A DNA stretch of 64,000 bases from an uncultured Bacteroidales bacterium. GTDB lineage: Bacteria > Bacteroidota > Bacteroidia > Bacteroidales > Bacteroidaceae. This document shows, in pieces, positions 1 to 64,000 of the stretch. The notes beneath the pieces are model-generated. The model searched no databases. It was not told where the DNA came from and saw only the letters and a program-made list of their open reading frames with translations. Every line of letters begins with the position of its first letter. Within the stretch, counting starts at the first letter, position 1. The stretch is taken from positions 62,001-126,000 of the forward strand of contig CADAGX010000015.1 of the NCBI GenBank assembly GCA_902787575.1, read 5' to 3'. The position numbers were made by a program, and so were the translations under genes.

Positions 1-9
1 ATCACAAGC

Positions 10-24
10 GCCACATCATGTGGC
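10..24. repeat. Short palindrome after tsaD
   Basis: A 7-bp inverted repeat with a single-base centre lies just past the tsaD stop codon. No T-run follows on the minus strand, so it is not a convincing intrinsic terminator. Confidence 0.3.
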
Positions 25-26
25 AT

Positions 27-1055
27 TCAAACCGAGACTCGGCTGTATGCCGGAGCGTCCATTGGGCAGAAATCTTTGTCTAGGAATTTAAAATATCCTG
101 CAATGGCAATCATGGCAGCATTGTCTGTCGTGTAACTAAACCGCGGGATGAAAATCTGCCACCCAAAGCGGCGGGCGTAGTCGTGAAACGCATTTCGCAG
201 GCCATTGTTGGCCGAGACGCCGCCTGCCACAGCCACGCGTTTTATTTTCAAGTCGCGGGCGGCCAGACGAAGCTTCTTCATAAGAATATCAACAACCGTC
301 TTTTCGAGCGATGCGGCGAGGTCGTTCAGATGATGCTGCACGAAGTCTGGATCCTGCTGCGTCCAGTCGCGCAAGGAATAAAGGAAGCTGGTCTTCAAAC
401 CGCTGAAGCTATAGTCGTATCCGGGAATGTTAGGTTTCGAAAACTGAAAAGCATCTGGATTTCCCTGACGTGCCAGACGGTCGATAATGGGGCCGCCGGG
501 ATAGCCGAGACCCATCACTTTCGAACATTTGTCGATTGCTTCTCCGGCTGCGTCGTCGATTGTCTGCCCGATTATCTGCATGTCTTTGTAGCTATTAACC
601 TTCACAATCTGGCTGTTGCCGCCACTTACCAGCAAACAGAGGAAAGGGAATTCGGGCGACACGTAGTCATCCTCAGGCGTATGGATGAAGTGAGCCAGCA
701 CGTGACCTTGCAAATGATTCACATCGACGAGTGGTATGCCCAACGCCGCAGCCATGCCTTTTGCAAACGACACGCCAACGAGCAGCGAACCCATGAGCCC
801 AGGACCACGCGTAAAGGCAATGGCACTCAGTTCCTCGCGTCGCACGCCAGCACGCGCCAGTGCTTGGTCTACCACCGGCACGATGTTTTGCTGGTGCGCA
901 CGGCTGGCAAGTTCGGGCACGACGCCACCATACGCTTCGTGCACAGCCTGGCTGGCCGTGACGTTGCTCAGCAAGACTCCATCTCGCAGCACAGCAGCCG
1001 ACGTATCATCGCAGCTGCTCTCTATACCTAATATATATATATGCTTTTCGTCCAT
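27..1055 (-). CDS. tsaD: tRNA N6-threonylcarbamoyladenosine transferase TsaD
   Basis: This is the Kae1/TsaD subunit that transfers threonylcarbamoyl from threonylcarbamoyl-AMP to A37 of ANN-decoding tRNAs, working with TsaB and TsaE in the cytoplasm. The 342-residue protein has the family opening GIESSCDDTSA (about residues 10-20) and the metal-binding histidines in HLQGH (H114 and H118). A late VAGGVSANNGLR segment and a TDNAAMIA segment complete the ASKHA-type fold, and the length is normal. I start at the ATG at 1055, where MDEKHIYILG begins. The frame stays open 14 codons further upstream, but that extension is not family-like. The gene follows map on the same strand, 42 nt after its stop codon, so the two are probably co-transcribed. 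Confidence 0.96.
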   Translation of the reverse strand: MDEKHIYILGIESSCDDTSAAVLRDGVLLSNVTASQAVHEAYGGVVPELASRAHQQNIVPVVDQALARAGVRREELSAIAFTRGPGLMGSLLVGVSFAKGMAAALGIPLVDVNHLQGHVLAHFIHTPEDDYVSPEFPFLCLLVSGGNSQIVKVNSYKDMQIIGQTIDDAAGEAIDKCSKVMGLGYPGGPIIDRLARQGNPDAFQFSKPNIPGYDYSFSGLKTSFLYSLRDWTQQDPDFVQHHLNDLAASLEKTVVDILMKKLRLAARDLKIKRVAVAGGVSANNGLRNAFHDYARRFGWQIFIPRFSYTTDNAAMIAIAGYFKFLDKDFCPMDAPAYSRVSV

Positions 1056-1097
1056 GTCGAATTTATCTTTTCGCCCGGGGTAGTTGAGTTGTCGCAC

Positions 1098-1967
1098 TTA
1101 ATGCGTCAGAATCTCCACGCCGTCCTCTGTCATCACAAAGGTGTGCTCCCACTGAGCGCTGTCGCTACCATCCTCGGTAAGCACAATCCACTCGGTTTCG
1201 TCCTCTTCATCGCCACAAACTTCCCAGTCGCCGGCGTTAATCATCGGTTCGATTGTGAAAACCATACCGGGCACCAGCAACATTCCCGTACCTCGTTTCC
1301 CGTAATGCTCCACGTCGGGTTCTTCGTGGAACTGCAGGCCGACGCCGTGACCGCAGAGGTCGCGTACTACGCTGCAGCCATTTTTGTGCGCATGCGCAGC
1401 AATTTCGTGCCCCAAGTCGCCGACAAAACAATAAGGCTTGCACGCCGCTTCTCCGATTTTGAGGCATTCCCACGCCACATCAACCAGTCGCTGACGCTCG
1501 GGCGACGTGCGACCAATAATAAACATGCGGCTGGCATCGGCATAATAGCCGTCCAAAATCGTGGTGCAATCCACGTTAATGATATCTCCCTCCTCGAGAA
1601 CGTCGTCAGACGGAATGCCGTGACAAACAACATCATTCACGCTGGTGCAACAACTGGCTGGAAAACCTTCGTAATTCAGCGGTGCCGGGATGCCTCCGTG
1701 GCTGGTGGTGTAATCGTAGACAAGGCGATCAATCTCGGCGGTGCACATGCCTTCGCGGATATGTTCGGCCACCGTGTCCAAAACCGCCGTGTTGAGTACA
1801 CCGGCACGACGTATGCCCTCGATCTGTTCGGCCGTCTTAATCAAATTGCGAGTGGGCACCAATTTTCCTCGCTCCTGCCAATAAAGTATGCGGCGGTCGC
1901 GTTCCGTAGGCTCCAAGCCTTCGGGTACAAACCACCGCGCTTTGTTTTTTTTATTCTTCTTTGCCAT
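1098..1967 (-). CDS. map: Methionine aminopeptidase, type I
   Basis: Removes the initiator methionine from nascent proteins. The five metal ligands are visible: D133 (NVDCTT), D144 (YADASRMF), H207 (CGHGVG), E240 (FTIEPM) and E274 (WEHTF), plus the substrate-contact H116. The protein is 289 residues, about 35-40 longer than minimal type I enzymes. The extra part is a lysine-rich N-terminal segment (MAKKNKKNKARW), which may contact the ribosome or RNA (inference). Two tandem copies of a Bacteroidota promoter precede it. tsaD lies downstream in the same direction. Confidence 0.96.
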   Translation of the reverse strand: MAKKNKKNKARWFVPEGLEPTERDRRILYWQERGKLVPTRNLIKTAEQIEGIRRAGVLNTAVLDTVAEHIREGMCTAEIDRLVYDYTTSHGGIPAPLNYEGFPASCCTSVNDVVCHGIPSDDVLEEGDIINVDCTTILDGYYADASRMFIIGRTSPERQRLVDVAWECLKIGEAACKPYCFVGDLGHEIAAHAHKNGCSVVRDLCGHGVGLQFHEEPDVEHYGKRGTGMLLVPGMVFTIEPMINAGDWEVCGDEEDETEWIVLTEDGSDSAQWEHTFVMTEDGVEILTH

Positions 1968-1986
1968 TTTCTCCCTAAAACGGGGG

Positions 1987-2017
1987 CAAAGTTACGAATA
2001 AACGTGCGAAATGCAAA
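1987..2017 (-). promoter_or_regulatory. Proximal promoter of map-tsaD
   Basis: Reading the minus strand: TTTG (2014-2017), a 19-nt spacer, and TAACTTTG (1987-1994). This matches the Bacteroidota -33/-7 consensus. The predicted start is about 15 nt upstream of the map ATG. Confidence 0.8.
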
Positions 2018-2073
2018 GAGGAAAACGTGGTTTTTCTATTTCATTTCCGAGTGACAGTAATTTCGGCGAAAGC

Positions 2074-2104
2074 CAAAGTTACGAATAAACGAGCGAAACG
2101 CAAA
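2074..2104 (-). promoter_or_regulatory. Distal promoter of map-tsaD
   Basis: Second copy of the same signal: TTTG (2101-2104), 19-nt spacer, TAACTTTG (2074-2081). It lies between the eda stop codon and the proximal promoter. Confidence 0.75.
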
Positions 2105-2144
2105 GAGGAAAACGTGGTTTTCTCTTATTTACGAAACGAAATTG

Positions 2145-2816
2145 TTATCCGCGACGAGCTGCCTCGATAAACGCCAGCGACTCGCGACATTTCTGCGTCA
2201 CATAGTTCCAGTCGCCAGCCTTCACACGGTCGGCGGGAAACAACTTGCTGCCCATTCCCACACACATCGTGCCGGCTTTCACCCATTCAGAAAGATTCTC
2301 CTGTGTGGGAGCCACGCCGCCAGTAACCATAATTTTAGACCAAGGACAGGGTGCAAGCACTGCTTTAACAAAAGCCGGACCATAAACTTCGCCCGGAAAA
2401 ACCTTGCACACGTCGCAGCCCATTTCCTGCGCACGCCCGATTTCGCTCACCGACCCGCAGCCAGGGATATAAGGCACGAGGCGACGATTACAAACACCCA
2501 CAATATCTGGGTTGAAAAGCGGGCTAACTACGAAACAAGCGCCCATCTGTATAAACATGGCGGCCGTTGCAGGATCCACCACCGAGCCAACGCCCAAAGC
2601 CAACTCAGGACATTCGGTGGCGGCAAACTTCATACACTCGGCAAAGACCTCGTGCGCGAAATCTCCGCGGTTTGTAAATTCAAACACTCGCACGCCGCCG
2701 TCGTAGCACGCCTTAATGACATTTTTAGCGACGGCTGCATCAGAGTGGTAAAACACAGGCACCATTCCCGTCTGCTGCATCTGCTGCAACACATATAGCT
2801 TGTCGAATCTTGCCAT
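2145..2816 (-). CDS. eda: KDPG / 2-keto-4-hydroxyglutarate aldolase
   Basis: Class I aldolase that cleaves 2-keto-3-deoxy-6-phosphogluconate to pyruvate and glyceraldehyde-3-phosphate, the last step of uronate catabolism and the Entner-Doudoroff route. The 223-residue protein has the Schiff-base lysine K138 in VCKVFPGE and the catalytic glutamate E46 in RVFEFTNR. The GSVVDPATA stretch contributes to the phosphate and substrate pocket. It starts 12 nt after the stop of kdgK, which makes its substrate, so the pair forms a catabolic operon. Confidence 0.95.
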
Positions 2817-2828
2817 ACTCAGTTCAAT

Positions 2829-3851
2829 TTATCTAACCACACGCCCGTTTCCGTTTCCTTTGGCCAGTGCCATCACTTCTTCCACGCTGCACAAATTCAC
2901 ATCGCCGTGTATCGTATGTTTCAATGCGCTGGCCGACACCGCAAATTCCAACGTGTCGGGAAGCGACATTCCAGAGATGATACCGTGGATGATGCCTGCC
3001 GCAAACGAGTCGCCGGCGCCCACGCGGTCGATTATCGGATTGAGGTCGTAGCAGCGACTCTTGCAGAATTGCTCGCCGTCGAATATCATAGCCTTCCATC
3101 CGTTGCGTGTTGCGCTGTAACTCTCACGCAGCGTCGAGACGACATAACGGAAGCCGAACTCTTTCTGCATTTGGCAGAAAATATTCTTGTAGCCGTCGGC
3201 ATCGGTCTGACCTGCTTGCACGTCTGCATCTGGCTTAAAGCCGAGACACATCTGCGCGTCCTCTTCGTTACCGATACACACGTCCACGTATTCCATCAAG
3301 GGCCGCATCACGGATTGTGCCTTTTCGGGCGACCAAAGTTTGCTGCGGTAATTCAAGTCACACGATACGGTAACGCCCATCTGACGCGCCACCTTCAGCG
3401 CCTCGCGCAGACATGCTGCGGTTTCGTCGCTCAACGCCGGAGTGATTCCACTCCAATGGAACCATGTAGCGCCCTGGAAAATTTCTGCAAAGTTAAAATC
3501 CTGAGGTGTCGCCTCGCTGAAACTGCTGTGCGAACGGTCGTAAATCACCTTGCTCGGCCGGCACGAAGCGCCCGTCTCGAGATAATAAATGCCCAGTCGA
3601 TCGCCGCCACGGGAAACGAACTCGGTATGCACACCGTAACGTCTCAGACTGTTTATTGCGGCCTGTCCCACCTCGTGAGTCGGCACTTTGCTGACAAAAT
3701 ATGCCTCGTGTCCGTAGTTCGAGAGGCTGACAGCCACATTGGCCTCACCGCCGCCATAGGTGGCGTAAAAGTCGTCTGTCTGTAAAATACGTGTGTTTGC
3801 TCTCGTTGACAAACGAAGCATTATTTCTCCTAAAGTTACTATCTTAGCCAT
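2829..3851 (-). CDS. kdgK: 2-keto-3-deoxygluconate kinase (PfkB family)
   Basis: Phosphorylates 2-keto-3-deoxygluconate, from pectin and uronate breakdown, to KDPG for the adjacent aldolase. The 340-residue ribokinase-type protein has an N-terminal sugar-binding region (GGGEANVAVSLS, about 33-44), NEEDAQMC at about 195-202, and the PfkB signature RVGAGDSFAAG with catalytic D281. It is the first gene of kdgK-eda. I place it as a KDG kinase rather than a fructokinase mainly because of this pairing. Confidence 0.93.
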   Translation of the reverse strand: MAKIVTLGEIMLRLSTRANTRILQTDDFYATYGGGEANVAVSLSNYGHEAYFVSKVPTHEVGQAAINSLRRYGVHTEFVSRGGDRLGIYYLETGASCRPSKVIYDRSHSSFSEATPQDFNFAEIFQGATWFHWSGITPALSDETAACLREALKVARQMGVTVSCDLNYRSKLWSPEKAQSVMRPLMEYVDVCIGNEEDAQMCLGFKPDADVQAGQTDADGYKNIFCQMQKEFGFRYVVSTLRESYSATRNGWKAMIFDGEQFCKSRCYDLNPIIDRVGAGDSFAAGIIHGIISGMSLPDTLEFAVSASALKHTIHGDVNLCSVEEVMALAKGNGNGRVVR

Positions 3852-3882
3852 CTGCTAACGAATCTTTTTACCTAATTCGCTG

Positions 3883-3890
3883 CAAAGATA
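3883..3890 (-). promoter_or_regulatory. Putative -7 element for kdgK-eda
   Basis: TATCTTTG on the minus strand ends 31 nt before the kdgK ATG. No TTTG occurs at the expected -33 distance, so only the -7 half is supported. The surrounding 3852-4008 interval is very AT-rich and is the divergent upstream region shared with the antiporter gene. Confidence 0.5.
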
Positions 3891-4008
3891 ATACATTTCT
3901 GCAAAAAAAATATCACTTGCGGTCATTTTTTTTATTTTTATTACGCAATTTTTGAAAAAAAGAGGTGTAAATAACCCGAAAACGGAAAATAGTTTGTAAA
4001 TTCGCGCT

Positions 4009-5346
4009 ATGGAAGAAAATGTAAATCTCCGTCAGGGGCTTCTATCGCTGAGTCCGCTTCTGGTATTTCTGGCGCTCTACTTTTGCCTTAGCGTGCTTGC
4101 TAAAGATTTCTATGCCGTGCCGATTACCGTCGCCTTCATGCTGTCTTGCCTTTACGCACTGTGCATTTTTCGCGGCCGGACAACGAACGAGCGAATCGGC
4201 GTGCTGGCACACGGCGCGGCAGACGAGAACCTGATGCTTATGATATGGATTTTCATCCTTGCTGGCGCTTTCGCTTCCACGGCCAAAGCGATGGGTGCGG
4301 TGGAAGCAACGGTAAATCTGGCGCTGTCGCTCTTGCCATCTGGATTCCTGCTGGGTGGTTTGTTTCTTGCCGCATGTATTATTTCGCTCAGCGTGGGCAC
4401 CAGCGTGGGCACGATTGCCGCCTTGACTCCTATCGCCAGCGAGATGTCGGCGCAGACAGGTCACGGACTGGCCATGTGCGTGGCAATTGTGGTGGGCGGC
4501 GCGTACTTTGGTGACAATCTGAGTTTCATTTCCGACACTACCATCATGGCCACGAAAACGCAGGGCTGTCAGATGCGCGACAAGTTCCGCATGAATCTGC
4601 GCATTGCACTGCCGGCAGCCATGGTGGCATTCGCACTTTACATTTTTATGGGCTTTCAGAACCAAGCCAACGTCGCGACAACTGCCATCGACTTGCTGCG
4701 GATTTTTCCGTATGCCTTTGTGCTCGTGGCAGCTGCGTGCGGCATGAATGTTGTTTTGGTGCTGGCAGCAGGAATTTTGCTGGCCGCTACAGTGGGTTTG
4801 TGGCACGGCGTCTTCGATTTTTTTGGCTGGCTGCACGCCATGAGCGACGGCGTGTTGGGCATGAGCGAGCTTATCATCGTGACGCTGATGGCCGGCGGAC
4901 TGATGGAAACGATACGACAGACGGGCGGCATCACGTTCATCTTGCAGCGTCTGACGCGTCGCATCCACGGCCGCCGCGGTGCGGAAGGCTGCATCGCCGC
5001 ACTCGTCACCTTCACTGACTTCTGCACCGCCAACAATACCATAGCCATTCTCACTGTCGGACCGCTGGCCAAAAACATTGCGCAGCACTACGAAGTAGAT
5101 CCGCGACGCAGCGCATCGTTGCTCGACACGTTCAGTTGTTTTGCTCAGGGCCTTATCCCGTACGGCGCTCAAATGTTAATTGCGAGCGGACTGGCTGCAG
5201 TAAATCCGCTTTCTATTATACCTTATTTATATTATCCGTTCCTTTTGGGAGGAATGGCAACGCTAAACATTATTTTTCATGAAGAGAAAAATCATTCCGT
5301 GCATGCTGTTGGTCACGACGATGCTGGCAGCCTGCGTTCAAGGTAA
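4009..5346 (+). CDS. NhaC-type Na+/H+ antiporter
   Basis: Polytopic inner-membrane protein of 445 residues with about eleven hydrophobic helices. It has glycine/serine/threonine-rich transport segments such as SVGTSVGTIAALTPIA and GGAYFGDNLSFISDTT, typical of the NhaC/ion-transporter superfamily. Expected role: sodium/proton exchange for pH and salt balance; the substrate is inferred from the family. A second half-barrel repeat contains TDFCTANNTIAILTVGP. The last 68 nt, coding for a hydrophilic tail rich in His, Asp and Glu, overlap the signal-peptide region of the next gene in another frame. Confidence 0.9.
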   Translation: MEENVNLRQGLLSLSPLLVFLALYFCLSVLAKDFYAVPITVAFMLSCLYALCIFRGRTTNERIGVLAHGAADENLMLMIWIFILAGAFASTAKAMGAVEATVNLALSLLPSGFLLGGLFLAACIISLSVGTSVGTIAALTPIASEMSAQTGHGLAMCVAIVVGGAYFGDNLSFISDTTIMATKTQGCQMRDKFRMNLRIALPAAMVAFALYIFMGFQNQANVATTAIDLLRIFPYAFVLVAAACGMNVVLVLAAGILLAATVGLWHGVFDFFGWLHAMSDGVLGMSELIIVTLMAGGLMETIRQTGGITFILQRLTRRIHGRRGAEGCIAALVTFTDFCTANNTIAILTVGPLAKNIAQHYEVDPRRSASLLDTFSCFAQGLIPYGAQMLIASGLAAVNPLSIIPYLYYPFLLGGMATLNIIFHEEKNHSVHAVGHDDAGSLRSR

Positions 5347-6118
5347 GGGCGACAAATCGACGGCCGAAGCCGATAGCCTGTCCTACGAAACGACAGAAAA
5401 TATCGTGTTCGACTCGCTGGCGATGCTTCGTCAAGTGAGCGTGATAGAAGGACGCGAGGTGCCGTGTTATACGATAGACATCACGTTGCCTGTGGCACGT
5501 GGCACATCGGCTGCCGCGAGCGAGATAAACAAAACGCTTTGCAGCGAGATATTCCTGACGAGCGACGCTCTGTCGCCCGACAGCGCGATGCGGCATTTCG
5601 CAGACTCGCTCGGTGCACAGTTCACACAAGAACTGGAGGAATTCTACGAGCCGGACGACGAAGACGCCGCTTTCCGCTTCAACTATCTATGGCGGATGAC
5701 CGGCGAAACGACCTCCACAAAGCTGAAAACGACGGGCTACATCTATCATATCGAGACATACATGGGCGGTGCGCACGGCAGCTACGAAACTTTCTACCTC
5801 AACTTTCGCCACGACGGCACCCTGTTGCATCGCCAGGACGTATTCCGCGACGAGGCCTACCCTCGCCTGCTCGACCTTATGCAGGCACAACTGCTGGCTG
5901 ACTACGGTTGCCAGACTATTTCTCAGCTGCGCGACAGCACCAGCATCACGATGCTTGGCGATCTCTACGTGGAACAAAATTTCCTGCTCGAGGAAGACAG
6001 CGTTTCCTTCATCTTCAACCAGTACGAAATTGCGCCCTACTCGGCCGGTGCCATTGGCATCCGGCTCGGCTACAACCAGCTCGCAGACGTACTGACAGAC
6101 GAGTTTAAGAAAAATTGA
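5279..6118 (+). CDS. Lipoprotein with DUF4163/DUF3298 (RsiV-like) domains
   Basis: The 279-residue protein starts with a lipoprotein signal (MKRKIIPCMLLVTTMLAAC, lipobox cysteine 19), so it should be anchored in the envelope. The body matches the DUF4163 plus DUF3298 arrangement: GGAHGSYETFYLNF in the middle and a C-terminal QYEIAPYSAGAIGIRLGY segment. RsiV and PdaC extracellular regions share this architecture, but nothing here proves lysozyme or peptidoglycan binding. The start codon lies inside the antiporter gene (68-nt overlap), which suggests translational coupling. Confidence 0.85.
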   Translation: MKRKIIPCMLLVTTMLAACVQGKGDKSTAEADSLSYETTENIVFDSLAMLRQVSVIEGREVPCYTIDITLPVARGTSAAASEINKTLCSEIFLTSDALSPDSAMRHFADSLGAQFTQELEEFYEPDDEDAAFRFNYLWRMTGETTSTKLKTTGYIYHIETYMGGAHGSYETFYLNFRHDGTLLHRQDVFRDEAYPRLLDLMQAQLLADYGCQTISQLRDSTSITMLGDLYVEQNFLLEEDSVSFIFNQYEIAPYSAGAIGIRLGYNQLADVLTDEFKKN

Positions 6119-6147
6119 CCGGCCATAGCCACAAAACCTCATGCACT

Positions 6148-6774
6148 ATGGGATACGAAGTAATCGAAAAATATTTCCCTCACCTGTCGGAAACCCAGAA
6201 ACAGCAGTTCGCAGCACTCGAGGCGCTGTATGGCGACTGGAATGCCAAGATTAACGTAATTTCGCGCAAGGACATCGAAAATCTTTTTCTGCACCACGTT
6301 CTTCATTCTCTCGCCATAGCAGAATTTATCCGCTTCAAGCCGGGAACCGAAATAATGGACTTGGGAACCGGCGGTGGCTTCCCCGGAATCCCACTTGCCA
6401 TCATGTTCCCCGAGTGCAAACTGCACCTCGTAGACTCCACTGCCAAGAAGATTCGTGTCTGCAACGAAGTGTCGCAAGCGCTCTCGCTGCACAACGTAAC
6501 CACCGAATGGACGCGTGCCGAGCAAGTTCGCCGCAGGTTCCACTTCGTGGTAAGTCGTGCAGTTATGCCACTTGCCGACCTGACAAAAATTGCGCGCCCG
6601 CTGGTCGCAGCCGAGCAAATGAACGCCATTCCGAATGGTTTGATATGTCTGAAGGGTGGAGAACTGCAGCACGAACTGATGCCAATGAAGCGTCACACGC
6701 TCGTAACCCCCATATCAGAATATTTCTGCGAAGAGTACTTCAAGACCAAAATGATAGTTTACACCAGCCTATGA
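6148..6774 (+). CDS. rsmG: 16S rRNA (guanine-527-N7) methyltransferase
   Basis: SAM-dependent enzyme that methylates G527 of 16S rRNA; its loss gives low-level streptomycin resistance in other bacteria. The 208-residue product has the SAM-binding stretch IMDLGTGGGFPGIPLAI (about 63-79), NVISRKD near the start and VVSRAV. I choose the ATG at 6148 (MGYEVIEKYFP). A TTG at 6115 would add 11 residues not seen in the family. The stop overlaps the next ATG (ATGA). Confidence 0.93.
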   Translation: MGYEVIEKYFPHLSETQKQQFAALEALYGDWNAKINVISRKDIENLFLHHVLHSLAIAEFIRFKPGTEIMDLGTGGGFPGIPLAIMFPECKLHLVDSTAKKIRVCNEVSQALSLHNVTTEWTRAEQVRRRFHFVVSRAVMPLADLTKIARPLVAAEQMNAIPNGLICLKGGELQHELMPMKRHTLVTPISEYFCEEYFKTKMIVYTSL

Positions 6775-7409
6775 GACTCGAACTTTTCACCGTTGGCCCA
6801 CTCGAAGTGAACTGCTGCGTGCTGTGGGACGAACAGACCCGAGAGGCCGCAATTATAGATTGCGGCGCACGCACCAACTCCGAACGCAGCCAGATTGACC
6901 GACTCATAAAGGCCGAACGGCTGACGCTGCGCTTCGCATTGCTGACGCACGCACACTTCGACCACATCTACGGCGTGCCATATATATATAATGTATATGG
7001 CGTAATGCCGATGCTGCACGCCGACGACGAATCTCTCTACCTGTCGGCGCCACAGATGGCAGACGCACTAAGGATTCCCCTGCGTGAGGCATTGCCTCCT
7101 CTCGGCGGTCATCTCACCGACGGGCAAGAGCTGACAGTTGGCAGCACCACACTTCGCGTCATCCATACGCCAGGTCACAGCCCGGGCAGCGTGGCGTTCT
7201 ATCTGCCGCAGACGCACCAACTTTTCTGCGGCGACACACTCTTCTGCGAAAGTATTGGCCGCACGGACCTGCCCGGAGGCAGCCAGGAAGAACTGATACA
7301 GAGCATCCGCGAGCGACTTTTCACGCTTCCCGCCGACACGCGCGTGCTGCCGGGACACGGAATGCCGACCACCATCGACTGGGAACGCATGAACAATCCC
7401 TTCGTCTGA
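6771..7409 (+). CDS. MBL-fold hydrolase, glyoxalase II-like (YcbL type)
   Basis: Metallo-beta-lactamase fold protein of 212 residues. The metal site is intact: T-H60-A-H62-F-D64-H65, then HTPGHSPGSV, FCGDTLF and a C-terminal PGHG. These short single-domain enzymes usually hydrolyse thioesters such as S-lactoylglutathione analogues; the substrate here is not determinable. It starts at the ATG overlapping the rsmG stop, so it is translationally coupled. A repeat array with a bidirectional terminator follows. Confidence 0.9.
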   Translation: MRLELFTVGPLEVNCCVLWDEQTREAAIIDCGARTNSERSQIDRLIKAERLTLRFALLTHAHFDHIYGVPYIYNVYGVMPMLHADDESLYLSAPQMADALRIPLREALPPLGGHLTDGQELTVGSTTLRVIHTPGHSPGSVAFYLPQTHQLFCGDTLFCESIGRTDLPGGSQEELIQSIRERLFTLPADTRVLPGHGMPTTIDWERMNNPFV

Positions 7410-7427
7410 CAGCAGGCGGCTGCGAAA

Positions 7428-7530
7428 GCGACGTGTGACAATTGGGATAGCCACGTGTGGCAATCGAAATAGCGACGTGTGGCAAAATAAAAACTGCGTG
7501 TAGTTTCAAGCGAAAATACACGCAGTTTTT
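7428..7530. repeat. 22-bp phased CACGT array 1
   Basis: Five cores (CGTGTGA, CGTGTGG, CGTGTGG, CGTGTAG, CACGCAG) begin at 7432, 7454, 7476, 7497 and 7519, so the spacing is 22, 22, 21 and 22 bp. The array fills the gap between two convergent genes. The last two units face each other and form the terminator hairpin. Confidence 0.85.
7490..7530. terminator. Bidirectional intrinsic terminator
   Basis: Stem AAAACTGCGTGTA (7490-7502) pairs with 7517-7529. It is flanked by T on the plus side and by A-runs (T on the minus strand) on the other. It separates the convergent MBL hydrolase and phosphodiester glycosidase genes. Confidence 0.85.
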
Positions 7531-7557
7531 CTGCTGTCGCAGCAAGTTACGGCGCTG

Positions 7558-8397
7558 CTACTTGAAATAAATAATATTCGGAATGCTGCGCACTCCCTCG
7601 TGGTCGAACTTTTTGTTGTCCGTTGGGTGATTCAAAATATCTCCACCCAGATAGAGCGTGGTCGAACCGCCGCCATCGAGATTGAGGGCAGTCTTGGCTC
7701 CCAAAACACGAGCCAGATGTGCCATTTCTGGAATGGAAGCGCCAATGGATTTGCCCGCCGCACGCCCGTCGACGGCTATCAGAAGCACACGTTTGTCGCG
7801 TGTCAGGGCGATGGCACTGCGCGGATGTTTGGTGGTGCAGAACGACTCGCCGCACATACTCCAGTCGGCAACCCTACCATTCTGCACCAGCAGCGGACCG
7901 GACGCCAGCACGGTTCCGCGTTTCTTCTTGTAACCTTTTTCGATTTTACGGTTCCAAGGCAGTATTTGCACCTTTCCTTTCCTCACACGCACCGCGCCGG
8001 TAACTCGCAAACGACCTTCGCTGGCCGTGGTTGTGTCGAGCACCATGTCGTCCACCTTGAGGAAGCAAACCGAGTTGCCGGCCTTCATGTCATAATAAGA
8101 GCCGTTGATAGCTGCCAGTGCAGCGTGTTCGCGTGCCAAAACCGGCAGTGGTTTCATCTGACGCGACACAGCGATGCCGCCACGCCGCAGTTTGGCATTC
8201 ACCTCCACGATGCTCACATACATTGGGCCGCCGTACAAATCTGTGAATGCGGCAGTACGTCCTGTCAGCCCCGGAGCGAACTCTGTTACATTCCACTTGG
8301 CGTTTACAATAGACAGCGAGTCATACGCCGTCTGCGCCACGACGTTTTGCAGAAACAGCGTGGCGCAGACAATAGAAAGAAATCTGAGAAATCTCAT
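7558..8397 (-). CDS. Phosphodiester glycosidase family (NAGPA domain) protein
   Basis: A secreted protein of 279 residues with a signal peptide (cleavage near VVAQ). It matches the NAGPA/DUF2233 fold: AAINGSYYDM, HPRSAIALTRDKRVLL, IAVDGRAAG and the terminal ALNLDGGGSTTLYL signature. Mammalian NAGPA removes GlcNAc from phosphodiesters, and bacterial homologues act on exopolysaccharide or wall-linked phosphodiesters. The substrate here is unknown. It ends in a terminator shared with the convergent gene. Confidence 0.9.
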   Translation of the reverse strand: MRFLRFLSIVCATLFLQNVVAQTAYDSLSIVNAKWNVTEFAPGLTGRTAAFTDLYGGPMYVSIVEVNAKLRRGGIAVSRQMKPLPVLAREHAALAAINGSYYDMKAGNSVCFLKVDDMVLDTTTASEGRLRVTGAVRVRKGKVQILPWNRKIEKGYKKKRGTVLASGPLLVQNGRVADWSMCGESFCTTKHPRSAIALTRDKRVLLIAVDGRAAGKSIGASIPEMAHLARVLGAKTALNLDGGGSTTLYLGGDILNHPTDNKKFDHEGVRSIPNIIYFK

Positions 8398-8411
8398 ACT
8401 CTATACAGTTT

Positions 8412-10052
8412 TCAGAATTTGAAGCCCAGCGTGCAAGTTATGGTGTGGCGGTTCAGGTTCAGATCTACGGGAGAAAGTTTCCTGCCTGCCAGTGCCGGAT
8501 AATCTGTGGCGAACTGTGCGTCGGAAGTGAAGCTGTCGTCGAAAGCGTAGAACTCGCCGTTTTGCTGACGGAACTTGTATGTCAGGTCGCAATAGAAGTG
8601 CTTATATTTGTATCCCAAGCCACACGCCAGAATATTTGCGTCCGAGAGCGTCATGTAGCTCGTGTTGGGAATATAATCCAACACTGCGCTATTTATATTC
8701 TGATTGAATGTTTTTCCACTTTTGTAGATGCTGCTGATGTAATTGTAGCCGAGGCGAGCCGACCAATCACTCGAGAGTTTGAACTCCACGCCAGCCTTCA
8801 CCGTGTGTTGTCCCTTGAAGTTTCTATTCGTGAGACGTGTCATTTCCTTGTCGCTCTGCCCCGAGAAAGAATTTCCGCCGTAGTAATCTGCATCGTCGGG
8901 ATAGCTCAGACGATTTTTTCCATAGTTCGCATATTCATATTCCACGCCCCACGCCAGATAACGGTCCACGGTGCTTCCGAGGCTGACACGCGCGCGCCAA
9001 GGAGTGCGAAGCACGTATTCCAGGTAGCAGTCGTCTCGTCCGGGAACATTGTAGTAGCCGCCATTAAAATAATTGCCTGACGCATCGTAATAATCGAGGT
9101 GCACTCCGTTATTATCGTACTTCGAATCTATGCTGTGGTCGGTGCGGGATTTCAGGCGATACCACGTGGGAGTCTCTACGGCCAAGCCCACACGGAAAGG
9201 ATTATCTTCGATGGGACGAACGATGGCGCCCAGTTTGAAATTTATGCCGAAGCCGGAAATTCGCTGGTCGTTGTAGAGTGTGTAATCCTGAATGTAGTCT
9301 CGCGGATCCGTCGTGCTGATTATACCATCGCGATACTCGGTATACATAGAATGACGGTCGTAATCTACATTTTCAAAGCCGAGCGTACCACCCACATACC
9401 AGCGGTCATCGACGTTGAAGCTCATATTCAGGTCAAACGCCTGTGCCGAGCCGGTGCTGTAGTGCGTATATTTGTTTTCCGATGCGCGGTCTGAATTATA
9501 GTAGCCGTTAGCATCCGAATTAATAAGGTATGCTTCCCACGAATTTTTAATGAGGCCGTAAGCGTCGTCCATGTCAGCCTGAGTGGGATAGAACTTATTG
9601 GCCTGCATTGCCAGCTGATCCATCTGCGACAGCCCACGCAGATTTGCATTATCTGCGTAGAAAGCGCGGTTGAAGTTGGCTTTCTTCTGGTAATTGAACG
9701 CGAAGTTGAAAAATTTCACCCTGTCGCCCTGAACATTCCAAGAGGCGACAAATCCAATTTGGTCGAATGTCCCGTGCACCAGCGCGTCCCCTTCGTCGTA
9801 CTTCTTGTCCTTGGGCCAGAGGACGCCGGCTGTGAGAGCTACGTCCGACTTACGATACAATCCGATTGCCGCAGGGTTGGAACTGATGGCCGAAATGTCG
9901 GCACCGAGGGCGCCAAGCGCGCCACCCATGGAAACGTAGCGCGAGGTTCCAATCAGGTCGGCCGTGCTGGAGATTTCGGCATTGTTGTATGCATGCTGGG
10001 CGCTGGCGGCAGTGGCCACACAAAGGGCACCCAAAAGAAATATCCTTTTCAT
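8412..10052 (-). CDS. OmpP1/FadL-like outer-membrane transport protein
   Basis: A 546-residue beta-barrel with a signal peptide (cleavage about ATAASAQ). The N-terminus has the conserved motif GGALGALGADISAISSNPAAIGLYR, found in proteins of this order often labelled hemin receptor or FadL-like. The rest alternates aromatic and polar residues and ends with CTLGFKF, a C-terminal phenylalanine typical of BAM substrates. Transport of hydrophobic molecules across the outer membrane is expected from the family, but the ligand is unknown. Confidence 0.88.
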   Translation of the reverse strand: MKRIFLLGALCVATAASAQHAYNNAEISSTADLIGTSRYVSMGGALGALGADISAISSNPAAIGLYRKSDVALTAGVLWPKDKKYDEGDALVHGTFDQIGFVASWNVQGDRVKFFNFAFNYQKKANFNRAFYADNANLRGLSQMDQLAMQANKFYPTQADMDDAYGLIKNSWEAYLINSDANGYYNSDRASENKYTHYSTGSAQAFDLNMSFNVDDRWYVGGTLGFENVDYDRHSMYTEYRDGIISTTDPRDYIQDYTLYNDQRISGFGINFKLGAIVRPIEDNPFRVGLAVETPTWYRLKSRTDHSIDSKYDNNGVHLDYYDASGNYFNGGYYNVPGRDDCYLEYVLRTPWRARVSLGSTVDRYLAWGVEYEYANYGKNRLSYPDDADYYGGNSFSGQSDKEMTRLTNRNFKGQHTVKAGVEFKLSSDWSARLGYNYISSIYKSGKTFNQNINSAVLDYIPNTSYMTLSDANILACGLGYKYKHFYCDLTYKFRQQNGEFYAFDDSFTSDAQFATDYPALAGRKLSPVDLNLNRHTITCTLGFKF

Positions 10053-10083
10053 CTTATCTGTTTTTACGTTTAAATATTCAAAT

Positions 10084-10158
10084 TGTCACACGTGGTTTCG
10101 GTGGAAACTACACGTCGTTTTTCGAAAACTACACGTGGTATTTCTGTTGCATCACGTC
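10084..10158. repeat. 22-bp phased CACGT array 2
   Basis: Four cores (CACGTGG, CACGTCG, CACGTGG, CACGTC) begin at 10089, 10111, 10132 and 10153 (22, 21, 21 bp), all in the same orientation. The array ends at the stop codon of the upstream minus-strand gene and precedes the OmpP1-like gene. Confidence 0.8.
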
Positions 10159-11307
10159 TTATCTGCCGCCACGGCCTCCGCCGCCGCGCGAACCACCGCC
10201 AGAGAAGCCGCCGCCACCGCCGGAAAATCCGCCGCCACGGGTGCTGCCGCCCGAGAAACCGCCACCGGAGTAGCTGCCACGTGAGCTGGAACTGCTACTG
10301 CTGCGGCTAACGGAGCTACTGCTGCTGCGCGAGGGCGTACTATAGGAGCCGCGCGTAGAACTGCTGCTCTCCGAGCGCGAAGGTGCGCTGTAACCACGAG
10401 TGGAGCGCGAGGTACTCTGCGTGGGAGCCGTAGTTGTTACGGAACGAGAGGAAGAAGGATTCACCATACGTCCGCCGCGTGTGCTGCCAATCGTGCCACG
10501 ACCAGTGCCATACGTCGTACCAGAGCTGCCAACCGTGCCGCGCGTAGAACCGGAGCGAGAGAGGAAATTTCCGCCCATGCGTCCGCCGCGAGCATTGCCG
10601 CGACCTACATGGCCGCCACCTGCCGTAACGCCACGATTGCTGCGGTTGAAGAAACTTCTGCCAGTCCGATCGCGGTGATACCCGCCGTACCATCCGTGGT
10701 GCCACCCGAGATCCCATCCGGGATGATGGTGCCAACCCCAGCCCCAATCGTACCAACTGTAATATCCGAAGCGATAATACGGACCATACCACCCGTACCA
10801 GGGATCATACCACGGGTCGTACCAACCGTAATAAAAGTCCCAAAGGAACGGATCGCGCAGATAAAATCCATGATATCGGTGCAGGCGCGAAGTATAGTAG
10901 AAGTCATCGTCGTAGTAACCACCTTCGTCAGGTTCGGATGCGACGGGTGCTTCGTCGGGTTCCAACACGTAGGATTTCTCGTTCAGCGAGTCGGTCATCA
11001 CGAAAAGTGTGTCTCCCACCAGCCGTGCGACGGGCTGCGATGTGCCGCGGCGATTGTAATCGTCCACGTCGCGCAGTGCGCCGCTGTGATAATCGGGGTC
11101 AGTTTCCGTGCCATCCCACGCAGATTCGTCAACGGTGGAAGCCGCCGTCTGAGTTCGCGAAGTGGAACTTGTAGCGGAAGAGAGTGTCGTAGTCCGACTG
11201 GCGGCCTTACTTTTTCTGGGGACGAAGTACATATCGTCGTCCACCTGTGCACTAATCGCAAAAGGAAGTGCGAAAAATGCTATCCAAAGGAAGAATTTCT
11301 GTCTCAT
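10159..11307 (-). CDS. Secreted aromatic-rich and Ser/Gly/Arg-rich low-complexity protein
   Basis: I recognise no enzyme family in this 382-residue protein. A signal peptide (cleavage near AISAQ) is followed by a Ser/Thr stretch and an acidic region. A block at about 140-210 is extremely rich in Tyr, Trp, His, Gly and Asp (for example WYDPWYDPWYGWYGPYY). The C-terminal 160 residues are almost entirely Ser, Arg, Gly and Thr, ending in GGGFSGGG-type repeats. An envelope or surface structural role is plausible but unproven. The gene has its own well-formed promoter. Confidence 0.85.
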   Translation of the reverse strand: MRQKFFLWIAFFALPFAISAQVDDDMYFVPRKSKAASRTTTLSSATSSTSRTQTAASTVDESAWDGTETDPDYHSGALRDVDDYNRRGTSQPVARLVGDTLFVMTDSLNEKSYVLEPDEAPVASEPDEGGYYDDDFYYTSRLHRYHGFYLRDPFLWDFYYGWYDPWYDPWYGWYGPYYRFGYYSWYDWGWGWHHHPGWDLGWHHGWYGGYHRDRTGRSFFNRSNRGVTAGGGHVGRGNARGGRMGGNFLSRSGSTRGTVGSSGTTYGTGRGTIGSTRGGRMVNPSSSRSVTTTAPTQSTSRSTRGYSAPSRSESSSSTRGSYSTPSRSSSSSVSRSSSSSSSRGSYSGGGFSGGSTRGGGFSGGGGGFSGGGSRGGGGRGGR

Positions 11308-11334
11308 AACACTTGATATTTAAAGTTTTCACCG

Positions 11335-11366
11335 CAAAGATATGACGTTTTTGCGAGATGTGCAAA
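11335..11366 (-). promoter_or_regulatory. Promoter of the low-complexity secreted protein
   Basis: On the minus strand: TTTG (11363-11366), 20-nt spacer, TATCTTTG (11335-11342), with the start codon 28 nt downstream. Confidence 0.8.
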
Positions 11367-11424
11367 AGGAATTTGCCTAATCTGTCTGGGGAATTTCCCT
11401 ACGGAAGAGGGAAAATCCCCTGCG

Positions 11425-12693
11425 TCAGTCGAATCGTATGCTGCGAGCGGGTTCGATCCGAGACACCAAATGACTGGGAACGAGGAGCGAGAGGAAACAA
11501 AGCACCAGTGTGGCCAGATTTATCAGCAGCACATAGCGCCAATCCACGAGCAGCGGCACAGCTGAGACGTAGTAAGTCTGCGGATCGAGGTGCACGACAG
11601 AAAATGTCTTCTGCAGCATCGTCAGCGCGAAGGCCAGCAAGTTGCCAAAGAGCAAGCCGCGCAAGATAATGAGCGAGGCGAAGTGCAGAAAGATGATGCG
11701 CAGCGGACCGTTGGCAGAGCCGAGAGCCTTCATGACGCCTATGAAATTCGTCCGCTCCAAGATGATAATGAGCAAGCCGCTCACCATTGTGAAACCTGCG
11801 ACGCATATCATCAAAATAAGAATGACCAGCACGTTGGTGTCCAACAGGTCGAGCCAATTAAATATGGCGGGATAAAGTTCGCGTATCGTGGGAACGGCGA
11901 AATATGCCCCGTTGGAATCCTGCCTCGGCATGCCGCGAATGATGTCGTAAGCCACGCCGTCCATCGTTTTCATGTCACGCAGGATCACTTCAGCGCCCGA
12001 AAACTGTTGCGCATTCCAGCCGTAAAGCGCATGTATCGTGGACAAATCTGCGAAAACGAGTTTCTCGTCAAACTCGGTGAGGTTCGTTTCGAAGATGCCA
12101 GCCACGGTGAAACGACGGGCACGCACGTTATTCTCGAAGAAATAGGCGAAAACCTTGTCTCCGACCTGCAGTTTCAATTTTCCGGCAAGCATGGACGACA
12201 GCAACAAGCCGCCGCCGGAGACGCTGTCGCTGAATGCTGGAATTTCTCCCTCGAGCAAATGCTGCTGCAAGAACGTGCAATCGTACTCCTGTCCCACGCC
12301 GCGAAATGCAACGCCACAGAAGGAATCGTCGGTTTTCAGCATGCCAACTTTTTGGCAGAAGCGCTGCACATGTGCCACGCCACGCGTGTTTTCAATTTTA
12401 GCAAGCAGCGAATCGTCGATTACCACGGGCTGCGACTCGGCCGACCGCAGTGATTCGAAATTTACCACCTGCAAATGGCCGCCAAAGCCGAGCACCTTGT
12501 TCTGGATTTCGCGCTTGAAACCCATGACGACAAACACGCTAATGAGCATGACGGCCACGCCAATTGCCACGCCTGCCGTCGCAATCTGGATGGCGGGACG
12601 CGACACGCGCTTCGTCTCACCGCTGCGCATGAAAAGCCGCTGGGCAATAAACCAAGTGTACACTTCCGTCAGTTTGGATACGAGGCGTGGCAA
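11425..12693 (-). CDS. LolC/LolE-like ABC transporter permease
   Basis: A 422-residue inner-membrane protein with one N-terminal helix (about 36-58), a large periplasmic MacB-type domain, and three C-terminal helices. The ending (SHLVSRIEPARSIRFD) is the usual FtsX/LolCE tail. It probably works in lipoprotein release with an ABC ATPase encoded elsewhere. The first codon at 12693 is TTG; a GTG at 12663 (VYTWFIAQRLFM) is a good alternative. It follows the aminotransferase gene by 27 nt. Confidence 0.88.
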   Translation of the reverse strand: MPRLVSKLTEVYTWFIAQRLFMRSGETKRVSRPAIQIATAGVAIGVAVMLISVFVVMGFKREIQNKVLGFGGHLQVVNFESLRSAESQPVVIDDSLLAKIENTRGVAHVQRFCQKVGMLKTDDSFCGVAFRGVGQEYDCTFLQQHLLEGEIPAFSDSVSGGGLLLSSMLAGKLKLQVGDKVFAYFFENNVRARRFTVAGIFETNLTEFDEKLVFADLSTIHALYGWNAQQFSGAEVILRDMKTMDGVAYDIIRGMPRQDSNGAYFAVPTIRELYPAIFNWLDLLDTNVLVILILMICVAGFTMVSGLLIIILERTNFIGVMKALGSANGPLRIIFLHFASLIILRGLLFGNLLAFALTMLQKTFSVVHLDPQTYYVSAVPLLVDWRYVLLINLATLVLCFLSLLVPSHLVSRIEPARSIRFD

Positions 12694-12720
12694 CTTGCCT
12701 GCGCCCTATACCTTATTATA

Positions 12721-13920
12721 TTATATAGTGCGACCGGGATAAGCCTCGAGTGCCTTTTTCAGCACGACGAGTGCACGATTGAGGTCTTCCTTCTTCAGCA
12801 CGTAAGCCAAACGCACTTCGTCCTTGCCGGCACCAGGCGTCGTATAGAATCCGGCGGCGGGCGCCATCATTACTGTCTGTCCTTCGTAGTTGAAATCCGA
12901 CAGGCACCAGGCGCAGAACTTCTCGGCATCATCCACCGGCAGGCGGGCCACAGTGTAGAAAGCGCCCATGGGAATCGGGCTGTAAACGCCAGGAATTCTG
13001 TTCAGGCCGTCGATAAGACATTTACGACGCTCCACATACTCGTCGTACACCTCTCGTCCGTACGATTCCGGCTCGTCGAGGCTGGCTTCCGCCGCTATCT
13101 GTCCGATAAGTGGAGGGCTAAGTCGCGCCTGACAAAACTTCATAACGGCCTTGCGAACTGCCGCATTCTTGGTAATGAGCGCTCCAATGCGAATTCCGCA
13201 CTCGCTGTATCGTTTGCTCACCGAGTCGATGAGAACGACATTATCTTCGATACCTTCCAGATGACACGCGCTTATGTACGGGCTGCCCGTATAAATGAAC
13301 TCGCGGTACACTTCGTCGGAAAAAAGATACAGGTCGTATTTTTTCACCAAGTCGCGGATTTGGTTCATCTCACGTCGCGTATAAAGATAACCGGTCGGGT
13401 TATTCGGATTGCAGATGAGTATCGCACGAGTTTTCTCGTTTATCAACTCTTCAAACTGCTCGACCTTTGGCAAGGAAAAACCTTCCTCAATTGTGGTGGT
13501 GAGCGTGCGAATTACGGCGCCGGCTGAGATAGCGAACGCCATGTAGTTTGCATACGCGGGTTCCGGCACTATGATTTCGTCGCCGGGATTAAGACACGCC
13601 AAAAATGCGAAGAGGACGGCTTCACTGCCGCCACTCGTGATAATTATATCGTCGGCCGTCAATTTTATATTATACTTCGCGTAATAGTTCACAAGCTTCT
13701 TGCGGTAGGAAAGATATCCTTGGCTAGGACTATATTCCAGAATGCGGCGATCAATATTTTTAATCGCGTCGATGGCAGCCGGCGGCGTTGGGAGGTCGGG
13801 TTGCCCAATGTTGAGATGAAAGACATGAACGCCGCGATCCTTGGCTGCGTAAGCCAACGGCGCGAGTTTTCGGATGGGAGATTCGGGCATTTCGGTGCCG
13901 CGAACTGAGATTTTCGGCAT
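12721..13920 (-). CDS. PLP-dependent aminotransferase, class I/II
   Basis: Fold-type I aminotransferase of 399 residues. Visible signatures are SGGSEAVLFAF (cofactor phosphate), ICNPNNPTGYLYT, FSDEVYREFIY, and the Schiff-base lysine in SVSKRYSECGIRIGA. It most resembles the aspartate/alanine transaminase subgroup (AspC/AlaT-like); exact substrates cannot be read from sequence. It has a clear promoter and is followed by the LolC/E-like gene. Confidence 0.92.
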   Translation of the reverse strand: MPKISVRGTEMPESPIRKLAPLAYAAKDRGVHVFHLNIGQPDLPTPPAAIDAIKNIDRRILEYSPSQGYLSYRKKLVNYYAKYNIKLTADDIIITSGGSEAVLFAFLACLNPGDEIIVPEPAYANYMAFAISAGAVIRTLTTTIEEGFSLPKVEQFEELINEKTRAILICNPNNPTGYLYTRREMNQIRDLVKKYDLYLFSDEVYREFIYTGSPYISACHLEGIEDNVVLIDSVSKRYSECGIRIGALITKNAAVRKAVMKFCQARLSPPLIGQIAAEASLDEPESYGREVYDEYVERRKCLIDGLNRIPGVYSPIPMGAFYTVARLPVDDAEKFCAWCLSDFNYEGQTVMMAPAAGFYTTPGAGKDEVRLAYVLKKEDLNRALVVLKKALEAYPGRTI

Positions 13921-13961
13921 ACTTAAAAATTAATAATGTGTCACAGCGGACAATTCGCCTG

Positions 13962-13993
13962 CAAAGTTACGATTTGTTGCAGAATCGTGCAAA
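13962..13993 (-). promoter_or_regulatory. Promoter of the aminotransferase operon
   Basis: TTTG (13990-13993), 20-nt spacer, TAACTTTG (13962-13969) on the minus strand, 41 nt before the ATG. Confidence 0.8.
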
Positions 13994-14015
13994 AAAAACG
14001 GGCAGAAAGTAACTG

Positions 14016-14115
14016 AAAAACGACGTGCAGCATTTTCTGTACCACACGTCGTTTTCAGAAAATCACGTGTGGTGTACGAAGAAACTGCACGTGATAAATT
14101 CTGCACCACAGGTCG
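14016..14115. repeat. 22-bp phased CACGT array 3
   Basis: Cores at 14024 (CGTGCAG), 14045 (CACGTCG), 14064 (CACGTGT), 14088 (CACGTGA) and a degenerate one at 14109. Spacing is 21, 19, 24 and 21 bp. It lies immediately past the stop codon of the M18 peptidase. Confidence 0.75.
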
Positions 14116-14121
14116 GGATGA

Positions 14122-15405
14122 TCAACTCCCGTAGAAATGTGCGAATGCCCGCACGCAATACTCGTAGTCGCGCACGGCGCCAGTCTCTCGCGCGCTGTGC
14201 ATTGCAAGGATGGGAGCTCCCATATCCACGCCACGTAACGGCAGCGACGCGCTGAGTATGTTGCCCAGCGTGCTGCCGCCTGCCACATCGCTGTGGTTCA
14301 CGAATCGCTGGCACGGAACGCCGCTCTCGCGACAGATTTCTGCGAACACGGCTGCCGAAACGGCGTCGCTGACATATTTCTGCGAAGCGTTAAACTTTAT
14401 GACGGGACCGCCGCCCAGCTGCGGATGATTCGTCGGGTCGTATTTCTCGCCGTAGTTGGGATGGAAAGCATGTGCGTTGTCGGCAGAAACCATGAATGAG
14501 CGCTCCACACACTGCCAGAACGCAGCTTCATCGCCACCCTGTGCCAAAATAATTCTGCGCAGGAGGGAAGAAAAAAACGGACTGCCGGCGCCTTGTTTTG
14601 TCTGGCTGCCAGTCTCCTCGTTGTCGAATACCGCCACCACCTGCGTGCGGCTGTTTTCGCGGCACGTCAGTATGGCTTCCAACGATGCGAAAGCCATCGT
14701 CAGGTCGTCTTGCCGCCCAGAGGAAAGAAACTCGCCGTGAGCGCCGAAGGTGCAGGCTGATGTGGCGTCGTAAAGATACAGGTCGAAATCCAAAATCTGC
14801 TCGGGGCTGACGGACAACTCCGTGCAGATAATTTGCTGCAGCAGGTTGCCACGTTCCAATTCGTCGTTCAGTATTCCGAGCAACGGCAGTGTGTCTTTCT
14901 GTTTGCTAAGCTTCACACCGTCGTTTACCTGCCGATTAAAATGAATTGCCAAACTGGAGATTTGCAGCAACGGACGCTTGACATGAAGCAAACGACACAC
15001 GGGATGCATGGCATCTGCGCCTCGCAACACCACGCGCCCAGCCACACTGAGCGGTCTGTCGAACCACGTGGAGAGAATCGGGCCGCCGTAAACCTCGGTA
15101 TTCAATTTCACAATTCCGCCGTCGGCCGTCATTTCAGCATTCGGCTTAATACGGAAAGTGGGCGAATCGCAGTGCGAACAAATCACGTGAAAGCCCGCAT
15201 CGGCTAAACTGGCCGTGCCAAGGCGGAAGGCATAAAGCGAGGAGTCGTTCTTCTTCACGTAGAATTTTCCGTCGCTCGGCAGCTTCAGCGGTTCAGCGGC
15301 GTCTAAACACACAAAGCCAGCGGCCTGCAACTCAGTCTCCAAACGTCGCACAGCCAGAAAGTTCACGGGCGACGAATTCAATCGGTCAATCAATCGTTCT
15401 ATCAT
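14122..15405 (-). CDS. apeB: M18 family aminopeptidase
   Basis: A zinc aminopeptidase of the aspartyl/leucyl M18 family with 427 residues. Metal-site motifs are ICSHCDSPTFRIKP near residue 85, VFDNEETGSQTKQG in the middle, and a late NHSDVAGGSTLG. It cleaves N-terminal residues from peptides in the cytoplasm. I start at the ATG at 15405 (MIERLIDRLNSS), since the 45 upstream codons in frame run through the divergent promoter region. It shares that region with murQ. Confidence 0.92.
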   Translation of the reverse strand: MIERLIDRLNSSPVNFLAVRRLETELQAAGFVCLDAAEPLKLPSDGKFYVKKNDSSLYAFRLGTASLADAGFHVICSHCDSPTFRIKPNAEMTADGGIVKLNTEVYGGPILSTWFDRPLSVAGRVVLRGADAMHPVCRLLHVKRPLLQISSLAIHFNRQVNDGVKLSKQKDTLPLLGILNDELERGNLLQQIICTELSVSPEQILDFDLYLYDATSACTFGAHGEFLSSGRQDDLTMAFASLEAILTCRENSRTQVVAVFDNEETGSQTKQGAGSPFFSSLLRRIILAQGGDEAAFWQCVERSFMVSADNAHAFHPNYGEKYDPTNHPQLGGGPVIKFNASQKYVSDAVSAAVFAEICRESGVPCQRFVNHSDVAGGSTLGNILSASLPLRGVDMGAPILAMHSARETGAVRDYEYCVRAFAHFYGS

Positions 15406-15419
15406 TTCCTTCAAAAAAA

Positions 15420-15450
15420 TTTTTCGTGTGGGCAAAAATTCGTAACTTTG
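15420..15450 (+). promoter_or_regulatory. Promoter of murQ
   Basis: TTTT (15420-15423, 3 of 4 matches to TTTG), 19-nt spacer, TAACTTTG (15443-15450). The murQ ATG is 42 nt downstream. Confidence 0.65.
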
Positions 15451-15492
15451 CTCGTCGTTGAGTGCAAAATTACAAATTATTCTCTGAAAACC

Positions 15493-16293
15493 ATGCGTCA
15501 AACCGAGAAAATTACAGAGCAGCCGTCCCATTTCGACCATTTGGAAAAAATGTCGGTCGAGGAACTATTACACCACATAAACGAGGAAGACAAACTTGTG
15601 GCAGCCGCCGTGGAGAAAAGCATCACGCAGATTCAGCGCCTCGTCGAGGCCATAGAACCGAAAATGCGTGCCGGCGGACGTCTTTTTTACCTTGGCGCCG
15701 GCACCAGCGGGCGTCTGGGCGTACTCGATGCCAGCGAGTTGCCACCGACATTTGGTGTGCCGGAAACGAGAGTGACAGGTGTTATTGCCGGCGGCGACCG
15801 TGCTTTGCGCCACGCCGTGGAGAACGCCGAAGATATTGCCGAACAGGGATGGAAAGACTTGCTGCCATTTTCGCCGACGCCAAACGACTCCGTCATAGGA
15901 ATTGCTGCGTCCGGCACCACGCCATACGTCGTTGGTGCAATTCGCCAAGCCCGCAGCTTTGGTCTCACCACGGGCTGCATCACAAGCAACCCGCAGACAC
16001 CACTGGCGGCGGCCGCGGAATTTCCGGTTGAGACGATAGTGGGGCCGGAATTCGTCACGGGATCTAGTCGGATGAAAAGTGGCACAGCTCAGAAAATGGT
16101 GCTTAATATGATTTCTACGACGCTTATGATCCGACTCGGCCGCGTGCAGGGAAATCGGATGGTGAACATGCAACTGACAAATGCAAAGCTCATCGACCGC
16201 GGCACGAAGATGATACAGGAATCGCTCGGCCTGTCGTACGACGAGGCGCGCAAGCGGCTGCTCGAGGCGGGAAGCGTCAGCGGCGTGCTCTGA
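15493..16293 (+). CDS. murQ: N-acetylmuramic acid 6-phosphate etherase
   Basis: Cleaves the lactyl ether of MurNAc-6-phosphate to GlcNAc-6-phosphate and D-lactate during peptidoglycan recycling. The 266-residue SIS-domain protein contains the signatures FYLGAGTSGRLGVLDASELPP (in part), GIAASGTTPYV and VTGSSRMKSGTAQKMVLN. I use the ATG at 15493 (MRQTEKITEQPS); upstream codons lie in the promoter. Two deoxynucleoside kinase genes follow but have their own promoter. Confidence 0.95.
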   Translation: MRQTEKITEQPSHFDHLEKMSVEELLHHINEEDKLVAAAVEKSITQIQRLVEAIEPKMRAGGRLFYLGAGTSGRLGVLDASELPPTFGVPETRVTGVIAGGDRALRHAVENAEDIAEQGWKDLLPFSPTPNDSVIGIAASGTTPYVVGAIRQARSFGLTTGCITSNPQTPLAAAAEFPVETIVGPEFVTGSSRMKSGTAQKMVLNMISTTLMIRLGRVQGNRMVNMQLTNAKLIDRGTKMIQESLGLSYDEARKRLLEAGSVSGVL

Positions 16294-16316
16294 CGGCAAC
16301 TTTGTAGGGCCAAAAC

Positions 16317-16347
16317 TTGCACCAAAAAAGATTTCTTCGTAAGTTTG
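16317..16347 (+). promoter_or_regulatory. Promoter of the deoxynucleoside kinase pair
   Basis: CTTG (16317-16320), 19-nt spacer, TAAGTTTG (16340-16347), 23 nt before the first kinase ATG. Confidence 0.65.
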
Positions 16348-16370
16348 CAGAAAGTTAGAGCAGAAAAGAA

Positions 16371-17024
16371 ATGCACATTGCCGTCGCAGGAAATATAGGA
16401 AGCGGGAAAACCACGCTGACGCAGATGCTTGCCGAACATTACGGCTGGCGTCCGCAATACGAAGCGGTGAGCTATAATCCATACCTCGAGGATTACTACA
16501 AGAACATCGACCGCTGGTCGTTTGCAATGGAGGTGTTTTTTCTGAAAGAACGCTTCAAAAACATTCTGGAGATAGCCCGCAGCGAAGAAACCATCATCCA
16601 GGACCGCACAATCTACGAGGGAGTTTATGTTTTTGTAGCCAACAATAAAAAACTGGGACACCTGAGCGACCGCGATTTCACGGCCTACATGGAACTTTTC
16701 GAACTGATGACGGATATCGTTCGCTTTCCAGACCTGATGATTTACCTGCGAGCGAGCGTGCCGCACCTCGTGAAAAATATCCAAAAGCGAGGTCGCGAGT
16801 ACGAGCAGACCATTCAGTTGGAATATCTCAACGGCTTGAACGAACTTTACGAAGAGTTCATTTACAAAAAATATCGGGGTCGCGTGCTGACTGTCGAAGT
16901 CGATAATTTGGATTACCAACACAACAGGCAGGATTTCGCCTTCATCACCGACAAGATTGACGCCCTACTCTACGGCCTCTTCCCACTGCATGAAGGCCAG
17001 CCACACGCAGAAATAAAAATGTAA
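16371..17024 (+). CDS. Deoxynucleoside kinase, copy 1
   Basis: Salvage kinase that phosphorylates deoxynucleosides. The 217-residue protein has a P-loop GNIGSGKTTLTQML at residues 7-20, the YNPYLEDYY substrate-site segment, and the catalytic QDRTIYEGVY motif (DR-type, as in the dCK/dGK family). Bacteroidota usually encode two such enzymes, often one purine- and one pyrimidine-directed; which is which cannot be told here. A close paralogue follows 18 nt later. Confidence 0.93.
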   Translation: MHIAVAGNIGSGKTTLTQMLAEHYGWRPQYEAVSYNPYLEDYYKNIDRWSFAMEVFFLKERFKNILEIARSEETIIQDRTIYEGVYVFVANNKKLGHLSDRDFTAYMELFELMTDIVRFPDLMIYLRASVPHLVKNIQKRGREYEQTIQLEYLNGLNELYEEFIYKKYRGRVLTVEVDNLDYQHNRQDFAFITDKIDALLYGLFPLHEGQPHAEIKM

Positions 17025-17042
17025 CACTCTAAAACTAAAAAT

Positions 17043-17654
17043 ATGCATATAGCAGTCGCAGGAAACATTGGGTGCGGAAAAACGACGCTCACCAAGATGC
17101 TCGTAAAACGATACGGGTGGACTCCACGTTACGAGCCCGTCGACGTGAATCCCTACCTGTCGGATTTTTACAACGACATGAACCGCTGGTCTTTCAACCT
17201 GCAGGTTTATTTTCTCAACAAGCGGTTTCGCGACGTAGTGGAGATAGCAAAGTCGGATGACACGGTCATCCAGGACAGAACCATCTTTGAGGACGCAAAA
17301 ATCTTCGCGCCGAATCTCTACGACCAAGGGTACATGGAAGAGCGCGACTTTAAGAATTACTCGGAACTATTCGAGCTAATGATGTCTTTGGTGGGTCTCC
17401 CGGATCTTATGATATACATACGAAGTAGCATTCCAAACCTCATAGCTCAGATTTCCAAGCGCGGGAGAGATTATGAGCAGAGCATTCGTATCGATTACCT
17501 CACGGGGTTGAATAATCGGTACGAGGAGTGGATTCAAAATTATAAGGGGAAACTGCTGATTATCGACGGCGACGTCACAAAATTTGAGTCCAATCCGAAG
17601 GATTTCCAACGTGTCACGGAGCAAATAGACTCTCTGCTCTACGGTCTCTTCTGA
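17043..17654 (+). CDS. Deoxynucleoside kinase, copy 2
   Basis: Paralogue of the preceding gene, 203 residues, with P-loop GNIGCGKTTLTKML, VNPYLSDFYNDMNRWSF and QDRTIFEDAKIF. The two proteins align along their whole length and share the C-terminal DSLLYGLF / DALLYGLF ending, so they arose by tandem duplication. The differences around the catalytic DR motif (YEGVY versus FEDAK) suggest divergent substrate choice. Confidence 0.93.
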   Translation: MHIAVAGNIGCGKTTLTKMLVKRYGWTPRYEPVDVNPYLSDFYNDMNRWSFNLQVYFLNKRFRDVVEIAKSDDTVIQDRTIFEDAKIFAPNLYDQGYMEERDFKNYSELFELMMSLVGLPDLMIYIRSSIPNLIAQISKRGRDYEQSIRIDYLTGLNNRYEEWIQNYKGKLLIIDGDVTKFESNPKDFQRVTEQIDSLLYGLF

Positions 17655-17665
17655 CGCATCATTCC

Positions 17666-17790
17666 TGCGTGACGTGGCAGAAATAATGGTACGCGTGGGA
17701 AGTAAAAAACTGCGTGTGGAAAAAAGAATGCGACGTGTAGTATCAACCGAAACTACACGTCGCATTTTGTATTACTGCGCGTCGCATTCT
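17666..17790. repeat. 22-bp phased CACGT array 4
   Basis: Cores at 17692 (CGCGTGG), 17713 (CGTGTGG), 17734 (CGTGTAG), 17756 (CACGTCG) and 17778 (CGCGTCG): 21, 21, 22 and 22 bp. A looser copy lies near 17668. The array fills the convergent gap and abuts the AraC-family stop codon. Confidence 0.85.
17727..17766. terminator. Hairpin with a perfect 15-bp stem
   Basis: 17727-17741 (AATGCGACGTGTAGT) pairs perfectly with 17752-17766 across a 10-nt loop. A-rich sequence precedes it and T-rich sequence follows, so it can terminate both convergent genes. It is built from two opposed array units. Confidence 0.8.
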
Positions 17791-18714
17791 TCAGAGTCGG
17801 TTTTGCAGCCGGAATTCTCCGGGCGACATGCCAGCGTGTAACTTGAAAAACTTGCCAAAGAAACTTTGGTTGGGAAAATTCAGCGCGTAGGCGACCTCCT
17901 GAATGCTCATGCTGGAATTCAGCAAGAGTGCCTTTGCCTCGGCCATGACATATCCGCTTATCCAGTTCGACGCCTGCCGTCCGGTCTGCTGCACGATGAG
18001 CGTGCCAAGATACTTGGGAGTAATATGAAGTTGCTCGGCATAAAAAGCGACTCGACGCTCGGTACGGAAATTCTGTCCCAGGAGATGAACAAAACGTCGG
18101 AAGTATTCTTCCTGACGCGTGGACTGTTTTCTATCTATTACGCTACGCAGCGAGGATGAGAAAAGCGAGAGCGTCTCGTACACCACACTGCTGGCCAGAG
18201 AACGCACGCACTCGTGATAAAACAACTGCGAGGAGTCGCTCTTTATGGACTCGGAAAGATAGCATATGAGCTGATTCAGCCGCAGAGTTTGCGGTTCCTC
18301 GAGGTTTATGACGGTCAGTTTCTCCATCTCCGTGTAGTGCGGAAAAAGTTTCTGAAACGAGATATTCAGCCCGCTGGTAAACGATTCTCCGAAAACGAGC
18401 AGCGAGAGCCGCTCTACGTGCCCTTCCATTTGGATAATGCTACCCGGTTTCAGCACACACAACGCACCACGCCGCAACTGATGACTCTGCATATCACAGC
18501 GTATGGCAGCCGAGCCCTCGAGACACAGCATTAACATATTTACATTTACGCGCGTGGGACGACTCACTACGGAGTGTGCCGTCTCGCTGTCTCCCCTGAC
18601 GTTGCAGCCGACGAGGCAGTCATTTCCGTACCAAACGCCCTCTGGCGACACGGATTCCTCGTGCATCTCGTGCAGAAAATGCATTGAGAAAGAATCAATT
18701 TCTGCTTTATTCAT
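17791..18714 (-). CDS. AraC-family transcriptional regulator
   Basis: A 307-residue regulator with an N-terminal cupin-like sensing part (LRRGALCVLKPGSIIQMEG). The C-terminal double helix-turn-helix (about 210-300) contains LHITPKYLGTLIVQQTG and the family end signature VAYALNFPNQSFFGKFFKLHAGMSP (in part). Start at ATG 18714 (MNKAEIDSF); the open frame further upstream crosses the divergent promoter of the efflux operon and is not coding. Its position suggests it controls that operon (inference). Confidence 0.9.
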   Translation of the reverse strand: MNKAEIDSFSMHFLHEMHEESVSPEGVWYGNDCLVGCNVRGDSETAHSVVSRPTRVNVNMLMLCLEGSAAIRCDMQSHQLRRGALCVLKPGSIIQMEGHVERLSLLVFGESFTSGLNISFQKLFPHYTEMEKLTVINLEEPQTLRLNQLICYLSESIKSDSSQLFYHECVRSLASSVVYETLSLFSSSLRSVIDRKQSTRQEEYFRRFVHLLGQNFRTERRVAFYAEQLHITPKYLGTLIVQQTGRQASNWISGYVMAEAKALLLNSSMSIQEVAYALNFPNQSFFGKFFKLHAGMSPGEFRLQNRL

Positions 18715-18818
18715 CAAATTACGACCTTTTGGCCACAAAATTAGTTCCTTTCGTCGGAAAAGCAAAGAAAAGCAGAAAAAGAAACGACAAAGCGAACAAA
18801 TAAAAAGAACACAATGCC

Positions 18819-18849
18819 TTTGGCAGACGAAAAAAAGGTCGTATTTTTG
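18819..18849 (+). promoter_or_regulatory. Promoter of the RND efflux operon
   Basis: TTTG (18819-18822), 19-nt spacer, TATTTTTG (18842-18849), 30 nt before the adaptor ATG, in the region divergent from the AraC regulator. Confidence 0.75.
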
Positions 18850-18879
18850 CAACCGAAACACAGAAAAAACAGAAACAAC

Positions 18880-19887
18880 ATGAAGAAATTCTTTTTCGTA
18901 GTGCTGGCGCTGGCTGCCTGCAGCGGAAATAAAGACGCTCGGCAGGAAGAAACCATACGCGTGGTGACAGAAACAGCATCGCCCGCTGTCGAAAACGCCA
19001 GCACGCCTTACGTAGGAGTAATAGAAGAGGAGCAAAGCACGATGGTTAGCTTCACCGGCATGGCTGTGATGAAGAGTTTGCGCGTCAGCGAAGGCCAATA
19101 TGTGAAGAAAGGACAGCTGCTGGCCACCATAGATGACGCGCAAGCGCGCAGTTCACTCGCCGCAGCAAAATCGGCACTCGAGCAAGCCGTCGATGCCGAG
19201 GCACGCATGAAGAAATTGCACGACGCGCAGTCGCTGCCCGACATGAAGTGGGTGGAGGTACAAAGCAAGGTACAGCAGGCGCGAGCCACCGTAGAAATCT
19301 GTCAGAAGGCAGTTGACGACTGCTCGCTCGTGGCACCGTGCAGCGGAGTCGTCGGAAGCAAGATATTGGGCGTCGGAGAAACGGTTCTGCCGTCGGAACC
19401 TGTGCTGACGATACTTTCCATCGGTCGTGTGAAGGTTCGCGTCAGCGTTCCTGAAACAGAGATTGCCCGCATCGAGCCGCAAACGGCGAGCCGCATCACG
19501 ATAGATGCGCTACAGGGCGAGACGTTCTCGGGCGGCATCATAGAGAAAGGAGTCGCCGCAGACGCGCTAACTCACACGTATAACGTGAGAATTCTGCTCG
19601 ATAACCCGCAACAAAAATTGCTGCCCGGCATGGTGGCAAAAGTGGCGCTTTACACCGAAGGCGGCGCACCAGAAATTACAGCGCCCGTGAAAGCTGTGCA
19701 ACAAACTGCGAGCGGGCAGTTGTTTGTGTGGGTTGCCAAAGGCGGCAAGGCGCTGCGACAAAATGTCCGGCTGGGCGAGACGCGCGGCAACCGCATCGTG
19801 CTGGCGGAAGGAGTGAACGAGGGAGATGAAATTATTGTGGAAGGATATCAGAAAGTGAGCGAGGGAACTCCCGTTGCGACACGCTGA
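18880..19887 (+). CDS. RND efflux periplasmic adaptor (membrane fusion protein)
   Basis: Links an inner-membrane RND pump to a TolC-like outer-membrane channel. The 335-residue protein starts with a lipoprotein signal (MKKFFFVVLALAACSG), has the barrel-sandwich halves GQYVKKGQLLATIDD and CSLVAPCSGVVGSK around a coiled-coil hairpin (about 75-130), then beta-barrel and membrane-proximal regions. ATG 18880 is chosen because it gives the lipobox. Unusually, the pump gene is not next: two hydrolase-like genes intervene. Confidence 0.92.
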   Translation: MKKFFFVVLALAACSGNKDARQEETIRVVTETASPAVENASTPYVGVIEEEQSTMVSFTGMAVMKSLRVSEGQYVKKGQLLATIDDAQARSSLAAAKSALEQAVDAEARMKKLHDAQSLPDMKWVEVQSKVQQARATVEICQKAVDDCSLVAPCSGVVGSKILGVGETVLPSEPVLTILSIGRVKVRVSVPETEIARIEPQTASRITIDALQGETFSGGIIEKGVAADALTHTYNVRILLDNPQQKLLPGMVAKVALYTEGGAPEITAPVKAVQQTASGQLFVWVAKGGKALRQNVRLGETRGNRIVLAEGVNEGDEIIVEGYQKVSEGTPVATR

Positions 19888-19905
19888 AAAAAAATTACGA
19901 CAGCT

Positions 19906-21543
19906 ATGAAAAAAATTACGACGCGCAGTTTTGCGACAAAGTACGTGTGGAAAGAAAAGTTGTGCCTTGCAGCAGTTTTGCCGGCACTGCTGTTTGCGGC
20001 ATGTGACGGCATGCAGAAAGATGATTACGAAGCGTTGAACCGTCAGGCCGAAAAGGAATATCTGGAGCCGCTGCGCCCCGGATATGAGGGACGGAACCCG
20101 TATTGGAACAAATTTGCCAAGCGCTTTCTCTATGCGCCGGCTTTCGACTTCCAGAAAACTGAGGGTGCGGCCAAGTATCTCTTCGTGCTGAAGAGCGAGG
20201 AAACAGACTCGGCGGAGTGGACTTTCACGGCCGACGAACCGTGGCACGCCCTTACTCCGATATGGAACGACGTGACGCCCGGACACGTCCGGCTTACGGT
20301 GCTGGCCGTCTCGCAGGACGGAACTCCAACTGATACCGTTGGCGAGCGAAAATTCTTCAGGGACTATCCGTTCCACGGACCTTACCCCGGACCGGTTGTG
20401 ACCTATCGCGAGTCGGCTCTGAAGGCTGCGCTCTACATCCACTCGCTGCCGTTTGTCAAGCGATTTGCCGAGGAAATAGAGCCGGATCTTGAAACCTATC
20501 CGCATTTCTCGTGTGCGGCCAAAGTAATCGGTGCGCTGATTTCCAACGAGTGTATCGTGGCACGAGAAATGCCGACGCGTCGCGACGAAGCGCTTGCAGT
20601 GGCGCTGGGCGCCGCTCGCTTCCTGGTTTCGCAGAGTCAACCCGAGGGAGCACCGCTGGCACACTTCCCACCGACCTATTATAAAGGCGAACTGCAGGAA
20701 AAAGCCGAGCATCGCAACAAAACCATGACGATGGAAGCAGCGAAAGCAGCTCCCGCATTTCTGGATCTATACGACGCAACGGGCGACTCGACGTGGCTCC
20801 GTCAAGCCGTTGCCATTGCAGAAACATATAAGCGCCTGCAGCGACCAGACGGCTCATTCCCCATAAAAATGGATTTCGCCACCGGCGAGGCTGTAAACGA
20901 CGCTTGCGCAATGCTGCATCCGCTGCTGAATTTCCTGCAGCGCCTGCAAGACTACGGCTACGACACGTACATTCCGATGCAACGGGCCGGCGAAGAGTGG
21001 ATGGCGAACGTGCCGCTGAAAGATTTCGACCTCGAAGGACAGTTCGAAGACGTCACAGTGATGAATCTGGAGCCTTATCAGAATCTTACGAACTGCACCG
21101 CCGCACCTTACGCCGACTACTTGCTACGTCGCCAACAGCCCACAGCCGAGGAACTGACGTGTGCCAAAGAACTAATCCGCCTGAGCGAAGACCAGTTTGT
21201 GCACTGGGATTACCCACTTACGAAGGATGGTTACAAGAAACGCTGCGCGCCGTGTGTTCACGAACAATACCTGTACGAGACACCAATTGACAACAGTTCT
21301 TGCAATGTGGCGGGTGCCATGCTCTCTTACTACGAGCGGACAGGCGACCGACTGGCCTTCGAAAAAGCAAAAGCACTGGTGGACAATCTCACTATCGCCC
21401 AGCACCAAAATAGCGGCGTCATTCCCACAGCGCTGGTTTATCGGCCCGTGGATCGCGACATCAAGACACAAATTACAATTAACTGCTGTGTGGCAGACGT
21501 GAAGATGCTGCTGCGAATGCACGAACTGACGAGCAAAAACTGA
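19906..21543 (+). CDS. Lipoprotein with probable alpha/alpha-barrel (six-hairpin glycosidase-like) fold
   Basis: I do not recognise a named family with certainty. The 545-residue protein has a lipoprotein signal (LLFAAC). Helical repeats from about residue 170 on resemble the six-hairpin glycosidase superfamily: ALAVALGAARFLVS, AFLDLYDATGDSTWLRQA, YKRLQRPDGSFP and NVAGAMLSYYERTGD. Glycan hydrolysis or isomerisation on the cell surface is a possibility only. It sits 18 nt after the adaptor gene and 5 nt before the phosphatase gene, inside the efflux operon. Confidence 0.8.
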   Translation: MKKITTRSFATKYVWKEKLCLAAVLPALLFAACDGMQKDDYEALNRQAEKEYLEPLRPGYEGRNPYWNKFAKRFLYAPAFDFQKTEGAAKYLFVLKSEETDSAEWTFTADEPWHALTPIWNDVTPGHVRLTVLAVSQDGTPTDTVGERKFFRDYPFHGPYPGPVVTYRESALKAALYIHSLPFVKRFAEEIEPDLETYPHFSCAAKVIGALISNECIVAREMPTRRDEALAVALGAARFLVSQSQPEGAPLAHFPPTYYKGELQEKAEHRNKTMTMEAAKAAPAFLDLYDATGDSTWLRQAVAIAETYKRLQRPDGSFPIKMDFATGEAVNDACAMLHPLLNFLQRLQDYGYDTYIPMQRAGEEWMANVPLKDFDLEGQFEDVTVMNLEPYQNLTNCTAAPYADYLLRRQQPTAEELTCAKELIRLSEDQFVHWDYPLTKDGYKKRCAPCVHEQYLYETPIDNSSCNVAGAMLSYYERTGDRLAFEKAKALVDNLTIAQHQNSGVIPTALVYRPVDRDIKTQITINCCVADVKMLLRMHELTSKN

Positions 21544-21548
21544 ATTCC

Positions 21549-22847
21549 ATGAGCAGAAAGATAATTATCGCAGCCGTTCTGATTATTGCGGCCTGCACGA
21601 ATCTGTTTTCCCAAACGTCGAAGAAAGAGTTGTGGGCCGACATAGATAAACTTGGCTCGAACTATTACTCCTATCACGGCGAGCAGTATCCACAGACACC
21701 ACCGCCTGCAGGCTACGAGGCATTCTACATAACTCACTTCGGCCGCCATGGTTCGAGATTTCTCACCTCGAACAATTTCTACCACCGTACTATCGCAGTA
21801 CTGGAAACTGCAGCCGAAAAAAATGCGCTCACCAAGCGGGGAAAAAAATTGCTGCAGGAGCTTCGGACTGCTTACGCCTATTCAAAAGGAAAATCCGGCC
21901 AGCTGACAAAATTGGGCGGACGTGAGCATGAAGGCATTGCGGCACGTGCTTTCGAACGTTACCCCGCAGTGTTTTCTGACACGTCAAAGGTGGAAACCCG
22001 CTGTACCTCGTCCCGCCGATGCGAAGAGAGCATGGAGCATTTCGTAAACGAACTGAAGCGCCGCAATCCCAACTTGTCAGTTTCTGGCGGTTATCACGCC
22101 GAAGACAAATGGTACATGAGTAATCATACAGACAGTGTAACGCCGCGTTCAGGTTCCGATGCGATAAAGAATCGCGCACGAGAGGTCAGAGATTCTCTGC
22201 GACGTGGAGTGGACATCAGCGGCAAGTTCATTAAGGACAAAAACCTGCTGGCAGATTACAACGGAGGACACCCCGAAAAATTCTCGGAAGACCTTTACGA
22301 CATTGCCGAGGACATGCAGTGTCTGCCCGAACTGGGCATGAAAAAAACTTTCAGACGTTACTTTTCGAAAAAACAGCTCTATGATATCTATCTTTCCAAC
22401 AGCATATCGTGGTTGATTTCACCGGGATATTATTCTGGTATGACGCCCGGATACAAACGTGGCTACCTGCCACTCAAACACATGCTGGACAACGCAGAAC
22501 AGACGATACAGGCGGGAGGCAGCGGTGCCTTCCTTCGTTTCAGTCACGATGGCTTCGTGATTTTGCTCGAACGAGCGTTGGAATTAGACGGCTTCCGCGA
22601 GGTGCCGACAGATTTTACGCGCGTCATCGACCATTTTGCCCTGTTCCGTGCCATCCCGATGGCTGCAAATGTGCAGATGGTGTTCTTCCGCAAATCTGGT
22701 AGCGACGATATTTTGGTGAAATTCCTCGTGCAGGAGGAAGAAAAACACATTCCGCTGGAGACAGACTGCTGGCCGTTCTACCACTGGACGGACGTGAAGA
22801 ATTATTATTACCCACGCATAGAGTCCTATCTCCGCACACGAAACTGA
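21549..22847 (+). CDS. Histidine acid phosphatase (phytase/MINPP-like)
   Basis: A secreted 432-residue histidine phosphatase. The catalytic RHG motif is present in THFGRHGSRFLTS (about 63-75). The proton-donor segment is FSHDGFVILLE (His-Asp type) in the C-terminal half. A hydrophobic N-terminus ending near LFSQ acts as the export signal. Gut Bacteroidales MINPP enzymes dephosphorylate inositol hexakisphosphate; similar activity is inferred. It lies between the adaptor and pump genes, and 49 nt separate it from the pump. Confidence 0.88.
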   Translation: MSRKIIIAAVLIIAACTNLFSQTSKKELWADIDKLGSNYYSYHGEQYPQTPPPAGYEAFYITHFGRHGSRFLTSNNFYHRTIAVLETAAEKNALTKRGKKLLQELRTAYAYSKGKSGQLTKLGGREHEGIAARAFERYPAVFSDTSKVETRCTSSRRCEESMEHFVNELKRRNPNLSVSGGYHAEDKWYMSNHTDSVTPRSGSDAIKNRAREVRDSLRRGVDISGKFIKDKNLLADYNGGHPEKFSEDLYDIAEDMQCLPELGMKKTFRRYFSKKQLYDIYLSNSISWLISPGYYSGMTPGYKRGYLPLKHMLDNAEQTIQAGGSGAFLRFSHDGFVILLERALELDGFREVPTDFTRVIDHFALFRAIPMAANVQMVFFRKSGSDDILVKFLVQEEEKHIPLETDCWPFYHWTDVKNYYYPRIESYLRTRN

Positions 22848-22896
22848 TTCCGCCCGCCCGTCATACCTTATTTATTATATAGCAATTTCAAAAAAC

Positions 22897-25800
22897 ATGA
22901 GCTCCTACAAACCAAAAGGATGGGCCGCATGGCCGATAAACAACTATCGAATCACGGCTCTGATTACCACTTTGCTGCTCTGCTTCGGCCTGTACGGAAT
23001 TTACGTCATGCCGAAAGACGAATTTCCGCCCTTTGTCGTCCGCCAAGGCGTCGTGGTCGCAATTATGCCGGGAGCCACGAGCGAAGAAATAGAAGCGCAA
23101 GTTGCCCGTCCTCTGGAGCGTTATTTGTTTACTTATAAAGAGGTAAATCGCGAAAAGACCACGACAACCAGCCAAAACGGCATGTGTTTGGTGATGGTGC
23201 AGCTACATGATAATATAAATAAGAAGGACGAGTTTTGGAGCAAATTAAAGCACGGACTTAATGCTTTCAAAGGCAGTTTGCCGAGCGGCGTGCTTGCAGT
23301 GGTGGTAAACGACGACTTCGGCGACGCGTGCGCACTGCTCATAACTGTGGAAAGTGAACTTCGCAGCTACAGAGAACTGCAGCAATACAGCGACGAACTG
23401 GCCGACAGATTGCGCAGGATACCCAGTGTCAGCAATGTTCGCCAGTATGGCGAGGTGAAAGAACAGCTGACGATTTACGTAGACCGCGAGCGATTGGCGT
23501 CGTACGGCGTGGGGCAGGCAGCAATACAGAAGGCACTTTCCTCGGAAGGATTGACCACCATGAGCGGAAATCTCACGGCGGAAACTCAAAACATAGCGCT
23601 ACACATGTCGCCGACACAGCACACAGAGGAAGAAATACTCAATCAGATAATTTATTCCGACGGCGAGAACCGTGTCGTCCGCGTGCGTGACGTGGCAGAA
23701 ATACGGCGCGAATACGACACTTCGACACAATATATCGAAAATAACGGCAATCGTTGCGTACTTCTCTCGCTGGAGATGAACTCCGGGCACAACATCGTAA
23801 AATACGGAGAGGACGTGGATCGTGTGCTCGCGGACTTCAAAGACGAATATCTGCCGGCCGACGTCAGCATCCGCCGCATTACGGATTTGCCAAAGGTGGT
23901 GGGAGATTCTGTCCACGACTTCCTGCGCGACCTGATACTAAGCATGGTAATTATCGTTTTGGTGATGATGATTCTATTTCCCACACGCAGTGCCATCGTC
24001 GCCGCCATTACGATTCCGCTCAGTACATTCGTGTCAACCGGAATTATGTACGCCGTCGGCATTCCCCTCAACACGATAACGCTGGCCTGCCTCATTGTGG
24101 TTTTAGGAATGGTGGTGGACAATTCCATCGTTGTGATAGATGGTTACCTCGAATACCTCGGCCAGGGAATGCGGCGCCGTGACGCCGCAGTACGAAGCGT
24201 GCAGCAGTATTTCTGGCCTATGATGCTTGCCACGCTGTGTATCTGCGCCATTTTCTACCCGCTCGTGCTGACGATGACCGGAGAAGCAAGCGACGTAATC
24301 GGATTGTTCCCCGTCACAATTACCATCAACCTCATGGTAAGTCTGGCGGTGGCAGTCGCAGTAATTCCGCTGCTGAACGCTGCAATCATTAAAGATGCGC
24401 CAAAGAAGGACAAAGACGGCAAGCCGTCGCTGACAGACCGCGTGCAGAAAATCTACAACCGCACACTGAACTGGAATTTCCGACACCCGTGGCTCACCGT
24501 GGTGGGCGCCATCATTCTGGTGGCAGCCACGAGTATGATATTCCCGCACCTGAAGATGCGCCAGTTCCCTTACGCAGACCGAAATCAGTTTGCCGTGGAA
24601 ATCTATCTGCCCGAGGGAGAAGGACTGGAGCATACACGCGTCATTGCCGACAGCGTGCGCCACATCCTGCAAGCCGACAGCCGCACGCTCAGCGTGACGA
24701 GTTTCATGGGTTGTTCTTCGCCACGCTTTCAGGTCAGCTACGCGCCGCAGCAAGGAGGACGACACTTTGCGCAGTTGATTGTGAACACGCCTGACATTGA
24801 AACCACGCTCGATATGCTCAACGAGTACGCGCCACAGCTGAGCAACCACTGGCCGCAGGCGTACGTTCGATTCAAGCAAATGGATTTTCTGATGGTGCCG
24901 ACCTACGAATATCGCTTCTACGGCAACGACATCGACAGCCTGCAGGCAGCCGCCGACGCGCTGATGAAAGAAATGCGCCTGATGCCCGAACTGGAATGGG
25001 TGCACACAGACTACGAACAGCCCCACCCCATTGTGGAAATTACGCTCGACCCCGTAGCAAGCGCCCAGTTGGGAATAAATCGCAGCACGGCGCAATTGCA
25101 GATGACACTGCAGACAGGCGATTTCCAGGCAGGCAGTATCTGGGAAGGCAACTACGAGTTGCCCGTCGTGGTAAAGGACAAAATGAGCACGCGACTCACG
25201 TTTTCGTCGGTGCAGGACGTCTTTCTGACTACTACCACGGGGCAGAGTGTACCACTTCGGCAGGTGGCAACGGCGCAGCCAAAGTGGAGCCTGACGAAAA
25301 TCGTACATCGCAACGGCGAACGCTGCATCAGCGTTTTGGCCGAGGGCAAGCGGCAGGTGCTGGCCACACCCGTGCAAAAAAGAATCGGACGCATCATATC
25401 GCAGATGCAGAAGGAGAATAAACTGCCCGCAGGCGTGAGAGCAGAAATAGGAGGTGAAGTGGAGAAAAACGGAGAGATGGTTCCGCAGATAGCTGCCGGC
25501 ATCGGGTTGGCTCTCGTGGTTATTTTCTTTTTTATCCTGTTTAATTTCAAACGCTTCGGCATCACGACTCTATGCATGGCAGCCATCGCGCTGAGCATTC
25601 CGGGCGCCATGATTGGACTTCTGATAGCCAACAAGACGCTGGGCCTCACGTCGCTTTTCGGATTCATCACGCTGATGGGAATGATTATGAGGAATGAAAT
25701 CCTCATCTTTGAGCATGCCGACGAAAAAATGTCGCAGGGCATGTCGGCACGCGACGCGGCCTACGACGCCGGACGCCGCCGCATGGTTCCCATATTCCTT

Positions 25801-25992
25801 ACCACGGCCACTACGGCAGTGGGCGTCATACCGATGATTATCGCAGGCAGTTCATTCTGGATGCCCGTTGGCATTACCATTTTTGCAGGCGGCATCGGCA
25901 CGTTGGTGCTCGTCGTAACCGTGCTGCCGATAGCCTATTGGAAACTAAACAAACCACAGAAACAAGAATCTCAAAGCCAAGAACAAGCATGA
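22897..25992 (+). CDS. RND efflux transporter permease
   Basis: A 1031-residue inner-membrane pump of the AcrB/HAE-RND superfamily. It has one helix near the N-terminus, two large periplasmic loops and two six-helix bundles. Helix 4 carries LACLIVVLGMVVDNSIVVID with the proton-relay aspartates. The second half carries GFITLMGMIMRNEILIFEH. It starts MSSYKPKGWAAWPINNYRI and ends in a Gln/Glu-rich tail. It shares an ATGA overlap with the outer-membrane channel gene. Confidence 0.95.
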   Translation: MSSYKPKGWAAWPINNYRITALITTLLLCFGLYGIYVMPKDEFPPFVVRQGVVVAIMPGATSEEIEAQVARPLERYLFTYKEVNREKTTTTSQNGMCLVMVQLHDNINKKDEFWSKLKHGLNAFKGSLPSGVLAVVVNDDFGDACALLITVESELRSYRELQQYSDELADRLRRIPSVSNVRQYGEVKEQLTIYVDRERLASYGVGQAAIQKALSSEGLTTMSGNLTAETQNIALHMSPTQHTEEEILNQIIYSDGENRVVRVRDVAEIRREYDTSTQYIENNGNRCVLLSLEMNSGHNIVKYGEDVDRVLADFKDEYLPADVSIRRITDLPKVVGDSVHDFLRDLILSMVIIVLVMMILFPTRSAIVAAITIPLSTFVSTGIMYAVGIPLNTITLACLIVVLGMVVDNSIVVIDGYLEYLGQGMRRRDAAVRSVQQYFWPMMLATLCICAIFYPLVLTMTGEASDVIGLFPVTITINLMVSLAVAVAVIPLLNAAIIKDAPKKDKDGKPSLTDRVQKIYNRTLNWNFRHPWLTVVGAIILVAATSMIFPHLKMRQFPYADRNQFAVEIYLPEGEGLEHTRVIADSVRHILQADSRTLSVTSFMGCSSPRFQVSYAPQQGGRHFAQLIVNTPDIETTLDMLNEYAPQLSNHWPQAYVRFKQMDFLMVPTYEYRFYGNDIDSLQAAADALMKEMRLMPELEWVHTDYEQPHPIVEITLDPVASAQLGINRSTAQLQMTLQTGDFQAGSIWEGNYELPVVVKDKMSTRLTFSSVQDVFLTTTTGQSVPLRQVATAQPKWSLTKIVHRNGERCISVLAEGKRQVLATPVQKRIGRIISQMQKENKLPAGVRAEIGGEVEKNGEMVPQIAAGIGLALVVIFFFILFNFKRFGITTLCMAAIALSIPGAMIGLLIANKTLGLTSLFGFITLMGMIMRNEILIFEHADEKMSQGMSARDAAYDAGRRRMVPIFLTTATTAVGVIPMIIAGSSFWMPVGITIFAGGIGTLVLVVTVLPIAYWKLNKPQKQESQSQEQA

Positions 25993-27260
25993 AGACATGG
26001 TATATTCTGCTCGGCGCACTGACGTTTCCGGCACTGCTGCACGCCGAAAAATATTCTCTGCAGCAATGTGTCGAAAAAGCACTGGCATCGAATGCCAATT
26101 TACGCAATGCTCGTCTGGAAATCGACGCGGCAGCCGAAGACAAGAATGAGACGTTCTCGAAATTCTTCCCGGAAGTATCGGCCACGGGAGGCGCGTTTGT
26201 GGGAGCGAAAGACTTGATGCGCGGAGAAATGGAGGTGCCGATGATGGGCAGCATGCCACTTTCTATGATAAAGAAAGGCGTCGTGGCAAATATCACGGCC
26301 ATGCAGCCGATTTATGCCGGCGGACAGGTGCTGAACGGCAACAAGCTGGCAGCGCTGCAACACGAGGTGCGCCAGCTGCAATACGCCATGACGGAGAAAG
26401 ATGTGCGTCAGAACGTGCAGGATTACTACTGGCGGCTGGTTTCCCTGCGCGGAAACGTGAGCACACTGGACGCCGTAGACAGCCAACTGAACGAGGTACA
26501 CCGACAAACGACACAATTTGTAGAGGCCGGCGTCATCAACCGCAACGACTTACTGCGTGTGGAAATGAAGCAGCAAGAGATGAAAAGCCAGCGTCTGACG
26601 CTCGAGAACGGAATTGAATTGGTGCGGATGCTGCTGGCTCAGCTGTGCGGAGCCGACATGCAGGCTTTCGATATCGTGGAAGAAAGCATACTAAATCCGC
26701 CAGCACCCGCCACTTATTTTGTTGCTGCCAGCGAGGCAGTGGCAAACCGCGAGGAGACATCGCTGACGCAGCAGTCAGTTCGCGCCAATTCACTGCAGAT
26801 AAAAATGCAGCGAGGCAAGAATCTACCCACCGTGGCTGTCGGCGCCGCCGGAATGTACTATAATGTGATGGAAAAGAACCAGGGAAATCTGGTGGGACTG
26901 GCCACGGTTTCGGTGCCTATCAGCGATTGGTGGAGCAATCGCGGCACGAAGAAAGCCAAAATCGCCCTGCAGCAAAGTCAAATAACACAGGCCGACACTC
27001 AGGAAAAGCTGCACATCGACGTACTCAATGCGTGGAACAATCTGCAAGAAGCGTATGCGCAGATAGAAATCGCGCGTAGCAGCGTGGCGCAGGCAGACGA
27101 GAATCTCCGTCTGAGCCGCAACCAGTACAACGCCGGCACGCTGTCGATGACCGATTTACTCGACGCAATGACGCTTTACACACAGAGCCACAACCGTCTG
27201 ACAGAAGCCTGCGCCAATTACCAGGGCCGAGTGGCAGAATACGAACGTAAGACAAAATAA
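25989..27260 (+). CDS. TolC-like outer-membrane efflux channel
   Basis: Third component of the tripartite pump. The 423-residue protein has a signal peptide (ending near LLHA) and the two duplicated OEP repeats, with long coiled-coil helices (about 130-200 and 330-400). YNAGTLSMTDLLDAMTLYTQ is the conserved end of the second repeat. Start at the ATG overlapping the pump stop, which gives the signal peptide. A strong terminator follows. Confidence 0.93.
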   Translation: MKTWYILLGALTFPALLHAEKYSLQQCVEKALASNANLRNARLEIDAAAEDKNETFSKFFPEVSATGGAFVGAKDLMRGEMEVPMMGSMPLSMIKKGVVANITAMQPIYAGGQVLNGNKLAALQHEVRQLQYAMTEKDVRQNVQDYYWRLVSLRGNVSTLDAVDSQLNEVHRQTTQFVEAGVINRNDLLRVEMKQQEMKSQRLTLENGIELVRMLLAQLCGADMQAFDIVEESILNPPAPATYFVAASEAVANREETSLTQQSVRANSLQIKMQRGKNLPTVAVGAAGMYYNVMEKNQGNLVGLATVSVPISDWWSNRGTKKAKIALQQSQITQADTQEKLHIDVLNAWNNLQEAYAQIEIARSSVAQADENLRLSRNQYNAGTLSMTDLLDAMTLYTQSHNRLTEACANYQGRVAEYERKTK

Positions 27261-27282
27261 TTCTCGCCTGCGGGAAATTATT

Positions 27283-27360
27283 TCCCACACGAGGAAAAAG
27301 AAAAACTGCGTGCAACAAAAAAGTTATTGCACGCAGTTTTTTTGCTGTCGCCGCACGTGG
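27283..27360. repeat. 22-bp phased CACGT array 5
   Basis: Cores at 27288 (CACGAGG), 27309 (CGTGCAA), 27330 (CACGCAG) and 27354 (CACGTGG), spaced 21, 21 and 24 bp, directly after the efflux operon. The two middle units form the terminator. Confidence 0.7.
27301..27343 (+). terminator. Intrinsic terminator of the efflux operon
   Basis: AAAAACTGCGTGCAA (27301-27315) pairs with 27327-27341, followed by a run of seven T. The A-run on the left also makes it functional for minus-strand transcripts such as tRNA-His. Confidence 0.9.
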
Positions 27361-27424
27361 CCATGAAATAATGAGTCCCCAACACCAGTTTGACCTGTGT
27401 CGGGGACTCGGAGGGAGGGAGTTG

Positions 27425-27499
27425 GGTGACTAGTGGGACTCGAACCCACGACATTCAGAACCACAATCTGACGCTCTAACCAACTGAACTATAGTCACC
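27425..27499 (-). tRNA. tRNA-His (GTG)
   Basis: Cloverleaf on the minus strand with acceptor GTGACTA/TAGTCAC, anticodon loop TTGTGGT (anticodon GTG) and T loop TTCGAGT. An extra 5' G (27499) faces C73 (27425), the usual tRNA-His identity pair. CCA is not encoded. Confidence 0.95.
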
Positions 27500-27541
27500 A
27501 TCTAATGGTATCAATCCCGGCCGCTGTCGGAATTGCGAGTG

Positions 27542-27573
27542 CAAAGGTAGTATATTCTGCTGAAACAGGCAAG
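27542..27573 (-). promoter_or_regulatory. Promoter of tRNA-His
   Basis: CTTG (27570-27573), 20-nt spacer, TACCTTTG (27542-27549). The same TACCTTTG -7 box precedes the initiator tRNA and SRP RNA genes. Confidence 0.7.
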
Positions 27574-27601
27574 AAAAATAAAACTTTTTTGCACTTTTTC
27601 A

Positions 27602-28477
27602 TTAATAATATGCGCGCGTGGCAGCGGCAAGCGTGTTTTGCATCAGCATGCAGATGGTCATAGGGCCAACACCGCCCGGCACTGGAGTAATAAGGCTACA
27701 CAGCGGAGCCACCTGCTCGAAGTCCACGTCGCCCTGCAGGCGGTAGCCCGACTTGCGCGAGGCGTCCGACACGCGCGTGGTGCCCACATCGATGACAACG
27801 GCACCCGGCTTTACCATTTCGGCCTTGACGAATGCTGGCTGCCCGATGGCGGCAATCAGGATGTCGGCCTTGCGGCATTCATCGACGAGTGTGGCACTGC
27901 GGCTGTGGCACACCGTCACCGTGGCATCGCCATACTGTTTCTGCATCATCAGCTGTGCCATGGGTTTTCCCACAATGTTGCTGCGGCCCAATATCACGCA
28001 CTTTCGGCCGCTCGTCGGCACGTTGTAGCGGCGCAGCAGTTCGAGGATTCCTTTTGGCGTGGCGCTGATGAAGCACGGCAGGCCGATGGCCATGCGTCCG
28101 ACGTTTATCGGGTGGAATCCGTCCACGTCCTTTCGGTAATCTATCGCTTCGATGACACGCTGCTCATCTATGTGCTTCGGCAGTGGCAGCTGTACGATGA
28201 ATCCGTCCACGGCCGGATTCTCGTTTAACGACTGCACGTGGCTCAGGAGTTCGGCTTCGGTAATATCGTCTTCGAAGCGCAGCAACGTGCTTTCGAAGCC
28301 GCACGCCTCGCAGGCCAGCACTTTGTTTTTCACATACGTCTCGCTGCCTCCGTCGTGACCGACCAATATAGCGGCCAAATGCGGGCGTCGTCGTCCGGCT
28401 GCCACCATCTGTTCTACCTGTTGCTTGATTTCGCTTTTAATCGTGGCGGCTGTAGCCTTTCCGTCTATCAACTGCAT
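27602..28477 (-). CDS. folD: Methylenetetrahydrofolate dehydrogenase/cyclohydrolase
   Basis: Bifunctional NADP-dependent enzyme interconverting methylene-, methenyl- and formyl-tetrahydrofolate. The 291-residue protein has the catalytic Tyr-x3-Lys (Y48, K52) in [16 protein letters not shown], the [13 protein letters not shown] stretch, and the Rossmann motif [17 protein letters not shown]. It ends with [16 protein letters not shown]. It is the last gene of a minus-strand group with the yqiA-like gene and ffh; the gap to ffh is 39 nt. Confidence 0.96.
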
Positions 28478-28516
28478 ATTTCAGATTATTGAGTGTGAGA
28501 ACTTTGGTTACGAGCC

Positions 28517-29851
28517 TTAGAAACCAGGCATACGACCTTTCATAGGCGGCATCTGGGGCATCTTCTTACCGGTTACCATCTTCATCATTTTGCGCGTCTG
28601 GTCGAATTGTTTTATAAGTCGGTTCACTTCCTGAATATTCGTGCCGCTGCCGGCAGCAAGACGCATTCGCCGGCTCGTATTCAACAGCTCGGGATGCGTA
28701 CGCTCCTTCGGCGTCATGCTCAAAATGATGGCCTCGATATTTTTAAATGCGTTATCATCTATCTCTACGTCACGCAGCGCCTTTCCTACGCCGGGTATCA
28801 TGCCAGCCAACTCCTTGAGGTTTCCCATTTTCTTAATTTGCTGTATCTGGGCGTAGAAGTCGTTAAAGTCGAATTGATTCTTCTGAATTTTTTTCGAGAG
28901 CCGTCGCGCCTCTTCTTCGTCGTATTGTTCCTGGGCACGCTCCACGAGCGAGACAATATCTCCCATGCCAAGGATTCGGTCTGCCATGCGGCTGGGATGG
29001 AAAATATCTATGGCTTCGAGTTTCTCGCCCGTACCAACAAACTTTATGGGTTTGTCCACCACAGTTTTTATACTGAGGGCCGCACCCCCGCGCGTGTCGC
29101 CGTCGAGTTTTGTCAGCACGACGCCCGTATAGTCGAGCCGCTCGTTGAACTCCTTGGCCGTATTAACTGCGTCCTGACCTGTCATAGCGTCCACGACAAA
29201 CAAGATTTCGTCGGGCTGAACTGCGTCACGAATATTTTGAATCTGAATCATCAGCTCCTCATCTATGGCTTGACGGCCGGCAGTGTCGACAATTAAAACG
29301 TCAAAGCTCTTGGCGCGCGCCTCGCGAATCGCATTTTGCGCCACGCCCACAGGATCTGTGGCGCCGAGTTCCATATAAACTGGAACGCCAGCCTGTTCGC
29401 CCAAAACGCGCAGTTGTTCCATAGCTGCGGGACGGAATGTGTCGCACGCCGCCAGCAGGGGATTCATATGCCGCTTCTCCTTTAGCATCTTGGCAAGCTT
29501 CGCACTCATCGTTGTCTTGCCCGCTCCGTTCAGTCCCGCCATGAGGATTATGGCCGGATGACCTTTGAGATTCATGTCTGCGGTGTTTCCTCCCATCAGT
29601 TCCGACAGCTCGTCGTGAACGATTTTAACCATCATTTGCTTAGGTTTGACGGCCGTCAGCACATTTTGTCCCAGCGCCTTTTGCTTCACACTATCTGTGA
29701 AATCTTTGGCGACACGGTAATTCACGTCGGCATCCAACAGGGCGCGCCGCACATCCTTAAGCGTCTCAGCTACGTTTATCTCTGTGATTTTTCCCTCGCC
29801 TTTCAGTATTTTAAAAGATCTTTCGAGGCGTTCACTCAGGTTTTCAAACAT
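28517..29851 (-). CDS. ffh: Signal recognition particle protein Ffh
   Basis: SRP GTPase that binds signal sequences and SRP RNA for co-translational targeting. It has 444 residues: N domain (1-90), G domain with LNGAGKTTMSAKLAK, DTAGRQ and TKLDGDTRGG, and an M domain ending in a Met/Pro-rich tail (KKMPQMPPMKGRMPGF). ATG 29851 (MFENLSERLERSF) is the family start; the 27 codons upstream in frame are spurious. Its RNA partner is encoded at 47129-47224. Confidence 0.96.
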   Translation of the reverse strand: MFENLSERLERSFKILKGEGKITEINVAETLKDVRRALLDADVNYRVAKDFTDSVKQKALGQNVLTAVKPKQMMVKIVHDELSELMGGNTADMNLKGHPAIILMAGLNGAGKTTMSAKLAKMLKEKRHMNPLLAACDTFRPAAMEQLRVLGEQAGVPVYMELGATDPVGVAQNAIREARAKSFDVLIVDTAGRQAIDEELMIQIQNIRDAVQPDEILFVVDAMTGQDAVNTAKEFNERLDYTGVVLTKLDGDTRGGAALSIKTVVDKPIKFVGTGEKLEAIDIFHPSRMADRILGMGDIVSLVERAQEQYDEEEARRLSKKIQKNQFDFNDFYAQIQQIKKMGNLKELAGMIPGVGKALRDVEIDDNAFKNIEAIILSMTPKERTHPELLNTSRRMRLAAGSGTNIQEVNRLIKQFDQTRKMMKMVTGKKMPQMPPMKGRMPGF

Positions 29852-29891
29852 TGTACTTTTCTTATTATATGTGTTATTCTTTTTCTTGCGT

Positions 29892-30482
29892 TCAGATTCC
29901 CAAAAGCTGCTGGGCCAGCGGAATGACAACACGGCTCAGCACCAGGCCGTTTAGGTAATGCTCCCCATCAAAGAGCACGAAGTTTTCGCGCCCATAATGC
30001 TTCAGAAAATCGGGTTGGCAGTTCACATTCTTATCTTGCGTGCCGAAGAGTCCATAGACTTGTGCTTTGTCTGCCGGCGTAATGCCTGCAAAAGAATTCT
30101 TTTCGACCTGCTGAAACTGCTGAATCATCGCGCGGTCGACTTTGAAATCGCGTGCACCGTCGGCACGTTTGTTGCGAAATTCCTGCCGTCCCATGCCGCG
30201 GAAAGTGAGCAGACGAGCCATGTGAAACGAAGGATTCACGAGCAGTCGCGGAATTCCTCGCAGTTGCTCGCCATAGAGAGCACCCATGCTGGTGGAGACT
30301 ATCAAGTCTGGCAACTCGGCGGCCACCGTGTCGCGCAAAAATTGCATCGCCTCGACGGGATTCAAAGGAACGTCGGGACTCACCACTGCGACGCCCAGCG
30401 GATAGAAATGCGACCGCATCTGGGTGGCAGTTCCACTGCTGCCGGCCGAGGCAAAGCCGTGTATATAGAGAATTTTCTTCAC
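29892..30482 (-). CDS. YqiA-like alpha/beta hydrolase
   Basis: Small esterase-like protein of the YqiA/UPF0227 type, 196 residues. It starts KKILYIHGFASAGSSGTA (oxyanion region), has the nucleophile elbow VSTSMGALYGEQL (serine in S-x-S-M-G) and a C-terminal FDGEHYLNG with the catalytic histidine. I use the GTG at 30482, just before KKILYIHG; upstream in-frame codons fall in a repeat region. The physiological substrate is unknown. The ffh gene follows 40 nt later. Confidence 0.85.
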   Translation of the reverse strand: MKKILYIHGFASAGSSGTATQMRSHFYPLGVAVVSPDVPLNPVEAMQFLRDTVAAELPDLIVSTSMGALYGEQLRGIPRLLVNPSFHMARLLTFRGMGRQEFRNKRADGARDFKVDRAMIQQFQQVEKNSFAGITPADKAQVYGLFGTQDKNVNCQPDFLKHYGRENFVLFDGEHYLNGLVLSRVVIPLAQQLLGI

Positions 30483-30602
30483 GAGCAACAAATATTCTGA
30501 CGTGCGGCATCCACATTTACTACGCGTACAACGCGCGCGACCACACGTAACGGACTGCAAAAATACACTTTCCCGCGCACATCTGCAAGTCTGAGACTGA
30601 GA

Positions 30603-30685
30603 AAACAACGTGCGACGGCGAAAAAACTACACGTGATAATTCAAAAAGCACACGTCATATTTTCCGTAGCACAAGGAGGAAATTC
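30603..30685. repeat. 22-bp phased CACGT array 6
   Basis: Cores at 30609 (CGTGCGA), 30630 (CACGTGA), 30651 (CACGTCA) and a decayed one at 30672, all 21 bp apart. The array lies between the end of the tRNA-fMet transcript and the yqiA-like gene. The terminator at 30704-30734 has the same ACACGTAGC sequence in its stem. Confidence 0.75.
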
Positions 30686-30703
30686 AGAAGCGGCATGGAA
30701 GAA

Positions 30704-30734
30704 AATAAAAAAACACGTAGCAAAAGCTACGTGT
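30704..30734 (-). terminator. Terminator of the initiator tRNA
   Basis: Minus strand: ACACGTAGC, loop TTTT, GCTACGTGT, then a T-run (30705-30712). A perfect 9-bp stem directly follows the tRNA. Confidence 0.92.
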
Positions 30735-30741
30735 GACATAT

Positions 30742-30817
30742 TGGTTGCGGGGGCAGGACTCGAACATGCGACCTCCAGGTTATGAGCCTGGCGAGCTACC
30801 AACTGCTCCACCCCGCG
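30742..30817 (-). tRNA. Initiator tRNA-fMet (CAT)
   Basis: A 76-nt cloverleaf with CCA encoded. Initiator marks are the C1/A72 mismatch (CGCGGGG/CCCCGCA) and the A11-U24 pair. The anticodon stem ends in AGG/CCU rather than the classical GGG/CCC. The T stem GCATG/CCTGC has a U52-C62 mismatch. Confidence 0.93.
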
Positions 30818-30839
30818 ATGTAACCTTTCAAATGCGGTG

Positions 30840-30871
30840 CAAAGGTACGCAGTTTTCTGCAAACGGCCAAA
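30840..30871 (-). promoter_or_regulatory. Promoter of tRNA-fMet
   Basis: TTTG (30868-30871), 20-nt spacer, TACCTTTG (30840-30847). Confidence 0.8.
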
Positions 30872-30960
30872 TGTTTGCACTACTATTTCGTCTCACAACC
30901 ACATTTTCGACCCCATTTTTGCTCAAAAGGGGGTGTTTTGTGCATTTTTCGGCTCGTAAA

Positions 30961-30992
30961 TTTGGATATTCCGTCAAAGTAGAATAATTTTG
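30961..30992 (+). promoter_or_regulatory. Promoter of tetR-fabG
   Basis: TTTG (30961-30964), 20-nt spacer, TAATTTTG (30985-30992). The ATG begins only 9 nt after the -7 box, so the mRNA leader is only a few nucleotides. Confidence 0.8.
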
Positions 30993-31000
30993 CAAAAGAT

Positions 31001-31609
31001 ATGGCAGTAACTAAGACACGTAACAGACTGGTAGACGTGGCAAGGCAGATTTTTGCCAAACGCGGGCTCGAAAATACGACGATGAACGACATCGCTGTCG
31101 CATCCGGCAAGGGACGTCGCACGCTTTACACTTATTTTAAGAGCAAAGAGGATTTATATTTGGCGGTCATCGAGGGCGAACTTGTCAGGTTGTTGCAATA
31201 TATGAACGAGATGGCGTCTACGTCCGAAATGAGCGCGGAAGAAAAGTTAGTGTCGCTGATTTATACTCACTTGAATCTGGTAAAAGAAGCCGTGCAGCGA
31301 AACGGAAACCTCCGCGCAGAATTTTTCCGCGACATCATAACCGTGGAACGCGTGCGTAAGCGCTTCGACGAGAACGAGCGAAATCTTTTCGCCGGCGTGG
31401 TAGCCGAGGGCGTCCGCACGGGAGAATTCGAAATCGACAGTATCCCACTCTTCGTTGACATCCTTCATTTCAGTCTGAAGGGCCTTGAAATCCCATATAT
31501 CTACGGTCGTCTTGGACGCGGCCTCGCGCAGGGCGTCAGCCACGCCATCGTGCAAAAAATGCTGCATAAGATGCTAACCAAAAACGAGAAACCCAATATT
31601 ACATTTTAA
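31001..31609 (+). CDS. TetR/AcrR-family transcriptional regulator
   Basis: A 202-residue repressor-type protein. The N-terminal helix-turn-helix (about 8-55) reads ARQIFAKRGLENTTMNDIA ... GKGRRTLYTYFKSKEDL, and the C-terminal ligand domain is variable. It sits 11 nt upstream of fabG, so a role in lipid or fatty-acid control, or autoregulation of this pair, is likely. The predicted transcript is nearly leaderless. Confidence 0.93.
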   Translation: MAVTKTRNRLVDVARQIFAKRGLENTTMNDIAVASGKGRRTLYTYFKSKEDLYLAVIEGELVRLLQYMNEMASTSEMSAEEKLVSLIYTHLNLVKEAVQRNGNLRAEFFRDIITVERVRKRFDENERNLFAGVVAEGVRTGEFEIDSIPLFVDILHFSLKGLEIPYIYGRLGRGLAQGVSHAIVQKMLHKMLTKNEKPNITF

Positions 31610-31620
31610 TCACATAGAAA

Positions 31621-32367
31621 ATGAAATTACTCGAAGGAAAAACTGCGCTCATCACGGGTGCTGCCCGCGGAATCGGCAAAGCTATCGCGCTAAAGTTCGC
31701 GTCGGAAGGAGCAAACATCGCGTTCACAGATTTGGTAATAGACGAGATAGGCAAGGAAACTGAAGCCGAAATCGCCGCACTTGGCGTCAAGGTGAAAGGA
31801 TACGCCTCGAACGCTGCAGATTTCGCCCAGACGGAAACCGTGGTGGCACAGGTGAAAGAAGAATTCGGAAGCGTCGATATCCTGGTTAACAACGCCGGCA
31901 TTACCAAAGACGGGCTGATGTTACGAATGACAGAACAGCAGTGGGACGCAGTTATCGCAGTCAATTTAAAATCTGCGTTTAACTTCATTCATGCCTGCGT
32001 GCCTGTGATGATGCGGCAACGTGCAGGCAGTATTATAAATATGGCGTCCGTTGTCGGTGTTCACGGCAATGCGGGACAGGCAAATTATGCAGCCAGTAAG
32101 GCAGGTCTCATCGCGTTGGCCAAGAGCGTGGCACAGGAGATGGGACCGAAAGGCATACGTGCCAACGCAATTGCGCCGGGCTTCATCGAAACTGCCATGA
32201 CTGCGGCGCTGCCCGATGCCGTGCGGGAGGAATGGAAGAAGAAGATACCGCTGCGCCGCGGCGGTCAGGTGGAAGACATCGCAGCTGTGGCAACTTTCCT
32301 GGCCAGCGACATGTCGAGCTACGTAAGCGGTCAGGTTATTCAGGTGGACGGCGGCATGAACATGTAG
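31621..32367 (+). CDS. fabG: 3-oxoacyl-[acyl-carrier-protein] reductase
   Basis: Short-chain dehydrogenase, 248 residues, reducing 3-ketoacyl-ACP with NADPH in fatty-acid elongation. Visible motifs: TGAARGIGKAIA (cofactor), NNAGIT, the catalytic Ser in NMASVVG, Tyr-x3-Lys in NYAASKAG, and a C-terminal YVSGQVIQVDGGMNM. The SDR family is broad, but the whole-length match to the FabG pattern is strong. Confidence 0.94.
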   Translation: MKLLEGKTALITGAARGIGKAIALKFASEGANIAFTDLVIDEIGKETEAEIAALGVKVKGYASNAADFAQTETVVAQVKEEFGSVDILVNNAGITKDGLMLRMTEQQWDAVIAVNLKSAFNFIHACVPVMMRQRAGSIINMASVVGVHGNAGQANYAASKAGLIALAKSVAQEMGPKGIRANAIAPGFIETAMTAALPDAVREEWKKKIPLRRGGQVEDIAAVATFLASDMSSYVSGQVIQVDGGMNM

Positions 32368-32464
32368 TTCAGCCCGTAGCTCAATTGCGGCACATCGACG
32401 GTTCACCGCCTGCACACGGAATCTCAGAAACGGCGTGGGCGGTGAATCTTTTTTCTATACGAAA

Positions 32465-33169
32465 ATGCAGATTCTCTACGAGGACAACCACATCATTGCA
32501 GTCAATAAGTCGGCCGGCGACATCGTGCAAGCTGACAAGACGGGCGACGCACCGCTCTCGGAGGCCGTGAAAGCGTACATAAAGGAGCGTTATGCCAAAC
32601 CCGGCAACGTGTTCTTGGGTGTGGTGCATCGTTTGGACCGTCCGGTTAGCGGCTGTGTCATTTTTGCCCGCACCAGCAAGGCGCTCACCCGACTGAACGC
32701 GATGTTTGCCTCGCACACACTGCTAAAAAAAACTTACTGGGCGTTGGTTTCCAACATGCCACCCGCAGAAAGTGGAACGCTGACACATTGGATTACCCGA
32801 AACGAAGCGCGAAATCTCTCGCGGGCACACGACAGAGAGGTGCCCGGCAGCAAGCGGGCCGTGTTGGATTACCGTGTGATATCTCGTTCGGAACGCTACG
32901 TTCTACTCGAAATCACGCTTCACACCGGCCGACACCACCAGATACGATGCCAGCTCTCGAAGGTGGGCTGTCCCATACGAGGCGACCTAAAGTATGGTGC
33001 GGCACGCTCCAATCCCGACGGTAGCATCAGCCTTCATGCGCGCCGCCTTACGTTTGAGCATCCGGTAACGCACGTTACTATCGACATCACGGCTCCCGTA
33101 CCCGACGACCGGCTTTGGCAAGAGATAACCAAAGGCGTGATGTCCAACTCCCCTACTCCTGAAATCTGA
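32465..33169 (+). CDS. RluA-family pseudouridine synthase
   Basis: Isomerises uridines in rRNA or tRNA. The 234-residue protein lacks an S4 domain and has the catalytic-aspartate motif GVVHRLDRPVSG, then LHTGRHHQIRCQL and GDLKYGA. ATG 32465 (MQILYEDNHIIAVNK) is the usual start. The target base cannot be assigned from sequence alone. Confidence 0.92.
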   Translation: MQILYEDNHIIAVNKSAGDIVQADKTGDAPLSEAVKAYIKERYAKPGNVFLGVVHRLDRPVSGCVIFARTSKALTRLNAMFASHTLLKKTYWALVSNMPPAESGTLTHWITRNEARNLSRAHDREVPGSKRAVLDYRVISRSERYVLLEITLHTGRHHQIRCQLSKVGCPIRGDLKYGAARSNPDGSISLHARRLTFEHPVTHVTIDITAPVPDDRLWQEITKGVMSNSPTPEI

Positions 33170-33192
33170 CGCGCAACCTGCAAGATTTCAAA

Positions 33193-33305
33193 AACGCCGT
33201 TTCATCGAAAAAAATGCCACACGCAGTTTCGATGAATGCGACGTGTCGCAATTAGAAAAACTACGTGTCGCAATTAAGAAAACTACACGTCGCATTTTAG
33301 CGCGC
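33193..33305. repeat. 22-bp phased CACGT array 7
   Basis: Four units start exactly 22 bp apart (33218, 33240, 33262, 33284), with a weaker one before. Cores are CACACGCAG, GACGTGTCG, TACGTGTCG and TACACGTCG. 33235-33246 and 33285-33296 form a 12-bp inverted repeat. The array lies between two convergent genes. Confidence 0.88.
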
Positions 33306-33340
33306 TTCCTTACAGCAAAACACAAACGTCAGGCAACAAT

Positions 33341-34384
33341 TCAGAAAAAGCCTCGCAGTTTCTCCATCAGCACATATGTCTCGCGCAGAGACACCAAGTC
33401 GGAATCCGTTTGCCGCGTTCCGCCATCCACCATGCGAACGAAGGAAAGTAGTTCGTCGTAGTATCCCAGCGCAACAAGCGAGTTCTGTGCCAGCACAGGC
33501 AACACGTGATTTCGCTCGTAGATCCATTCGGAAGTTTTCTTTCTGCCCCGCAGTTTTTCTGCTGGCAACCCGAGGAAACTGTGTGGACGAGGTGTGAAAA
33601 CCAGTTCGTCCGAAGCCACCAACTCATAGTCTCCGCTGCTGCAAGAGACGGTGAGACGCTCGGTAACGTCGGTCCACGAGTGCATTTCGGACAGAAGCAG
33701 CGTGCCAACGATATTGCGGTGCTGCAACATAATCAGGAAACTGCGTTCTACACGCCGAAAAGCAAGCACGTCGGCCGCTCCAAACAAGTGCGTCACGAGG
33801 TCAAGCGGGTGGATAAACAGTTCCGACAACACGTCGCCTTCGGGATAAGCGCCTGTCAGGAACTTCAAATCGTAGTGTAGTAACTTCTTTTCGCGCCGCA
33901 GTCTCTGACGAAGCAACCGCACGGCGGGTGCAAAACGACGTTGCAAACCCACAACGCAGACTGCGCCCTCGCGGCGTTGCAAGGCAATCAACTCGTCCAA
34001 CTGCGCGAGACTCTGACACGGCGGCTTTTCGATAAAAAGGGATTTACCGCTCTCAATCACTTGTTTGGCAAGTCGGAAATGCGCCTGGGGCGAGGCGCAG
34101 ACAAAGACGCCACGCACGCTTTCGTCGGTCAGCACGTCCTGCAACTGTGTTGTCGACGTGCTGGAAGGAAAACGGCGAGCCGCCAGACGTGCCTTCCACG
34201 GCGCTGTCATGCACAGATACTTCAGCCGGATCTGACAACTATGAAGCACGGGAAGCAAGGTCGTAAGGCTATGCTGCCCAAGTCCCACGAGGGCAAAATC
34301 TGCCGTGTGACACTCAGAAAGCAGACGTACGTCACGCAGTTGTTTGTAACGCCGCAGCAGGCAATCAGGAATTAGACTCTTCAT
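33341..34384 (-). CDS. Gfo/Idh/MocA-family oxidoreductase
   Basis: A 347-residue NAD(P)-dependent dehydrogenase-like protein. The Rossmann start is displaced (FALVGLGQHSLTTLLPVL at about 30). The conserved FIEKPPCQSL motif supplies the catalytic Lys, followed by GLQRRFAPAV and a C-terminal substrate domain with FIHPLDLVTHLFG. A sugar or cyclitol substrate is expected but unidentified. It overlaps the end of the radical SAM gene by 20 nt, so the two are translated together. Confidence 0.9.
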   Translation of the reverse strand: MKSLIPDCLLRRYKQLRDVRLLSECHTADFALVGLGQHSLTTLLPVLHSCQIRLKYLCMTAPWKARLAARRFPSSTSTTQLQDVLTDESVRGVFVCASPQAHFRLAKQVIESGKSLFIEKPPCQSLAQLDELIALQRREGAVCVVGLQRRFAPAVRLLRQRLRREKKLLHYDLKFLTGAYPEGDVLSELFIHPLDLVTHLFGAADVLAFRRVERSFLIMLQHRNIVGTLLLSEMHSWTDVTERLTVSCSSGDYELVASDELVFTPRPHSFLGLPAEKLRGRKKTSEWIYERNHVLPVLAQNSLVALGYYDELLSFVRMVDGGTRQTDSDLVSLRETYVLMEKLRGFF

Positions 34385-35426
34385 TTATTTTCTTTCTATA
34401 CGTCATATTCGTGTCGGCCGCCCATTGATACGGACCGTACACACGTTCTATCAAACACTTCGGCAGCACACGCTCGAGCGTACGAACCATGATAATGTCG
34501 AATTTGCGATGAAAATTTATCCAGCACGCATTGCAGTGCCGAGCATAACGACACTGTCGCGCGCAAGATTCCGCCCCATTGAAAATTTCGTCCAACGGCT
34601 GGCGATGTACGTTACCGAGTTTGACAGCCAGATTCTGACACAGCGGAACGTCGCCATTGGAGTGCACAACCAGTTGATTCAGAATGCTGTGACAACGGAG
34701 ACAAAGGTTGCCACGCCGCCATTCGTCGTACAACATCACAAAATCGTAGTTCTCCGTCGTCTGACGCAGGCTGTGAGGAATGGATTTTGCAAAGCCCTCG
34801 GCCGAAAGAAGTGCACGTGTGGTGTCGAAAAACGCCATTTGACCGTAAATTCCGATGCGCACGTCTACATCCAAACTACGTGCCAACTGTATCACAAACT
34901 CCATGTCGCGAAAAGAATTCCACGGCGAGAGACAAAACATCAGCGACACGGGAATCCGGTCTTTCAAAGCCCGCACCACACGCAACGCGCTGTCGAATCC
35001 GTCACAACCACGCATCACACGATAGGTGTCGCGGTCGCCGTCGAGCGAAACGTACACGCGTCGCGGACGATATCGCAGCGACAAATCTACCACGCGTGCT
35101 GTCAAACCATTGGTCAGCAGCGTATAATTGGGATGGTTCGAAGCGAAGAAACGCATGATTTCTTCTGCGTCGGGATGCAAAACAAACTCGCCGCCTTCGA
35201 GCCCGACCGTCGTATTTCTGCTTACGCAGTGCGACGCCATGATTTCCCTTATGGTGGAAAGTGGCAAATCTACGTGTGGTTTCTGCCAAATGTTGCAGTG
35301 GCGACAATGAGATTGACAGCGAGTTGTGGCATAAATCATGAGTTGCGAAAGTTTTTTGTGGCGTGGCCACAAAAAATTGTTCAGGCAGAAAAGTCCGCCG
35401 CGAGCGTAATCGATGAATCCGTACAT
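34365..35426 (-). CDS. Radical SAM/SPASM-domain protein
   Basis: A 353-residue enzyme. The radical SAM cluster motif C-x3-C-x2-C is in YATTRCQSHCRHCNIW, followed by GLEGGEFVLHPD and YVSLDGDRDTYR. The C-terminal cysteine-rich region (CLRCHSILNQL, VPLCQNL, CRYARHCNACW) is a SPASM-type auxiliary-cluster domain, as in peptide- or carbohydrate-modifying enzymes. No precursor peptide is evident nearby. ATG 35426 (MYGFIDYARGG) is chosen. It lies 94 nt after the sigma-barrel fusion gene and overlaps the oxidoreductase gene. Confidence 0.9.
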   Translation of the reverse strand: MYGFIDYARGGLFCLNNFLWPRHKKLSQLMIYATTRCQSHCRHCNIWQKPHVDLPLSTIREIMASHCVSRNTTVGLEGGEFVLHPDAEEIMRFFASNHPNYTLLTNGLTARVVDLSLRYRPRRVYVSLDGDRDTYRVMRGCDGFDSALRVVRALKDRIPVSLMFCLSPWNSFRDMEFVIQLARSLDVDVRIGIYGQMAFFDTTRALLSAEGFAKSIPHSLRQTTENYDFVMLYDEWRRGNLCLRCHSILNQLVVHSNGDVPLCQNLAVKLGNVHRQPLDEIFNGAESCARQCRYARHCNACWINFHRKFDIIMVRTLERVLPKCLIERVYGPYQWAADTNMTYRKKINEESNS

Positions 35427-35520
35427 ATTAAAGAATTTTTGTCCTACACTTAATATGTACGAAAACTGAAGCCGAGACTGCACGCAACGAAAGGAAAAAA
35501 TGGGAAAACGGCCTCCGTAA

Positions 35521-37140
35521 TTACCAGTTCCAACGTATGCCAAGTGGCAGATTAGCGTCCAGCGGATATTCTGTCCTATAGTTGCGGTAATAGCTCCGAC
35601 GCGAGAAAGTAAACGTGGCTGCAGGTTCGAAGTAGACAGACACGCGCGGTGTCAGTCGATACTGCACGCCGAGTCCCACTCCAGCACCCCACTGCCACGG
35701 GCCTTTGACACTCACATGTGTTGTGAACGGCGTTTCATCCTCGAGAATCGGCTCGTGGCTGCGATACAGATAACGCGTGGTAAGTCGTCCGCCAACGGGC
35801 ACATTCAACTGCAAGTGCATGAGAGCGTAGAACTCCCATCGTGCCAACTGCAGGAAACTGAAGTCCGCCTGCATGGGTATGTCGGCATAAATTAGACGTT
35901 GCCGACGCTCGAGCACATCATTGCCACCGCCCACAGAATGAGATTTCAACTGCGTCAACCCTACTCCGACACTTAATCGCCAACGCTGCGAAATGTCCGT
36001 TTTCATCGACAAAAGCCAGGTTTGCGGACATTCGTGCGTGATATTCTCGCTTAGTGCCTCCTGCATTCCAGATACGTCGCTTGCCGCCTCCAGATTGCTG
36101 AGTGCCATAGACGTCATCTGGCGTGCGTCAGCCGCATTCATAAGCGATGCATTGGCCGAAACGTAACGCAGATAGTCGGCCCAGTTGTAGAGCTTTTCGA
36201 CGTGCGACATGTCGCCCGAAGCATAATCGGGCATCGAAATATAGTTGTTTGCACTTGCCAAAGAATAATGTGCCAGCCCACGATAGGAGAAACCAAACGC
36301 GAATTTTCTACGCGCAATATGTTTCGACTTTATTTCCTGCACTTTATATTCATTCTTATGAAGTGAAGGAAGAATCGATTTTTGCTGTGAAATTTCGGAT
36401 GTTTGCACTTCAGGAACCGGCAAAACTGCAATGGCAGGAACGGATGCGACAGGCGTCACGGGCAAAACATCGGCTCGCGCCTCTCGTTTTCGCACCGATG
36501 GAATGGACGATTCTGACGTCGAAACAATCTTCCGTGCAGGTGACTCCATGCGGAAGAGCGTTCGATATTTCAAGTCCGTCGGTGCGAGAAGTAGCAAAAC
36601 GACAAGCAAAAGACTGCGTTGCATCATGCGGCGCAACATTTTCTTAGCGCGAGCCAGCTGAGAAGACGAGGAGTGAGGAGCAATGCCAAGCTGTGCCGCA
36701 ATCTCTTTGTGCGTCAGTCCCTCGAAAACCGACAGGCGGAAAACACGACCGTAACCCTCGGGTAGCTGATTTACCAAGTGCAACACTTCGTCCAACGACA
36801 GGCCACGAATGTCGTGCGTCGTGTCGTCGTCACTCCATTGAAACTCCATATTTTCGTCGAGAGGTGTCGTTGGAATCCGTTGTCGCTGCATTTGGAACCG
36901 GATTGCCACGTTGCGGACAATGGAACGCATCCACGCATCAGCTTTTTCGGCTGTGCGAAGTTGGTCGAGTGAACTCAAAATCACCAGAAACGCGTCGTGC
37001 AAAACATCATCCACAGCCGTGTCATCGTCTAGAAACCGCCGACAAAAGTGACGCATCGACCTGCAATAATATTCATACAGCTCGCCCTTGGCTGCATTAT
37101 CACCCTTGCGGCATCGCTCAATCAGCTGTGAAATCTCCAT
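35521..37140 (-). CDS. ECF sigma factor fused to a membrane helix and an outer-membrane barrel-like domain
   Basis: A continuous frame gives 539 residues from ATG 37140 (MEISQLIERCRKGD); an earlier ATG at 37203 would add 21. Residues 8-80 are sigma region 2 (DDTAVDDVLHDAFLVI, with a typical DAW-R-IVRNVA follow-on). Residues 118-171 are region 4 with the helix-turn-helix GLTHKEIAAQLGIAPHSSSS. Residues 176-189 form one hydrophobic helix (SLLLVVLLLLAP). Residues 190-275 are a Pro/Val/Ser-rich linker. From about 278 the sequence has the alternating pattern of a porin-like beta-barrel and ends GIRWNW, a terminal aromatic as in BAM substrates. Normally sigma factor, membrane anchor and barrel are separate proteins. 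Envelope signal sensing by one polypeptide is inferred. Confidence 0.93.
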   Translation of the reverse strand: MEISQLIERCRKGDNAAKGELYEYYCRSMRHFCRRFLDDDTAVDDVLHDAFLVILSSLDQLRTAEKADAWMRSIVRNVAIRFQMQRQRIPTTPLDENMEFQWSDDDTTHDIRGLSLDEVLHLVNQLPEGYGRVFRLSVFEGLTHKEIAAQLGIAPHSSSSQLARAKKMLRRMMQRSLLLVVLLLLAPTDLKYRTLFRMESPARKIVSTSESSIPSVRKREARADVLPVTPVASVPAIAVLPVPEVQTSEISQQKSILPSLHKNEYKVQEIKSKHIARRKFAFGFSYRGLAHYSLASANNYISMPDYASGDMSHVEKLYNWADYLRYVSANASLMNAADARQMTSMALSNLEAASDVSGMQEALSENITHECPQTWLLSMKTDISQRWRLSVGVGLTQLKSHSVGGGNDVLERRQRLIYADIPMQADFSFLQLARWEFYALMHLQLNVPVGGRLTTRYLYRSHEPILEDETPFTTHVSVKGPWQWGAGVGLGVQYRLTPRVSVYFEPAATFTFSRRSYYRNYRTEYPLDANLPLGIRWNW

Positions 37141-37231
37141 TTCGAAACGGTCTCTCCCTATAAAGTACCTACGAAACGGAAAAGACTGCACGGCGGAGTT
37201 CATTTTTTCGAATTATGTTTCTTCGAAAGCA

Positions 37232-37262
37232 CAAAGTTACACTTTTTCTGCAAAAGCAGAAA
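37232..37262 (-). promoter_or_regulatory. Promoter of the sigma-barrel fusion gene
   Basis: TTTC (37259-37262), 19-nt spacer, TAACTTTG (37232-37239) on the minus strand. It lies back-to-back with the tamB promoter. Confidence 0.65.
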
Positions 37263-37303
37263 GTATTTACATCTGCAGGCGCCGGAATTAGGAATATTTG
37301 CCG

Positions 37304-37311
37304 TATCTTTG
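37304..37311 (+). promoter_or_regulatory. Putative -7 element of tamB-tamA
   Basis: TATCTTTG lies 19 nt before the tamB ATG. No good TTTG is seen at -33, which could indicate dependence on an activator or another sigma factor. Confidence 0.5.
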
Positions 37312-37330
37312 TCGTCGAAATGCGAAAAGC

Positions 37331-40300
37331 ATGACTAAGGCACGCAAAATCATACTCGCCTTGCTGTCGCCGCTGATTTTCTTGGCGACGCTCGTATTTT
37401 TGCTCTACCTGCCGCCCGTACAGCGGTGGGCAGCCCCGCGAGTAGCGGCCTTTGCTTCCGAAAAAACGGGCCTCGACATCCGCTTCGACGGCCTGCGAAT
37501 CCGTCCTTTGCTCGACCTCGAATTACAGAATCTACTCGTCATCGACAAGCCAGACACGCTTGTGGCCGTACGTCGCGCAGTGGTGGATTTGGATTTACGA
37601 CGCTTGATTCTTGCCCGTATTGCAGTCGAGGACATCCGCCTCGAAGAGGGAAAACTGAACACGGCACACTTGGTGGAAAGCGTTTTAGTGCGTGGCGGCC
37701 TGCAGAACCTGAGGTTACAAGCCGACAACATCAATCTCAAAAAGAAGAAAGTACACGTCACACTGACTCGTCTCGAAGGTGCCGACATAGATATCCACCT
37801 GCGAGATACGGAGGAAGAGGACGAGGAATCGTCGGGCGAGACGCCTTGGAAGCTCGAAATCGACAGCGTGCAAATATTACGGAGTCGTGTGGAATTAGCA
37901 TTTCCCGGGGATACTATGCTGGTGGGCGGAGCGATGCGGGAAGCATTACTGACCGATGGAATGGTGGATTTGAAGCACAAAATCTACGGAGGTACACTTC
38001 GTCTGGAAGCTGACAGCCTTCACTTCGACCAAACTAACCGCCCATACGCAGAAAACGGCCTCGACGCGAATCACCTGCGGCTGCACGATTTATCGCTGGC
38101 CATGCGTGATTTCCGTTACGACCAAACGAAGAACCTATTGGATGCAAACGTCACACACGGTGCTTTCACAGAGCAGTGCGGACTCCGCCTCGAGGAGTTA
38201 CGCGGAATACTGCACATGGATTCGCTGCGCATGACAGCCCGAAACCTGACTTTGCAAACGCCGCACAGTTGGTTTTCAGGGCAGGCAGACGTGGAGCACA
38301 CAGCCCTCAGGCATGGTGAAGACGGCCAAATGACAGCAAATCTGGCCGCATCAATCGGGAAAACTGACTATGCCACGATAGTAGGAGGCACGCTGAAACA
38401 ACAAATCCTCGACGTCGTACCCGAACAACCACTGCTCGTGGCACTGCAATGTGCAGGCAATATCGACCGTATGACGTTTGACACCTGCCGACTGGAGATG
38501 CCGGAAACGTTCCAACTGGAGGCGGCAGGATACGCCGAAGGCTTTGCCGATTCAACTACCACACGTGCTAAAGCGACTTGGCAACTGCAGACAGCAAACT
38601 TGCAGGCCGTCAGAAAATTACCTGGCATGGGTCGATTCGCCATTCCTCCGCTGCAAATAGCAGCAGAAACACGTGTGGATGGTTCGGTTATCGACCTTGA
38701 CGCCCAACTTTGCGAAGGCCGGGGACGAGCATTACTGGCTGGCAAAATCGATACGCACAGCATGACATACCGTGCAAACGTGCAGGCCAAAAATTTGCAA
38801 CTGCGGCACTTCCTGCCCCACGACTCATTTGGTTTGCTGACTGCGACGGCACAATTGCAAGGACGCGGCACTGACCCGTTCAACCCCGCCTCGCGTATGA
38901 ATGCCAATTGCCACGTGCAGCAACTGCAATACGGCACGTGGGACTTAGACAATCTGCATGCCGTGGCCAACATTGACAAAGGGCGAGGACAGGTGGAACT
39001 GAACGCGGATAATAAACTTATCGCGCTTAATGCCTGCGCTGCCGCCAGCACAAAACGAACACTTTCGGACGCTAAATTCGACATCGACATGCGTCGAATC
39101 GACATGCACGCCCTGCATTTGTCGCCAAAACCGCTGGTGGCAAGTATGATTTTCCACGTGGAAGGAGAAAGCAACCTGCGTGATTCCCACGTTCTGACAG
39201 CCACTGCCAGCGCCATCGAACTTGAAACTGCAGACACCCTGCTGCACCCGCTGGATCTTCAAATAGCACTTTTGATGAAACCAGACACACTTTCTGCACA
39301 TGCCGAGTCCGGCGACATGGATATCACAGCCACTTCCGGCGGCGGGCTGCAGGAGTTACTCGACCGCGCACAGGCACTTACCGACGAATTCAACCGTCAG
39401 CGCCACCAATACCGGCTGTCGCAGGACACGCTGAAGCAGTTCCTTCCGGACATTAACATACATGTCAGCGCCGGAAACAACAACCCGCTGGTAAATTATC
39501 TCCGCACGCAAGGATACACGATGCAGCGGCTTTATGCCGATCTGAAAGCCGACACGCTGAATGGCGTGAATGGTTTTGGACACGTCTTCGCGCTAAACAC
39601 CGGAGCCGTGCAGCTGGATACAATACAATGGCGTGTCATGCAAGAAGATTCGACGGGTGTCAGCTTTGACGGCCGCGTGAGAAACGGGCCAAAGAACAAG
39701 GTGGTAGTATTCGATTCGAACTTACATGCCGACATGACGCCCTCCGGCGCCGCAATTTCTATGCGTCTGCTCGACGCGCAAGGCAGGAAGGGAATGGACC
39801 TGGGACTTGCGGCAGAAATGATGGAGAACGGCACACGCTTCAGCATGACGCCTCTGAATCCGATTATCGCCTACAGGCATTTCCAAATCAACGAGGACAA
39901 TTTCCTTACGCTGACCAATGATAAAAGAATTGAGACTCAGTTGGATTTAAAAGCCGACGACGGAACGGGACTGAAACTATACTCCATTCCTGGAGATGCG
40001 TTGCAAGATTTGACGCTTAGCATGAATCATTTCAATGTCGGCGAGCTGTCGCGCGCAATTCCCTACATGCCCAACCTTGGCGGTTTGATGCATGGCGACA
40101 TCCATTACCAGCAGCAGGATTCCACCACATTATCTGTCTCAACCGACATGACGGTGCGTGATATGACATACAACGAAAGCCCGTTGGGAGAAATCAACCT
40201 CAACGCAGTATACTTGCCAACTGGCGAAAATACACATATCGTGGATGCTATCGTCACGCAAAATGGTCGGAAAATTTCTACGATGAATGGCATGTACACC

Positions 40301-41908
40301 GACGGCACTCCAAATAATATAGAAGCACAGGCGTCGCTACTGAAAATGCCTGCATCGCTGGCCAATGCCTTCCTTCCCAATGGAATTGCCGCCCTGCAGG
40401 GATATTTGGTCGGCGAGGTGGAAGTGACGGGTAGCACACGTCGTCCGATGGTAAACGGCGTGTTGACAACCGACTCGCTACACTTGACATCCGACCCTTA
40501 CAACCTTCGTCTCCGATTCCCCGACGATACCATAAAAATAGTGCAGAGCGCCGTAAACCTGGAAACGATACGTGCCTATGCCGCCGGCAAGGAGCCGCTT
40601 ACGCTCGATGGAACGGTGGATTTCAGTAATCTGGACGCCATTTCGCTGAATATGCGTGTGAGAGCCGACAATTACAAGCTCATCGATGCGCCTAAGACAC
40701 GTCAGGCGTTGGCTTACGGCAAGGCGTACGTGAATTTGCGAGGCATACTTCGCGGCACTCTCGACAATCTTTTGATGCGCGGCCGCCTTACGATTCTGGG
40801 GAAAACAGACGTGACATATGTTTTACGAGACAGCCCACTGACAGTTGAGGACCGTCTCGCCGATCTTGTCACCTTTACGGATTTTTCGGAAGACACGTTG
40901 AAATACGAGAAAGTGGAGGTGCAACGCCAGCAAAGCATGGATATGCAGCTGACCATCGACGTGGAGCAAGCGGCACAAGTACACTGCCTGCTGAGCGAAA
41001 CGGGCCAAGACTACATAAATCTGGAGGGCGGCGGCACACTTACGATGGGCTACGACAACACACACGGAATGTCGCTGAGCGGAAAGTACACGATACGGCG
41101 CGGAGAAATGAACTACACAATCCTCCCAGTGGTGGGCAGCAAACATTTTACCATCGGCAGCAACAGTTACGTGGAATTCGACGGAGACATGATGAATCCA
41201 CGTCTGAATATTTCTGCCACGGAACGCATGAAGAGCAGCGTCAGCGAAAACGGTGGACGGCCACGCTCTGTAACCTTCGACGTGGGCCTCGAAATCAGTC
41301 AAACCTTGCGCGACATGGGACTAACCTTCACGCTGGATGCTCCGCAGGACATGTCGGTGCAGAACGAACTGGCTGCGATGAGTCAGGAAGACCGCGGTCG
41401 CGTGGCAGTTACGATGCTTGCCACTGGGATGTACGTCACGGACTTAACAAGCACCGGAGGCTTCAGCACGAGCAATACGTTGAACAGTTATCTGCAAAAC
41501 GAAATTAACAATCTGGTGGACTTGGCGCAGAGTACCATAGATGTAAACGTCGGAATCGAGAACAACACAGCCGACGGCCGGAATACGACGGATTACAGTT
41601 TCTCTTTTGCCAAGCGTTTCTGGGGAAACCGCATCTCCATAATTATCGGCGGAAAGGTCAGCACCGGAGATGACGCACGTAACACCGGGCAAAGCGTCAT
41701 TGACAATGTCTCGCTGGAATACCGACTTGACGACAGTGCGACGCGTTACGTGAAGATATACTACGACCACAATTACGAATCGCTACTGGAGGGAGAAATC
41801 ACCGAGATGGGCGCCGGCGTGGTTTTCAGACGCAAGACTGAGCGCCTTGGCGAACTGTTCCTCTTCAGGCAACGCGACAAAAATATAATTCCACATGGCA
41901 GAAAATAA
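37331..41908 (+). CDS. tamB: TamB-like translocation/assembly module protein (DUF490)
   Basis: A very large (1525-residue) inner-membrane-anchored AsmA/TamB-type protein. It has an N-terminal helix (IILALLSPLIFLATLVFLLYLP in part, about 6-28), a long beta-rich periplasmic region forming a lipid-conducting groove in homologues, and the conserved C-terminal TamB domain (about 1080-1500, with GKYTIRRGEMNYTILPVVG in part and QNEINNLVDLAQSTI). Expected role: phospholipid transport and/or outer-membrane protein assembly with an Omp85 partner. The partner gene overlaps the end by 14 nt. Confidence 0.93.
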   Translation: MTKARKIILALLSPLIFLATLVFLLYLPPVQRWAAPRVAAFASEKTGLDIRFDGLRIRPLLDLELQNLLVIDKPDTLVAVRRAVVDLDLRRLILARIAVEDIRLEEGKLNTAHLVESVLVRGGLQNLRLQADNINLKKKKVHVTLTRLEGADIDIHLRDTEEEDEESSGETPWKLEIDSVQILRSRVELAFPGDTMLVGGAMREALLTDGMVDLKHKIYGGTLRLEADSLHFDQTNRPYAENGLDANHLRLHDLSLAMRDFRYDQTKNLLDANVTHGAFTEQCGLRLEELRGILHMDSLRMTARNLTLQTPHSWFSGQADVEHTALRHGEDGQMTANLAASIGKTDYATIVGGTLKQQILDVVPEQPLLVALQCAGNIDRMTFDTCRLEMPETFQLEAAGYAEGFADSTTTRAKATWQLQTANLQAVRKLPGMGRFAIPPLQIAAETRVDGSVIDLDAQLCEGRGRALLAGKIDTHSMTYRANVQAKNLQLRHFLPHDSFGLLTATAQLQGRGTDPFNPASRMNANCHVQQLQYGTWDLDNLHAVANIDKGRGQVELNADNKLIALNACAAASTKRTLSDAKFDIDMRRIDMHALHLSPKPLVASMIFHVEGESNLRDSHVLTATASAIELETADTLLHPLDLQIALLMKPDTLSAHAESGDMDITATSGGGLQELLDRAQALTDEFNRQRHQYRLSQDTLKQFLPDINIHVSAGNNNPLVNYLRTQGYTMQRLYADLKADTLNGVNGFGHVFALNTGAVQLDTIQWRVMQEDSTGVSFDGRVRNGPKNKVVVFDSNLHADMTPSGAAISMRLLDAQGRKGMDLGLAAEMMENGTRFSMTPLNPIIAYRHFQINEDNFLTLTNDKRIETQLDLKADDGTGLKLYSIPGDALQDLTLSMNHFNVGELSRAIPYMPNLGGLMHGDIHYQQQDSTTLSVSTDMTVRDMTYNESPLGEINLNAVYLPTGENTHIVDAIVTQNGRKISTMNGMYTDGTPNNIEAQASLLKMPASLANAFLPNGIAALQGYLVGEVEVTGSTRRPMVNGVLTTDSLHLTSDPYNLRLRFPDDTIKIVQSAVNLETIRAYAAGKEPLTLDGTVDFSNLDAISLNMRVRADNYKLIDAPKTRQALAYGKAYVNLRGILRGTLDNLLMRGRLTILGKTDVTYVLRDSPLTVEDRLADLVTFTDFSEDTLKYEKVEVQRQQSMDMQLTIDVEQAAQVHCLLSETGQDYINLEGGGTLTMGYDNTHGMSLSGKYTIRRGEMNYTILPVVGSKHFTIGSNSYVEFDGDMMNPRLNISATERMKSSVSENGGRPRSVTFDVGLEISQTLRDMGLTFTLDAPQDMSVQNELAAMSQEDRGRVAVTMLATGMYVTDLTSTGGFSTSNTLNSYLQNEINNLVDLAQSTIDVNVGIENNTADGRNTTDYSFSFAKRFWGNRISIIIGGKVSTGDDARNTGQSVIDNVSLEYRLDDSATRYVKIYYDHNYESLLEGEITEMGAGVVFRRKTERLGELFLFRQRDKNIIPHGRK

Positions 41909-44372
41909 AATACCACGCATAGTTTTCATCGTTGCCACGTGCAGTTTTATTTTTTCTGCGTGCGACATTACGAGCAACCTCCCGCAGGACGAGACGCTCT
42001 ATGCCGGCATACACGAACTGGCATACGATGCAGCGCCCAAAAGCAAGCGTCAGAAGGCGGAAGACGACGAGGGCGTAATTACGGCACTGGCCGATGCATA
42101 CAGCACTGTGGAAGGTCTGCTGACAGGCGACGCCTCGGTGATTTCCGCAGACGGCACTGACGCAAAAGAAATGCGTGCCCTCCAGAAAATTCAAAACGAG
42201 AAGGACCAAAAACAATACGACGCCACGCGCGAGGAGATAGAAGCCGTGCTTTCATTTGCGCCGAACGGCTCCGTCATGGGTAGCAGCTACACGCGCTGGC
42301 CGTACCCGCTGCGGCTGTGGATATACAACCGCTATCTGAACGCACGCCACCGCTGGGGACGCTGGATGTTCAACACGTTTGCTTCCACGCCACGTTACGT
42401 CAGCACGGCCAACCCGTCCGTCCGCACACAAGTGGCACGCAATACGCTGAAAAACTTCGGCTACTTCCGTGGTACGGCAGCCTTCGACACTGTGCCGCTG
42501 CCCTTGCGACGCCAGGCAAAGATAGCCTACGAGGTTCACCCCGGCCCGCTGTTTCATCTCGACAGCATTCAGTATCTGGGATTCCAAGGCGCAGCCGACA
42601 GCATGTTGCACGCCACGATGTGGGCATCGCACATTGTACGCGGAAACCCGTTCGATGTAGCCAAACTGGATGCAGAACGCCAGCGCATCAGCACACTGCT
42701 CCGCAACAACGGCTACTACTATTTCCAGCCCGGCTACGTGGCGTTTCGAGCCGACACGCTGCAGCGCCCGCTGAAAGTGCAGCTGCAAGTCTGCCCGCGG
42801 CCCGACGTGCCGACAAAGGCACAGCAGGTATATCATTTGCGAAACACCATCGTAACGCTGCAACGCTACAACGAGCGGCAAAACCTCACCGACAGTCTGG
42901 GACGACGACGCTTCAAAATGTATTTCCGAGGCGACCCGAAGCCGCCACTCCGACCCGGTGCCATCCTACACCAGATGAACTACCGGCCAGGCGACCTGTA
43001 TCGGCAGGAAAGCCACGAGCTGATGCAGAAGAAACTGGCTGGCATGGGCATCTTTTCGCAGGTACGCGTAAACTATACGCCAGCCGATTCGACCGAAAAC
43101 TGCGACTCGCTCGACGTACGCATAACCGCCATGCTGGACAAACCATACGACGCAGAGTTCGAAGGCAAAGTCACCACCAAGAGCAACGGGCAGGTGGGAC
43201 CAGGCGCCACATTCGCTGTTTCGAAGGCTAACGCGTTCCGCGGCGCAGAAACTGCAGGCATCAGGCTGTGGGGCTCGTATGAATGGCAGACGGGCGCCAA
43301 CCTACGAGGAAAAAGTTCGCTGCTGAATTCCTACGAATACGGCGTAAACGCATACCTCACCTACCCTCGCATCCTGTTCTTCAACAGCCGGAAACTGAGT
43401 CGCCGAGCCGTGTCATCCACAAAATTCCAGCTCGATTCGCGCTGGCTCAACCGTGCCGGCTACTTCGGCCGCGTGTCATTGGGCGCGCGCGTAACCTATT
43501 CTTATAAGCGACAACCTGCCACCAAGCACGAGTTCACACCGTTCCGTCTGGACTACGACGTGAAGCTCCACTCCACAGCACGCTTCGATTCCATCGTGGC
43601 GGCCAACGAGGCGCTCTACGTCAGCATGCGAAACCAGTTCGTCCCAAGCATGGAATATCTCTATACGTGGGTCAGCCAGCGACATGCGCCACGTACTTTC
43701 ACTCTGAACCTCAAGGAGGCAGGAAACTTCGCAAGCGCCATCTATGCACTTGGCGGCCAATCTTTCGAGAGGCGCGACAAGCAACTTTTCGGCGTACCAT
43801 TCGCGCAATTCCTGAAAACGACGGCCCAATACACACATAAGTTCCGCCTGACTCGGCGTTCCTGCATCGCCACAAGAGTGGTTGGCGGCCTCATTTTCTG
43901 TTACGGCAACAGCACGGCGGCGCCGTACAGCGACCTGTTTTCGGTCGGAGGAGCCAACAGCATCCGAGCTTTCGCAGTTCGCAGCATCGGTCCCGGCTCG
44001 TACCAACCGTCAAACAGCAACTACAGTTACATCGACGAGACAGGTGACATAAAATTTGAAGCGAATGCCGAATATCGTTTCCCGCTTGTGGCCAATCTTT
44101 ACGGCGCGGTGTTTCTCGATGCCGGCAACGTGTGGCTGATGAAACCAAACGCCGACCTGCCCGGCGGCGCCTTCAGCCTGAAAAATCTGGGCCGCGAAAT
44201 AGCACTGGGCACGGGTGCCGGACTAAGATACGACCTCGACTTCCTGGTCATCCGATTCGACATAGGCGTCGGCATACACGCGCCATACGACACGGGACGC
44301 TCCGGCTATTACAATATGACACGCTTCGGCAAGAGTCTGGGCTACCACCTCGCTGTCGGCTACCCGTTCTAA
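41895..44372 (+). CDS. tamA: TamA/BamA-type Omp85 outer-membrane protein (lipoprotein)
   Basis: An 825-residue Omp85 protein. It begins with a lipoprotein signal (FIFSACDITSN, Cys 23), has POTRA-like modules in the first half (HPGPLFHLDSIQYLG, NPFDVAKLDAERQRI), and a C-terminal 16-strand barrel. The barrel carries the VGGANSIRAFAVRSIGPG segment (the Omp85 VRGF/Y-type signature) and ends GYHLAVGYPF. The lipid anchor is common for Bacteroidota TamA-like (TamL) proteins. It forms an operon with tamB, overlapping by 14 nt. Confidence 0.92.
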   Translation: MAENKIPRIVFIVATCSFIFSACDITSNLPQDETLYAGIHELAYDAAPKSKRQKAEDDEGVITALADAYSTVEGLLTGDASVISADGTDAKEMRALQKIQNEKDQKQYDATREEIEAVLSFAPNGSVMGSSYTRWPYPLRLWIYNRYLNARHRWGRWMFNTFASTPRYVSTANPSVRTQVARNTLKNFGYFRGTAAFDTVPLPLRRQAKIAYEVHPGPLFHLDSIQYLGFQGAADSMLHATMWASHIVRGNPFDVAKLDAERQRISTLLRNNGYYYFQPGYVAFRADTLQRPLKVQLQVCPRPDVPTKAQQVYHLRNTIVTLQRYNERQNLTDSLGRRRFKMYFRGDPKPPLRPGAILHQMNYRPGDLYRQESHELMQKKLAGMGIFSQVRVNYTPADSTENCDSLDVRITAMLDKPYDAEFEGKVTTKSNGQVGPGATFAVSKANAFRGAETAGIRLWGSYEWQTGANLRGKSSLLNSYEYGVNAYLTYPRILFFNSRKLSRRAVSSTKFQLDSRWLNRAGYFGRVSLGARVTYSYKRQPATKHEFTPFRLDYDVKLHSTARFDSIVAANEALYVSMRNQFVPSMEYLYTWVSQRHAPRTFTLNLKEAGNFASAIYALGGQSFERRDKQLFGVPFAQFLKTTAQYTHKFRLTRRSCIATRVVGGLIFCYGNSTAAPYSDLFSVGGANSIRAFAVRSIGPGSYQPSNSNYSYIDETGDIKFEANAEYRFPLVANLYGAVFLDAGNVWLMKPNADLPGGAFSLKNLGREIALGTGAGLRYDLDFLVIRFDIGVGIHAPYDTGRSGYYNMTRFGKSLGYHLAVGYPF

Positions 44373-44449
44373 ATAAGAAACTACGAATAAAAAAACATAA
44401 GAGACATATAACATATTTTTTAACACACCAAAAACAAAAATTATCGCAC

Positions 44450-45364
44450 ATGAAACCAACATTGTTTCTGCTTGCTGCCGGAATGGGCAGCCGCTACGGC
44501 GGGCTTAAGCAGCTCGATCCGCTGGGACCTCAAGGTCAAAGTATCATGGACTACAGCATCTACGACGCCATACAGGCTGGCTTCGGAAAAATTGTGTGGG
44601 TCATCCGCCACGATTTCGAAGCCCAATTCCGTCAGCAGATACTGAGCAAATACGAAGGCCACGTGCCGTGTGAACTCTGCTTTCAGAGCCTTGACGCACT
44701 TCCCGCAGGCTTCAGCGTTCCTGAGGGCCGCCAGAAACCCTGGGGAACAAACCACGCAGTACTCATGGGAAAGGACGTAATTCGAGAACCATTCGCCGTT
44801 TTGAACTGCGACGACTTTTACGACCGCGACGCCTTCCGTGTGATGGCAAAATTCCTGACCGAGCTTCCCGAGGGTAGCACAGGTCGTTACGCCATGGTTG
44901 GCTTCCGAGTTGACAACACTTTAAGTGAGAGCGGAACCGTAAGTAGAGGCATTTGCGAAAATGACGAAAGGACGCATCTGCTAACCGGCGTGGTGGAAAG
45001 GACCAAAATTGAACGTCGCAACGGAAAAGTGGAGTATCTCGACGAAAATGACACGTGGGTTGCCATTCCCGACAACACGCCCGTAAGTATGAATTTCTGG
45101 GGCTTCACGCCAGATTACTTCCGTCACAGCGAGGAATACTTCCGCCAGTTCCTCTCCGATCCGAAGAACATAGAAAATCTGAAGAGCGAGTTTTTCATTC
45201 CTCTGATGGTTGATACCCTGATAAAGTCGGGGCAGGCCACTTGCGAAGTGCTCGACACAACCAGCAAATGGTTCGGCGTAACCTATCCCGAGGACCGTCC
45301 CGGAGTCGTGGAGAAACTTGCCGCGCTGCATGCCGCAGGTCAATATCCCGACAAGATGTTCTAA
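44450..45364 (+). CDS. Sugar-phosphate nucleotidyltransferase-like protein
   Basis: A 304-residue GT-A-fold nucleotidyltransferase. It has the N-terminal nucleotide-binding motif LLAAGMGSRYGGLKQLDPLG, the metal-binding NCDDFYDRD, and later FWGFTPDYF. It resembles UTP/glucose-1-phosphate uridylyltransferase-type enzymes of Bacteroidales, but the sugar is unknown. ATG 44450 (MKPTLFLLAAGMGS) is clear; the open frame continues upstream into tamA but is not coding there. Confidence 0.9.
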   Translation: MKPTLFLLAAGMGSRYGGLKQLDPLGPQGQSIMDYSIYDAIQAGFGKIVWVIRHDFEAQFRQQILSKYEGHVPCELCFQSLDALPAGFSVPEGRQKPWGTNHAVLMGKDVIREPFAVLNCDDFYDRDAFRVMAKFLTELPEGSTGRYAMVGFRVDNTLSESGTVSRGICENDERTHLLTGVVERTKIERRNGKVEYLDENDTWVAIPDNTPVSMNFWGFTPDYFRHSEEYFRQFLSDPKNIENLKSEFFIPLMVDTLIKSGQATCEVLDTTSKWFGVTYPEDRPGVVEKLAALHAAGQYPDKMF

Positions 45365-45369
45365 CAGTT

Positions 45370-45402
45370 GCGCCGGAGGCTTCGATAAAAAACCTCCGGC
45401 GC
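45370..45402. terminator. GC-rich hairpin between convergent genes
   Basis: GCGCCGGAGG (45370-45379) pairs with 45393-45402 around a 13-nt loop, followed by TTCGTTTC. It is one of the few 3' ends here without a CACGT array. Confidence 0.75.
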
Positions 45403-45431
45403 TTCGTTTCTGCGATTGCGACAGGTCGTTA

Positions 45432-46139
45432 TCAGACTTCCATGCGTGCCTGCTCGTCTCGCTGCAGCAGGGCCAGCACCTTGCCATAGGCAAATTTCTG
45501 CATTTTCACACAGAAGTAAATCAAGACCAGGAAGCACAAACCACCCACCACGGCGTCCACTTTTCCGCTCAGCGCGAGTGCATCGTACACTCCATGAGCC
45601 AGCACTGGCATCAACAGCGTAAGGACGGCGGCCTGCGGCGTGTGGTACACAAAATGGTGGACGGAATAATAGTAGCCCATAAGCACCGCAAAAGCATAAT
45701 GACCTGGCACTGCCAGCAGCGCGCGGCTCAGCGCCACCGACTGCCACCCTTCGATATTGGCGAAAACATACATCAAATTCTCCACTGCGGCGAATCCCAG
45801 CCCCACGCACACAGCGTACATGATGCCGTCGTAGTGCTCGTCGAAATGCGGATTGCGGCGCAGAAGCAACCAAAGTGCAAGCAGTTTGAAACTTTCTTCG
45901 GGCACGGCAGCCACGAAGAACGCCTCGAGCGTGGTGCCAAAGAGCGTGTCAGAGCCAAGCCCAAGCGTAGCAAGCATACTGCTGGCTGCACTTTCCACCA
46001 GTATGACAGGCAGACAGATGAGAACGCCCAGCAATACGCCACGCAGCAGCCACGAAGCTGGCTCCTTCTGAGGGTCGCGCCACCAAATATAAAGCAAGAG
46101 AAGCAGCGCGGGAAGCAATGATGCGAGGATTATTTCCAT
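45432..46139 (-). CDS. PrsW-family intramembrane metalloprotease
   Basis: A polytopic membrane protein (235 residues, about 7 helices). The PrsW signature residues are present: E81-E82-S-F-K, E120-N in GFAAVEN, and a histidine near 148 in PGHYAFAVLMGYY. In Bacillus, PrsW cleaves an anti-sigma factor; homologues elsewhere are uncharacterised, so that role should not be assumed. The sigma-barrel fusion 9 kb away is not evidently linked. Confidence 0.88.
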   Translation of the reverse strand: MEIILASLLPALLLLLYIWWRDPQKEPASWLLRGVLLGVLICLPVILVESAASSMLATLGLGSDTLFGTTLEAFFVAAVPEESFKLLALWLLLRRNPHFDEHYDGIMYAVCVGLGFAAVENLMYVFANIEGWQSVALSRALLAVPGHYAFAVLMGYYYSVHHFVYHTPQAAVLTLLMPVLAHGVYDALALSGKVDAVVGGLCFLVLIYFCVKMQKFAYGKVLALLQRDEQARMEV

Positions 46140-46149
46140 AAGGTTTCAG

Positions 46150-46235
46150 ATTTTCTGCAGTTGGTTTTATTTTTTCTGGCTGTAGTTTTTAAAATCTTGC
46201 ACGCAGTTTTTATATTTCTTGCAGGCGGAAATTTT
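46150..46235. repeat. Degenerate 22-bp phased array 8
   Basis: Decayed cores CAGTTGG (46158), CTGTAGT (46180), CACGCAG (46200) and CAGGCGG (46222), spaced 22, 20 and 22 bp, each followed by a T-rich segment. Confidence 0.55.
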
Positions 46236-46279
46236 CTTTTCTCAGCGAGGAATTTCGAACATGGCATCTCGTTGCTCTC

Positions 46280-46987
46280 TCAGAAGCGCATCTTTTGGCA
46301 AAACGCATCGTACGAAAGTTCGATTCGCGACAGCTCGTAAGGTTTCAAGACAAGCGAGAAAGTGCTCTTTATGTCGTCCACTCCGAAGTACGCGCACAGC
46401 AGGCTTGCGAAGTTGAAGGACAACGAATCTCCCTTTTTCACGAGAAAAACAATTACGCGCCGCACGTACTCTGGGCGGTGCTCAACGTGGCGCAGCGAAG
46501 ACAGCAGCAGGTAGTAGCTGGGCAGCGTGTTGCAATTGAGCAGATACGGGAGCCATTCCGCCTGGTCGTGCAGCCCGACGGAACGGAACAGGTGCTTTGC
46601 ATCTTCCGGCACGTCAATGTGTGGCAACAGCGTCTGCAATGTCTTCTTCTTATCTATCTCCCCCTTCGCCACAAGCGTCGCAAAGCGGCGGAAGCCTTCG
46701 TCGCTCCATCCTACGACGCCCGAGGAACGACGTGTGAGGAATGCTTTCAGCACTGTGACAAGGAACGCTCGCGAATTGTAGTCCACCAGCGCGCATGCCA
46801 AAGCCCAAAAAACATTTGCGTCGCATTCCTGCATGACGCGCTCGCTCAGAACATATCCGGCCGTGCGGAATGCAGAATTCGACAACCCGTCGAGATACGC
46901 TCGGAGCGGCTCAACTTCCACTCCGTCGGCTGTGAGCGAACGAAGTTGGGCGTAGATGGCAGCATTATAATGTTTATCTGGAATCAT
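46280..46987 (-). CDS. Conserved hypothetical protein
   Basis: A 235-residue soluble protein that I do not recognise. It has no signal peptide or membrane segment. It is predicted to be largely helical with HEAT-like runs of hydrophobic residues (FRRFATLVAKGEID, KKKTLQTLLPHIDVPEDAKH) and ends DAFCQKMRF. An adaptor or scaffold role is possible. It is followed by a degenerate repeat array and PrsW on the same strand. Confidence 0.8.
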   Translation of the reverse strand: MIPDKHYNAAIYAQLRSLTADGVEVEPLRAYLDGLSNSAFRTAGYVLSERVMQECDANVFWALACALVDYNSRAFLVTVLKAFLTRRSSGVVGWSDEGFRRFATLVAKGEIDKKKTLQTLLPHIDVPEDAKHLFRSVGLHDQAEWLPYLLNCNTLPSYYLLLSSLRHVEHRPEYVRRVIVFLVKKGDSLSFNFASLLCAYFGVDDIKSTFSLVLKPYELSRIELSYDAFCQKMRF

Positions 46988-47050
46988 GCGACACGCTGGA
47001 ACTTAAAACATTAAAGGCGGCAGAAAACCTGCCGCCTCTAAAAATCTTCG

Positions 47051-47124
47051 AGCCTCTTGTCGGATTCGAACCAACGACCCCGAGATTACAAATCACGTGC
47101 TCTGGCCAACTGAGCTAAAGAGGC
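47051..47124 (-). tRNA. tRNA-Thr (TGT)
   Basis: Acceptor GCCTCTT/AAGAGGC, anticodon loop TTTGTAA (anticodon TGT), T arm GTTGG/CCGAC, discriminator T, no encoded CCA. The anticodon stem has a U29-U41 mismatch. It lies 4 nt downstream of the SRP RNA and is probably processed from the same transcript. Confidence 0.93.
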
Positions 47125-47128
47125 GGGT

Positions 47129-47224
47129 GGGAAAGCTTACTGCATCGCGCCGCTACAACCGACTACCCTTGCTGCGATCAAACCCTGGGGGATTTGCCAG
47201 GAGCATGCCGTGCAGGACTTTCCC
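47129..47224 (-). ncRNA. ffs: Signal recognition particle RNA (4.5S type)
   Basis: A 96-nt minus-strand RNA. The ends pair as GGGAAAG/CTTTCCC and then CTGCA/TGCAG. The SRP core is recognisable as CCCCCAGG on one side and AGCAAGGGTAG on the other, giving the CAGG/AGCA symmetric loop bound by Ffh. The apical segment between them reads GTTTGATCGC instead of a stem closed by a GGAA or GNRA tetraloop. A consensus promoter precedes it. Confidence 0.85.
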
Positions 47225-47234
47225 ATTTCGCGTG

Positions 47235-47266
47235 CAAAGGTAGGCAATCCGACGCTTCTGGGCAAA
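47235..47266 (-). promoter_or_regulatory. Promoter of SRP RNA/tRNA-Thr
   Basis: TTTG (47263-47266), 20-nt spacer, TACCTTTG (47235-47242), about 11 nt before the RNA 5' end. Confidence 0.85.
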
Positions 47267-47336
47267 TTTTCGGCACGTTATTTTTCTAATTCGCGCAATT
47301 TAGCGTCAAAGCCGGAGCCATTTGGATTTTTATTTG

Positions 47337-47344
47337 TAACTTTG
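47337..47344 (+). promoter_or_regulatory. Putative -7 element for the DUF4199 operon
   Basis: TAACTTTG lies 34 nt before the DUF4199 ATG. A TTTG occurs at 47321 but only 12 nt away, so the -33 box is uncertain. Confidence 0.45.
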
Positions 47345-47378
47345 CGCGTGAATAATTACGCGCGCGCATAATAAGAAA

Positions 47379-47927
47379 ATGGATAAGGATTTTAACGTGT
47401 CGCAGGCCAGAGCATACGCGGCGCAGTGCGCCCTATGGATTGGCGCCTTGTGGACGGCCAGTTTCCTCTGCTCTATCAACTCGCTGGGACACACGCTTCT
47501 GGGATTAGCAAGCAACGTGCTGGCGGTGCTGAGCGTCGTGCTGCTGGTGATGCAGCTTCGGCGTTTCGCTGCCACGTGCCGTTTCACGTTCGGTCGCCGC
47601 TGGTGGATGGCATGGAACACGTGTATGTACGCGGCACTGCTCACCACTTTTTGCCAATACATCTATTTCAGATATATAGACGGCGGGCGATTTTTGAGTT
47701 CTCTCACCGCGCTGATGGAAGAAGAGCAGTATCGCGAGATGTGGAAACGCGTGCAGCCCGATATAAATCCAAGCGAGATGATTTCGTCGCTGGCCGACGT
47801 TTCGCTCGGTAGCACCATAACAAGTCTGCTGATGTTTAACTTCATTTTGGCCGCGGTGTGCTCGCTTTTGTCGGCGCTGCTGGCCGGAAGTTCGAAAACT
47901 GCAGGCGAAAAAAAAGATAACGCATAA
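47379..47927 (+). CDS. DUF4199 membrane protein
   Basis: A 182-residue membrane protein with four hydrophobic helices (about 18-35, 40-58, 78-95, 150-168) and a polar loop before the last. It matches the Bacteroidota DUF4199 family, which commonly precedes a family 2 glycosyltransferase, as here (12-nt gap). Its molecular function is unknown; assistance to the lipid-linked glycosyltransferase is a guess from context. Confidence 0.85.
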   Translation: MDKDFNVSQARAYAAQCALWIGALWTASFLCSINSLGHTLLGLASNVLAVLSVVLLVMQLRRFAATCRFTFGRRWWMAWNTCMYAALLTTFCQYIYFRYIDGGRFLSSLTALMEEEQYREMWKRVQPDINPSEMISSLADVSLGSTITSLLMFNFILAAVCSLLSALLAGSSKTAGEKKDNA

Positions 47928-47939
47928 AAGAAATAAGAT

Positions 47940-48887
47940 ATGGACATTTCCGTCATCATTCCCCTCTTCAACGAAGAAGAATCGCTGCCCGAACTTTTCG
48001 CGTGGATACGCCGTGTTATGGAGGAGCACGCCTTCAGCTACGAAGTAATTTTCGTGGACGACGGCAGCAGCGACACGTCGTGGAGCGTAATCCAAAGTCT
48101 GCGCCAAGAAAACAGCACGGTGCGCGGAATCCGATTTCGCCGAAACTACGGCAAGAGTCCAGCCCTTTTCTGCGGTTTCAGAGCCGCCAAGGGAGACGTT
48201 GTCATTACGATGGACGCAGACTTGCAGGACTCGCCAGACGAAATACCCGAACTTTTCCGCATGATAAAGGACGGATACGATTTGGTGAGCGGCTACAAAC
48301 AGAAACGCTACGACCCGCTTTCGAAGACACTGCCCACCAAACTGTTCAACGCCACAGCACGGCGCGTCAGCGGCGTGCGTCTTCACGACTTCAACTGCGG
48401 GCTGAAAGCCTATCGGCAAGACGTCGTAAAGAACATTGAGGTGTATGGCGAGATGCACCGCTACATCCCATATTTGGCAAAGAACGCAGGATTCGACAGA
48501 ATCGGCGAGAAGGTTGTGCACCACCAAGCGCGTAAATTCGGAAAATCAAAGTTCATGGGATGGAATCGCTTCGTCAATGGCTACCTCGACTTGCTGTCGC
48601 TTTGGTTCCTCGACAGCTTCGGACTGAAGCCGATGCACGTGTTTGGTTTCGTTGGCACACTGATGTTTCTGATTGGTTTTCTCGCCATTTTGGTGGTGGG
48701 AGGCACGAAACTTTATTATCTGCACGCCGGCACCGCACATCCCTTAGTGACGGACAGTCCGTACTTCTACATCGCATTGACGATGATGCTGCTGGGAACT
48801 CAACTTTTCGTGGGCGGTTTCCTCGGCGAACTCATTAGCCGGAATTCGCCCGAGCGCAACAATTACCAAATAGCTGAGGAGTTCTGA
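47940..48887 (+). CDS. Family 2 glycosyltransferase (polyprenyl-phosphate type)
   Basis: A 315-residue GT2 enzyme. The catalytic domain has SVIIPLFNEEESLPELF, FVDDGSSDTSW, and the metal-binding MDADLQDSPDEIPELF, resembling dolichol-phosphate mannosyltransferase/GtrB proteins. Two C-terminal helices (about 232-255 and 275-298) anchor it in the inner membrane. It probably transfers a sugar to undecaprenyl phosphate. The stop overlaps the next start (TGATG). Confidence 0.92.
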   Translation: MDISVIIPLFNEEESLPELFAWIRRVMEEHAFSYEVIFVDDGSSDTSWSVIQSLRQENSTVRGIRFRRNYGKSPALFCGFRAAKGDVVITMDADLQDSPDEIPELFRMIKDGYDLVSGYKQKRYDPLSKTLPTKLFNATARRVSGVRLHDFNCGLKAYRQDVVKNIEVYGEMHRYIPYLAKNAGFDRIGEKVVHHQARKFGKSKFMGWNRFVNGYLDLLSLWFLDSFGLKPMHVFGFVGTLMFLIGFLAILVVGGTKLYYLHAGTAHPLVTDSPYFYIALTMMLLGTQLFVGGFLGELISRNSPERNNYQIAEEF

Positions 48888-49360
48888 TGCGAAAGCAAAC
48901 TACGTATCTCATCTGCGGACTGTTGTTGCTGCTGGCGGCATGCGAAACAATCGACTGTACGTTGTATAATACCGTCGGACTTAAAGCGCGGTTTTACAGC
49001 CAAGGGGCTGCAGTTTCCATCACTGACACCCTGACGATTTCTGCCTGCGGCACTGACTCCGTGTTGCTGAATCGAGCCGTTTCCGCCAGCGACGTCACGT
49101 TGCCGATGAGTTTCTGGCAGGCGGCAGATACGTTCCTGCTCCGTGTCGAGGGTGACGGCTACGTGCTGGCGGACACGCTTTGCGTGCAGAAAACCAACAC
49201 GCCACACTTCGAATCGCCCGATTGCCCCAGCACGATGTTTCACCAGATAACGGCGGTATCTTGCTCGCGGACCTTCATAGACTCAGTTGTGATAGTTCAA
49301 CCCTCTGTAAACTTCAGTCAGTTTGAAAATATTCAGATTCATCTTCGCAGCGGCGATTAG
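48887..49360 (+). CDS. DUF6452 lipoprotein
   Basis: A 157-residue lipoprotein (LLLLLAACETIDC) of the Bacteroidota-specific DUF6452 family, with a beta-sandwich-like pattern and several cysteines after the lipobox. Function unknown. It is translationally coupled to the glycosyltransferase and overlaps the following DUF6048 gene by 38 nt. These two are usually neighbours, so they probably act together in the envelope. Confidence 0.82.
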   Translation: MRKQTTYLICGLLLLLAACETIDCTLYNTVGLKARFYSQGAAVSITDTLTISACGTDSVLLNRAVSASDVTLPMSFWQAADTFLLRVEGDGYVLADTLCVQKTNTPHFESPDCPSTMFHQITAVSCSRTFIDSVVIVQPSVNFSQFENIQIHLRSGD

Positions 49361-50024
49361 TACGCTGCTGAGCCTGACGTGCGGTGCCCGCGAATACAAC
49401 GGGCCGCTGATTTCGGACGAAGCGCCGCTCTTCGGCGGAGTGGCTGTGTCGGCCGACTTGGTGGGCTTCAGCATGAAGGCTATCGGAGGCAAATTTGCAA
49501 ATATGGAGGTGTCGGGGCGACTAAACTTCATGGAGAAATATTTCCCGCTCGTGGAGTTGGGCATCGGAGAGTGCGATAAAGAAGGTGGCGACAACAGCAA
49601 CAAATTTCATACCCGCGCGCCGTATTTCCGTATCGGTGCTGATTATAATTTCAATCGCAAGTTCAATGGCAACCGTTTCTTCGGCGGTTTGCGTTACGGT
49701 TTCACGTCGTATGAATACGATTTCGACAATCCAACGTTCCAAGACGCAGTATGGAAGACGCAAGACCCGCTTCATCTGCATGGACTCAACGGGCGAAATC
49801 AGTGGCTCGAACTGGCCATCGGTGTGGAAACAAAGCTTTGGAGCATCGTCAGGCTCGGCTGGAGTCTGCGCTACCGCATGAAGTTGCGCCAGAAAGTATC
49901 CGAGATGGGCGAGCCATGGTACGTGCCCGGTTTTGGAAAGAACGGCACCACCACATTCGGCGGCACGGTGAATCTGACTTTCGACGTGGGAAAATCGGCA
50001 AAGTCGAACAAGAAAAAGAAATAA
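49323..50024 (+). CDS. DUF6048 outer-membrane beta-barrel protein
   Basis: A 233-residue protein with a signal peptide (LLSLTCGAR) and the repeated amphipathic strands of a small barrel (LGWSLRYRMKL, TFGGTVNLTFDVG), ending in a lysine tail. The start is a TTG at 49323, inside the end of the DUF6452 gene, because no ATG gives a signal peptide. The stop codon shares its last base with the apbE ATG. Confidence 0.82.
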   Translation: MKIFRFIFAAAISTLLSLTCGAREYNGPLISDEAPLFGGVAVSADLVGFSMKAIGGKFANMEVSGRLNFMEKYFPLVELGIGECDKEGGDNSNKFHTRAPYFRIGADYNFNRKFNGNRFFGGLRYGFTSYEYDFDNPTFQDAVWKTQDPLHLHGLNGRNQWLELAIGVETKLWSIVRLGWSLRYRMKLRQKVSEMGEPWYVPGFGKNGTTTFGGTVNLTFDVGKSAKSNKKKK

Positions 50025-51022
50025 TGAAAAGGTGGCAAATTATTTTCCTGCTGCTGCTCGTGGCAGGTACGACATTCATTCTGCGCAGAAACGTTGAGAG
50101 CAAAATCCCTTTCCAACGCGTGGAAGGAATGATTTTCGGCACCGTCTATCACGCTACGTACCAGTGCCGCGAAAATCTCGACGCGCAGATTCTCTCCGAA
50201 CTGCAGGCCGTAGATGCCTCTCTCTCGATGTTCAATCCGGGTAGCTGCGTGAGCCGTCTCAACAAAGGTGAGGCGACAGTAGCGGATACACTGCTACAAA
50301 CCGTTTTTGCCATAGCGCAAGAAGTGAGCCGACAGACCGACGGAGCCTTCGACGTGACGGTTGCCCCGCTGGTTAATGCGTGGGGATTTGGCTTCAAGCA
50401 CGAGTCGATGCCCACGGCGGAACACGTGGACAGCCTGCTTGCCACGGTCGGTTACCAGAAAGTCTGCCTTTCGGGCGACACACTGCGAAAGCCCACCGAA
50501 ACGATACTCGACTTCAGCGCCGTGGCAAAAGGCTTTGCCTCCGATCAGGTTGGCCGCATGTTTAAGCGAAACGGCGTGCAGAACTACATGATAGAGATTG
50601 GCGGCGAGGTGGTTTGCAGCGGCCGGAATCCGAACGGCGGCCCATGGCGCATCGGCATCAACCAGCCCACAGAGGACAATACGGACAGCGGCGAGTTGCA
50701 AACGGTGCTCAGTCTGAACGAAAGTGCACTTGCCACGAGCGGAAACTACCGCAACTTTTACGAAAAAGACGGGCGCAAATATGCGCACACCATAGACCCA
50801 AAGAGCGGTTACCCCGTGCAGCATTCGCTGCTCAGCAGCACGGTTTTGGCGCCGTCGTGTGCCGTTGCCGACGCATATGCCACCGCTTTCATGGTTATGG
50901 GCGTTGAGCGGGCGCAGCAGCTGCTGTCGAAGCATCCCGAACTGAAGGCGTTTTTCATCTTCACTGATGCCAACGGGAAACTGACCACATGGTCATCACC
51001 CGAACTTGAACTGGAGGAATAA
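50024..51022 (+). CDS. apbE: FAD:protein FMN transferase (ApbE)
   Basis: Flavinyltransferase of 332 residues that attaches FMN to threonines of Rnf/Nqr-type subunits in the periplasm, or recycles flavin there. It has an N-terminal membrane anchor (IIFLLLLVAGTTFIL), MFNPGSCVSRLN, DFSAVAKGFASDQVG, MIEIGGEVVCSG and HTIDPKSGYPV with the metal and FAD site residues. The start at 50024 overlaps the DUF6048 stop by one base. No flavinylation target is visible nearby. Confidence 0.94.
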   Translation: MKRWQIIFLLLLVAGTTFILRRNVESKIPFQRVEGMIFGTVYHATYQCRENLDAQILSELQAVDASLSMFNPGSCVSRLNKGEATVADTLLQTVFAIAQEVSRQTDGAFDVTVAPLVNAWGFGFKHESMPTAEHVDSLLATVGYQKVCLSGDTLRKPTETILDFSAVAKGFASDQVGRMFKRNGVQNYMIEIGGEVVCSGRNPNGGPWRIGINQPTEDNTDSGELQTVLSLNESALATSGNYRNFYEKDGRKYAHTIDPKSGYPVQHSLLSSTVLAPSCAVADAYATAFMVMGVERAQQLLSKHPELKAFFIFTDANGKLTTWSSPELELEE

Positions 51023-51024
51023 AA

Positions 51025-51081
51025 TTACGACGTGTGGCAAGGGAAAAAACGACACGCAGTTTCTGAAATATCACAGCAGCC
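51025..51081. repeat. 22-bp phased CACGT array 9 (short)
   Basis: Cores CGTGTGG (51031), CACGCAG (51053) and a weaker CAGCAG (51074), spaced 22 and 21 bp, starting nine bases after the apbE stop codon. Confidence 0.65.
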
Positions 51082-51147
51082 ACGAAAAAAAGAACCAGCA
51101 GAAAATCTGAGCATCACCACAGACAAGAACAAAATCCGAACGCCAGA

Positions 51148-52443
51148 ATGAAGAAAACGCTGCTCATACTCTCTCTCTTCCCCACTCTGCTGTGGGCACA
51201 GAACCCGTTGTCACCGATGGGAGTATATGTGGCAGACCCGTCGGCACGCGTCGTAGATGGTCGGATGTACGTCTATGGCTCGCTCGACGAGAGCACGCAT
51301 CATTATTGCAGCCGCCGGTATCACCTGCTCTCGAGCGCAGATATGAGGAATTGGACACTGCACGAGAATATTTTCCATTGGGACGAAATACTCTATGCGC
51401 CCGACATGTGGACAAGTGCGGGAGCCTATTATCTGTATTTCGACGTGCCGTCGGGCAAGGAATATGCGGCCGTAGGAAAAAGCCCGACCGGTCCTTTCGA
51501 AAATGTCACGCGCATAGAAGGGCCGAAACAGATTGACCCAAATATTTATGTGGACGACGATGGACAGGTTTACTACTTTTGGGGCCAATTTTCTGCCAAG
51601 GGGGCACGCATGAATCCTGACTTCGTTTCGCTCGATGCCACGTCCATCACCGACAGCATCGTCACGGAGAAGGACCACTTTTTCCACGAGGGAAGTTTCG
51701 TTTTCAAGCGTGGCAAGTATTACTATTACACGTTTGCCGACATCAGTCGACGGCACAGACCCACCTGTCTGGGCTATGCCATGAGCACTCGCCCGCTGGG
51801 GCCGTACAAATATATGGGCGTCATAATCGACAATGACGGCTGTGATCCGCAGTCGTGGAACAACCACGGATCTGTGGTGCGACAGGGCGAAAACTGGTAT
51901 GTCTTGTATCATCGCTCCACCCACGGCAGCCGGCAGATGCGGAAAGCATGCATCGAACCCATCACTTTCAACGCCGACGGCACGATAAACGAAGTGGAGA
52001 TGACATCGCAGGGAGCCGCCGGACCGCTGGACGCCTCGCAACGCATCGATGCTGCCCGCGCGTGCAAAATGCGCGGTAACGTGCGAATCCGACTGATGCA
52101 GAACTCCACGTCGCGCGAAGAGTTGGGTGCCATCCAGCCGGGCGACTCGGCTCTCTGGCGATACCTCGACTTCGGAAACGGGAAACGGCACGTTGCACTC
52201 AGGGCGCGGGCCAATGCCCCGGCCACGGTGTGCCTCCACGCCGGCACGCCCGACGGGCCGGAACTGGCACGCCTGCACTTCGAACGCGGCGACTGGGCCG
52301 TGAAAACCGTAGCATGCAAGCCCATCTCAGGCATTCACGCACTGTGGATGACATTCGAGGGCGGCACGACGCAGGATGCCGCAGGCGAAATGATGAGTCT
52401 CGACTGGTTTACGTTCTACGGCGACAGCCGAAAAAAGGAATAA
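51148..52443 (+). CDS. Glycoside hydrolase family 43 protein
   Basis: A secreted 431-residue enzyme with a signal peptide (TLLWAQ). The five-bladed propeller shows the three GH43 acidic residues: D30 in VYVADPSARV (base), the Asp of LYAPDMWTS (modulator) and the Glu of FHEGSFVFKRG (acid). The C-terminal 130 residues look like a CBM6-type beta-sandwich (ALRARANAPATVCLHAG). It probably acts on arabinose- or xylose-containing plant glycans. No SusC/D pair is present, so it is not a classical PUL. Confidence 0.92.
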   Translation: MKKTLLILSLFPTLLWAQNPLSPMGVYVADPSARVVDGRMYVYGSLDESTHHYCSRRYHLLSSADMRNWTLHENIFHWDEILYAPDMWTSAGAYYLYFDVPSGKEYAAVGKSPTGPFENVTRIEGPKQIDPNIYVDDDGQVYYFWGQFSAKGARMNPDFVSLDATSITDSIVTEKDHFFHEGSFVFKRGKYYYYTFADISRRHRPTCLGYAMSTRPLGPYKYMGVIIDNDGCDPQSWNNHGSVVRQGENWYVLYHRSTHGSRQMRKACIEPITFNADGTINEVEMTSQGAAGPLDASQRIDAARACKMRGNVRIRLMQNSTSREELGAIQPGDSALWRYLDFGNGKRHVALRARANAPATVCLHAGTPDGPELARLHFERGDWAVKTVACKPISGIHALWMTFEGGTTQDAAGEMMSLDWFTFYGDSRKKE

Positions 52444-52465
52444 CAGCAAAGCGCCAAGACTGGAC

Positions 52466-53161
52466 ATGGAGATAAAAGTAATATACGACCTTCTGACCCG
52501 AATGCCCCTGCTGCAGGGAATCAACGGGCTGGACTTGGCACGGCTGGAGGAGCACGCCGGACTGCAGATAGAAGCCGTCCCGCCACTCCGCCATCCGCTG
52601 ATACGTCAGGGGCAGACGTGTCGCGAACTGATATTTCTCGTCAGCGGAAGATTTGTGAAACAGATGAAATCGGCCGACGGCGTGTATGAAACGCAGGAAA
52701 CCGTGGCCGGCCCCACAGTAATCGAGCCCGAGAAACTCTACGGACTGCACTGCGCATACTCGAATTCGTACTTTTGCGAGGAAGAATGCCAAGTGATGCA
52801 CGTGGAGAAAGCAGACGTGGGAAAGTATCTGATGAAGTCCGAGATTTTCCGTATGAACTACCTGAATCTGATTTCCGCCAAGGTGAGCAGACTGGAGTCG
52901 GCACTTCAATTCCGCAAGCAGGGCACGCCGTTGGAGAAAGTAATAAACTTCATATTGGCAAATTTCACGTCCGACGAGGGCGAAAAGTTGCTGACGATAA
53001 AAATGAATGACCTGGCCGAATATCTCGACGAGACACGTCTCACCGTCTCCAACGCGCTGAACCAACTGGAGGCATCACACGTCGTATCGCTCCGGCGAAA
53101 GGAAGTGCGCATACCCGACATCTCGTCGCTAAAAAAATATCGCAATGAACATTTTTCTTAA
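52466..53161 (+). CDS. Crp/Fnr-family transcriptional regulator
   Basis: A 231-residue regulator with an N-terminal cyclic-nucleotide-like jelly roll (LIRQGQTCRELIFLVSGRF) and a C-terminal winged helix (LTIKMNDLAEYLDETRLTVSNALNQL in part). There is no Fnr-type cysteine cluster and the cAMP-binding residues are not obvious, so the effector is unknown. It overlaps the M3 peptidase gene by 17 nt and follows the GH43 gene by 22 nt. Confidence 0.88.
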   Translation: MEIKVIYDLLTRMPLLQGINGLDLARLEEHAGLQIEAVPPLRHPLIRQGQTCRELIFLVSGRFVKQMKSADGVYETQETVAGPTVIEPEKLYGLHCAYSNSYFCEEECQVMHVEKADVGKYLMKSEIFRMNYLNLISAKVSRLESALQFRKQGTPLEKVINFILANFTSDEGEKLLTIKMNDLAEYLDETRLTVSNALNQLEASHVVSLRRKEVRIPDISSLKKYRNEHFS

Positions 53162-55205
53162 TACATACGACACACCACACAATTGCACGCCGTTCGACAA
53201 AATTCGATTCGAGGATTACGAACCAGCCATGCGCGAAGGCATGAAACGCGAGCTGGAGGAAATCCAGAAGATACTCGACAATCCCGAGGAGGCCATGTTC
53301 CAAAACACGATTCTTCCGCGCACGGACGAACTACTGTCGCGTGTCACAACTGTGTTTTTCAACCTTCTCAGTGCAAATACCGACAGCCGGCTCGATGAGT
53401 TGGCACAGCGGATATCGCCTATTCTGACACAACACACCAACGAAATCCTGCTGAATCCGCAACTATTCGAACGTGTGAAACACGTGCGCGAGACTGCCCG
53501 AAACCTGGACAGCGAAGAGCAGATGCTGCTAAACAAGACGTTCGAGGCATTCGAGCGAAACGGCGCAAATCTGGCACCGGCCGACAAAATCCGGTTTACG
53601 AAGCTCGTAATGCAACTCTCGCGGCTGACACTGAAATTCAGTCAGAACTCGCTCAACGAAACTAAGGCCTACCAATTACATATAAAAGATAAGAAAAATC
53701 TGGCGGGACTTCACGACTCGGCCATCGAAGCCGCCGCACTGGCCGCCCGCGAGAGAGGAAAAAAAGGCTGGCTCTTTACGCTCGACGCGCCCAGCTACAA
53801 TGCTTTTATCACATACGCAGAAAACCGGCAACTGCGCGAGGAAATCTTCCGCGCAAAGAACACTTTGGGCACGAAGGAAGGCAAATACTGCAACCTCGCA
53901 GTTGCCAAACGTATTGTGAACCTGCGGCGCGAGATAGCTCAGCTGCTGGGATACAAAAACTACGCGCAGTATGTGCTTTCGCGCCGCATGGCCGGCAGCG
54001 AACAGGCTGTCACAGACCTGCTGCAACAGCTGCTTTCGGCCTATCTGCCCAAAGCACGCGAGGAAGTGCGCGAGGTGGAGCAACTGGCAAAGCGCCAGAT
54101 GGGCAAAGACTTCGTGCTGCAACCATGGGACTTTGCCTTCTACAGCCACAAACTGAAACTCGAGAAATACGACTTCGACGCAGAGGAATTTCGCCCGTAC
54201 CTGCAACTGGAGCGCGTGACACAGGGCGTTTTCGGGCTTGCCACACGATTGTACGGAATTTCCTTCAAGCGGAACACCGAGATACCGACCTATCATCCCG
54301 ACGTGGAGGCCTATGAAGTCTTCGACCGCGACGGCTCGTATCTGGCTGTACTATATGCCGACTTCTTCCCTCGCACGGGCAAACAGAGCGGCGCGTGGAT
54401 GACAAACTTCCAGGAACAATACGTCGATGCTCGCGGCGCCGACCATCGTCCGCACGTCAGCATCACGATGAATCTGACGAAACCGACCGCCGAAAAACCG
54501 TCGCTGCTCACACTTGACGAGGTTGAGACGTTCCTCCACGAATTCGGCCACGCGCTGCACGGAATGTTTTCACAGGTCAGATTCGAATCGCTGAGCGGCA
54601 CCAACGTGTATTGGGACTTCGTGGAACTGCCGTCGCAATTCATGGAAAACTTCCTTCTCGAGCCCGAATTCCTCAATTCCTTCGCGCGGCACTACGAGAC
54701 GGGACAGCCCGTACCCGACGATTTGATAGCCCGCGCCCGAATGAGTCGCAACTTCATGTGCGGATATTCGTGCGTCAGACAACTCAGTTTTGCGTTTCTC
54801 GACATGGCCTACTACACGCGGCAGAAACAGTTACGACAGGACGTACGCAAGTTTGAGCAAGCCGTCGGCCGCAAAACCCGCCTGTTGCCGCTGGTGAAAG
54901 AGGCTTGCATGACCACACAATTCGGGCATATTATGAGTGGCGGCTACGCGTCGGGATATTATTCCTACAAGTGGGCAGAAGTGCTCGATGCAGATGCTTT
55001 TGCATGTTTCCAAGAGGACGGAACTTTCAGCCCAAGGGTCGCAGCCCGATTCCGCGAGTGCATTCTCTCGCGCGGCGGGACGCAGGAACCGATGGAACTA
55101 TACGTCAAATTCCGCGGACAGAAGCCCACCATCGACGCTCTGCTGCGTCGCAACGGAATTGACACCAAGCAGAATAAAAAATACAAGACGCAAAAACATG
55201 GATAA
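53145..55205 (+). CDS. M3-family zinc metallopeptidase (oligopeptidase A/Dcp type)
   Basis: A 686-residue cytoplasmic oligopeptidase. The zinc motif HEFGH is at about 465-469 (FLHEFGHALHGMF), with a downstream Glu in the conserved FVELPSQFMENF. It lacks a signal peptide, so it probably degrades intracellular peptides; Dcp-type dipeptidyl-carboxypeptidase activity is equally possible. It overlaps the preceding Crp gene by 17 nt and the deaminase gene by 8 nt, a tightly packed operon. Confidence 0.93.
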   Translation: MNIFLNTYDTPHNCTPFDKIRFEDYEPAMREGMKRELEEIQKILDNPEEAMFQNTILPRTDELLSRVTTVFFNLLSANTDSRLDELAQRISPILTQHTNEILLNPQLFERVKHVRETARNLDSEEQMLLNKTFEAFERNGANLAPADKIRFTKLVMQLSRLTLKFSQNSLNETKAYQLHIKDKKNLAGLHDSAIEAAALAARERGKKGWLFTLDAPSYNAFITYAENRQLREEIFRAKNTLGTKEGKYCNLAVAKRIVNLRREIAQLLGYKNYAQYVLSRRMAGSEQAVTDLLQQLLSAYLPKAREEVREVEQLAKRQMGKDFVLQPWDFAFYSHKLKLEKYDFDAEEFRPYLQLERVTQGVFGLATRLYGISFKRNTEIPTYHPDVEAYEVFDRDGSYLAVLYADFFPRTGKQSGAWMTNFQEQYVDARGADHRPHVSITMNLTKPTAEKPSLLTLDEVETFLHEFGHALHGMFSQVRFESLSGTNVYWDFVELPSQFMENFLLEPEFLNSFARHYETGQPVPDDLIARARMSRNFMCGYSCVRQLSFAFLDMAYYTRQKQLRQDVRKFEQAVGRKTRLLPLVKEACMTTQFGHIMSGGYASGYYSYKWAEVLDADAFACFQEDGTFSPRVAARFRECILSRGGTQEPMELYVKFRGQKPTIDALLRRNGIDTKQNKKYKTQKHG

Positions 55206-55635
55206 GAAAGAGGCTTTCGATCGCCGCTACATGCGAATGGCGCAGATATGGAGCGCCAACAGCTACTGTACGCGCCGCAAAGTGGGTGCACTCGTAGTGA
55301 AGGAAAAAATGATTATCAGTGACGGATACAACGGAACGCCCTCTGGTTTCGAGAATATCTGCGAGGACGAAAACGGACTGACAAAGCCATATGTGCTGCA
55401 TGCCGAAGCCAACGCCATCACTAAGATAGCCCGCAGCGGAAATAACAGCGAGGGAAGTACGCTCTACGTCACGGACGCGCCGTGCATAGAATGTGCCAAA
55501 CTTATCATTCAGGCAGGCATCAAACGAGTTGTCTACAACAGGGAATATCGGTTGACGGACGGCGTAGAACTATTGCGACGTGCAGGCATCGAAGTGCTGC
55601 TGCTCGGATTGCCGGACGACACCTCAGAGATTTAG
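55198..55635 (+). CDS. Deoxycytidylate (dCMP) deaminase
   Basis: A 145-residue zinc enzyme making dUMP from dCMP for thymidylate synthesis. The zinc site is H-A-E (VLHAEANAI) plus APCIECAKL, and the N-terminal part carries the usual GYNGTPSGF segment of dCMP deaminases. The start at 55198 lies 8 nt inside the peptidase gene. Confidence 0.94.
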   Translation: MDKKEAFDRRYMRMAQIWSANSYCTRRKVGALVVKEKMIISDGYNGTPSGFENICEDENGLTKPYVLHAEANAITKIARSGNNSEGSTLYVTDAPCIECAKLIIQAGIKRVVYNREYRLTDGVELLRRAGIEVLLLGLPDDTSEI

Positions 55636-55659
55636 TTTTCCACCAGCAAAATAGAAAAG

Positions 55660-57345
55660 ATGAACAACAAATCGCGTTTCACTCCGCTGCTACTTGCGCT
55701 CTGCGTGATAGGCGGCATTTTTGTCGGCACGTTCTACGCCAATCATTTCGCAGGCAACCGGCTGAAGATTATCACTACGGGCTCGAACAAACTGAACTAT
55801 CTTTTGCAACTGATAGACAATAATTACGTGGATTCTGTGGATGTCTCTAAACTTGTGGAAGATGCAATGCCGCAAATCCTCAGCGAGCTGGATCCGCACA
55901 GCAGCTACATCAGCGCAGATGACGCGCAGGAAGCCGAAGAAGACCTGAAGGGAAGTTTCAGCGGCATCGGAGTCAGCTTCACGATGGAGCGCGACACGGT
56001 GAATGTGATGTCTGTCATAAAGGGTGGCCCGGCCGAGAAAGTTGGAATACTCGCCGGAGACCGCATCGTGACGGCCGACACAACTTCGCTGGTGGGCATG
56101 GAAAACACAGATGTGATGCACCATCTGAAGGGCGTGAAGGGCACGAACGTGCGCCTTGGCATCAAGCGACACGGCACGCGTGAGCTGATATACTTCAATG
56201 TGGTGCGTGGCGACATAACTGTGACGAGCATCGACGCCAGTTACATGATTGACGCAACGACAGGTTACATTCGAGTGAAAAATTTTGGCGAGCAGACTTA
56301 CGCAGAAATGCTGGTGGCGCTGGCAAAATTGAGCGTCGAGAATATGGAAAACCTCATTGTGGATTTGCGCGGCAACAGGGGCGGATACATGCACATAGCC
56401 ATACAAATGGTAAATGAGTTCCTTCCCAAAAATCGTCTGATAGTTTACACCGAGGGCCGCAAGAGTGCGCGCGAAGATTTTCGCAGCGACGGCCGCGGTT
56501 CGTTTCAACGTTTGCCGCTTGTGGTGTTGCTCGACGAAGGTAGCGCCAGCGCGAGCGAGATTTTTGCAGGTGCCATTCAGGACAACGACCGCGGAACGGT
56601 GGTAGGACGCCGTTCGTTTGGCAAAGGCTTGGTGCAGCAACCGATGAATTTCCGCGACGGCAGTGTGGTGCGACTCACGGTGGCGCGCTACTACACACCC
56701 AGCGGCCGCTGTATTCAGAAGTACTACGAGAGCGGTCACGACGAAGAATACGAGAACGAACTGCTTGCGCGCTACGAACGCGGTGAATTTTTCTCGCAGG
56801 ACAGCATAAAACAGAACGGACCAGAGTACAAGACCAGCATAGGACGCACGGTTTACGGCGGCGGAGGCATCATGCCCGACATTTTCATACCCGACGACAC
56901 GACGGGCGTCACGTCGTACTACCGCGAAGCGCTTTTAACCGGTCTCATACGGCAGTTCGCATTCCAATATACGGACGAAAACCGCGCAAAACTCGAGAAT
57001 TACAAGTCCACACGGGAACTGGAATCTTACCTACGCCGCCAGAACCTGCTCGAAAAGTTTGCGCAATTTGGCGAAAAGCACGACTTGCGCCGCCGAAACC
57101 TGATGCTGCAGAAAAGCCGCGCGCTCTTCGAGCGGAATATCTACGGCAACATCATTTACAATGCACGCGAGATGCAGGACTACATCGAGTTTCTCAACGA
57201 GGACGACCCGGCCGTGCTGAAGGCATTGGAACTGCTGCGCGAAGGAAAGTCCGTGCCACAGCTCGAGGAGTCGGACGACGCAGAGACTACGAAGAAAGTA
57301 GCTTGCGCCACGCTGAAGGCTGCCGCTCACATATTCTGCGCTTGA
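55660..57345 (+). CDS. S41-family C-terminal processing peptidase (CtpA-like)
   Basis: A 561-residue periplasmic serine protease with an N-terminal anchor (LLALCVIGGIFVGTFYA), a PDZ domain (about 85-170: GSFSGIGVSFTME, GPAEKVGILAGDRI), the Ser/Lys catalytic dyad in DEGSASASEIFAGA and GRRSFGKGLVQ, and an extra helical C-terminal third. It cleaves hydrophobic C-termini of envelope proteins. It is the last gene of the operon starting at the Crp regulator; a repeat array with a terminator follows. Confidence 0.94.
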   Translation: MNNKSRFTPLLLALCVIGGIFVGTFYANHFAGNRLKIITTGSNKLNYLLQLIDNNYVDSVDVSKLVEDAMPQILSELDPHSSYISADDAQEAEEDLKGSFSGIGVSFTMERDTVNVMSVIKGGPAEKVGILAGDRIVTADTTSLVGMENTDVMHHLKGVKGTNVRLGIKRHGTRELIYFNVVRGDITVTSIDASYMIDATTGYIRVKNFGEQTYAEMLVALAKLSVENMENLIVDLRGNRGGYMHIAIQMVNEFLPKNRLIVYTEGRKSAREDFRSDGRGSFQRLPLVVLLDEGSASASEIFAGAIQDNDRGTVVGRRSFGKGLVQQPMNFRDGSVVRLTVARYYTPSGRCIQKYYESGHDEEYENELLARYERGEFFSQDSIKQNGPEYKTSIGRTVYGGGGIMPDIFIPDDTTGVTSYYREALLTGLIRQFAFQYTDENRAKLENYKSTRELESYLRRQNLLEKFAQFGEKHDLRRRNLMLQKSRALFERNIYGNIIYNAREMQDYIEFLNEDDPAVLKALELLREGKSVPQLEESDDAETTKKVACATLKAAAHIFCA

Positions 57346-57357
57346 CAGCCGAGACGC

Positions 57358-57449
57358 CACCGTGTGGCAAGAAAAAAACTACGTGTAGTTTTGCTCGAAA
57401 CTACACGTCGTTTTTCGTCATGCGACGCGTCGCAATTTTCAATGCGACG
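57358..57449. repeat. 22-bp phased CACGT array 10
   Basis: Cores CGTGTGG (57361), CGTGTAG (57382), CACGTCG (57404), CGCGTCG (57426) and the start of a fifth at 57448. Spacing is 21, 22, 22 and 22 bp. The array ends exactly at the stop codon of the convergent FAD oxidoreductase. Confidence 0.88.
57375..57415. terminator. Bidirectional terminator hairpin
   Basis: A 17-bp stem with one mismatch (57375-57391 with 57398-57414) and a 6-nt loop, flanked by A-rich and T-rich runs. It is formed by two opposed array units. Confidence 0.85.
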
Positions 57450-59045
57450 TTACTTAATCTCAGCAAAGCGCTGCATCACCTCCTCGTGACTGACGTGCTG
57501 CACCACCCCATTGCACTTACGAATAGCCAAACTGGCTGCGATGGCCGCGCTTTCGCCCAGCACCATGAAGACCGGCTCCATGCGGATGCTGCCATACGCA
57601 ATGTGCGAGGCCGAAAGACACACGGGAACCAGCAGGTTGCAGGCTTCCGCCTCAAACGGAGTGATGCTCCGATACGACACGCCGTAGGCTCCCGGCAGCC
57701 GAATCTGCACGTCGCCCTCGTTTTTCACCATTCCATTCACCACATAGCGACCCGTGTTGTGCGAGTCCATATTGTATGCCGCCCAGCCCACAGCGTCCGA
57801 AACAGGCGCTTTCTCGCGCAGGCAGTCGCCTTGCGTCATAACGTATGGCCCAACCATGCGGCGCGACTCGCGGATGTAGAGCTGTGGCGTAAAGTGTCCG
57901 TGCTCTTCGTATTCGTCGCGCGGCAGGCCCCACTCGCCAATCTCGCGCCTCACAAATTCAGGCACACGCGCATCGTGACCGACAAAGTAGAGCAGCCCCA
58001 GCGTGTAGTCGAGGTGGGCGCGATGCAGGCGCTCGCGCTTCTTGTAGCTCGCCTCGGGGTAATCCCAGTTCTCGCCTATCATGTCGGTGCTAAACGCACC
58101 GTTGTTGTTCACATCCGTCTTGTTGTTTGGCATACGGTCCCACTTGAAACAATCGTTCAGTCCGCGCCACGGCTGCACTTCTTTCAGGCGGAGCAGCAAC
58201 TCGTAGCGTGTGGAATCGTAGCGGGCAGGGCGAGTAATCGGCAAGCGATTGGCCGGATCGTTTGTCAACGTGAGGCGAAAATTATACGCCTGCACGCGTT
58301 TGTCGGCCTGCCCCGTCTGTCCCATCTCGCCCGGCAGTATGCCATAGAGAAGGCCGCTGGCCGGATTTCCCTTTTCGACGTACGGATCCACGCCGTCGGG
58401 GAATTGATGTTTGTCGCGCATCTGCAGGCCATTGTAACTCTCGCCGTACGTAGCACTGCTCTCGCGGCCCACCACATACGAAACGCCGGCACGCGCCATC
58501 AGGTCTCCCTCGTAACTACAATCGATGAAGACCTTGGCACGGACCGTTGCGCGACGCTGTTTCACTCGTTTCGACGCACGTTCGAGTGTGATTTCGCGTA
58601 GTCGGTTTTCTTTTTTCACCACTTTGCAAATGCGGCGCGACATGGTCACATCCACACCTGACGCCTGCAACATCTGACGATACACGCTGAGAGCCACCTT
58701 GGGTTCGAACTTGAAAACTGGAGCATCCGCACCATAGCATTTTCCGACTCGGCTGTAGAAATCCAGCGCCAGGCCTTTGATAATTTCCACGCGACCTATG
58801 TCAGTGAAGCCCAGCCCGCCGGCCGTAAGTCCGCCGATGCGTTCGCCCGGTTCCACAAGCAGGACAGAGCAACCTTCGTGACGCGCCGTAATGGCAGCAA
58901 TGATGCCTGCCGACGTGGCACCATACACGCACACATCCACATCGCTCACACGCGGCAAGTCATCCCAACGCTCTTGGGAAAACAACAAACAAGGCACGCA
59001 AAACACCATACCGCATGCCACAAAAAGATTTCTGAAAGCTTTCAT
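57450..59045 (-). CDS. Secreted FAD-dependent oxidoreductase (FAD_oxidored family)
   Basis: A 531-residue exported protein with a signal peptide (VFCVPCLLFSQ). The dinucleotide-binding motif CVYGATSAGIIAAITA is followed by VEPGERIGGLTAGGLG, and the catalytic middle has CSYEGDLMARAGVSY. Bacteroidales PUL-associated proteins of this type are often labelled FAD-dependent oxidoreductase or xanthan-lyase-like. The substrate is unknown. ATG 59045 gives the proper signal peptide. Confidence 0.9.
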   Translation of the reverse strand: MKAFRNLFVACGMVFCVPCLLFSQERWDDLPRVSDVDVCVYGATSAGIIAAITARHEGCSVLLVEPGERIGGLTAGGLGFTDIGRVEIIKGLALDFYSRVGKCYGADAPVFKFEPKVALSVYRQMLQASGVDVTMSRRICKVVKKENRLREITLERASKRVKQRRATVRAKVFIDCSYEGDLMARAGVSYVVGRESSATYGESYNGLQMRDKHQFPDGVDPYVEKGNPASGLLYGILPGEMGQTGQADKRVQAYNFRLTLTNDPANRLPITRPARYDSTRYELLLRLKEVQPWRGLNDCFKWDRMPNNKTDVNNNGAFSTDMIGENWDYPEASYKKRERLHRAHLDYTLGLLYFVGHDARVPEFVRREIGEWGLPRDEYEEHGHFTPQLYIRESRRMVGPYVMTQGDCLREKAPVSDAVGWAAYNMDSHNTGRYVVNGMVKNEGDVQIRLPGAYGVSYRSITPFEAEACNLLVPVCLSASHIAYGSIRMEPVFMVLGESAAIAASLAIRKCNGVVQHVSHEEVMQRFAEIK

Positions 59046-59073
59046 ACTGATATCTCCTTTTGATTTCACCATG

Positions 59074-59103
59074 CAAAGATACGAAAAAAATCATTGAAAC
59101 AAA
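59074..59103 (-). promoter_or_regulatory. Promoter of the FAD oxidoreductase
   Basis: TTTG (59100-59103), 18-nt spacer, TATCTTTG (59074-59081), 28 nt before the ATG. Confidence 0.7.
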
Positions 59104-59172
59104 GAAAAAGAATATCGACAGCAGAAAAAAGAAAAAGGAGAGCGAAGCATTGCTCCACTCTCCTTTCGCATT

Positions 59173-59257
59173 TGGTGCCCAGAACAGGACTCGAACCTGC
59201 ACGCCTCGCGGCACACGCACCTGAAACGTGCGCGTCTACCAATTCCGCCACCTGGGC
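59173..59257 (-). tRNA. tRNA-Leu (CAG), copy 1
   Basis: Type II tRNA with a long variable arm, anticodon CAG, acceptor GCCCAGG/TCTGGGC. CCA is encoded (59173-59175). The body is identical to the copy at 59454-59535. It is the last gene of the cluster. Confidence 0.93.
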
Positions 59258-59267
59258 AAAAATTTTG

Positions 59268-59310
59268 AGCGGCAAACGAGACTCGAACTCGCGACCTGAG
59301 CTATTGCCGC
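59268..59310 (-). pseudogene. tRNA-Gly remnant with a 30-nt internal deletion
   Basis: Identical to the intact tRNA-Gly (59549-59621) at both ends: full acceptor stem, complete T arm and the 5' half of the D stem. It lacks the 30 nt covering the D loop, the other D-stem half and the whole anticodon arm. It cannot decode but could fold as an acceptor/T-arm minihelix. Confidence 0.9.
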
Positions 59311-59331
59311 AAATGAAGGAAACCACAGCCG

Positions 59332-59414
59332 TGAAGAGGAGGAGACTCGAACTCCCACGTCGCAATGACACTACCACCTCAAAGTAGCGCGTCTACCAAT
59401 TCCGCCACCTCTCC
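59332..59414 (-). tRNA. tRNA-Leu (GAG)
   Basis: Type II cloverleaf: acceptor GGAGAGG/CCTCTTC (G2-U71 wobble), anticodon GAG, long variable arm, discriminator A, no encoded CCA. Confidence 0.92.
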
Positions 59415-59453
59415 GTAACTTTTCCTTCGTGACACTGCATAAATATTTTTTCG

Positions 59454-59535
59454 TGCCCAGAACAGGACTCGAACCTGCACGCCTCGCGGCACACGCACCT
59501 GAAACGTGCGCGTCTACCAATTCCGCCACCTGGGC
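59454..59535 (-). tRNA. tRNA-Leu (CAG), copy 2
   Basis: Sequence identical to copy 1 over 82 nt, anticodon CAG. Here CCA is not encoded. It lies 13 nt downstream of tRNA-Gly. Confidence 0.93.
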
Positions 59536-59548
59536 TTTCGCACGCGGG

Positions 59549-59621
<73 letters not shown>

Positions 59622-59695
59622 AAATGCGCGCAGGATTTACGCAGTGTTATGTCATAATTTCAATTCTCAAAGCCAATTCCGCTGAATTGCGAGTG

Positions 59696-59727
59696 CAAAA
59701 TTATATCTTTTTCGTGTAATGGCCAAA
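59696..59727 (-). promoter_or_regulatory. Promoter of the tRNA cluster
   Basis: TTTG (59724-59727), 20-nt spacer, TAATTTTG (59696-59703). It can drive Gly, Leu(CAG), Leu(GAG), the remnant and the second Leu(CAG) as one transcript. Confidence 0.75.
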
Positions 59728-59780
59728 GGTTTCACGAGTTTTTTTCTACAAAAATGCACTTTGTAGCGCAGAAACTGCGG

Positions 59781-60920
59781 TCAGTCCATACGCAGACGAT
59801 AGTCGTCGTACGTAAAACGACGTAGCAGTTCGCGAGTTCCGTCGAGGTGCTCAAAGCAGATGTCAGGGTGCGTAATGCCGTTGAAGACGTTTGTCTTCAC
59901 AGTTGTGTAGTGCAGCATGTCCTCGAAGATAACCTCGTCTCCCACCTCGAGGGCCTTCGGAAATCGCCAACATCCCATGTAGTCTCCGCTCAGGCAGCTG
60001 TTGCCGCCAAGCCGGTAAACGTTAGCCTCCGAATTCTTGCCTGCATAATCTGCAGGCAGCGACTGCGCGCCGCGAACTGCGGGCTGATACGGCATCTCGA
60101 GGCAGTCGGGCATATGACAGGTGAAGGACGTGTTAAGGATGGCGGTGCGTATGCCATGATTCTCCACCACGTCCACCACCTCAGCATGCAGCGCGCCGGT
60201 TTGCCAGGCAAAGGCGCTGCCGGGTTCGAGTATGACACGCAGATTTGGGTATCGCGCGCGCACGTTCCTTATTATATTAACTAACGTTTCTAAATTGTAC
60301 CCTTGTCGCGTCATCAGATGGCCGCCGCCAAGATTGAGCCAGCGAAGCTTGGGCAGCCAGCGTCCGAAGCGTGCTTCGAGGTGTTGCCACGTGTTGGCGA
60401 GCGACTCGGCGCTGCTCTCGCAGTGACAATGACAGTGAAATCCTTCTATCTCCGACGGCAGAATGTCGGGCATCTGACTGGCCAGAACTCCGAAACGACT
60501 GCCCGGCGCACAAGGATTATACAGCTCGGTCTCTATCTCGCTATACTCGGGATTCACGCGGATGCCGCACGAAATGTGGCGTTCGAAGGCTCGCACCTGC
60601 GGCAAGAAACGCTCGAACTGCGAGAAACTATTAAACGTAATGTGGCTGCTGCACGACATAATGGTGGGAAACTCCTCGTCGCAGTACGCCGGCGAATAGG
60701 TGTGCGCCAAACTTCCGAACTCGTTTTTGGCAAGAAGCGCCTCACAAAGTGAACTGGCTGTCGTGGCGGAAATATATTCGCGGAACAGTGGGAAGGTCTT
60801 CCACAACGCGTAAGCTTTAAACGCCAATATAATCTCAGCTCCGCTGCGGGCTGCGACATCGCGGATTAGCGAGAGGTTGCGCCGCAAAAGGCGCTCTTCG
60901 AGAAGATAAAACAGCCTCAT
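59781..60920 (-). CDS. nspC: Carboxynorspermidine decarboxylase
   Basis: A PLP enzyme of the alanine-racemase/ornithine decarboxylase fold that decarboxylates carboxyspermidine or carboxynorspermidine in the alternative polyamine pathway. The 379-residue protein has the cofactor lysine K35 in LAFKAYALWK, GFHCHCHCESSAESL, LNLGGGHLMTRQGY, and the C-terminal EDMLHYTTVKTNVFNG. The dehydrogenase partner is not in the window. The start overlaps the stop of the PCMD gene (TGATG), an unexpected neighbour. Confidence 0.94.
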   Translation of the reverse strand: MRLFYLLEERLLRRNLSLIRDVAARSGAEIILAFKAYALWKTFPLFREYISATTASSLCEALLAKNEFGSLAHTYSPAYCDEEFPTIMSCSSHITFNSFSQFERFLPQVRAFERHISCGIRVNPEYSEIETELYNPCAPGSRFGVLASQMPDILPSEIEGFHCHCHCESSAESLANTWQHLEARFGRWLPKLRWLNLGGGHLMTRQGYNLETLVNIIRNVRARYPNLRVILEPGSAFAWQTGALHAEVVDVVENHGIRTAILNTSFTCHMPDCLEMPYQPAVRGAQSLPADYAGKNSEANVYRLGGNSCLSGDYMGCWRFPKALEVGDEVIFEDMLHYTTVKTNVFNGITHPDICFEHLDGTRELLRRFTYDDYRLRMD

Positions 60921-61885
60921 CAGAATACCATTTTTACGTTGTCAATCCAGATGGTGTTGCCCTCTGCACCGATATAGGCACCGCCGTAACTGCTGTCAAT
61001 CTTGAGTATCAGATGAGTCGGCTGTTCGTCCTTTTCGGCCCACCCCTCTTCGTTAATCGGGACGTTGCGGCCAGCACTGTTCAGTGCATAGAATTGTCGT
61101 TCGCCGGCTACGAGTCCCATCCAGTTTTTGTAGAACGGTTCGCCAGTGATGTCGCCGTAGTGAATCCGAAACTCCTTGCCGTTAATCCAGCCGTCTGTCG
61201 ACTGGCCGAAACGTACAATGGCCGTCCCGACGCGCAGCGCGTGCAGTTTTCCGTCTGCGTCTTCCCAGCGCTTCTGCAGCAGACACACCATCTCGGCCAT
61301 GTCCTTGCCGGGAATCGTTTTCGTACGCGAAAAGCCAGTCTCGCGAACGCGGTCGGGAGCGTCCGACGCCTGATAGCGATAATCCATCTTGACGGCCTTT
61401 GGACGACGCGTGTAAGGAATGCCGACATTTATCTTCGACATGGGATTTTTGGAACTTGTTATCGGTTCGAGCATCGTGCCAAGATAGATGCTGCCAGCCG
61501 CCATGACACTGATATTGACGATGCCAATGGCCTTACAGCGCACGATATGCGAACAGAGTTTTACGCACTTTCCGCTGCCGTGCGTGTCGGGATATACCGA
61601 GACATTCGTCTTTACCACGCCGGCAACCTTGGCATACACATTGCTGTTGGCCCACGGGCTGCCGCCCATGTTTGAAAACGCGCGTGCGCCGTCGAAAGTT
61701 CCCTCGGGCCCCACTTCGTAAAGTGTCTGTGTCTTGCCGCCAACGAGGACGCTCTCCTTTATATGGCGAGTAATCCACGAGTCGAAATCGCCAAACTTCA
61801 GCAGTTCTTCCTCGGCCGCAAGCGGCATGGACGAAGCAGCAAGGCCGAGTGTCAGAAGGATGCCTCTAAGAATTCTTTTTCTCAT
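60920..61885 (-). CDS. PCMD-domain (putative carbohydrate metabolism) secreted protein
   Basis: A 321-residue exported protein with a signal peptide (SSMPLAAEEE). The body matches the PCMD pattern: FGDFDSWITRH at the start, WANSNVYAKV, GKCVKLCSHI, AAGSIYLGTML, and a final beta strand IWIDNVKMVF. Such proteins are surface-exposed and presumed glycan-binding, but this is not proven. It lies 30 nt after the barrel gene and is coupled to nspC. Confidence 0.85.
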   Translation of the reverse strand: MRKRILRGILLTLGLAASSMPLAAEEELLKFGDFDSWITRHIKESVLVGGKTQTLYEVGPEGTFDGARAFSNMGGSPWANSNVYAKVAGVVKTNVSVYPDTHGSGKCVKLCSHIVRCKAIGIVNISVMAAGSIYLGTMLEPITSSKNPMSKINVGIPYTRRPKAVKMDYRYQASDAPDRVRETGFSRTKTIPGKDMAEMVCLLQKRWEDADGKLHALRVGTAIVRFGQSTDGWINGKEFRIHYGDITGEPFYKNWMGLVAGERQFYALNSAGRNVPINEEGWAEKDEQPTHLILKIDSSYGGAYIGAEGNTIWIDNVKMVF

Positions 61886-61915
61886 ATCTTCAATATTATA
61901 TTTTACGTTCGTCTG

Positions 61916-63076
61916 TCAGAAGGCTTCGTTCATTTTGAACTCAAAGCCCGGTTTGTTGCGCGTTAGACCGACGTCGAAACGCAGGTTCACACGCTTCTTG
62001 AATTCCCAACGCAGGCCCGTGCCGAAGGTGGGCAGCGTCTGCGAGAGATAGATGTGGCCGAAGTTGCGAAAGACATTGGCCGCACCACCCCACAGGACAC
62101 AGCCGAAGCGTCCGAAAAGGTGCTGCCGCAGCTCCACTTGCCCCTCCAGGATGTTGCGATTACGATAGCGGCCCTCGTAGTAACCGCGCATGCGCCCGTT
62201 CTCGCCCACCTTCGCGAGCATGGTCCAAGGCACATCGCCGTAGTTGAACTGCGCGTGAAGGTCCATAGCCAGCACGCTGCCTCGCCACATCTGGCGGTAG
62301 GAATCTATAATCAGCTCGGTGCGCTGAAAAGCATAGTGGTTGGCGAAGCCGGGGAACACGAGGTGTTCCAACTTGAGAAAGTTGCCGCGGTAGGCGTTGA
62401 GTGCAAAGTCGCGGCTGTCGTACTGCACAACCACGCCAGCACCTGCCGATGCAATATTGTGACGCTGTCCGGCCACCGTTTCAGGGTTTGTGAAGTGCAC
62501 GGCGCGGCTGTATTGCAGCCAAAGCGTAGGCCCAACGTACGTATATTCGCGCACGCGGAATAGCCAGTTGGGCTGAAATAGCAGACGCAACTGCCTGAAA
62601 TGTCCTTTCGTGCCGTGAAGGCCGGCGTCGTACCCGATGCCCCAAAAATCTGTCGGCAGGTTTTCGACCGCCAACTTGTAGTCCCAACGGTACGCATCGT
62701 GCGGCATATAATTCTTCCCTTCGAGCGTAAGTTTCAGCACGCCGAGCACAGACGCATTTAAGAAGAGCGTGGCCATACTGCGCGCGAGCGTCGGATCGCT
62801 GCGGTCCCAGCTGTATTCTCCGCTCAGGCCGCCGGCCAGCCCGAAGCTGTAAGTCGAAGTGTAATATGGGCCGCAAAGGAATTTGCAGTCGAAAGGTTTC
62901 TCGGACGGGCGGTTCGCATTGCGCAGATACTGCAGCAGCCAGTCGACGGGACGCCAGCCCACGCTCAACTGCTGCGACGAGGGAGCGAGCAACACCGTGT
63001 CGCGCATCTCGGTCTCCGCAGCCTGCAGCCAGAATGCGGGAACGAGCAGAAGCACAATCATAACCGCGCGTTTCAT
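61916..63076 (-). CDS. Omp85-like/surface-antigen outer-membrane barrel without POTRA domains
   Basis: A 386-residue protein with a signal peptide (AFWLQAAE) that is mostly barrel. It resembles the BamA/TamA (D15) barrel: AGAGVVVQYDSRDFALNAYRG (in part), an RMRGYYEGRYRNR segment like the Omp85 R-G-[FY] signature, and GGAANVFRN. It has no room for POTRA repeats, so it may be a short Omp85 relative such as those linked to phospholipase-like proteins. ATG 63076; its promoter ends 5 nt before the start. Confidence 0.85.
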   Translation of the reverse strand: MKRAVMIVLLLVPAFWLQAAETEMRDTVLLAPSSQQLSVGWRPVDWLLQYLRNANRPSEKPFDCKFLCGPYYTSTYSFGLAGGLSGEYSWDRSDPTLARSMATLFLNASVLGVLKLTLEGKNYMPHDAYRWDYKLAVENLPTDFWGIGYDAGLHGTKGHFRQLRLLFQPNWLFRVREYTYVGPTLWLQYSRAVHFTNPETVAGQRHNIASAGAGVVVQYDSRDFALNAYRGNFLKLEHLVFPGFANHYAFQRTELIIDSYRQMWRGSVLAMDLHAQFNYGDVPWTMLAKVGENGRMRGYYEGRYRNRNILEGQVELRQHLFGRFGCVLWGGAANVFRNFGHIYLSQTLPTFGTGLRWEFKKRVNLRFDVGLTRNKPGFEFKMNEAF

Positions 63077-63081
63077 AAATG

Positions 63082-63113
63082 CAAAGGTACGATTTTTTTT
63101 CGTCATAGGCAAA
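63082..63113 (-). promoter_or_regulatory. Promoter of the barrel-PCMD-nspC operon
   Basis: TTTG (63110-63113), 20-nt spacer, TACCTTTG (63082-63089). The predicted start site nearly coincides with the ATG at 63076. Confidence 0.85.
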
Positions 63114-63164
63114 AACGAAGAAGAAAACACATGCTTCTCCACCCTATTGAACATCGCTGCAGAA

Positions 63165-63275
63165 ACACTACACGTAGTTTTTAAAAATCTACACGTCGCA
63201 TGAAGCAATGCGACACGTCGCGTGAAGCAATGCCACACGTCGCGTGAAGCGATGCGTCACGTCGCATCTCGGACA
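63165..63275. repeat. 22-bp phased CACGT array 11
   Basis: The cleanest array: CACGT cores at 63171, 63192, 63214, 63236 and 63258 (21, 22, 22, 22 bp), all in one orientation. The intervening sequence is nearly identical (CGCGTGAAGCAATGC type). It lies downstream of the partial surface-protein gene. Confidence 0.92.
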
Positions 63276-63344
63276 GGAAAAAGAAGGCGCCCCAATCCCA
63301 TGTGGACTGAGGCGCACTCTAATGCTTGAAATGATGCAACGTCG

Positions 63345-64000
63345 CTACTTTACAAATATCTTGCGACCGCCAATGACGTACACACCGGGCTTCAGACCCT
63401 CGGTTCTGACGCCTCGATTGGAGACAAACGCCTTGCCAACGCGCTGACCCTGCAGGTTGTAGACGGGCAAAATGCCCGAAGGCTGCGTGCGTACCACACC
63501 CACTGCGTCGGGATTGCCCAGCACGGGCACCGGCGGAAGAGGTATAGAATCTGCACGGACACTGTCTGGCAGCGTAGTTGTGAAGTATGTTTTCAGCGGT
63601 TCTATCTTGGTCGTAGCGCTGAAAACAAAGGCCGTACCTTCGGCATTCATAGCATAGACGTTCTTCAGCGACGTTTCAAGCGTCACGCCGTACTGGTTGT
63701 AAGTCGAAGAACTGACAACGAAATTCGTGGTTCCCGACTTTGCGAACAACGCATCGCTGCCTTCGAATACCAGCGTCTTGCCTGCCAGTTCCTTAGCTCC
63801 CGCAATGATGTAGGGAGTGTTGGCACGCAACACTGTTGTCTTGCTGAACGCGGGAACGCCACGGCTGAGGTAGCTAAACTCGTAAATGGCGAATGGAAGC
63901 GAGTCGGACTGCACCGAGTATCCGACGGAATCAACCATCAGCGTATCGGGAACGAAAGGCAGAATGATGCTCTCCCACTTGGAGCCGCTCTCGGCGGGGA
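63345..64000 (-). CDS. C-terminal part of a surface/secreted protein (partial)
   Basis: The reading frame is open to the window edge, so the 5' end is missing. The visible 218 residues are Thr/Ser/Val-rich beta sequence. They end in the tail YNLQGQRVGK, GLKPGVYVIGGRKIFVK, a motif common at the C-terminus of Prevotella and Bacteroides surface proteins and comparable to sorting tails. The function of the missing domain is unknown. Confidence 0.85.
   Translation of the reverse strand, partial: PAESGSKWESIILPFVPDTLMVDSVGYSVQSDSLPFAIYEFSYLSRGVPAFSKTTVLRANTPYIIAGAKELAGKTLVFEGSDALFAKSGTTNFVVSSSTYNQYGVTLETSLKNVYAMNAEGTAFVFSATTKIEPLKTYFTTTLPDSVRADSIPLPPVPVLGNPDAVGVVRTQPSGILPVYNLQGQRVGKAFVSNRGVRTEGLKPGVYVIGGRKIFVK

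What the first reader, a model, noticed from the sequence alone, without database searches (positions are those of the whole stretch)
7428..63275. Dispersed family of intergenic arrays with CACGT cores at 21-22-bp phasing
Eleven intergenic sites (7428, 10084, 14016, 17666, 27283, 30603, 33193, 46150, 51025, 57358, 63165) carry three to five cores of the CACGTCG/CGTGTGG/CACGCAG type. They repeat nearly always every 21 or 22 bp and alternate with A/T-rich spacers. Core orientation varies but phase is kept. Two helical turns per unit would place the cores on one DNA face, suggesting a cooperatively bound protein, or unit-by-unit amplification of terminator arms. I know of no named family like this.
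Basis: seen in the sequence. Interest (0 to 1): 0.88.

Follow-up and report, generated by a model that had tools for sequence, protein, structure and literature searches.

The report
22-bp-pitch intergenic arrays, changing sequence
Gut and rumen bacteria of the Bacteroides/Prevotella family carry short intergenic arrays whose units repeat every two turns of the DNA helix; the unit sequence differs widely between species while the spacing stays the same, which suggests an unknown protein that lines up along the DNA.

Summary
In the window 29 strict cores give 14 pairs within 60 bp, all at 21/22/43/44 bp; Markov controls gave none. In 464 kb of the same genome 70 of 70 consecutive cores 15-30 bp apart are 21 or 22 bp apart, although spacer letters are near random between arrays.

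Relatives carry arrays of the same pitch with unrelated units: of 58 non-simple intergenic tandem arrays (period 15-35) in 78 loci, 52 have period 21-23, in 33 sequence clusters. Dialects counted in whole genomes are large families, e.g. Phocaeicola oris 646 unit matches against 3 controls. Some orthologous gaps keep an array while its unit was replaced.

Units and ends show no pairing covariation in the sense of hairpins, though 5 of 16 arrays near a stop contain a terminator-like pair. A RAYT-type transposase is lacking in four array-rich genomes but present in others.

Best reading: phased binding sites for an unidentified cooperative protein whose specificity turns over. Protein and function are not shown.

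The parts
7423..7531 (.). array of 5 units between convergent genes (metallo-beta-lactamase fold / phosphodiester glycosidase); the last two units form a terminator-like hairpin with T tract
10080..10165 (.). array of 4 units between co-directional minus-strand genes
14015..14121 (.). array of 4-5 units just after the stop of the minus-strand M18 peptidase gene (14122-15540)
17662..17790 (.). array of 5-6 units between convergent genes (deoxynucleoside kinase / HTH_18 regulator); contains a long inverted pair that folds as a hairpin
27279..27342 (.). three weak units at 21 bp; two form a hairpin followed by a T tract; lies between the stop of the plus-strand gene 25989-27260 and the 3' end of the minus-strand tRNA-His (27424-27498)
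30600..30663 (.). array of 3 units at 21 bp
33189..33298 (.). array of 4-5 units at exactly 22 bp between convergent genes (pseudouridine synthase / oxidoreductase)
51022..51065 (.). two units at 22 bp at a stop codon
57352..57460 (.). array of 4-5 units between convergent genes (S41 peptidase / FAD oxidoreductase)
63162..63270 (.). array of 5 units at 21,22,22,22

Best explanation
Each array is a row of about 3-7 (mode 5) quasi-palindromic binding sites for one unidentified sequence-specific DNA-binding protein. The protein binds each unit as a dimer, and neighbouring dimers contact each other because sites two helical turns apart lie on one face of the DNA. Arrays sit in gaps between genes, so they most likely act as boundaries or nucleoid anchors (or elongation road-blocks). 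The protein's specificity changes between species; units are replaced in register across the genome (whole-unit exchange, gain and loss), so the dialect changes while pitch and sometimes position stay. Shown: phasing, near-random spacers in this genome, genome-wide families in the genomes counted, different dialects in relatives, distinct end half-sites, some positional retention. Inferred: the protein, its dimerisation and cooperativity, the way units are exchanged, the boundary role.
For: Spacing fixed: 70/70 (this genome), 18/18 (G060), 85/86 (P. oris) consecutive cores at 21-22 bp, while spacer identity between arrays in this genome is 0.289 against 0.258 by chance: length but not sequence is kept. 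Pitch independent of sequence: 52 of 58 arrays at 21-23 bp in 33 clusters. Genome-wide dialects: this genome 99 vs 2, G060 123 vs 3, P. oris 646 vs 3, Bacteroides MAG G153 331 per strand vs 3, P. massiliensis 152 vs 15 (near-palindromic pattern, sites can count on both strands), G154 67 per strand vs 1-2, P. faecalis 68 per strand vs 2. Array ends carry distinct half-sites (P. oris position -5 G in 0.62 of 58 outer vs 0.21 of 282 inner halves; Fisher p 2e-9), as expected if end sites lack a neighbour. Orthologous gaps: 23 pairs both with an array, permutation mean 8.0, p 0.0018; in 20 of the 23 the units are no more alike than chance. Between L043 and L044 (94.9% identical) orthologous arrays differ by blocks inside units and by a whole unit. 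Array size is narrow: 5 units in 15 of 35 here, 5-6 in 20 of 30 in P. oris.
Against: No protein was identified. Adjacent units are more alike than units of different arrays (12.7 vs 10.7 of 22; 15.8 vs 13.4 in P. oris), so local duplication contributes. In P. oris and G060 the spacer is partly conserved between arrays (0.505 and 0.459), so the length-not-sequence argument rests on this genome. Halves of a unit are slightly less alike than shuffled, which a simple symmetric dimer does not predict. Gene calls are from a home-made codon-score caller. The positional-retention pairs come from about seven gaps, are not independent, were called at a lower threshold without a shuffle control, and were not corrected for gap length or relatedness. 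The trait is patchy: 49 of 78 loci showed no 21/22 array, B. ilei 0 of 17 regions.
Confidence: 0.5

Rival explanations
1. Selfish dispersed repeats: each dialect is a population of small elements multiplied by an unknown enzyme family with a fixed 22-bp footprint; the host gets nothing from them.
For: Many copies, lineage-specific sequence, several families in one genome (L052, L054, L091, L112), distinct ends, presence or absence of an array at the same gap between relatives. A Y1-type transposase (PF01797) is present in 13 of 27 genomes, among them array-rich G154 and P. massiliensis and, as a partial match of 37 bits, G000.
Against: PF01797 is not found in array-rich G060, P. oris, G153 and G164 (drafts may miss genes). 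Of 12 loci around such genes 2 hold a 21/22-bp array (L139, L140), and none of three checked (G000, G154, P. massiliensis) has its genome's own unit within 1.5 kb. No clean empty site was seen in the gaps inspected. Two exact tandem-unit patterns had no match in viral contigs. Some positions are kept while sequence changes.
Confidence: 0.27
2. Intrinsic terminators built from inverted units, multiplied arm by arm; the pitch is that of a hairpin.
For: Several window sites fold into hairpins with A/T tracts (27300-27350, 7488-7534, 17720-17776); 5 of 16 arrays near a stop contain an inverted pair of at least 17/22 against 0 of 19 others; outer ends are A-rich. One of the covariation tests, mutual information across the spacer, gave p 0.04, although equal flavours are no commoner there (0.29) than within units (0.28).
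Against: Mirror units, neighbouring halves and array ends show no excess complementarity. 12 of 36 divergent gaps here contain arrays (one of the 12, at 30502, looks spurious), and no ORF in them passed the gene caller's cut-off (best 10.3 against 12, ORFs under 40 codons not looked at). In P. oris 18 of 25 arrays in convergent or co-directional gaps lie more than 30 bp from the nearest stop. In one gap a hairpin that looks like the intrinsic terminator is conserved beside the array.
Confidence: 0.1
3. Neutral tandem duplication: a 22-bp unit was duplicated and spread by recombination; pitch is inherited, not selected.
For: Neighbouring units are more alike than distant ones; some arrays in relatives are near-perfect repeats.
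Against: In this genome cores are conserved while spacers are near random and no other spacing is seen; unrelated families share the same pitch.
Confidence: 0.13

Closest known systems
REP / REPIN with RAYT transposase
   Same: Many short intergenic palindromic units with lineage-specific sequence
   Different: Fixed 21-22 bp pitch over rows of units; no hairpin covariation; RAYT-type transposase not found in four array-rich genomes
BIMEs of enterobacteria (recalled)
   Same: Mosaic rows of palindromic units between genes
   Different: Pitch is two helical turns whatever the orientation; unit about 16 bp plus 6 bp spacer; also in divergent gaps
Phased operator arrays such as ArgR boxes or met boxes (recalled)
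   Same: Quasi-palindromic sites at fixed helical phase, cooperative binding expected
   Different: Many places per genome, in all kinds of gaps, dialect differs between species
GTAG- and CGTC-tagged palindromic repeats (PMC3733652, passages seen)
   Same: Small dispersed palindromes; CGTC class includes Bacteroidetes
   Different: The passages seen describe singletons, dimers and clusters of variable composition, no fixed 22-bp pitch

Membership tests
REP/REPIN-RAYT | RAYT (Y1 HUH) transposase encoded in the genome | tested here: not met
   PF01797: 13 of 27 genomes match, 14 do not; no match in array-rich G060, P. oris G151, G153, G164; but matches in array-rich G154 and P. massiliensis G169 and a partial one in G000
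REP/REPIN-RAYT | repeat units beside the transposase gene | tested here: inconclusive
   2 of 12 loci with such a gene hold a 21/22-bp array; own units absent from the three checked
REP/REPIN-RAYT | two inverted units forming one conserved hairpin | tested here: not met
   mirror and end pairs not above cross-array identity
Intrinsic terminator family | complementary arms maintained by covariation | tested here: not met
   across-spacer and within-unit identity not above permutation, p 0.80-1.00; a minority of arrays have a hairpin pair
Intrinsic terminator family | position at gene 3' ends only | tested here: not met
   12 of 36 divergent gaps and 5 of 45 in P. oris contain arrays
DNA uptake sequence | single short core spread without fixed phasing (recalled) | tested here: not met
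   cores are phased at 21/22 bp
Phased cooperative operator array | quasi-palindromic core with fixed helical spacing | tested here: met
Phased cooperative operator array | a cognate DNA-binding protein | not testable with these tools
   no candidate protein found
Described RNA families (Rfam 15) | match at gathering score | tested here: not met
   8 matches in the window, seven tRNAs and the Bacteroidales small SRP RNA, none on an array

The most novel reading that the evidence does not exclude
Bacteroidaceae carry a so far unnamed chromosome-addressing system: rows of phased sites bound by a family of cooperative proteins whose sequence specificity is re-targeted between species (sometimes several dialects in one genome), with arrays rewritten in place while keeping a 22-bp pitch. 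It would be a bacterial counterpart of fast-evolving chromatin binders and their repeats.
Probability: 0.33. Interest if true: 0.92.

Novelty: new variant of a known kind. Interest (0 to 1): 0.8.

Why it matters
Dispersed intergenic repeats are usually recognised by sequence. Here the conserved trait is the pitch: sequence-unrelated families across a major gut and rumen family share 21-23 bp spacing, and some orthologous gaps keep arrays whose units were replaced. If a protein binds them, it would be an abundant, unnamed DNA-organising factor of Bacteroidaceae with rapidly changing specificity, and named strains (P. oris, P. massiliensis, P. faecalis) make it directly testable.

Tried and rejected
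RAYT-driven REPIN: not accepted as general, because four array-rich genomes lack PF01797, though others have it. Hairpin/terminator: rejected as general, kept for a minority. Missed genes in divergent gaps: looked for, none passed the cut-off. Phage origin: two exact tandem-unit patterns, no match in viral contigs. Orthologous comparison at the window's own 57358 array: the gene following the S41 peptidase differs among relatives, so not comparable; comparison was made at other gaps. Phylum sample: 10 other Bacteroidota genomes, 34-40 kb each, gave one weak 22-bp hit in 190 intergenic regions, so the trait looks confined to Bacteroidaceae in this sample. P. massiliensis: 1 of 21 regions in 60 kb; in the later scan of 120 kb the two hits were runs of N or empty. 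B. ilei: none in 17 regions. Failed scripts; one search read too few files; repeated. The first gene models were crude and replaced. Literature: searches showed no description; only open-access papers are held and three of the lists were capped (15 of 100, 10 of 478, 12 of 304). PMC3733652 and PMC5771137: passages seen; all others search listing only.
Full report
OBSERVATION. The window is G000:C15:62001-126000 of a draft genome of 2.65 Mb in 34 contigs, 86.9% complete. By the titles, the named loci most like it are mostly ruminant-gut Bacteroidaceae/Prevotellaceae MAGs. Strict cores (CNAC-AC/GT/GC-GTNG) in the window: 29; pairs within 60 bp: 14, at 22 (8), 44 (3), 21 (2) and 43 (1). In 200 Markov sequences: 4.8 cores on average and no pair at those distances. 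Of the eleven listed sites nine hold three or more phased units (27283 only weak ones), 51025 holds two, and 46150 one weak unit.

GENOME. CNACACGTNGNNTTT occurs 99 times in the genome against 2 for the reversed pattern. In 464 kb (window plus 20 stretches) 172 strict cores give 117 pairs within 60 bp, 115 of them at 21, 22, 42, 43 or 44. Consecutive cores 15-30 bp apart: 63 at 22 and 7 at 21, nothing else.

UNIT. The unit is a quasi-palindrome of about 16 bp (A N R C N A C | R Y | G T N G Y N T) and a 6-bp spacer. Of the four R-Y centres AC, GT and GC are used and AT is not: 43, 34, 23 and 0 among 101 phased cores, one other being AA. So 'orientation' reflects one centre transition. Spacer letters between arrays agree at 0.289 against 0.258 by chance, while adjacent spacers agree at 0.523: length is kept, sequence is not, with some local duplication. 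In G060 and P. oris spacers agree more between arrays (0.459, 0.505).

STRUCTURE TESTS. If arrays were hairpins, mirror units or neighbouring halves should be complementary beyond the shared consensus. They are not: mirror inverted identity 10.16 of 22 against 10.76 between arrays; across-spacer, within-unit and end-to-end identities are at or below permutation in this genome and in P. oris. One test, mutual information of half-site flavours across the spacer, gave p 0.04, but equal flavours are no commoner there (0.29) than within units (0.28). Five of 16 arrays within 45 bp of a stop contain an inverted pair of at least 17/22, 0 of 19 others do (p 0.013); in P. oris 3 of 30 do, one in each context class. 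So some units serve in terminator-like hairpins here, but not as a rule.

ARRAY SIZE AND ENDS. 35 arrays of at least three units in 464 kb: 3 units 8, 4 units 7, 5 units 15, 6 units 3, 7 units 2. The loose unit score also gives 15 chains of three or more inside 422 kb of called genes, so about 1-2 of the 35 may be chance. P. oris, 30 arrays in 400 kb: 5 units 9 and 6 units 11, range 3-9. Outer half-sites differ from inner ones: in P. oris position -5 is G in 0.62 of 58 outer and 0.21 of 282 inner halves, and -10 is A in 0.62 against 0.16.

CONTEXT. Arrays in this genome: 9 of 36 convergent, 14 of 233 co-directional (0 of 140 under 60 bp) and 12 of 36 divergent gaps. One divergent case, at 30502, is weak and probably lies in coding sequence. 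In 8 of the 9 convergent and 8 of the 14 co-directional gaps the array lies within 20 bp of, or overlaps, a stop; in 10 of the 12 divergent gaps it lies at least 53 bp from both called starts. P. oris: 10 of 45, 15 of 224 and 5 of 45. Gene calls come from a simple codon-score caller. Ten window genes beside arrays were looked up: nine have ordinary Pfam families, one has none.

RELATIVES. An unbiased search for intergenic self-match found 13 of 170 regions in the own genome, all at 22 bp, and 72 of 528 in relatives with 31 at 22; shuffles gave none. After dropping 17 simple repeats, 58 arrays with period 15-35 remain in 531 regions of 78 loci: 22 bp 40, 23 bp 7, 21 bp 5, six others; shuffles gave one. 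At least one 21/22 array occurs in 29 of 78 loci of about 3-22 kb. The 52 arrays at 21-23 bp fall into 33 sequence clusters.

DIALECTS. Of 151 family genomes only G000 and G060 are enriched for CNACACGTNGNNTTT, and the G060 matches listed (a part) are mostly CAACACGTTG. G060: 31 of 31 core pairs within 100 bp at 22/44/66. P. oris: 646 matches with up to 3 mismatches, 3 control; 11-22 (controls 1-14) in each of 19 other genomes; 208 of 209 core pairs within 130 bp in phase. Bacteroides MAG G153 331 per strand against 3, P. massiliensis 152 against 15 for one unit (near-palindromic, so sites can count twice) and 29 per strand against 0 for another, P. faecalis 68 per strand against 2, P. vulgatus 1 against 3, G154 67 per strand against 1-2. 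Dialects are thus not always private to one species: the ACGTACGT unit is shared by G153, P. faecalis, P. massiliensis and, weakly, L088's genome (10 against 3). The other clusters were not counted genome-wide.

TURNOVER IN PLACE. Among 682 pairs of orthologous gaps (L043-L044 left out) both members have an array in 23, one in 84, none in 575; label permutation gives 8.0 on average, p 0.0018. In 20 of the 23 the units are no more alike than the null (identity up to 12 of 21; null 95% point 12), yet the period is 22 in all but one member. The pairs come from about seven gaps, are not independent, were called at a lower threshold without shuffles, and are not corrected for gap length. L043 and L044 (94.9% identical) differ at orthologous arrays by blocks within units and by one whole unit.

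WHAT DRIVES IT. A Y1/RAYT-type transposase (PF01797) is found in 13 of 27 genomes; it is not found in array-rich G060, P. oris, G153 and G164, but is present in array-rich G154 and P. massiliensis and partly in G000. Two of 12 loci around such genes hold a 21/22-bp array; the genome's own unit was absent from the three checked. Two exact tandem patterns had no match in viral contigs, and no Rfam family covers a window array. Ten other Bacteroidota gave one weak 22-bp hit in 190 regions. I therefore favour phased binding sites for an unidentified cooperative protein whose specificity changes, with selfish repeats as the main rival. The protein, the cooperativity and the boundary role are inference.

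LITERATURE. Seven searches of the open library (some lists capped) showed no description. CGTC-tagged palindromes are reported in Bacteroidetes among other phyla (PMC3733652, passages), without a fixed pitch in the passages seen.

Noticed in passing
   Followed up: no
window 30707-30739: Two units 16 bp apart that could form a short hairpin next to tRNA-Met; not in phase with the array at 30600.
   Followed up: no
window 59171-59257 and 59449-59535: Two tRNA-Leu (CAG) genes 99% alike in a cluster of four tRNAs.
   Followed up: no
window 1987-2034 and 2074-2121: Two 96% identical 48-nt copies 87 bp apart.
   Followed up: no
window 47125-47231: Bacteroidales small SRP RNA beside tRNA-Thr.
   Followed up: no
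L052, L057, L058 (gaps starting at about 15848, 17491, 19555): A 21-bp A/T-rich array (GGAAATATATTTC units) is nearly identical in three species and stands beside a 22-bp array whose unit has diverged.
   Followed up: partly
L103 4846, L067 20915, L042, L072, L084: Arrays with a 23-bp pitch, including Prevotella sp. MGM1.
   Followed up: partly
L140 656 (G095): A 21-bp palindromic array in a congener within 1.5 kb of a Y1-type transposase gene.
   Followed up: no
L056, L055, L106, L073: Heptamer- or 11-mer-based simple repeats in intergenic DNA of rumen relatives; repeats of this kind were filtered from the count.
   Followed up: no
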